DNA from: a virus
IMG/VR virus record: IMGVR_UViG_3300025671_000581
Coordinates: 1 to 22,650 of that record
Direction: 5' to 3' (one strand)
Length of the DNA stretch: 22,650 bases
The position numbers and the translations under genes were made by a program. Shown here piece by piece: positions 1 through 22,650 of the stretch (positions are counted from its first letter, which is position 1; each line of letters begins with the position of its first letter). The notes under the pieces were generated by a model. It saw nothing but the letters and a program-made list of their open reading frames with translations. It ran no database searches and was not told where the DNA came from.

Positions 1-641
1 GTACGTGAAGCTAGATTATCTAGCTGAGATTTAGGGGAATCCATTTTCTTATCGAAGACATTATCCGCTTTAGGATTTCTAAGCATATCCCGCATGATCT
101 TCATTTCGCTTTCCCGTGGGGACGGTATAGAATCAACTAATTTTTTACCTAACCCTTTAAGTTCACCCGCCTTACCAATTAACGAACTAATCCCCTTCCC
201 CTTACCGGGGCCGACGATACTCATCGCGATTTCTACCTCTTCAGGAACCTCGGGCAAATCTTGCATAAACTCAGGAGTAAAATCTAACTCGGAAAGTTCT
301 TCCGGATCCATACCTCCATATAACAAATCTTGGAAAAAACCACCTAACCCAGTACCACTGCCCAAACCAGCAATTTCAGCGTCGTACTCAGCCTGCATTT
401 CATCCTGCGGAGAAAGTTCCTCGATCATTACTAAGTCATTATCAGAATAAGTTCTGCCACCTTCCGCATAACGAGAAGGAACCGTAGGTGCTTCAAGCCT
501 TGCCAATAAATCCTGTATCGACATTCCAGATAAACTACTACGCCCAGCTTCAGAAACGTTTCCAATCATAGGGGCGTTGAATCGTGAACCTTGGGTCGTT
601 CCTCCCTCTTGGCGCATTAAAGGTCTACGTCTTCGCATCAT
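1..641 (-). CDS. Hypothetical protein, C-terminus cut by window edge
   Basis: Open frame of 213 codons from the ATG at 641 to the left edge, so the C-terminus is missing. The start has a good ribosome site (GGGAG, 9 bp upstream); a second ATG follows at once. The protein begins with an Arg-rich stretch (MMRRRRPLMRQ), then has a motif RYAEGG near residue 60, an acidic part rich in Glu, Asp and Met, and a Gly/Lys-rich segment near residue 150. No enzyme motif and no membrane segment were seen. It lies about 175 bases downstream of a minus-strand promoter at 822-850 and is probably the first gene of a late operon. The aromatic-acidic-Gly-Gly motif resembles RYYDGG near the end of the protein at 21134-22650, which hints at a structural role, but this is weak. 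Confidence 0.75.
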   Translation of the reverse strand, partial: MMRRRRPLMRQEGGTTQGSRFNAPMIGNVSEAGRSSLSGMSIQDLLARLEAPTVPSRYAEGGRTYSDNDLVMIEELSPQDEMQAEYDAEIAGLGSGTGLGGFFQDLLYGGMDPEELSELDFTPEFMQDLPEVPEEVEIAMSIVGPGKGKGISSLIGKAGELKGLGKKLVDSIPSPRESEMKIMRDMLRNPKADNVFDKKMDSPKSQLDNLASR

Positions 642-775
642 GAGACATGGCTCCCGGTAATTTATCTGAATACTACCCTCCAAAAACCCATCCGTAAAAT
701 TTTTTTTGCGAAATTTTTAGGGGTAGGGACCCATAGCAAAAGTACAGACGTCTGTGAGGCTGGACCCAAGGTGAT

Positions 776-794
776 GGGTGAGTGGGTGGGAGGG
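776..794 (+). other. G-quadruplex motif 1
   Basis: Four GGG tracts at 776-778, 784-786, 788-790 and 792-794, with loops of 5, 1 and 1 bases, all on the plus strand. It lies just downstream of the predicted start of the minus-strand transcript toward 641, so the G-rich strand is the template and the leader RNA is C-rich. The 13-mer TGGGTGGGAGGGT at 783-795 recurs exactly at 1669-1681. Confidence 0.7.
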
Positions 795-821
795 TAGAGC
801 TGCGGTTAGGGGTATGGGGGG

Positions 822-850
822 TCTATACCACATTTTTCCCTCCGTGTAAA
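822..850 (-). promoter_or_regulatory. Promoter for leftward operon (gene 1-641)
   Basis: On the minus strand the -35 TTTACA (850-845) is followed after 17 bp by TATAGA (827-822). The upstream flank ATGC is the same as in the other members of the promoter family, but the downstream TTTC part of the box is absent (ACGGAG instead). Transcription would start near 815 and give a leader of about 175 bases. It stands back to back with the plus-strand promoter at 919-947. Confidence 0.6.
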
Positions 851-918
851 GCATTATTTTCGCATGGTTGGGGTCGCTGAGATAACAAAATGTTATATGC
901 GATTTTGGCTTGTAGTGC

Positions 919-947
919 TTTACTTTCGGCACGCGGTACGCGACAAT
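919..947 (+). promoter_or_regulatory. Promoter for gene 1013-1363
   Basis: The only plus-strand copy of the promoter family. Box TAGTGCTTTACTTTCGG with -35 TTTACT at 919-924, a 17-bp spacer and -10-like GACAAT at 942-947. The predicted start is near 954. Confidence 0.6.
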
Positions 948-952
948 GGTCT

Positions 953-979
953 TGTGGTTAGGGGGATGACCCCGCCACA
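953..979 (+). promoter_or_regulatory. 5' stem-loop in leader of gene 1013-1363
   Basis: TGTGG (953-957) pairs with CCACA (975-979), and inside it GGGG (961-964) pairs with CCCC (970-973). It starts at about +1 of the predicted transcript and is followed by CTAGAAAG and the ribosome site. The same arrangement occurs in the leaders at 3019-3034, 4140-4159 and 8069-8090. Confidence 0.5.
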
Positions 980-1012
980 CAAACTAAACTAGAAAGTAGA
1001 AAGGAAAACACT

Positions 1013-1363
1013 ATGGCACAATCAGCAAAAACTCAAGTAGCACAGACTGTAAAAGTTGCACGACCTAAGACTGTCTCCAGTGGCAAGGGTCAAGGCGCAT
1101 CTGGCAAGGTTATGTTTGACAGCATTCAGGAAGGGATGCGACTACCAAAGCAGATCGACCTAGTTATCGACGCATACTTTGATCTTCTAACAGCTGGGCA
1201 CGAACCTGTCAGCATCCAAGACATCAGCGAAAAAGCTGATCTTGAAACTCTTGGGTATAGCCAAGATGGCGCAACGATCATCGCACACTACAAGTTGCAG
1301 ATCGAAGGCTCCAAGGAATGGAAGCACAAGCAGGGTCGCATCAAGATCGGTGAATTCAGCTAA
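1013..1363 (+). CDS. Small basic-tailed protein, unknown function
   Basis: 116 aa, not recognised. The first 30 or so residues are rich in Lys, Ala, Ser, Thr and Gln and look disordered. A compact domain follows (about residues 33-116) with a predicted helix around VIDAYFDLL, a segment SIQDISEKADLETLGY and a C-terminal stretch IIAHYKLQIEG...RIKIG that could be a winged-helix-like end. The start is set by AAAGGAAAAC just upstream. It is the only plus-strand gene in the left 19 kb, has its own promoter and leader stem-loop, and is closed by a strong terminator, so it is an independent and probably well-expressed unit. Its layout (basic tail plus small domain ending in a Tyr-Lys helix) resembles the protein at 6239-6640; a DNA-binding or nucleoid-like role is only a guess. 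Confidence 0.85.
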   Translation: MAQSAKTQVAQTVKVARPKTVSSGKGQGASGKVMFDSIQEGMRLPKQIDLVIDAYFDLLTAGHEPVSIQDISEKADLETLGYSQDGATIIAHYKLQIEGSKEWKHKQGRIKIGEFS

Positions 1364-1383
1364 CCGATCGTCACCTTAGATCA

Positions 1384-1407
1384 GCCGCCCTCGGGCGGCT
1401 TTTCTTT
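1384..1407 (+). terminator. Rho-independent terminator of gene 1013-1363
   Basis: Stem GCCGCC (1384-1389) with GGCGGC (1394-1399), loop CTCG, followed by TTTTCTTT. It begins 21 bases after the stop codon and serves plus-strand transcription. Confidence 0.9.
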
Positions 1408-1454
1408 GCCCGTCGTTCCTGTGTTTCGATCAGTCCGTCTGTCACTCCTTTCAG

Positions 1455-1496
1455 TCGATCGATCGATCGGTCGGTCGGGTGGGTGTGGTGGGCGGG
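1455..1496 (+). other. GATC/GGTC run joined to G-quadruplex motif 2
   Basis: Tetranucleotide run of TCGA/TCGG steps from about 1455 to 1479, passing straight into GGG tracts at 1477-1479, 1481-1483, 1490-1492 and 1494-1496 (loops of 1, 6 and 1 bases), again on the plus strand. It is non-coding, between the terminator and the 13-bp repeats. Confidence 0.65.
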
Positions 1497-1521
1497 CGCT
1501 GCCCCATGGACTGACGGATCG

Positions 1522-1586
1522 ATAGAGTAGAGTGATAGAGTAGAGTGATAGAGTAGAGTGATAGAGTAGAGTGATAGAGTAGAGTA
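1522..1586 (+). repeat. 13-bp tandem repeat, five copies
   Basis: Five consecutive copies of ATAGAGTAGAGTG, starting at 1522, 1535, 1548, 1561 and 1574; the last ends in A instead of G and runs into AAGCATTAAAAC. There are no spacers, so it is not a CRISPR array. The units contain AGTAGAGT, close to the AGTAAAGC box of the phage promoters. It lies about 140 bases beyond the stop of the terminase small subunit, so a packaging site, replication iteron or protein-binding array is possible. Confidence 0.9.
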
Positions 1587-1653
1587 AAGCATTAAAACAG
1601 TGCAAAATAGAGCAGAATAAAGTAGAGTAAAGCATAATAACGCAAAGTAAAGC
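1583..1653 (+). repeat. Cluster of three AGTAAAGC boxes
   Basis: AGTAAAGC occurs at 1583-1590, 1626-1633 and 1646-1653. This is the reverse complement of the GCTTTACT core of the phage promoters, so the boxes have the minus-strand promoter orientation. None has a convincing -10 at 17 bp; the middle one has TATTTT at 16 bp. They may be binding sites for the same factor and not promoters. Degenerate relatives (AATAAAGTAGAG, AAAGTAGAGTAGAGTAGAGC) fill the rest up to about 1722. Confidence 0.6.
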
Positions 1654-1669
1654 GATAAATAGAGTGACT

Positions 1670-1691
1670 GGGTGGGAGGGTGGGAAACGGG
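1670..1691 (+). other. G-quadruplex motif 3
   Basis: GGGTGGGAGGGTGGG at 1670-1684 has four GGG tracts with single-base loops, a pattern known to give very stable parallel quadruplexes; a fifth GGG lies at 1689-1691. It is on the plus strand, just beyond the stop codon of the terminase small subunit gene. Confidence 0.75.
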
Positions 1692-1727
1692 CGACCCAAA
1701 GCCGAAAAGTAGAGTAGAGTAGAGCGA

Positions 1728-2264
1728 CTAATCTAAGTGCTCGACCAAGTGGGCCTCGCTTTCAAACGTCCGTGGAATTCGCTTCGCGATCAATCCGCTC
1801 AGTCGATCGATCAACTGGTCCTTGCTTAGTCCGTCGATCTTTGCGGTCAACACCTCGCGTCGGTCGATGTAGAGTCCCCCGACCTTGCCTCGGTGAATCT
1901 CGGCGGTAATCGCTGCGTTGATTTGACCTTGGTCCCTCGCCTCTTCCCGAAGGTCATGTAAAGCGGAAAGGTGACTTTCCATAGAAACCTTCTCTCGCTC
2001 TTCCTCTCGTATTTGCTGGTTAATGAGGTAGTTTCGGATGAGTGGGTTGTGGTTTAGTAACACACTTCCTTGTCTCTTGGCAGCGTTCCTGTTCTTCGTA
2101 TATCCTGCTTTTACCGCTGCTTCTGTAGCGTTTTGACCTTTAATGTACTCCCTGACAAACTTCTTTTGTTTCGGGTTTAACTCTTGCCACCTCTTACCAT
2201 CAGGGTCGAGCCAACCGTTACCATCTTCTGCAGGGATCATTGGCGTGTACTGTAGGTCTTTCAT
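1728..2264 (-). CDS. terS: Terminase small subunit
   Basis: 178 aa. The segment LNPKQKKFVREY, then NATEAAVKAGYT...AAKRQGSVLL and N-PLIRNYL (about residues 29-82) is the typical N-terminal helix-turn-helix DNA-binding part of phage terminase small subunits (Terminase_2-like family). The rest is helical (residues 85-160) and would form the oligomer. By family knowledge it binds the packaging site and hands DNA to the large subunit; no large subunit lies next to it here. It is a single-gene unit with a weak ribosome site (GGAATTACCGA before ATG) and a long AT-rich leader shared with the SNF2 helicase gene. The non-coding DNA beyond its stop holds repeats and G-quadruplex motifs that could include its target. 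Codon 9 is a second possible start. Confidence 0.85.
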   Translation of the reverse strand: MKDLQYTPMIPAEDGNGWLDPDGKRWQELNPKQKKFVREYIKGQNATEAAVKAGYTKNRNAAKRQGSVLLNHNPLIRNYLINQQIREEEREKVSMESHLSALHDLREEARDQGQINAAITAEIHRGKVGGLYIDRREVLTAKIDGLSKDQLIDRLSGLIAKRIPRTFESEAHLVEHLD

Positions 2265-2280
2265 TCGGTAATTCCAGTGT

Positions 2281-2537
2281 GGATAGTTATGTTTTAAATA
2301 TAATATATTTTATGAAAGTCTAAAAGTTTCCTCGTGTCCTTCTCTAAAATCTTTCTGATTCTTACTTATGAAACTAATATCTAATACATTTCTATTACTT
2401 TGTTCTTTTTCACAAGATCCACTGTCCTAGAGACTTTCAGCTTGATTCTATTACTTCTATTAGTTTATTAGTGAATTCTGTTTATTTTTTTCAAAAAACT
2501 TTTATTTTTTCCACAGAACAATAGCAATAATCTAATA
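2281..2537 (-). repeat. AT-rich leader, left copy of long inverted repeat
   Basis: This stretch matches, in inverted orientation, 18903-19135. The best part is 2474-2510, identical over 37 bases to the reverse complement of 18928-18964. Further shared blocks are CACAGAACAATAGC/ACAGAGAACAATAGC, CTAATATCTAATA and TTTCCTC-TGTCCTTCT. The left copy has about 20 extra bases near 2354-2374. Each copy lies directly upstream of an outward-facing gene (terminase small subunit here). One-mismatch DnaA-box-like 9-mers occur at 2278-2286 and 2507-2515. No gene was seen in 2265-2592. Confidence 0.85.
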
Positions 2538-2551
2538 GTCTAATTAGGGGC

Positions 2552-2574
2552 AAAAAAAGGGGCCTTTCGGCCCC
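2552..2574 (-). terminator. Terminator after gene 2593-2985
   Basis: On the minus strand GGGGCC, loop GAAA, GGCCCC, followed directly by seven T. It lies 19 bases beyond the stop of the upstream gene and shields the terminase small subunit leader from read-through. Confidence 0.9.
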
Positions 2575-2592
2575 TGTCAACGATCCTCGGTC

Positions 2593-2985
2593 CTACTTTA
2601 CTAGCATAAGTTTGCGCAAGTCATCGTCGCTAAAGCTCTCGTCGACCCATCGTCGGACTTCGTAGTTAGTCACTGACCCTCCTTCATAAAGGTCGAACTT
2701 ATAAAATCGTGGCGGTTCGTCCGGGAGGGTGGCTCTAAACAATAAGGTCGAACACGTTATTCCCCCGCTCATATCAAATTGGGTGAACTGTATTTCGTCG
2801 ACGTTTTCGCTTAATTTAAGGGTGTCGCAAAATTCTTCGACATACGGGAATTCGAATCCATTTATCTCGTATATGTGGTCTTCCGGTAATTCAACCACTC
2901 CCCAGCAGTCTGGGTCTGACAAATCCCAGTTAATGTTATTGGTGTAGTGGTTAAGTAGTTCGGTTACTTGTACTCTTCTATTCAT
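2593..2985 (-). CDS. Hypothetical early protein, acidic
   Basis: 130 aa, not recognised. Acidic and aromatic-rich, with DLSDPDCWGVVELPEDH (about residues 21-37), a central beta-rich part (IQFTQFDMSGGITCSTLLF) and a helical C-terminus. No signal peptide or membrane segment. It is a single-gene unit between the promoter at 3044-3072 and the terminator at 2552-2574; its ribosome site is AGAAAGAGAGAAAG in the shared leader sequence. Small acidic proteins expressed early are often host-takeover factors, but nothing here shows this. Confidence 0.8.
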   Translation of the reverse strand: MNRRVQVTELLNHYTNNINWDLSDPDCWGVVELPEDHIYEINGFEFPYVEEFCDTLKLSENVDEIQFTQFDMSGGITCSTLLFRATLPDEPPRFYKFDLYEGGSVTNYEVRRWVDESFSDDDLRKLMLVK

Positions 2986-3018
2986 ATCTTTCTCTCTTTC
3001 TAGTTAATGTTTAAAATC

Positions 3019-3034
3019 GGCGGCGCGGGCCGCC
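3019..3034 (-). promoter_or_regulatory. 5' stem-loop in leader of gene 2593-2985
   Basis: Perfect GGCGGC/GCCGCC stem with loop CCGC (minus strand), beginning about 3 bases after the predicted transcription start and followed by AACTAGAAAGAGAGAAAG and the start codon. No T-run follows, so it is not a terminator; stabilising the 5' end of the mRNA is a plausible role. Confidence 0.5.
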
Positions 3035-3043
3035 ACCTTTTTA

Positions 3044-3072
3044 ACTATAGCGGCGACTAAAGGGAAAGTAAA
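3044..3072 (-). promoter_or_regulatory. Promoter for gene 2593-2985
   Basis: Minus strand TAGTGCTTTACTTTC with -35 TTTACT (3072-3067), 17-bp spacer, -10 TATAGT (3049-3044). The predicted start is near 3037. Confidence 0.75.
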
Positions 3073-3085
3073 GCACTACCCCCAT

Positions 3086-3121
3086 AAAAAAGCCCCCGAC
3101 CCACTGTTAAGGGACAGGGGC
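3086..3121 (-). terminator. Terminator after gene 3201-3722
   Basis: Minus strand GCCCCTGTCCC pairs with GGGTCGGGGGC (one mismatch, one G-U), loop of 8, followed by six T. It separates the upstream operon from the promoter at 3044-3072. The stretch 3122-3200 holds no gene. Confidence 0.85.
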
Positions 3122-3200
3122 CGAGGGCGGGGTTCCGAGTTTAGACAACGCAAAGGTCAAGGAGGGACGTTATCTAATCGCTGCGTCTCGGTCAACAGAA

Positions 3201-3722
3201 CTATACCCTCCATGAAATATTTTCGTCATCGGGATCGTCGATAGTTGTGTCGACGAGGTAAGTATCATAAAACGCTTTGGCTTCGTCTTCAACCTCTTTG
3301 TCCTCTTCCCGCTGCCGTAGAAGTGCGGCAACTTCAGGAATAGTTTTTAGATAGTCTTGTTCATCATTGCGCCACGTATCGGTTTCGTCGAGCCGATTGT
3401 CCACGATCCACGTTACTATATTTTCAACGCGTTGGTCGTGCTTCATCTGTAAAACTCGGGGGATCAAGTTCGCATATCCTTTTGAAGTTTTTAGCTTCGG
3501 GTTAAGCTGCGAGTACGTCCGAGCTAATGAGGCAATCTCAGGCCATTCTTCGAGAAACTTTTCCGTAGACTCGCTGTTATGCGTCATCAAGTAGCCATGC
3601 GCTTGTTCCATAAGTGAGATCACTTTATCTGTCAGATCTTCGGGAATGGCATACTTTGTTTCTTCAACATCGTCGCCTAAATATCGTCGAAACACTTTTG
3701 TCTTAAATTTCCAATCGTTCAT
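3201..3722 (-). CDS. Hypothetical protein, mostly helical
   Basis: 173 aa, not recognised. Predicted largely helical, strongly acidic in its last 40 residues (EEDKEVEDEAKAF...DDPDDEN) and without Cys. The start ATG has a good AAAGGAGAAAG ribosome site and overlaps the TGA of the 56-aa gene upstream, showing translational coupling. It is the third and last gene of the operon from the promoter at 4166-4194 and is followed by a terminator. Confidence 0.8.
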   Translation of the reverse strand: MNDWKFKTKVFRRYLGDDVEETKYAIPEDLTDKVISLMEQAHGYLMTHNSESTEKFLEEWPEIASLARTYSQLNPKLKTSKGYANLIPRVLQMKHDQRVENIVTWIVDNRLDETDTWRNDEQDYLKTIPEVAALLRQREEDKEVEDEAKAFYDTYLVDTTIDDPDDENISWRV

Positions 3723-3889
3723 TCTACTTTCTCCTTTATTATCATAATTTTGCGCAAGTCGTACAAAGCTATCTGAACCTCTAATAACTTTACTGTCGCA
3801 TCGGGTGAGGATAATTCCTCGGGGTTAAATTCTTGCTCGAGTTCATCAAGCAAGGCTTTAATCGCTCTGATCTCAGGGTTAGAGGTCAT
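3719..3889 (-). CDS. Small helical protein (56 aa)
   Basis: 56 aa starting MTSNPEIRAIKALLDELEQE, ending IIKEKVE. It looks like one or two amphipathic helices (coiled-coil-like). It is supported by context: its start overlaps the previous gene by 11 bases with GAGGAA upstream, and its TGA overlaps the next ATG. Function unknown. Confidence 0.7.
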   Translation of the reverse strand: MTSNPEIRAIKALLDELEQEFNPEELSSPDATVKLLEVQIALYDLRKIMIIKEKVE

Positions 3890-4109
3890 ATTGTAGTTCC
3901 TCTAAAGCATTCGGGCCAGCGTTCATTTCGTGAAGCTGTTGTATAATATTGTCGTACTCGAAATCGGTGTACGCTTCGAAATTGATAATATCGTACTCGT
4001 CCCTCGTCCCGCATTCAGGGTCTGCGGGGTAGTAGTTAAATTCGACAACCACGTCACGCACCTCGGTACGGTCGTCTGGGTTACACTCGACTAATAGCGT
4101 TAGTTCCAT
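3879..4109 (-). CDS. Hypothetical protein, acidic (76 aa)
   Basis: 76 aa, not recognised. Beta-rich N-terminal half (MELTLLVECNPDD...VVVEFNYYP), an acidic/aromatic middle (FEAYTDFEYDNI) and a helical C-terminus. First gene of the operon from the promoter at 4166-4194, with the shared AGAAAGAGAGAAAG leader before its ATG. Confidence 0.78.
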   Translation of the reverse strand: MELTLLVECNPDDRTEVRDVVVEFNYYPADPECGTRDEYDIINFEAYTDFEYDNIIQQLHEMNAGPNALEELQYDL

Positions 4110-4139
4110 AGTTCTTTCTCTCTTTCTAGTTAGTTTTTC

Positions 4140-4159
4140 GGCGGCGCGTTACCGCTACC
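4140..4159 (-). promoter_or_regulatory. 5' stem-loop in leader of gene 3879-4109
   Basis: Minus strand GGTAGCGGTAACGCGCCGCC folds into an imperfect stem (six pairs, one of them G-U, around one mismatch) that starts at about +1 and is followed by GAAAAACTAACTAGAAAG. The shape matches the leaders at 3019-3034 and 8069-8090 although the bases differ. Confidence 0.4.
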
Positions 4160-4165
4160 TTTTAT

Positions 4166-4194
4166 ACTATAGCCCCCACTTTTACGAAAGTAAA
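4166..4194 (-). promoter_or_regulatory. Promoter for operon 4109-3201
   Basis: Minus strand TAGTGCTTTACTTTCG with -35 TTTACT (4194-4189), 17-bp spacer, -10 TATAGT (4171-4166). The -35 box lies inside the last codons of the tiny frame at 4182-4244. Confidence 0.75.
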
Positions 4195-4244
4195 GCACTA
4201 GGGGGGAGCCTACGAAGATCGTAGACTTTTTGTAAGTCGGACAT
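4182..4244 (-). CDS. Possible 20-aa leader-like peptide
   Basis: 20 codons, MSDLQKVYDLRRLPPSALLS. It has a strong ribosome site (CAGGAGGACGA) and its ATG overlaps the TAA of the previous gene. It ends inside the -35 region of the next promoter. It could be a real micropeptide, or a device that drives ribosomes, and thus transcription, up to the promoter. Too short to judge by composition. Confidence 0.35.
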   Translation of the reverse strand: MSDLQKVYDLRRLPPSALLS

Positions 4245-4387
4245 TATTCGTCCTCCTGAACATTCTTGAAACAGATGCACAGTTCACTTTCTATACAAAA
4301 GTCATCGAATCCATCCATATATTGAAAGTCCACGTCAGTGTCTTTTATTGCTTTCCAAAGAATCTCGAACAGCTCGTTTTTAGTCAT
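4244..4387 (-). CDS. Small acidic protein (47 aa)
   Basis: 47 aa starting MTKNELFEILWKAIKDTD, ending NVQEDE, with a Cys pair ELCICF. Its ATG overlaps the TGA of the 175-aa gene upstream, with AAGGATAC just before. Function unknown; supported by tight coupling on both sides. Confidence 0.65.
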   Translation of the reverse strand: MTKNELFEILWKAIKDTDVDFQYMDGFDDFCIESELCICFKNVQEDE

Positions 4388-4911
4388 GTATCCTTCTCCT
4401 CGAAGTAAAAATCTATTAATTTAGAGTCGAACCACTCCGGGACATCACGCTCGGTCCACCGCATTTCAAACGCAGTCTCAGCTTTATGTATGTAGTATCG
4501 TCGGTACGCTTCAACACAATCCGAGCCTTTAAATGCATCGGGCATACATTGTGGTGGCGGGGTGATTTTTATATTAGGCATCATCTCGGGGATTTTATCT
4601 AGTGGCTTAAGTAATCGGGCGCTGGCGTGGACTTTTCCATAGCGGTAAGTGTACTCGTTGAGTAGAGCCATGAAATGGTGGTAGGTCCACGAATATTGTT
4701 GAGTAGAGTCGCCTACCCAGATTGTCATCGGGTGGTGTACGTGGGCGTTCTTATAAAGCTTAGTCGAAAGCTCCTCGGGCAAAGGGTCTTCCCACCGCCG
4801 ATATGCCGTACAGAGCATCTGAGCGGTTTCTAGGCACATTTTCACAACGTGCTTATCACATTGCCATTGGGCCGCGTATTCGGGGCAGTCACTTATATAA
4901 AAGATATTCAT
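4384..4911 (-). CDS. Conserved phage protein of the CDKHVVKM type
   Basis: 175 aa from ATG 4911. The start is chosen because AAAGGAG stands 8 bases upstream and the family begins with MNIFY; a longer frame to 5001 would overlap the gene upstream. The N-terminus MNIFYISDCPEYAAQWQCDK, then HVVKMCLETAQML (residues 21-33), a segment HHPMTIWVGDS, EYTYRYGK and a C-terminal PEWF are hallmarks of a family common in cyanophages and other marine phages. To my knowledge its function is not established; conserved Cys, His and Lys residues in CDKHVVKM suggest a catalytic or metal site. It sits in an operon of small genes with ATGA couplings at both ends. Confidence 0.8.
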   Translation of the reverse strand: MNIFYISDCPEYAAQWQCDKHVVKMCLETAQMLCTAYRRWEDPLPEELSTKLYKNAHVHHPMTIWVGDSTQQYSWTYHHFMALLNEYTYRYGKVHASARLLKPLDKIPEMMPNIKITPPPQCMPDAFKGSDCVEAYRRYYIHKAETAFEMRWTERDVPEWFDSKLIDFYFEEKDT

Positions 4912-5027
4912 GCTCGCAGCTCCTTTCGGCCCTGTTCTTTCATAATCCGCTCGAGTCGCTTTACTTTTCGGCGATCGGTAGTGGTCCACCAAGCATTCCA
5001 AGCTTTAATATACTTTGGAGTGTTCAT
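4908..5027 (-). CDS. Small basic protein (39 aa)
   Basis: 39 aa beginning MNTPKYIKAWNAWW and ending GRKELRA; Trp-rich and basic. The start at 5027 has AAGGAACT upstream and overlaps the stop of the previous gene; a longer frame to 5135 lies inside that gene and was not used. It ends KELRA with the same overlap sequence as the gene before it. Function unknown. Confidence 0.65.
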   Translation of the reverse strand: MNTPKYIKAWNAWWTTTDRRKVKRLERIMKEQGRKELRA

Positions 5028-5308
5028 GCTCGTAGTTCCTTCCGCATAATAGACATATCGTCTCGCACCCATGGCTCGCCATTCTTTATCACAGTAACAC
5101 CTTGGTTTTGAGCAACGGCTAAACAATCTCCGCACAGCGTTAAAAAGAATCGTTCATCATCTACGGTCGTTTTTACCCAAACTGTATCGAGGGGAATACT
5201 ACGATGAGTTTTCATTCCGGAAGGGCCAGTCTCTCCGAGCTGTTGACAACTATCGCAATATTCGTAATTACGCTCTTCAATCTCAAACGTCATTTCTTCG
5301 TCGTTCAT
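5024..5308 (-). CDS. Hypothetical protein with two CxxC pairs
   Basis: 94 aa. CDSC (about residues 18-21) and CGDC (about 59-62) form a likely zinc-binding knuckle around a short beta region. Otherwise not recognised. The start overlaps the previous stop by 4 bases, with GGGGGAGGAG as ribosome site. The C-terminus MRKELRA is repeated in the next gene, because the stretch that encodes it also carries the next ribosome site. A small zinc-ribbon adaptor or nucleic-acid-binding protein is possible. Confidence 0.75.
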   Translation of the reverse strand: MNDEEMTFEIEERNYEYCDSCQQLGETGPSGMKTHRSIPLDTVWVKTTVDDERFFLTLCGDCLAVAQNQGVTVIKNGEPWVRDDMSIMRKELRA

Positions 5309-5493
5309 TTGTCTCCTCCTTCGTCCAACTCGTGCATCTCTTCTATCATGATGCGGTTGATTAACTCATCCGCGATTTCGTTTAACCACTTTAATTTGGT
5401 GCGGCGACTGGGGTTTTCTGCTTCGTACTCCCAAATACCGTAAAAATCTTTTTCGTCTCCATCTTCAACAGAAACCTCTAGTTTGAATATCAT
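5305..5493 (-). CDS. Small acidic protein (62 aa)
   Basis: 62 aa, beginning MIFKLEVSVEDGDEKDFYG, then a basic patch (SRRTKLKWL) and an acidic helix (IADELINRIMIEEMHELDE). Four-base overlaps with both neighbours (ATGA). Not recognised. Confidence 0.75.
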   Translation of the reverse strand: MIFKLEVSVEDGDEKDFYGIWEYEAENPSRRTKLKWLNEIADELINRIMIEEMHELDEGGDK

Positions 5494-5780
5494 TTACCTA
5501 TTTCCTCTAAGTTTTCTCGAGATATCACTTGGTATGCCCCCTTATTGTAGGGTATCGACACAGTGTATTGAGAACTAATTTCCTGTCGGTAAGACTGGTC
5601 AGGCTTGGGGGCAGTACTCGCTGGAGTAGAGGCGACTGAGGGGTAGTCGTTCGGTCGGTAAGCTGTTGGCTTAGGTAAGCTGGTAAGCTCTTCGAACTTC
5701 GGAACACGCTTAGTTGTGCGTGGTAATTTCTTACGTTTCTTGCCGCTATAGTCGTGGCGTATCGAACCGTGTACGATCAT
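5490..5780 (-). CDS. Basic, Pro/Ser-rich protein, probably disordered
   Basis: 96 aa. The N-terminal third is basic (DYSGKKRKKLPRTTKR), the middle is rich in Pro, Ala and Ser (about residues 36-63) and a short C-terminal part (YTVSIPYNKGAYQVISREN) looks ordered. No enzyme motif. It is the first gene of the seven-gene operon that runs to 4182, behind the promoter at 5816-5844, with AGAAAGGAGAAAG as ribosome site. Confidence 0.75.
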   Translation of the reverse strand: MIVHGSIRHDYSGKKRKKLPRTTKRVPKFEELTSLPKPTAYRPNDYPSVASTPASTAPKPDQSYRQEISSQYTVSIPYNKGAYQVISRENLEEIGK

Positions 5781-5815
5781 ATCTTTCTCCTTTCTCGTTA
5801 GCGCGTACTATATAT

Positions 5816-5844
5816 AGGTTACGCCCCAGTACCGCGAAAGTAAA
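5816..5844 (-). promoter_or_regulatory. Promoter for operon 5780-4182 (atypical -10)
   Basis: Minus strand TACTGCTTTACTTTCGC with -35 TTTACT (5844-5839). At 17 bp stands only TAACCT (5821-5816); a better TATATA lies 22 bp away. The -35 box sits in the loop of an inverted repeat (5825-5855), unlike the other copies, so this one may be regulated differently. Confidence 0.55.
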
Positions 5845-5855
5845 GCAGTACTGGG
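5825..5855. promoter_or_regulatory. Inverted repeat around a -35 box (possible operator)
   Basis: Arms CCCAGTAC (5825-5832) and GTACTGGG (5848-5855), perfect over 8 bases with a 15-base loop holding the -35 box. It could be an operator for a dimeric repressor or activator. Confidence 0.5.
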
Positions 5856-5865
5856 ACAGCTACCA

Positions 5866-6198
5866 TTATTTTTGACTAATACGGAAAATCCAAACACCGG
5901 GAGGTTCGTTCCACGGCTCCATACCGCGTTCTCTTCGCAGTACAAAAGACCTTTCAAGTTTTTTGCCTACGGTTTTCATTAAAACTCTAACTCGTTCCGT
6001 GTATTTACTTTCCATTTCTTTTTTCTCAAAAGACGGATTTTTCACACGACCAGATAATTCTCTAAATTCATCAAGATTTATAAAAACTGAATCACCTACG
6101 TCTAACGCTCTAATAACGTCGAGAATTGGTTGATATTTTGAGCTACCTTTGTAATTCCTGCCAATCCACGGCTCTTGCTTAACAATTTCTAAATTCAT
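5866..6198 (-). CDS. Hypothetical protein (110 aa), basic
   Basis: 110 aa, not recognised by name. MNLEIVKQEPWIGRNYKG is followed by a helical segment (ILDVIRALDVGDSVFI), a basic middle (residues 50-90, many Lys and Arg) and a C-terminal PPGVWIFRIS strand. The shape suggests a small DNA-binding fold. It lies downstream of the terminator at 6211-6232, so it would be transcribed by read-through from the promoter at 6701-6729. Ribosome site GGAGAAAGAA. Confidence 0.75.
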   Translation of the reverse strand: MNLEIVKQEPWIGRNYKGSSKYQPILDVIRALDVGDSVFINLDEFRELSGRVKNPSFEKKEMESKYTERVRVLMKTVGKKLERSFVLRRERGMEPWNEPPGVWIFRISQK

Positions 6199-6210
6199 TT
6201 CTTTCTCCGA

Positions 6211-6232
6211 AACAAAGGGGGCTTGCGCCCCC
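6211..6232 (-). terminator. Internal terminator/attenuator after gene 6239-6640
   Basis: Minus strand GGGGGC, loop GCAA, GCCCCC, followed by TTTGTTT. It stands between two genes of the same strand, and no separate promoter is visible for the second, so it may partly terminate and set a ratio between the two. Confidence 0.85.
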
Positions 6233-6238
6233 GTCGAT

Positions 6239-6640
6239 TTAAATTAGCTTGATATATCCCTCTTCTACCAAGCGGCCTTTGTAATACGCCACGATGCGGC
6301 GCATCTGTTTTTCAGGATTCTTAGTATTTGGCATTGCGAGGTGGCCCTCTTTTACTGCCAGTCGTACTAACTCAAGAAGCTCAAAGTTTTTAGAATCAAA
6401 ACTCGTGTCTTCTATATCCTGCATGGCTGTGATCATAGCAACAAACTGTGGAGTTTTTTGCTTAGTCTCACTGGCCAGTTTACCCGTGTACTCAAAGCGT
6501 TGCGCTCGGCTACTGCTTTTCTTGACAGGGGCGGGTATCGAAAGTTTTGCAACAGGAGCTGGGTTAGCTTTTGCTACAGTCTTTCGAGCGGTCGGCTTTT
6601 TCGTAGCAGCCGTAACTACTTTCTTTTTGGCTATCGCCAT
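6239..6640 (-). CDS. Protein with Lys/Ala/Pro-rich basic tail, unknown function
   Basis: 133 aa. Residues 1-45 are Lys, Ala, Pro and Thr-rich (AKKKVVTAATKKPTARKTV), like the tails of histone-H1-like or nucleoid proteins. Residues 50-133 form a helical domain ending QMRRIVAYYKGRLVEEGYI, which resembles a winged-helix end. By composition it may bind DNA. It is the first gene after the promoter at 6701-6729 and is followed by a terminator. The layout is like that of the plus-strand protein at 1013-1363. Confidence 0.8.
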   Translation of the reverse strand: MAIAKKKVVTAATKKPTARKTVAKANPAPVAKLSIPAPVKKSSSRAQRFEYTGKLASETKQKTPQFVAMITAMQDIEDTSFDSKNFELLELVRLAVKEGHLAMPNTKNPEKQMRRIVAYYKGRLVEEGYIKLI

Positions 6641-6700
6641 AGTACTTTCTCCTTACTGAGGTTCTACTTTCTAAGTTGTTTTTACTAACCAACAAAAACT

Positions 6701-6729
6701 ACTTTACTACACACTAAACGGAAAGTAAA
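6701..6729 (-). promoter_or_regulatory. Promoter for genes 6640-5866
   Basis: Minus strand TTAATGCTTTACTTTCCG with -35 TTTACT (6729-6724), 17-bp spacer, -10 TAAAGT (6706-6701). Confidence 0.72.
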
Positions 6730-6746
6730 GCATTAACTTCTCATAG

Positions 6747-7016
6747 CTACCCATTAGATTGTTCTGCCTCCTTCAGCCGTTGTCTAATTGGCGCGGCCCA
6801 CTGAGAAATAATTTCATCACTAGTTTCTGAGCCTCCGATACTATCAAGAACTGTGCTAGAAAAGCCACAGTCTTGATCGTACATTTTAAGCGCAATCATT
6901 TCTGATAAACGCTCTGAGCTTAAACTACCCTCCTTATCACGAAGGGTAGCCCAAAGTTCACTGGCAAAATCTCCATCAATTACAAGACAATTATGTAATC
7001 TTCTCACTTCACCCAT
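6747..7016 (-). CDS. Hypothetical protein (89 aa)
   Basis: 89 aa, not recognised; mixed N-terminus (MGEVRRLHNCLVIDGDF) and helical, acidic remainder. Starts 2 bases after the stop of the DUF932-like gene and is co-transcribed with it. No terminator is seen after it. A partner role for the DUF932-like protein is possible from position only. Confidence 0.75.
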   Translation of the reverse strand: MGEVRRLHNCLVIDGDFASELWATLRDKEGSLSSERLSEMIALKMYDQDCGFSSTVLDSIGGSETSDEIISQWAAPIRQRLKEAEQSNG

Positions 7017-7018
7017 GG

Positions 7019-8044
7019 TTACGCAGCCTCCGCATATTCAAGCGCCATTCGATAAGCCTTTTCCTTACGCTTAGAACCATCGCCGATTAACGAGTTGTAC
7101 ACCTTATTCTCGCCACCGCGCATATGATCTTCAACATAGGTTACTGCGTTTAGCGCACCCCACCAAGTTCCTGCTGAAGATTTTAGCAAGGCTCCGGGAG
7201 CACGTTCTAAGGCTTCGACAACGTTGCGCGTCGTGCGGTTAAATTCGTCGATTAAAGGCCCTTCTTCACCAACCTTGCGGCCCTCGGCCCTAAGCTCATC
7301 GTTTTTAACACGCTGGGCGATAACGTCTGGTTGGTAGATACGGCCAATAAACTCAAGCACGTTCGAATGTTGCGCTTTCTTCTTAGCGAGGAACTCGGCA
7401 GACTCTTTAAACAGCTTGCTGGTATCGTTAGCTAATCCGAGGGTCTCAGCAGCTTGTTGCGCCATGTCTGCATTAAACTCTCTAATGTGCGACATACTGA
7501 ACTGTGCTTGGCCGTTAGAAAAGGCTAGTTGAAGGGTGTTGTTACAAACAACTCTTATTTGCGTGTAGCGGGCGGTTAACGCATGCCCCGCTTCATGAGG
7601 CTGATGTAACAATAAATAGCCGCCAATCTGATCTTCTCCGGGAAGTTCAAACGTATCGGCTAGTTTCGCAAGTGCCCAGATACTTTTACCGCCGCGTAAA
7701 CTACCAGCAGTTTCCATTGTCATCTGTGCTGCGGTAGTGAAGTCAGAAAAGAACTGGAAGATCTTCTCATTTTGTACGGGTAAGTATTTAGGGCCGCAAT
7801 GGGACAATATTGAGTTGTCCGTATCGCGCACAATAAAGAAGCTACTAGGCGTTTGCATAAGCTCCATACCGTCTTCGCCATACTCGGGGGTGGTTATCGT
7901 GTAACCGGGACGTTTACTAACCGTCCAATCAAGTTGTGCTGCAATCATCATTTCTTGTGGAGTGAGGTTGGGGTCCACTTTAACACCTTCGCGATGCCAA
8001 GGAACCTCTCCGGTCCACGCCATACTTTCTACTGCTGCAACCAT
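7019..8044 (-). CDS. DUF932 / phage-plasmid-like protein (TIGR03299 type)
   Basis: 341 aa. The N-terminus MVAAVESMAWTGEVPWHREG, the segments FFIVRDTDNSIL and PVQNEKIFQFF, the middle TARYTQIRVVCNNTL (about residues 155-170) and the C-terminal GTWWGALNAVTYVEDH are the signature of the DUF932/TIGR03299 family, common in phages and plasmids. Full length for the family. The molecular function is not established; such genes usually sit in early or replication regions, as here. First gene behind the promoter at 8099-8127, with AGAAAGGAGAACG as ribosome site. Confidence 0.88.
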   Translation of the reverse strand: MVAAVESMAWTGEVPWHREGVKVDPNLTPQEMMIAAQLDWTVSKRPGYTITTPEYGEDGMELMQTPSSFFIVRDTDNSILSHCGPKYLPVQNEKIFQFFSDFTTAAQMTMETAGSLRGGKSIWALAKLADTFELPGEDQIGGYLLLHQPHEAGHALTARYTQIRVVCNNTLQLAFSNGQAQFSMSHIREFNADMAQQAAETLGLANDTSKLFKESAEFLAKKKAQHSNVLEFIGRIYQPDVIAQRVKNDELRAEGRKVGEEGPLIDEFNRTTRNVVEALERAPGALLKSSAGTWWGALNAVTYVEDHMRGGENKVYNSLIGDGSKRKEKAYRMALEYAEAA

Positions 8045-8068
8045 TTCGTTCTCCTTTCTAGGTTTTTT

Positions 8069-8090
8069 GGTAAACGCGGTGTGCGCTACC
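8069..8090 (-). promoter_or_regulatory. 5' stem-loop in leader of DUF932-like gene
   Basis: Minus strand GGTA-GCG pairs with CGC-(bulge GTT)-TACC around a CACAC loop, starting about 2 bases after the predicted transcript start, followed by AAAAAACCTAGAAAGGAG. Confidence 0.45.
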
Positions 8091-8098
8091 TATTACCT

Positions 8099-8127
8099 AC
8101 TTTAGCGGGCACTAAAGCGAAAGTAAA
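8099..8127 (-). promoter_or_regulatory. Promoter for genes 8044-6747
   Basis: Minus strand TACTGCTTTACTTTCGC with -35 TTTACT (8127-8122), 17-bp spacer, -10 TAAAGT (8104-8099). Its -35 box is inside the last codons of the nuclease gene at 8112-8528. Confidence 0.75.
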
Positions 8128-8528
8128 GCAGTACTAACAGCGCCCGAGTAAAAGCCCATAGCCGCGAGAATCCCTTGCCAATTAAAAGGTGCGTCTGTCG
8201 AAAACTCGGGTTCGCTCTTCCATGTGAATGTATCGAAGTACTCCACATCGGCAGGAATCTTATATACCTTAATCGTTTTATCTTTCTTAGCGAGAACGTA
8301 ACACTCACCGCCATGCAGAACTCGATTGTAGAGCCATGACTTCTGCATAGGACGTAGACCGATTTGATTACCACGGACTACTTTCAGCTCAACCCAGATT
8401 TCTCGACCACGATAACAGCCATTAACATCAGGAATACCGGAAGCAGTTCCACCAGACTCGATCCGTTGCCAATGGATGTTGGTAGAGTTATCCCGCAGTT
8501 GCTTCCAAAGTAGGCTTTCTTTTGGCAT
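8112..8528 (-). CDS. PD-(D/E)XK nuclease, VRR-NUC / resolvase-like
   Basis: 138 aa. SGGTASGIPDVNG (Asp34) and IWVELKV (Glu47, Lys49) form the PD...ExK metal-binding site of the restriction-endonuclease fold; the spacing and the following RPMQKSWL and GGECYVL segments are as in VRR-NUC-type phage nucleases and Holliday-junction resolvases. Likely role: cutting branched DNA during recombination or before packaging. It overlaps the helix-turn-helix gene upstream by 41 bases, with AGGAAG before its ATG, and is the last gene of the long operon from 14021. Its final codons (ALLSL) contain the -35 box of the next promoter. Confidence 0.8.
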   Translation of the reverse strand: MPKESLLWKQLRDNSTNIHWQRIESGGTASGIPDVNGCYRGREIWVELKVVRGNQIGLRPMQKSWLYNRVLHGGECYVLAKKDKTIKVYKIPADVEYFDTFTWKSEPEFSTDAPFNWQGILAAMGFYSGAVSTALLSL

Positions 8529-8883
8529 AGTTTCTTCCTAAGAGTAGAGTGAACTTATGGTTGTTTTTAGCAATTTTGATGTCGAAGTTCTGCTCAAGGT
8601 GCGACCTGAACAACTCTTTGCGAATAGCTAGAGACATAGAGTCGTTTTCTGTGCGATCTTCGCCAATCGTGTCCCAAAGTTCTTTCGCTTTTTGTCCTCC
8701 CGAGTAGTAGTCTCCCTCACCTACCTTGCATCGAATCACAATCTGTGAAACCCTTTGGCGAGTGATCCCGTACTTTTCACCAAGATCTTGTAGAGTGATA
8801 TCTGAAGATAAATACTCATTGTAAATTTTTAAGTAGAGTTCCTGTTGCTCTAGTTTTCGTAAAACCTCTATTCCTGATGTCAT
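8488..8883 (-). CDS. Helix-turn-helix protein, sigma-region-4-like
   Basis: 131 aa. Residues 30-49 (TLQDLGEKYGITRQRVSQIV) read as a helix-turn-helix of the sigma-70 region 4 type. The rest (80 residues, basic C-terminus) is not recognised. It starts by a 4-base overlap with the polymerase stop and overlaps the nuclease gene. It could be a transcription factor acting on the phage promoters, whose extended -35 boxes would suit a region-4-like contact, but that is inference. Confidence 0.72.
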   Translation of the reverse strand: MTSGIEVLRKLEQQELYLKIYNEYLSSDITLQDLGEKYGITRQRVSQIVIRCKVGEGDYYSGGQKAKELWDTIGEDRTENDSMSLAIRKELFRSHLEQNFDIKIAKNNHKFTLLLGRNYAKRKPTLEATAG

Positions 8884-10736
8884 TCTTCAGCATCTCCCCA
8901 TGTATTACCAAATTCTGCGTCTACGACTAATGGAACAGCTAAGTCAACACAGTTTACCATTTTATCCACAACCATCTTCGACTCCTCCTCGCTAGAGATA
9001 GAGTAGTCAAGCTCATCGTGAATCTGTATGTGAGGTACATAGCCCTCTTTCCAAAGGTCGAGCATCGCTAACTTTGTCATATCTGCGGCTGAACCTTGAA
9101 TTAGTCGGTTTAAGGCTTTGTATGTGTAGGAACGTTTAACGGTTCCATATTTTTCTATAGCCTCTTCTTCAGGTAACGGGATGCTATTGCCATTAGTAGA
9201 TTCCCAATAGTCAAATCTACAATGTCTGCCTCCGAGTGTCGTGATATAGCCTCTCTCGTTAGCTATCCGAGTGCACTGAGCTTGTAATGCTTTAATGAAA
9301 GGAACCCTGTCGTGGTATTTGTTTAGTAGAATGTTAGCCTCGTCAGGTTCTAGTCCAAGCTCGTTAATCAACTTAGTCTGTCCCATCCCGTAGGTTAATC
9401 CGAGGTTGATATTCTTCGCTTGCTTACGAGGTATACCAGCCATATCCGCTACGATCTGATGGAAATCTGCCCCGTCCTCCGAGTAAGCCTTTACCGCGTC
9501 CTTAGAGCCGCGTAGAGCGAGCTGAGAGGCGTAATGTACCGTAAGCCTAGGCTCTTGTTGCGAGTAGTCGAAAACCCCCCATTTAGCCCCGTCTTCCGGG
9601 ATAAATAAGGATCGAATTAACTTGCCGAGTTCAGGGTCTCTAGCAGGAACCTGTTGTAGATTAGGATTGGTATAACTAAACCGACCGCTAACTGTACCAC
9701 CTCCGTCGTTGCGTAATGGGTGGGCTTCCGCGTGGATACGACCATTAACAGTATGCCCTAGAATCATCTTTTCAATGAATGTAGTCCGAGCTTTATTAAT
9801 CTTGCGTAACTTGACAATCGTCTGCGGGAGTTCATGCTCATGAGCTTCAAGCCAAGGAGCTTGGAAACTTGCCATACCTTTTTCGGTCTTAGGGAACCAA
9901 AGATTGTTCTCTTTAAATGCTTTTTCTATCGAGGCGTTAGCCCAGATTTCTACAGTAGTTCCAAACTTACGTTTAAACTGTACAAGCATTTGTTGCTCAC
10001 GTTTAGACAACTCTTCACAAACCTCTTCAGCTCGATTTGTATCAATGCGAACACCTCGCCAGCGCATTTCTAAAAGTAGTGGGATAAGGTCGCACTCCAT
10101 CTGAAATACTTTTTGTAAACCTTGATCTTTTATTTGACCAGACAGCTTATCCCAGAGTTTTAATGTCAAAACCGCATCTTGCTCCGCGTAAGGACCAACG
10201 TATCGAGCAGGAAGCTGATGTAAACCAGATTTAGCGTTTACCCCCCAGACTTGAGCAGCTTCTTGCAACAAGGATTCATCCTTAACCTCATCACAATAAT
10301 CTTTGCCTAAATTGTTAAGCGAATACGAACGACGGTTTTCATCGAGCAGAGGAGCCGCGAACATCGTATCGTATATTTGGCTTTTTACTTCCACACCCTC
10401 ACGCTTTAGCCAACCAGCGTCATATAGTGCGTTATGAAAAATTAATGGGCCTTTATGGTTTTCAACAGTACGCTTCATCCAACGAAGAACAACATCCTCG
10501 TCTAAATTACCGCCGCCAGTATGTCTGATGGGCAAATATCCTGACCATTTATTAGAGGCGATTGCAATACCTACGATATGCCCATCGCCTGTTGCCCATC
10601 CCGGACCTCGTTGCAGTAACGAAGGGTCGTAAGTTTCTAGGTCGATTGCTAAAGTATCAGTCGGATCGAACTTAGGTAATACGTCAGGGGCATTCCATGT
10701 GCTATCTGGTGTGAATAAGGGCAGCTGATTACTCAT
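8880..10736 (-). CDS. polA: DNA polymerase I family A with 3'-5' exonuclease
   Basis: 618 aa. The proofreading domain (about 25-200) is intact: Exo I Asp32/Glu34 (IDLETYDP), Exo II Asn102/Asp106 (HNALYDAGWL), Exo III Tyr183/Asp187 (YAEQDAVLT). Polymerase domain: motif A Asp390 (DYSQQEPRL, with Gln-Pro where DYSQIELR is usual), motif B Arg437, Lys441, Tyr449 (RKQAKNINLGLTYG), motif C His573-Asp574-Glu575. There is no 5'-3' exonuclease domain, as usual in phages. The residue matching E. coli Phe762 is Leu445. It is the main replicative polymerase by context, translated after the small gene at 10729-11052, with an 8-base overlap. Confidence 0.96.
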   Translation of the reverse strand: MSNQLPLFTPDSTWNAPDVLPKFDPTDTLAIDLETYDPSLLQRGPGWATGDGHIVGIAIASNKWSGYLPIRHTGGGNLDEDVVLRWMKRTVENHKGPLIFHNALYDAGWLKREGVEVKSQIYDTMFAAPLLDENRRSYSLNNLGKDYCDEVKDESLLQEAAQVWGVNAKSGLHQLPARYVGPYAEQDAVLTLKLWDKLSGQIKDQGLQKVFQMECDLIPLLLEMRWRGVRIDTNRAEEVCEELSKREQQMLVQFKRKFGTTVEIWANASIEKAFKENNLWFPKTEKGMASFQAPWLEAHEHELPQTIVKLRKINKARTTFIEKMILGHTVNGRIHAEAHPLRNDGGGTVSGRFSYTNPNLQQVPARDPELGKLIRSLFIPEDGAKWGVFDYSQQEPRLTVHYASQLALRGSKDAVKAYSEDGADFHQIVADMAGIPRKQAKNINLGLTYGMGQTKLINELGLEPDEANILLNKYHDRVPFIKALQAQCTRIANERGYITTLGGRHCRFDYWESTNGNSIPLPEEEAIEKYGTVKRSYTYKALNRLIQGSAADMTKLAMLDLWKEGYVPHIQIHDELDYSISSEEESKMVVDKMVNCVDLAVPLVVDAEFGNTWGDAEE

Positions 10737-11052
10737 CTTTTTTCCACTCTATAGCCTCTAAGGGTTTATCTCCGTGGCGCACGAACTGTTCAACAAGAAG
10801 TAGATATCTGCGTAAATCTCCAATATCGTCGAGTAAACCATCTTCTCCATCGTACTTTTCGCAAGCCTCAAAAATATCCCAGTTAACGGATTTAGACTGT
10901 TGCTCGATACGATCAAATTTACGAGCTAACATCATAAAAGCCCCTGTACCTCCGCGTCTTCGCCAAGAATCCCCGTAAGATTTTTCTGCTGCGATTAATT
11001 GAGTTAAATCTTTCTGTGCGATATCTCGCATCTGTTCCCATTTATTACCCAT
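10729..11052 (-). CDS. Small helical protein resembling DUF1599/Nmad1
   Basis: 107 aa from ATG 11052, which overlaps the stop of the thymidylate-synthase-like gene by 8 bases; an upstream ATG at 11154 would overlap it by 110 bases and is less likely. The segment AAEKSYGDSWRRRGG, then FMMLARKFDRIEQQ and LLDDIGDLRRYLLL looks like the all-helical DUF1599 group, also named nucleotide-modification-associated domain 1. That group is found in phages with modified nucleotides, which fits the neighbours. The family match is from memory of motifs and is moderate. The ribosome site is weak. Confidence 0.65.
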   Translation of the reverse strand: MGNKWEQMRDIAQKDLTQLIAAEKSYGDSWRRRGGTGAFMMLARKFDRIEQQSKSVNWDIFEACEKYDGEDGLLDDIGDLRRYLLLVEQFVRHGDKPLEAIEWKKDE

Positions 11053-12052
11053 GTTTTTTCTCGTAGGCTGTTCTTCGTTTTTCGATCCAGTTGGTACAGG
11101 CGACTTTCCAATCGTTTGCCTTAATTTCTGAAAGGTATCTGTCAGCGTCGGCATAGTTTCGCTCCTTATGTGCGACGAATGCTTTAACCATAGGCTTCAA
11201 TACTTCGTTGAAGAAATGGTTTTCATATTCAGGAAATTTAAGAGTGCTAGTGTCTAATACACCCGAGATATCTTTAATAAAATTTTCGCACTCAAATGGG
11301 AAAGTCTTAGGGTTTGAAACCAAAGGGTAGACTTCAGGATATTTATGCGTAGGGAACAGCCCAGCCTTATGCTTAATTGAATCCCAGCCTTTATTTTCAT
11401 AAACATGAAAACTGTCGCTAACCTGATAATAAGCTCCCATTCGAACATCTAAAGCAGCGGCTATATACTCTTGCAGGATAGACATGTGTACCGCATTGGC
11501 ACCGTAAGCCCCCCAAATCATGTCATTAGAACGATTACAAACAGTCATTTGCAGCTTGCCACTTCTAACCTTAAAAAAGATTTGAGTGTTACACGGAACA
11601 TCTTTACTCGGACTGTCTAGGTCATGAACACAATCCCACATTTGTAAAACTGCCCGACGACTTTCTGGGTCTCGTTCTAATAATTCAATAATCATTTGAA
11701 TTTGATCGAAACCAAACTTATTAATCCAGCGATATCCGTAAGCTCCGTTCAGATTTTCACCATCATCAGAGAAGTTAGACATTCCTGAATTAAAATAAGT
11801 TAGTGGATGTAGCTCCCGATTACCTGCTAACATCCAAATAGATTCGATAAGATGGAAGAAAGGGTTAGCGTCTCGATCCTTATCAAATAAAACTCGTTCC
11901 CACGGATGTAGATATACAGTAACTACAGGTTCGTTTGATTCTAGTGTTGAACCGTTGCGGCTCATCTGTTTTCTAAAATTACTTTTAATCGTAAACAACT
12001 CAATACCTCTATAGAATGCATCGTTTACGTTTCTAACTTTAATAACCCTCAT
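11045..12052 (-). CDS. Thymidylate synthase family enzyme, possibly dUMP hydroxymethylase
   Basis: 335 aa. Thymidylate synthase fold: FFHLIESIWMLAGNREL (residues 65-81), GAYGYRW (103-109), phosphate-binding SRRAVLQMWD (131-140), catalytic Cys154 in DVPCNTQ, RSNDMIWGAYGAN (174-186), SDSFHVYEN (212-220; His216 and Tyr218). After the catalytic Cys comes Asn, where E. coli ThyA has His, and the substrate loop has one extra residue (GAYGAN for GLPFN). The C-terminus is longer and diverged. These changes fit the phage branch that includes hydroxymethylases, so the product may be 5-hydroxymethyl-dUMP and not dTMP; the sequence cannot decide. It starts with a 14-base overlap with the 73-aa gene and lies in the operon with the aGPT-Pplase-like gene. 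Confidence 0.88.
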   Translation of the reverse strand: MRVIKVRNVNDAFYRGIELFTIKSNFRKQMSRNGSTLESNEPVVTVYLHPWERVLFDKDRDANPFFHLIESIWMLAGNRELHPLTYFNSGMSNFSDDGENLNGAYGYRWINKFGFDQIQMIIELLERDPESRRAVLQMWDCVHDLDSPSKDVPCNTQIFFKVRSGKLQMTVCNRSNDMIWGAYGANAVHMSILQEYIAAALDVRMGAYYQVSDSFHVYENKGWDSIKHKAGLFPTHKYPEVYPLVSNPKTFPFECENFIKDISGVLDTSTLKFPEYENHFFNEVLKPMVKAFVAHKERNYADADRYLSEIKANDWKVACTNWIEKRRTAYEKKHG

Positions 12053-12260
12053 ATATACTCTCTATTTGTTGTCTAATGATGAAGTCAATTTCAAACTTCT
12101 TTAGTTGTGTTCGATGGACAATGTGCGTTAGCGCATCTTCATAGCTACTCGGCATCTTTCTGTTATGCCAAGAAAACTCTAAAAATCTTCGATAATGCTC
12201 AAGTACTTCTTCGGTATGTTCTTCTGATATAGCTAAACAATGTTCTTTTAATCGGCCCAT
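12039..12260 (-). CDS. Hypothetical protein (73 aa) in modification operon
   Basis: 73 aa, helical, many Glu, His and Arg (ISEEHTEEVLEHYRRF...HIVHRTQLKKFEIDFII). Not recognised. Its ATG overlaps the end of the aGPT-Pplase-like gene by 13 bases, with AGGAG upstream, and its end overlaps the thymidylate-synthase-like gene by 14 bases, so the three are translationally coupled. A cofactor or subunit of the modification system is possible. Confidence 0.75.
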   Translation of the reverse strand: MGRLKEHCLAISEEHTEEVLEHYRRFLEFSWHNRKMPSSYEDALTHIVHRTQLKKFEIDFIIRQQIESIYEGY

Positions 12261-13156
12261 ATACTTTCTCCTCTTTCTAAATCCTCAATTAAAGGACGGT
12301 TCCTTTCCTTATAGTTATAGACGCTTCGAGTACGTCCCTCCTTGTTGCTTATGCGAGAATATTTATCAAACTCACATAAGCCTCCTTCTATCTCCCGCAT
12401 TTCAAACGGTCGATCAGAATACTCTAGGTTTAATGCTTCGTTACAGATCCAATAAAGTTCCTGCATCTCTGCGTTCCAATCGTGTGATCTTCGACAGAAC
12501 TCCAGCGGTCTGCCCGTAAGACGGTTAAGTCCTCTCATCGCTCCGGGACCAGCATTAGCCCAAGTTTTTATATCGGTGGCGTTATTTAACAAATAGGTGT
12601 GCCGAAGATCGGTGACGATCTCGTAAGAAACAAACGGGCCAATGTACGGGTACTGAAGTAAAAACTGCCAAGCCTCCTGTAAAGTTGTCATCTGCTCTAG
12701 CTGTTTGACTAACTCTTCGCGGTGATACCAAATATGAGAAACACATTCAGCAACACCTGTTACTTTATTCATGCGATTAGGAGTCTTAACGATATAAGCC
12801 CCCGTCACCCATTTCGGTTGTTTACTAACCTCTCGGATAGCTTTCTCACGATCCCATTCAAGATGTAGATTATTATCGAGAAGTGTCCTACCTGTTTCGA
12901 TTAAATTAAAAAACCTAAAGATAATCGTAGCCATTGCAACGTCTGGACTGTTCTTTAGTGGGTCACGAATATGTGTCCGAAACCAACGCGTCGTGCGATC
13001 ATCTTCTCGAAACACTTGACAGAATTTAAATTCTTTAAGTATTGGGTCTTCTGACCATGGCGGCTCTTGTTTTAGTTCTTCTTTCTTATGTCTAATTCTT
13101 TCTCGTTCTTCTATCCAATAGAGATAGGTATCTACGCGCTCGGGTAGAAACTGCAT
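12248..13156 (-). CDS. aGPT-Pplase / amino acid:DNA transferase-like protein
   Basis: 302 aa from ATG 13156 (GGAG 9 bases upstream, 4 bases after the methyltransferase stop; a GTG/ATG at 13189 would overlap that gene). Recognised by WIEERERIR, PPWSEDPILKEFKF, REDDRTTRW (near residue 60), IFRFFNLIETG, TGAYIVKTPNRMNK, then YPYIGPFVSYEIVTDLRH and TWANAGPGAMRGLNR. This is the family described by comparative genomics as alpha-glutamyl/putrescinyl thymine pyrophosphorylase-like, later amino acid:DNA transferase, with a helix-hairpin-helix glycosylase-like fold. Members replace the pyrophosphate on 5-hydroxymethyl-dU in DNA with an amine or amino acid. The GPGAMRGLNR segment is a strong mark. Identification rests on remembered motifs and gene context. 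Confidence 0.82.
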   Translation of the reverse strand: MQFLPERVDTYLYWIEERERIRHKKEELKQEPPWSEDPILKEFKFCQVFREDDRTTRWFRTHIRDPLKNSPDVAMATIIFRFFNLIETGRTLLDNNLHLEWDREKAIREVSKQPKWVTGAYIVKTPNRMNKVTGVAECVSHIWYHREELVKQLEQMTTLQEAWQFLLQYPYIGPFVSYEIVTDLRHTYLLNNATDIKTWANAGPGAMRGLNRLTGRPLEFCRRSHDWNAEMQELYWICNEALNLEYSDRPFEMREIEGGLCEFDKYSRISNKEGRTRSVYNYKERNRPLIEDLERGESIWAD

Positions 13157-13160
13157 AAGA

Positions 13161-14021
13161 CTACTCCGGTTTTCGTAAAATCCATGCACAGTTGTTAGAG
13201 GCTTGGGGGAAGAAAACTGCGGCGACCATTCTTAAAAACTGTCGGCCATATCGATTACTAAGCATCTCGAATTGTTTCGGACTCCAACTAGGGAAACCGA
13301 AGTCGTTGATCTCATGATTACGCATCGCTTTCCGTAACTTAGGAAGCTGTATAAATGTTCCGACAACCGACTGAAGTTCCCAGCGTTTCTCCAACTCAGT
13401 TTTAAGCTCCTCAAACCCCCACTCGTAAACATGATCCTCGGGTAACTTATCGTTCGACCCGTCATGGTTAGGTGTTGTGAAATAGAGTAAACCTCCGGGC
13501 TTAGTCACTCGATCTACCTCGTCAAGCCAAGCGGGTACAAACTCAGGTTTCATATGCTCGATAACTTCGGTAGACCAACAAAAGTGTTTCGAGGCATCGG
13601 GTACGTCTAAAATCGGATTTACCGTTAGATCTTGAACGGTAATCGTTGCGTTAAAATTCTTTAGCCATTGCGAGTCGTTTATATCACCGCCGCCGTTCGA
13701 CCACCAAGGTATTTCTCGCAATACCGCTGGATCAATATCAAATCCATGGTAGCTAGAAATTACGTCTGATTTTTTAACAGTGTAGGCTTTATACAAATTT
13801 CGTAGAACCCACAGCTCACCGCAGCCTATTTCTAAAACATCTAGTGGTTGGGCTAACTCAATAGATTCTTCAATACATAATGAAGAGATCTTATCGAACC
13901 GACTAATATGCGTTAGCTCGTCCGGTCGCCAGTTAGCTAAAACCCCAGCCCCTGCAATATCCATCCGAGTGTTCTTACTATCGTTCTCGTTTATTGTCAG
14001 ATTCTTCCTAATAGAAGCCAT
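13161..14021 (-). CDS. Class I SAM-dependent methyltransferase
   Basis: 286 aa. Motif I VLEIGCGEL (residues 62-70), motif II acidic FDID (94-97), a middle WSTEVIEHM and RVTKPGGLLYFTTPNHDG, as in Methyltransf_11/23-type small-molecule methyltransferases. There is no DNA-methyltransferase signature (no DPPY or NPPF, no PC motif), so methylation of a small molecule, a protein or a hypermodified base is more likely than N6-A or C5-C methylation. It is the first gene of the operon behind the promoter at 14050-14079 (AAAGGAGAAAGAG before ATG), directly before the aGPT-Pplase-like gene, so it may act in the thymine modification pathway. Confidence 0.85.
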   Translation of the reverse strand: MASIRKNLTINENDSKNTRMDIAGAGVLANWRPDELTHISRFDKISSLCIEESIELAQPLDVLEIGCGELWVLRNLYKAYTVKKSDVISSYHGFDIDPAVLREIPWWSNGGGDINDSQWLKNFNATITVQDLTVNPILDVPDASKHFCWSTEVIEHMKPEFVPAWLDEVDRVTKPGGLLYFTTPNHDGSNDKLPEDHVYEWGFEELKTELEKRWELQSVVGTFIQLPKLRKAMRNHEINDFGFPSWSPKQFEMLSNRYGRQFLRMVAAVFFPQASNNCAWILRKPE

Positions 14022-14049
14022 CTCTTTCTCCTTTATTAAACTAATAAAA

Positions 14050-14079
14050 ATTATACTTTAGGCCCTTTACCAAAGTAAA
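14050..14079 (-). promoter_or_regulatory. Promoter for modification/polymerase operon 14021-8112
   Basis: Minus strand CTCCTTTACTTTGG with -35 TTTACT (14079-14074), 18-bp spacer and consensus -10 TATAAT (14055-14050). The box departs from the family in having TCC for TGC and G after TTT. A TTATTA/TAATAA hairpin (14033-14047) lies at the predicted start. Confidence 0.7.
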
Positions 14080-14084
14080 GGAGT

Positions 14085-15581
14085 TTATATTGGGAAGTAC
14101 TTGGTCGAGCGAGGCTCGATAAGATACAAATTTTCTTTAGCGCGAGTTAACCCAACATAAAATACCCGCGATTCATCGTCTGGATTTTTCTGGTAAGAGT
14201 TATAGACTCTTGTCGAAAGATCTGTCATTAAAATTACATTTGTCGCTTCACCACCTTTAGCAGCATGGATCGTCGATAAACGAATACGAGGTTCTTTTGT
14301 GATCTTTTCTCCGCGTCGAAGCATTGCCTGAATGTAGCTACGCTCACGAACAGACATTCCGTTAAAAACATCGTACCAATGTTCCGCAGGAATACTTGGT
14401 ATATGGTTTTTCGTATCTTTTAGCGTGATAAAGCTATCAAAGTCTAAACTGGACAGGGAGTTGGGTACACGAATATTCATGTAAGCTAAGAGATTGATAA
14501 GCTCCGTGACAAGAATACGTCCCCCGCTTCTTATCGTTTCCCAATCTTTAACAGACTTAACTTTTTTCTCAGAGATACTGGCTCGATTTTTATTTTTAAA
14601 GAACCAACCTTCTGATCGACAGTAGTTTTCGACACCTTCTAAAAGGTAATTTGTCCTAGCTAAAACTAACCAGTCACCTTCCGACATGTCGATAGATTCA
14701 TAAGACGCTTCCCATCGAACTTGACCAGCTTCCTTTCGAGGTTCCCATTTCTTTCGAACTCGAGAGGCAACTTGCCCGATACACCGCTCGGCAAGGTTGT
14801 GTATAGATTTAGGAATCCGATACGATTGTTTAAGAACCATCGCATTTTTTGAATTACTAATTAAATATTCAACGTCTGCCCCAGCCCAACGATAAATCGC
14901 TTGGTCATCATCTCCAGCGATATAGATTTTATCAGCGTGGTCGCAAAGTTTACGAACCACCGCCCACTGTAACGGAGATAAATCTTGAGCTTCGTCAACA
15001 AACATTACGTCGAGCTTAGGAGCATGTCCTCGTTTTAAAAACATCTCTAGCATGTCTGTGTAATCGAGCAGCACTCGGTCACGTTTAAATAAATTTAATC
15101 CTCGAGAAAATCTCTCTAGCTCGAACCAACCTACAACATCGTCGACTTCCTGCCATTGCTGTGCTAGTGAAACTTGTCGCATGCGAGCAAGGTTTTCTAT
15201 AAACAGTAAACGATCATCTTTAGATACACTCAAGATATTCCCGTCTTCGGTATTTACCGAACCAGTTAACCTTAAATTAAGTTTGTCGTTTAAGTCTCGA
15301 AAGTCTTGTGCTCCAAGTACCGATTCTTTCGATAATCCTAACTGTAAGAAACAAAGTGAATGCAGCGTTCTAAAATACGGCAGCTGTTTTTGACTAATTT
15401 CAAATCGCTCTAATGCCCGAGTTTTTCCTTCCTTTACGGCTTGTTTTGTGAATGTAAAAAACCCTATGCGTTCAGGTTGAGTACCCTTCTCGAGTTCTTC
15501 TTCGAGCAACCCTAAAAGGGTACTAGTTTTACCTGTGCCCGGAGGTCCCAGTATAACTTGTGCCCTAGCCGTTAAGGTCAT
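14085..15581 (-). CDS. UvrD/PcrA-like SF1 helicase
   Basis: 498 aa. Walker A GPPGTGKT (residues 12-19), motif Ia FTFTKQAVKEG (42-52), Walker B FVDEAQD (194-200), motif III GDDDQAIYRWAG (223-234), motif IV LKQSYRIP, motif V STIHAAKG and motif VI YVGLTRAKENLYLI (475-488). It is shorter than UvrD (about 720 aa), with reduced 1B/2B subdomains, as in phage versions. A 3'-5' helicase role in replication or recombination follows from the family. Its ATG overlaps the primase stop by 4 bases, so the two are made together. It ends just before the promoter at 14050-14079, and no terminator is seen. Confidence 0.93.
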   Translation of the reverse strand: MTLTARAQVILGPPGTGKTSTLLGLLEEELEKGTQPERIGFFTFTKQAVKEGKTRALERFEISQKQLPYFRTLHSLCFLQLGLSKESVLGAQDFRDLNDKLNLRLTGSVNTEDGNILSVSKDDRLLFIENLARMRQVSLAQQWQEVDDVVGWFELERFSRGLNLFKRDRVLLDYTDMLEMFLKRGHAPKLDVMFVDEAQDLSPLQWAVVRKLCDHADKIYIAGDDDQAIYRWAGADVEYLISNSKNAMVLKQSYRIPKSIHNLAERCIGQVASRVRKKWEPRKEAGQVRWEASYESIDMSEGDWLVLARTNYLLEGVENYCRSEGWFFKNKNRASISEKKVKSVKDWETIRSGGRILVTELINLLAYMNIRVPNSLSSLDFDSFITLKDTKNHIPSIPAEHWYDVFNGMSVRERSYIQAMLRRGEKITKEPRIRLSTIHAAKGGEATNVILMTDLSTRVYNSYQKNPDDESRVFYVGLTRAKENLYLIEPRSTKYFPI

Positions 15582-17101
15582 AGTGGACTCTCGTTAAACT
15601 CAGGAAGCTCATGGCTTTCGTTTTGCACCTGAAACTCAGGAATGTGCCAAACATTCACACCTTTGCCTTTTATATTAAAAAAGTAAGCCTCTCCTTTCAT
15701 ATCTCGTAATCGAGCAGTTAGTTTGCTTCGATGGTAATCTCTAAAGTTTTTACGATGTAAAAAATCCATAAGATCCGCTAACCGAAAATATGTCCTGCCC
15801 TTATCGCTCCAAGGTTTGCCAAGTAGTAACTCATCTTTTTCTCTAGCGGGCCGCTCAGTACAAAACGTTTCTAACAGCTCACTAAAATGTCCTTCTGTCG
15901 AAGAATCTTTCGGCACCTCTATAACAGTTAACTTATCCAGTAGTTGTTGGATAACTTGTCGCCATACGTTATCCCGTACTTTCGGGGGAATAGTATTTAG
16001 CATATCCATACATTTACGCTGAAACTTAGTTTGATTCAAAAGTTCTTCGGTCTCTAACTCAAGGCGACCACCTTCTACGTCAAGAAACCATATTGGTGGA
16101 TCGCTATTCTGTTTAGTTAAGTTACTAAACAAAGGAGTACCGCCTGAAGCTCCAACACCAAACTTTCTAGTTCTGCAAAGAGGACTATTACAATGGCTTG
16201 CGATTGGCTGGTCGTTACAGCGATAAAAATAATCTTTTCGCTGCACCTGTTTTGTAATCGTAAGTACTTCCTGCGCTCCTAACGGAGGCTGCATATACTC
16301 ATGGTTTACTTGCTCGATACGTTTTTCCCAATCATCCGCATACTTTTTGCGTAAGAAAACCCCTAGATTAAATAAACCTGAGTTTCTCATTCCTTTCGGA
16401 AAACCCTGAGCGATCAAATGATCTAAACAAGGCGGGGCGTGTTCTAACCAGTCGATATTTTTAACCGCTGGAGCCGTATCCAGTTGTGTTAACTCTTCTT
16501 CAGTTAACGTAATCGTATCGAGATATTCTAAAAATTCCTCCGGGGTAAAGGTCCTCCCTGATGGACTAAACCCATACCTTGTTGAATCTTCACCTCCGAA
16601 GTATGGCATGTTTAACGTGCTTCCACGATCTCCTCTTTCTAACAATAGTTTAGTTTGTTTCGGAAAAATCTCAGCTGTTCCGAATCCGATTGACGCGGCT
16701 ACCTGACGCAGCTTTTTCTGCATAAGATATGCAGGAACTGGGTCAAAGACAAACAAAAATAAATGTGCTCCACCACTTTTAGATCGACAGACAACTAAAG
16801 GCAACTTAAACTTTTTTAGCTTTTTAGCTAAACCCTTGAGATCGAGGGGGTACTCATCAATATCGATGGCCCCCCAAACACAGGAATTGTTTTCATCAAT
16901 AGCAACAATACCTATACTCTGTTTACCGTCAAGATGTTGACGCCACAAATCTTTTAACTGTTCTTTCGTAAGAGTCTTAGATATTGTGACGTTTGTTCCT
17001 TTAGCTTTCCCGTCTTCTCTTGTCTCACTCGATGGTGTGAATACACTATATGCGTGTCGTAGGCCAGCGAACTTTTGTGCAAATTGTTCTTCTAGCGACA
17101 T
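15578..17101 (-). CDS. Archaeo-eukaryotic primase (AEP / TOTE-type primase domain)
   Basis: 507 aa. Catalytic region about residues 60-190: AIDIDEYP with Asp80 and Asp82, CRSKSGGAHLFLF (105-117; the sGGaH motif with His113), and AEIFPKQ (143-149). This matches primase-polymerases of the type found in TOTE conflict systems and many phages. Four cysteines, Cys225, Cys295, Cys304 and Cys309, lie in PPCLDHL, YRCNDQP and HCNSPLCR; their spacing recalls the Fe-S or zinc module of PriL/PriCT domains. The C-terminal 180 residues are not recognised; a winged-helix-like segment with FRLADLMDFLHRKNF is near 450. There is no helicase domain in the same chain. Likely makes primers for PolA. Ribosome site AAGGTGAG. 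Confidence 0.87.
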   Translation of the reverse strand: MSLEEQFAQKFAGLRHAYSVFTPSSETREDGKAKGTNVTISKTLTKEQLKDLWRQHLDGKQSIGIVAIDENNSCVWGAIDIDEYPLDLKGLAKKLKKFKLPLVVCRSKSGGAHLFLFVFDPVPAYLMQKKLRQVAASIGFGTAEIFPKQTKLLLERGDRGSTLNMPYFGGEDSTRYGFSPSGRTFTPEEFLEYLDTITLTEEELTQLDTAPAVKNIDWLEHAPPCLDHLIAQGFPKGMRNSGLFNLGVFLRKKYADDWEKRIEQVNHEYMQPPLGAQEVLTITKQVQRKDYFYRCNDQPIASHCNSPLCRTRKFGVGASGGTPLFSNLTKQNSDPPIWFLDVEGGRLELETEELLNQTKFQRKCMDMLNTIPPKVRDNVWRQVIQQLLDKLTVIEVPKDSSTEGHFSELLETFCTERPAREKDELLLGKPWSDKGRTYFRLADLMDFLHRKNFRDYHRSKLTARLRDMKGEAYFFNIKGKGVNVWHIPEFQVQNESHELPEFNESPL

Positions 17102-17115
17102 TTCTCACCTTTCTA

Positions 17116-17889
17116 TTAAAACGGGATATCTTCTCCAGACTCTTCGTCCACCGCAGCTTCTTGTTTGACTGTTACAGCACCGGAACGAGCAGCTGTCATA
17201 AAGTCTCGCGCCATTCTAGCTAACTCAAGAGGCGTAGCTTTCTCTTTCTCTGCGGTAAATCCATACCAACTCCCTAGGTCGTTAGATTGCTCTACCGTTT
17301 TTACACGGTAAATATTAGCGAACATAGGTGCTAGAACAGTTTCACCTGCTGAGTTTTTTACTCTCGAAGTTCGAAGCATAGAGTTCCAACGTCGAGAAAA
17401 ACTTAGCTGGCTAGAGGTGAAACTTAATAAGACTTCTTGTGGTTCTAGCTCATTATTAACAATCAGTGCAAAGTACTGAGCCGTTTCTTGTATTTCATTA
17501 CCATTATTTAAAATGTACTTTTTCTTCTCGTTTTGAACCGCACTTTTTAAGATATCAGCTGTGTGATCAGAGTTTACAATACCGCCTCCTGCGTCTCGCG
17601 GAACCCATTCGATATACTTTTTAGTGTAAGCACAAGGAATAACAAGAATACCCTCATCGCCGTCATACAACTCATTCGTGACGGTATTAAAAAGCATCCC
17701 TTGAGCAGCTCCCTCAATATATTTACCGTTATTTTTCTTTAACTGGGGGGAACCAGATTGCAACACACGGATAAACGGAATCGCATAATCCTCGGAACTA
17801 GTATCCTCCAAACCTGTTCCGCTAGACAATAAGTCGTCGTCTAAAACTAAAACTTCACCAACGTTCGCTTTCGCTACTTCTTTTGACAT
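17116..17889 (-). CDS. SSB-like protein with acidic DIPF tail
   Basis: 257 aa. The core (YAIPFIRVLQSGSPQLKK, later VLLSFTSSQLSFSRRWNSML) belongs to a phage family common next to primases and helicases, usually unnamed. The last residues DEESGEDIPF copy the acidic tail of bacterial SSB (consensus ...DDDIPF), which recruits partner proteins. By this tail, its length and position in the replication operon it is probably a single-stranded-DNA-binding protein; no clear OB-fold motif was seen, so this is inference. Its start follows the coiled-coil gene by 3 bases, with AGAGGAAG as ribosome site. Confidence 0.78.
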   Translation of the reverse strand: MSKEVAKANVGEVLVLDDDLLSSGTGLEDTSSEDYAIPFIRVLQSGSPQLKKNNGKYIEGAAQGMLFNTVTNELYDGDEGILVIPCAYTKKYIEWVPRDAGGGIVNSDHTADILKSAVQNEKKKYILNNGNEIQETAQYFALIVNNELEPQEVLLSFTSSQLSFSRRWNSMLRTSRVKNSAGETVLAPMFANIYRVKTVEQSNDLGSWYGFTAEKEKATPLELARMARDFMTAARSGAVTVKQEAAVDEESGEDIPF

Positions 17890-17892
17890 GAT

Positions 17893-18480
17893 TTACTTCC
17901 TCTTCTTTTCTATTTTTGAGCGGGAACCTACATATATCCCGAATGTTTCGGAAGGTATATCCTTCCCTGCAGTAAGTTGTTCCTTCACAAACGCTTTAAG
18001 CGTTGAAGGATGTACTCCCTGTTTTACCTCTGGACTTAGACCAAGCTGCTTTAACTTTTCTACAGTGTCGTTAGCTTTTTGATCCTCATCCCTACCGAAG
18101 CTAAGGTTTACTTGGTTTTTAATTAAACCACCATGACCGTTGTTTTTTAACCAAGAAAATGCTTCTTCTCTATTTGCTTCGGAAATAGACGCTTGAAAGA
18201 AAGGACTAACAGATATTTTGTAACCTGTCGCAGTTACAAATTCCATTAAGTTAGCGGATTGCATAGCTTCTGGTAATTTAACCTCTGCCACATGTCTTAG
18301 TTCTTTCTTCTTTTCTTTTAGCTGTTCTTCTAAGGCTTCAAGTTCGTTTTGTAGCTGAACTTGCTCTTGTGCGATATCCGAAATAGAAGATATTTCTTTA
18401 TCGTTTAAAGTTTCTTGCCATTCAGAAACAGTGGTAGATCCAGTCAACTCTTCAAAAGAGAGTTCTTTATCTTCAGACAT
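17893..18480 (-). CDS. Coiled-coil replication-module protein, unknown function
   Basis: 195 aa. Residues 38-66 form a charged coiled coil (QEQVQLQNELEALEEQLKEK), then a domain with KLPEAMQSANLMEF, SPFFQASISEANREEAFSWL and a C-terminal VHPSTLKAFVKEQL...IPSETFGIYVG. This arrangement recurs in many phages beside the SSB-like gene; its function is not known to me. The VHPSTLKAFV part is the most conserved. An assistant to SSB or a recombination mediator is a guess. It overlaps the 116-aa gene by 8 bases. Confidence 0.8.
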   Translation of the reverse strand: MSEDKELSFEELTGSTTVSEWQETLNDKEISSISDIAQEQVQLQNELEALEEQLKEKKKELRHVAEVKLPEAMQSANLMEFVTATGYKISVSPFFQASISEANREEAFSWLKNNGHGGLIKNQVNLSFGRDEDQKANDTVEKLKQLGLSPEVKQGVHPSTLKAFVKEQLTAGKDIPSETFGIYVGSRSKIEKKRK

Positions 18481-18823
18481 TAAGTTCTCCTAAGTCTTCC
18501 GGTTCAAATGCAGTTTTAGAATAAAGCTCTAAAGAAACCGCGTAATAGTCTCTCGACTGGCGATCCCATTTAAGGACTTTAAACCTTCCTGAGTTTACTG
18601 CGGCGGCTACTGCACAGCAGAGGCCGATGGATGCGGGGTCGCCCATTAACAACAAGTAATCCTCGTCGCTAAAATTAGACAACACCCGTTTGACGGTTCT
18701 CACCGCCGGGGCTGTTGTAAGCATTAGGTTGGTTTTGCTCGGAAGCACAACCTCTAATGTCCCATATTTAGAAGCTGTTAGAACGTTACGGCCCTCAACT
18801 TCCTGTACCACATAGACAGTCAT
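18473..18823 (-). CDS. Conserved marine-phage-type protein (DYLLLMGDP motif)
   Basis: 116 aa. VYVVQEVEGRNVLTASKYG at the N-terminus, DEDYLLLMGDPASIGLCCA near residues 53-71 and FKVLKWDRQSRDYYAV toward the end are recognisable as a family seen in the replication region of many phages, without known function. First gene of the replication operon behind the promoter at 18850-18878, with AAAGGAGAAAGAT as ribosome site. It sits head to head with the SNF2 gene. Confidence 0.8.
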   Translation of the reverse strand: MTVYVVQEVEGRNVLTASKYGTLEVVLPSKTNLMLTTAPAVRTVKRVLSNFSDEDYLLLMGDPASIGLCCAVAAAVNSGRFKVLKWDRQSRDYYAVSLELYSKTAFEPEDLGELNV

Positions 18824-18849
18824 ATCTTTCTCCTTTATAAGGGTTTATT

Positions 18850-18878
18850 ACTTTAGTAAACCTTCTTTGCAAAGTAAA
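18850..18878 (-). promoter_or_regulatory. Promoter for replication operon 18823-14085
   Basis: Minus strand AGTACTTTACTTTGC with -35 TTTACT (18878-18873), 17-bp spacer, -10 TAAAGT (18855-18850). It lies between the replication operon and the duplicated AT-rich leader. Confidence 0.72.
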
Positions 18879-18902
18879 GTACTTTTTACTGCCGAACGCT
18901 AT

Positions 18903-19135
18903 TAAAGTTATCGCTATTGTTCTCTGTAAAAAATAAAAGTTTTTTGAAAAAAATAAACAGAATTTACTAATAGAGTAATATTTCTAATAGATTATACACT
19001 AACTCCTCTAAATAGAAAGGAAAATTCTTTGTAACAAAAGTAATAGAAAAATATTAGATATTAGATTTTTAAGAAGGACAGGAGGAAAGTTCTTTAAAAT
19101 CATATAAAATATTATTATTAGATATTAAACTATAC
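18903..19135 (+). repeat. AT-rich leader, right copy of long inverted repeat
   Basis: Inverted copy of 2281-2537 (37 of 37 identical in 18928-18964, imperfect elsewhere). It lies directly upstream of the SNF2 helicase gene, as the left copy lies upstream of the terminase small subunit gene. Repeated TAATAG and TATTAGAT elements are seen (for example 18968-18990 and 19050-19066). An AGGAGGAA at 19080-19087 looks like a ribosome site but no start codon follows it. No gene was seen in 18824-19158. Confidence 0.85.
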
Positions 19136-19158
19136 GCAGAAATTAGAAAGGATTAAGT

Positions 19159-20597
19159 ATGAAATATGAGTTTAAAACGACTCCGTATGCGCATCAAACA
19201 ACGGCATTGATTAAGTCTTGGAACAGACGAGAGTATGCGTACTTCATGGAAATGGGTACTGGTAAGTCTAAAGTTCTCGTAGATAACATGGCAATACTGT
19301 ATGGTAAAGGAGCAATCAACGCTGCTTTAATCATCGCTCCGAAAGGCGTTTACCGTAACTGGTCAGAACGAGAGATCTCTACGCATCTACCAGACTGCAT
19401 AGCGACTAGGATAGGTGTTTGGTCAGCTTCTCCTAAGAAAAAAGAAAAGGATGCAATACTAAGTTTATTTGATATAACAGAAGAGCTAAAGATTTTAGTT
19501 ATGAATGTCGAAGCCTTTAGTACCAAAAAAGGCGTAGCTTGTGCCGAAAAGTTCTTAGAGCTGCATAAAGCTCTGTTAGCTGTAGACGAATCTACTACGA
19601 TTAAGAATCCGAAGGCTGCAAGAACCAAGGCCCTCGTGAAGTTATCTAAGAAAGCTGCTTATCGTAGGATTTTAACAGGGTTCCCAATTACCCAATCTCC
19701 TATGGATATTTACAGTCAGCTAGAAGTACTAAACCCTAACCTCCTTGGCTTCAGCTCGTTTTATTCTTTCCAAAATCATTTCGGGCAAGTGATTAATCGA
19801 TCGTTTGGCGGTAGAAAGTTTAAACAAGTAGTCGGATATAAAAACTTAGATGAATTAAACCGACGAATCGAACCGTTCTCGTACCGTGTGTTAAAGAAAG
19901 ATTGCCTAGATCTACCTAATAAGATTTACCAGCGGCGAGATGTCGAGATGACTGCAGAACAAAAATCGTACTACGAACAAATTAAAGAGAATGCGATAGC
20001 GTTACTGTCTTCGACCGAACAGGTCACTGTTAATAATGTTCTCACACAGATACTACGACTTCACCAGATAACCTGTGGTTTTGTTAAAACTGACGAAGGG
20101 GTTGAGATTGAAATAAACAATAACCGTATGGACGAGTTGATCAACATATTAGCTGAAATGCAGGGTAAAGTTATTATCTGGGCTAACTACCGGCACAATA
20201 TTAGAGAGATTGTAGAAACGATTTCAGGTTTAGCTGGGGCTGATTCAGTGGCTAGTTATTACGGGGATACCTCTGATGAAGAACGAGAGAGCGTTATAAC
20301 TAGGTTTCAAGACCCAGACTCACCGCTACAATATTTTGTAGGCAATACTCAGACCGGAGGCTACGGCATTACTTTGACGCAAAGCCAGAACGTTATTTAT
20401 TATTCTAACAATTTTGATTTAGAAAAACGTTTGCAATCTGAAGACAGAGCACACCGGATAGGCCAGACCAACAGAGTTACCTACGTTGATCTGGTTTCTA
20501 AAAACACCGTTGATGAAAAGATCGTGAAAGCACTTCGGAACAAATTAAATCTTGCTCAAGAAGTACTTGGCGACGAGAAGTGGAAGGATTGGATCCT

Positions 20598-20601
<4 letters not shown>
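19159..20601 (+). CDS. SNF2-type SF2 helicase/translocase
   Basis: 480 aa. Motif I MGTGKS (residues 32-37), Ia LIIAPKGVYRNW (58-69), II VDEST (142-146; DEST in place of DEAH), III LTGFPITQSPMDIYSQL (172-188), V TGGYGITLTQSQNVIYY, VI QSEDRAHRIGQ (426-436). The DRAHRIGQ motif is typical of SNF2 ATPases, which move on double-stranded DNA; phage versions belong to replication modules. Full length for a phage copy, with no extra domain. It is the only large plus-strand gene, outside the minus-strand replication operons, with its own duplicated leader and AAGGA ribosome site. Its stop codon overlaps the stop of the convergent gene. Confidence 0.95.
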
Positions 20602-21133
<532 letters not shown>

Positions 21134-21137
<4 letters not shown>

Positions 21138-22650
21138 CGGTTGTATCTCCTTACGTTTGGTCTAAACGCCTCTTGAAAAGGCGCGACATTAGTTTGGTAA
21201 TCAACAAGACTGCCGATACCTTGGTTATTATTATCCATCATTTGGTTCATTGACATACTAAGAAAATCTTGAACTTGTCCTCCATCGTAATAACGTCTTT
21301 GACGTTCAGCTTCAAACTCTTGAGGTTGGATCGGATCAGGGCCTTCTTCAGGGGGAGGACCATAATACGGATAAGGATAGTTATACTGAGGATTATACAT
21401 CGGATTTACAGGTTCTCCTCGCCGAGGGCGGTTTAATGGTTGCGTTAATGCAGTAAGCCCTGTTAATGGAGCAGGAGGCCCCGGACGAGTATACGGGTCA
21501 TAACCTCCTTGGTAATTTCTAGCAGGAATTTGATTACCTAAAAAGCCTATTCCGTACTGAGATTGAGGTATGTTTGGATCAGGGTAGGTTCGACCTTCGG
21601 TTGGATCTGGGGTTAGGTCGTCTCCACCGCCGCCACCGCCGCCACCGCCGCCACCGCCGCCGGGTCCACCACCATCAGGACCACCACCGCCGGGTCCACC
21701 ATTATCTACACCACCGCCACCGCCGGGTCCACCGCCACCGGGTCCACTACCCCCTGTTGTTGTACCATCAGGACCGGGTCCACCGCCAGTAGTCCCAGTT
21801 CCTGCATCGGGGTCATAATAATCGCCAACCCCAGTTCCATCGGGTCCACCGTAACCACCACCACCAGTAGTGCCGCCACCGCCAGTAGTGCCGCCATCAC
21901 CAGTAGTGCCGCCACCGGGTACGTCTCGTAAATCAACGGTTCCAGTTTCAGGGTCATAACCAGTTTCATTTATAAAGTCGGTTAATTGCTGGGTAACGTT
22001 TTCTAATTGAACTGAAAGAGCGTCTACTTCATATTGATTATCGGCAGCATTTAATTGGTCTTTTAGGTCTTCTTGACGATCTAATAAATCTTCATAATCA
22101 TTTTGAATCTGGCTTACAAAATTTGTAAACGCACTGTCTATTTCTTCGGTTGTATAGTATCCTTCAAGAGCTTCCGCTAAATCGTCTTTAGTTGTGTACG
22201 ATTCTAAAATACCTAAAAATTCTTCGGTTGTTGCGTTTTTCGCAGCATCAATCGCTGCAGTATATGCTTCAGTTACATCTGCAATATCTTGATTGTGTAA
22301 AACAGTTAAGTCATCTAAAGCAGTTTGTAAAGCAGGAATATCTGTTTCTAACTGTTCATTTATAATTCTAATTTCTTCTTCATGTTGAAGTTTAAGATCA
22401 GACAACTGCTCTTGGAAAGTTTCATCAATTAAAGTTAATCTTCCACTAAGTGTCTCGAGATCTGTTTCTACCCCACCAAGCCCTGTTTCCAAAGCTGTCT
22501 CTAAATCGGTAAGGTCAACCCCTAGGCCCTCTATCGCGGTATCTCGAAGATCTAATAATTCATCGATTTCCGCATCCGTATAACCAGAAGCAGCTGCAAT
22601 ATCTTCAACATCCGCAACAGTTATCGTTGGGTTATTTTCAATAATTGTTT
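21134..22650 (-). CDS. Coiled-coil / Gly-rich structural-type protein, N-terminus cut by window edge
   Basis: The frame is open to the right edge (at least 505 aa), so the N-terminus is missing; an alternative TTG start at 22492 is unnecessary. The visible part starts with TITVADVEDIAAASGYTDAE and a long charged coiled coil with heptad-like repeats (DLTDLETALETGLGGVETDL...). After about residue 240 comes a Gly-rich stretch of about 100 residues with Thr, Pro and Asp, then a Pro/Tyr-rich C-terminus (YNPQYNYPYPYYGPPP) and RYYDGG. Such a rod plus Gly-rich linker suggests a tail fibre or other virion protein; no family was recognised. Low-complexity DNA in the Gly part is prone to length change. 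Confidence 0.75.
21624..21915 (-). repeat. Degenerate GGN repeats coding the Gly-rich segment
   Basis: On the plus strand, runs of CCACCGCCG and CCGGGTCCACC units, densest at 21626-21662 (four near-identical 9-base units) and 21690-21745, and again CCAGTAGTGCCGCCA near 21865-21915. They code Gly-Gly-Gly-Gly-Pro-type repeats within the gene at 21134-22650. Confidence 0.8.

Follow-up and report, generated by a model that had tools for sequence, protein, structure and literature searches.

Two inverted copies of a cassette of about 250 bp, one upstream of terS and one upstream of an SNF2-type helicase gene, bracket the presumed early genes of the window, i.e. the whole viral record of 22,650 bases that was analysed. 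Judged by their sequence, the cassettes are rather likely to be a duplicated activator-dependent promoter region that acts at the DNA level in front of two outward transcription units.

Anatomy of the two copies

Copy A (2281..2537, minus strand) lies directly upstream of the leftward gene terS (terminase small subunit; 1728..2264, minus strand; phrog_51, E 5.6e-21) and copy B (18903..19135, plus strand) directly upstream of the rightward SNF2-type helicase gene (19159..20601, plus strand; phrog_62 DNA helicase, E 1.4e-115). Both face outward, as an earlier note had claimed. The module between them (2593..18823, minus strand) comprises DNA polymerase, primase, helicase as well as nucleotide and DNA-modification genes and is presumed to be early because of this gene content and its TTTACTTTC motifs. 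The copies align with each other and are matched by nhmmer models that had the window among their building sequences (2573-2273 with the terS-leader model for A; 18808-19155 and 18903-19089 for B). The earlier note had also placed them at these coordinates with 37 identical bases, which the longest common substring bears out: It is an AT-rich segment found at 2474..2510 (minus strand) in A and 18928..18964 (plus strand) in B. Of all 150-bp stretches in the window, the one richest in AT covers the segment of B, and the second richest overlaps that of A.

The repeat extends beyond this core. A repeat search of the window yielded four inverted pairs in all, the largest with 84 nt and 88% identity (2447-2530 / 18908-18991), the second with 42 nt and 83% (2360-2401 / 19037-19078) and two further ones with 28-32 nt. 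Blastn joined A and B over 180 columns at 75.6%, and no other inverted pair of the window reached E<=1e-3. When the regions upstream of terS and SNF2 were aligned locally, the score was 700 compared to 320 +/- 23 (maximum 405) in 500 dinucleotide shuffles. Since the outer parts without the 84-nt core still reached 318 compared to 184 +/- 16 (maximum 260) in dinucleotide shuffles, it is not only the core that aligns above chance. The same arrangement with both copies is present in a second record (G028), which is 99.7% identical to the window over 20 kb.

The cassettes have a conserved order: An AT-rich stretch is followed by three TAATAG-like repeats in a 17-bp frame (array 1), often by a second TAATAG/TATTAG cluster (array 2) and by a GAGGnCAyGAG box. 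In most relatives, a -10-like hexamer lies about 50 bp past this box. In the window, the geometry scan located array 1 with 8/9-bp spacing at 2447..2471 (minus strand) in A and 18967..18991 (plus strand) in B. Array 2, with the motifs TAATAG, TATTAG and TATTAG, occupies 2374..2397 (minus strand) and 19041..19064 (plus strand), respectively. The box of A, AGGACACGAG, was found by motif scan at 2331..2340 (minus strand); that of B, AGGACAGGAG, was read from the sequence at 19075..19084 (plus strand) and is missed by a stricter box pattern. The earlier note had stated that neither copy holds the TTTACTTTC promoter. This holds for the exact motif, which is absent from both, with the qualification that a motif scan detected the one-mismatch early-type motif TTTCCTTTC inside B (19015..19023, minus strand). 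A second one-mismatch motif, TTTACTTTG, faces the early genes just outside B (18870..18878, minus strand).

Conservation and repeat geometry in relatives

The phages that carry the cassette, which measures 230-300 bases, are probably a marine group. In IMG/VR, the cassette was detected with >=25 bits at 78/78 SNF2 and 78/78 terS loci with enough upstream DNA, counts that include the loci whose sequences built the model. Both copies are kept: All 11 long relatives (52-82 kb) carry two cassettes, as does the window, at a distance of 16-24 kb from each other, and gene order and orientation around both are identical in 12/12 contigs. Exact matches to the 25-base array in IMG/VR are situated without exception (49/49) 182-221 bases upstream of terS (39) or SNF2 (10). 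A third copy was not found, as matches elsewhere in the scanned contigs did not exceed 14.3 bits (lowest E 0.0035). Two partial matches next to copy B of the relatives G035 and G023 (21 and 25 bits) were excluded from the copy count, and the early-promoter part of the SNF2 model is suspected to be responsible for some matches outside the cassettes. The only exact match of the 24-base array pattern in host genome contigs, in Candidatus Gullanella endobia, was taken as chance.

Four named phages, the HTVC023P-type pelagiphages HTVC023P and HTVC027P as well as 023Pt_psg01 and DSL-LC04, are distant relatives and encode polymerase, helicase, primase and SNF2 proteins related to those of the window. 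SNF2 relatives in named phages are all <60% identical. In the four phages, the SNF2 gene is located beside replication genes, yet no cassette match above 9 bits was obtained (in DSL-LC04, 56,441 of 61,547 bases were scanned). A DNA search of named phages with cassette A gave two matches, which cover 7-9% of the query at E 0.3 and were taken as chance. Self-blastn of the named phages found no inverted pair at E<=1e-3. This is weak evidence of absence because the test also misses G035 and G023, whose pairs are known; in a third relative, G016, the known pair is not among the 14 matches listed. In the accessible portions of the literature on TAATAG phage repeats, phage DnaA-trios, two-origin iteron phages and SNF2, late or direct repeats, the element was not found described.

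Repeat triples of this quality occur in 154/157 leaders compared to 1/157 shuffled leaders. After dereplication, three loose repeat units are present in 19/21 terS and 39/39 SNF2 leaders, and the array-2 pattern in 14/21 terS leaders but only 9/39 SNF2 leaders. In the geometry scan, the spacing of array 1 was equal at both copies in 17/17 contigs, with 8/9 in 12 and 9/8 in five of them, although these are related and not independent sequences, so that the geometry switch may have been one event. Two terS leaders close to that of the window, L087 (9/8) and L089 (9/9), deviate from the 8/9 rule; for them, only the terS side is available. Because the spacing matches within each contig, the sequences suggest that one protein reads both copies. 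Alternatively, gene conversion or shared descent may have caused the matching geometry. In 12 contigs, the two copies of one genome resemble each other more than copies from different genomes do (467 vs 399, permutation p 5e-5), a difference confounded by clade. With background-corrected scores in 14 contigs, own and other pairs within clades are nearly equal (8.0 vs 7.2 and 5.8 vs 5.6), and comparisons across clades are low in one direction (1.8) and high in the other (6.3). This means, sequence similarity lacks the clade match seen in the geometry. Conservation extends to about 250 bp upstream in terS leaders; SNF2 leaders are best conserved not in array 1 but in the adjoining early-promoter stretch.

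A putative promoter pair and its candidate activator

The earlier note had proposed a duplicated regulatory leader for a second expression class. The sequences lend support to this, as the copies in front of terS and SNF2 have in common a repeat array and a 3' part that resembles a promoter. In the dereplicated set, the GAGGnCAyGAG-type box is present in 21/21 terS and 26/39 SNF2 leaders (largest of 200 shuffles 2 and 2) and TATAnT in 19/21 and 36/39 (shuffle maxima 9 and 23). Where both motifs occur, their distance is 49-51 in 16/19 terS and 49-52 in 22/25 SNF2 leaders. The exact hexamer TATAAT was found in 27/39 SNF2 leaders vs 0/21 terS leaders, and a TTGAC-type -35 in only one of 21 terS and none of 39 SNF2 leaders. 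Most leaders with both motifs thus have the layout of an activator-dependent sigma-70 promoter, a fixed distance between box and -10 and no -35. In addition, an intrinsic-terminator-like site just upstream of A (2558..2575, minus strand; 1 found vs 0.3 expected) lies between terS and the early operon of the window. Points against a promoter pair are the poor -10 match at the family distance in both window copies, the lack of the box in 13/39 SNF2 leaders, the absence of exact TATAAT from the terS leaders and the sparse array 2 in SNF2 leaders. A sigma-70 scan of the window revealed nothing above chance. Furthermore, a conserved span of about 250 bp exceeds what most activated promoters need. 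The deviating spacings of L087 and L089, the better conservation of SNF2 leaders outside array 1 and a similarity between copies that does not cleanly follow clade also count against it.

A general class of late promoters was considered and rejected: Modelled alone, the part from the box to the -10 matched nothing but the cassettes at E<0.5 in 24 sequences, with the incomplete sensitivity of a model that recovers 31/38 known copies and misses seven, among them window copy B and the incomplete copy of G031. On its own, the box motif has one or two additional occurrences in 6/12 contigs.

If the cassettes are promoters, a phage protein made early would bind the TAATAG-like repeats, i.e. array 1, whose frame is fixed at 17 bp, and array 2 in the copies that have it. 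A second factor would act at the GAGGnCAyGAG box, some 50 bp ahead of the TATAnT hexamer, which would function without a sigma-70 -35 element. Together, both would recruit RNA polymerase, presumably that of the host, and switch on the terS unit to the left and the SNF2 gene to the right at the same time after the early TTTACTTTC phase. We infer this identity, the timing and the binding proteins; anatomy, conservation, placement at two sites and matching geometry are observed.

A candidate for a cassette-binding protein is the small helix-turn-helix product of 8488..8883 (minus strand), which resembles sigma region 4. It matches Sigma70_r4 just below the cut-off (E 5e-5) and, in a profile search against the PDB, RpoD (E 0.0009). 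Tblastn found a relative in 19/19 cassette-bearing contigs and in 0/4 named phages. The protein may thus bind the cassette. In fold comparisons of the candidate binders, the helical model of the 131-aa protein had no PDB match at E<=0.001, and the 133-aa protein did not yield one either.

Alternative functions of the cassettes

The cassettes could be paired replication origins, which seems possible but falls short of likely and may coexist with a promoter function. The TAATAG-like repeats would then be iterons for a phage initiator and the AT-rich stretch an unwinding element, with firing from both ends of the early block. At both copies, the sequence contains two features of an iteron origin, an array of direct repeats at fixed spacing and an adjacent AT-rich segment. 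Copy B coincides with the most AT-rich 150-base stretch in 11/12 contigs and with the second most AT-rich one in the other, and copy A is among the top eight such stretches in 8/12 contigs. The presence of two cassettes per genome and the conservation upstream of the promoter-like part point in the same direction. On the other hand, GC skew in 12 contigs tracks the gene strand without a replichore switch; at B, its sign changes only where the SNF2 gene runs in the opposite orientation. For the initiator, there are candidates by co-occurrence, and most copies have a promoter-like part directed towards the gene downstream.

Origins of the lambda type have iterons beside an AT-rich part as well; unlike the cassettes, they are single, located inside the initiator gene and composed of longer iterons. 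Closer in organisation are oriL and oriR of SPP1, two origins about 13 kb apart with direct repeats and AT-rich DNA. For these, origin function and the initiator gp38 are reported in the accessible part of the source (PMC6316719), whereas for the cassettes such a function is putative. In contrast to oriL and oriR as described there, the two cassettes are inverted copies, each of which adjoins the start of a gene and has a promoter-like 3' part. The array also resembles the trio region of Bacillus subtilis. An origin for host DnaA with BUS layout, in which DnaA boxes are found next to DnaA-trios according to the available text of PMC8287927, was nevertheless rejected: DnaA boxes with <=1 mismatch are at chance level (4/21 terS leaders, 2.0 expected; 0/39 SNF2 leaders, 4.0 expected), and the longest gene-strand trio runs, 4-9 in terS leaders, are only 2-5 in SNF2 leaders (shuffle means 2.8 and 2.5, respectively).

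It is conceivable, though rather unlikely, that the cassettes are both origin and promoter, and that a single phage protein, bound to the TAATAG arrays, unwinds the AT-rich DNA so that replication starts at both ends of the early block, and turns on the packaging/structural and SNF2 genes from there. If so, one duplicated DNA element would link late expression to replication. A likeness by description only is provided by T4, where oriF and oriG are coupled to phage-controlled promoters and the gene of the helicase UvsW has its own late promoter. However, the accessible part of the report (PMC3016281) describes R-loops that arise from middle promoters dependent on MotA, and it mentions no iteron array.

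A pac site bound by TerS is very improbable. It would agree with the copy upstream of terS at 78/78 loci, but the SNF2 copy is kept equally well (78/78), and two inverted pac sites 16-24 kb apart would be expected to direct packaging in opposite directions. Still less credit is given to the proposal of the earlier note that the cassettes are recombination sites which invert the 16-kb early segment. The 37 bases shared by the inverted copies of the window would permit this, and the score of the window pair (673), higher than that of the window SNF2 copy with 11 other SNF2 copies (<=533), hints at local homogenisation. However, the window terS copy is closer still to the terS copy of G035 (749). 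Order and orientation are the same in 12/12 contigs and G028, and the longest A/B identity is only 11-24 bp in the other 11 contigs, so long A/B identity is not maintained. A structured RNA leader, such as an attenuator or a riboswitch-like element, would fit the position in the 5' region of both genes and is just as improbable, as the consensus fold of 18 terS leaders is without pairs and no Rfam family reached the gathering score in the window. Since these leaders share no RNA structure, the signal lies probably in the DNA.

HTVC027P has no RNA polymerase of its own, according to the part of PMC12753301 available. The accessible portions of the literature on HTVC023P-type and related phages (including PMC12753301 and PMC9599517) yielded nothing on the expression switch or the replication start. 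If the cassette-bearing phages lack their own RNA polymerase like HTVC027P, another polymerase must be directed off the early genes. A 250-bp element with two sites per genome and matched geometry offers a handle on this expression switch and possibly on the start of replication.

The inverted cassette and its anatomy

The window, which is the complete IMG/VR record (22,650 bases), carries inverted copies of one sequence at both ends of the early module (2593-18823, minus strand), which comprises genes for DNA polymerase, primase, a UvrD-type helicase and DNA modification. The 37-base identity claimed in the earlier note was found at its position (2474-2510 and 18928-18964). The proposed longer repeat was borne out as well: The alignment of both copies is far above chance even when an 84-nt core is excluded. 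As suggested, both copies read outward, copy A (2281-2537, minus strand) into terS (1728-2264) and copy B (18903-19135, plus strand) into the SNF2 gene (19159-20601). Eight of the 16 TAATAG sites in the window start inside them.

Towards the gene, an AT-rich stretch is followed by the three TAATAG-like units of array 1 and, past a variable spacer, by array 2, in which TATTAG units come after TAATAG; next are a GAGGnCAyGAG box, a TATAnT hexamer and the gene start. The array 2 pattern is present in 14 of 21 terS leaders (DNA upstream of the gene) vs. 9 of 39 SNF2 leaders. Conservation peaks at array 1 in terS leaders and at the adjoining early-promoter stretch in SNF2 leaders. Box and TATAnT both occur well above shuffles, and in leaders having both motifs they are 49-51 (16/19 terS) or 49-52 (22/25 SNF2) bases apart. 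A TTGAC-type -35 was found in one of 21 terS and none of 39 SNF2 leaders, exact TATAAT in 27 of 39 SNF2 and none of 21 terS leaders.

Other features of the record are a tandem array with the 13-bp unit GATAGAGTAGAGT near its terS end (1521-1598), a repetitive stretch of CCACCGCCGCC type within a minus-strand gene (21615-21910) and three adjacent early genes (17116-18823) matching the Pfam families named for gp32, gp33 and gp34 of phage Pam3, in numerical order. A tRNA-Met called by ARAGORN (15574-15664, plus strand) overlaps opposite-strand genes for primase and helicase and is probably false.

Occurrence and layout in relatives

IMG/VR relatives were fetched as the best 80 of 264 by SNF2 and the best 80 of 100 by terS; two loci per set with less than 200 bases upstream were dropped. 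Using a nucleotide profile built from 21 terS and 39 SNF2 leaders after dereplication, the cassette was detected at ≥25 bits upstream of SNF2 in 78/78 and of terS in 78/78 of these loci, counts that partly reflect fit rather than discovery because some loci supplied the model. Elsewhere in the fetched loci, no match reached 20 bits. Independently of the profile, all 49 exact 25-base array matches in IMG/VR precede terS (39) or SNF2 (10), at a distance of 182-221 bases. In four named distant relatives, HTVC023P, HTVC027P, 023Pt_psg01 and DSL-LC04 (SNF2 45-57% identical), all cassette matches are ≤9 bits, and the collection searched contained no named isolate within the cassette-bearing clade. 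From the seawater phages among them (HTVC phages, 023Pt_psg01), we infer a marine origin.

Two cassettes, one per gene, are present in the window and all 11 long relatives (52-82 kb). Eight further contigs contain two (six) or one (two), the partner gene being cut off in G008 and absent from the contig in G032. Thus, 18 of 20 contigs have both. The order and orientation of terS, the tested early genes and SNF2 are identical in 12/12 contigs, with 16.2 to 23.7 kb between the cassettes. Loss of one copy with unchanged neighbours, which would refute the reading in the earlier note, was seen in no close relative whose contig contains both genes. End repeats are exact in G016 (127 bases) and also present in G035 and G023. 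In the 81.9-kb contig G003 (L174-L178), direct repeats are scattered in pieces across some 16 kb, most of them 65-90% identical; this contig may be a join of two related phages.

Array geometry and candidate binding proteins

Of the contigs carrying both copies, 17 were compared. Array 1 always covers 17 bp, its middle unit being located at +8 in 12 contigs and at +9 in five, and the two copies agree in 17/17. The number of independent cases is smaller, since G003/G004 (by score) and G001/G002 (near-equal matches) are near-identical pairs and G028 is a near-twin of the window. Triples of equal quality were found in 154 of 157 real leaders vs. one of 157 shuffled ones. Window included, 75 of 78 terS leaders have 8/9-bp spacing, the others being L087 (9/8), L089 (9/9) and L095 (doubtful fit); the 79 SNF2 leaders comprise 31 with 8/9 and 48 with 9/8. 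The switch between 8/9 and 9/8 may have been one event. The exceptions L087 (9041-9065) and L089 (upstream of terS), both known from the terS copy and close to the window, show that spacing is able to change inside its own group. The matching geometry fits recognition of the two copies by a single protein, and could likewise stem from gene conversion or shared descent.

Candidate binders were surveyed by tblastn (E≤1e-3) with 33 window ORFs against 23 contigs or phages. A small helix-turn-helix protein (8488-8883) weakly resembling sigma region 4 has relatives in 19/19 cassette-bearing contigs and 0/4 without cassette. Co-occurrence alone singles out no binder, as 10729-11154 (19/19, 0/4), 6239-6640 (18/19, 0/4) and three DNA-modification genes show nearly the same pattern. 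The region 11045-14021, encoding a 5-hmdU DNA kinase domain protein, a thymidylate-synthase homologue and a methyltransferase, is likely a thymine-hypermodification cluster; it has relatives in 19/19 cassette-bearing contigs and in none of the four named phages.

Function of the paired cassette

The simplest reading is a promoter cassette that would serve two outward units separate from the genes preceded by the early-type motif TTTACTTTC. In the window, both copies have the box and a poor -10 at the family distance, which counts against a promoter in this record. Exact TTTACTTTC precedes small early genes at 3064, 4186, 5836, 6721 and 8119 (minus strand); with ≤1 mismatch, 25 matches were counted in the window vs. 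11.9 expected (largest shuffle 22). An origin would be a second reading: The upstream half of the cassette is origin-like in architecture, comparable to SPP1 (PMC6316719). GC skew tracks gene strand and is uninformative here. A DnaA-based origin failed its test in the leaders. No RNA pairing common to 18 terS leaders was found, so that the cassette appears to act at the DNA level. SNF2 under a promoter switch of this kind would recall, by analogy only, the T4 helicase UvsW, which is expressed from its late promoter (PMC3016281). A transcriptome is published for HTVC027P (PMC12753301), a phage that shows no cassette.

The combination of inverted, outward-facing, promoter-like cassettes with an iteron array at terS and SNF2 was not found described in the accessible parts of the literature searched. 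It belongs to an already known kind, paired phage control regions, and the paired cassette is a real, conserved element of a phage clade.
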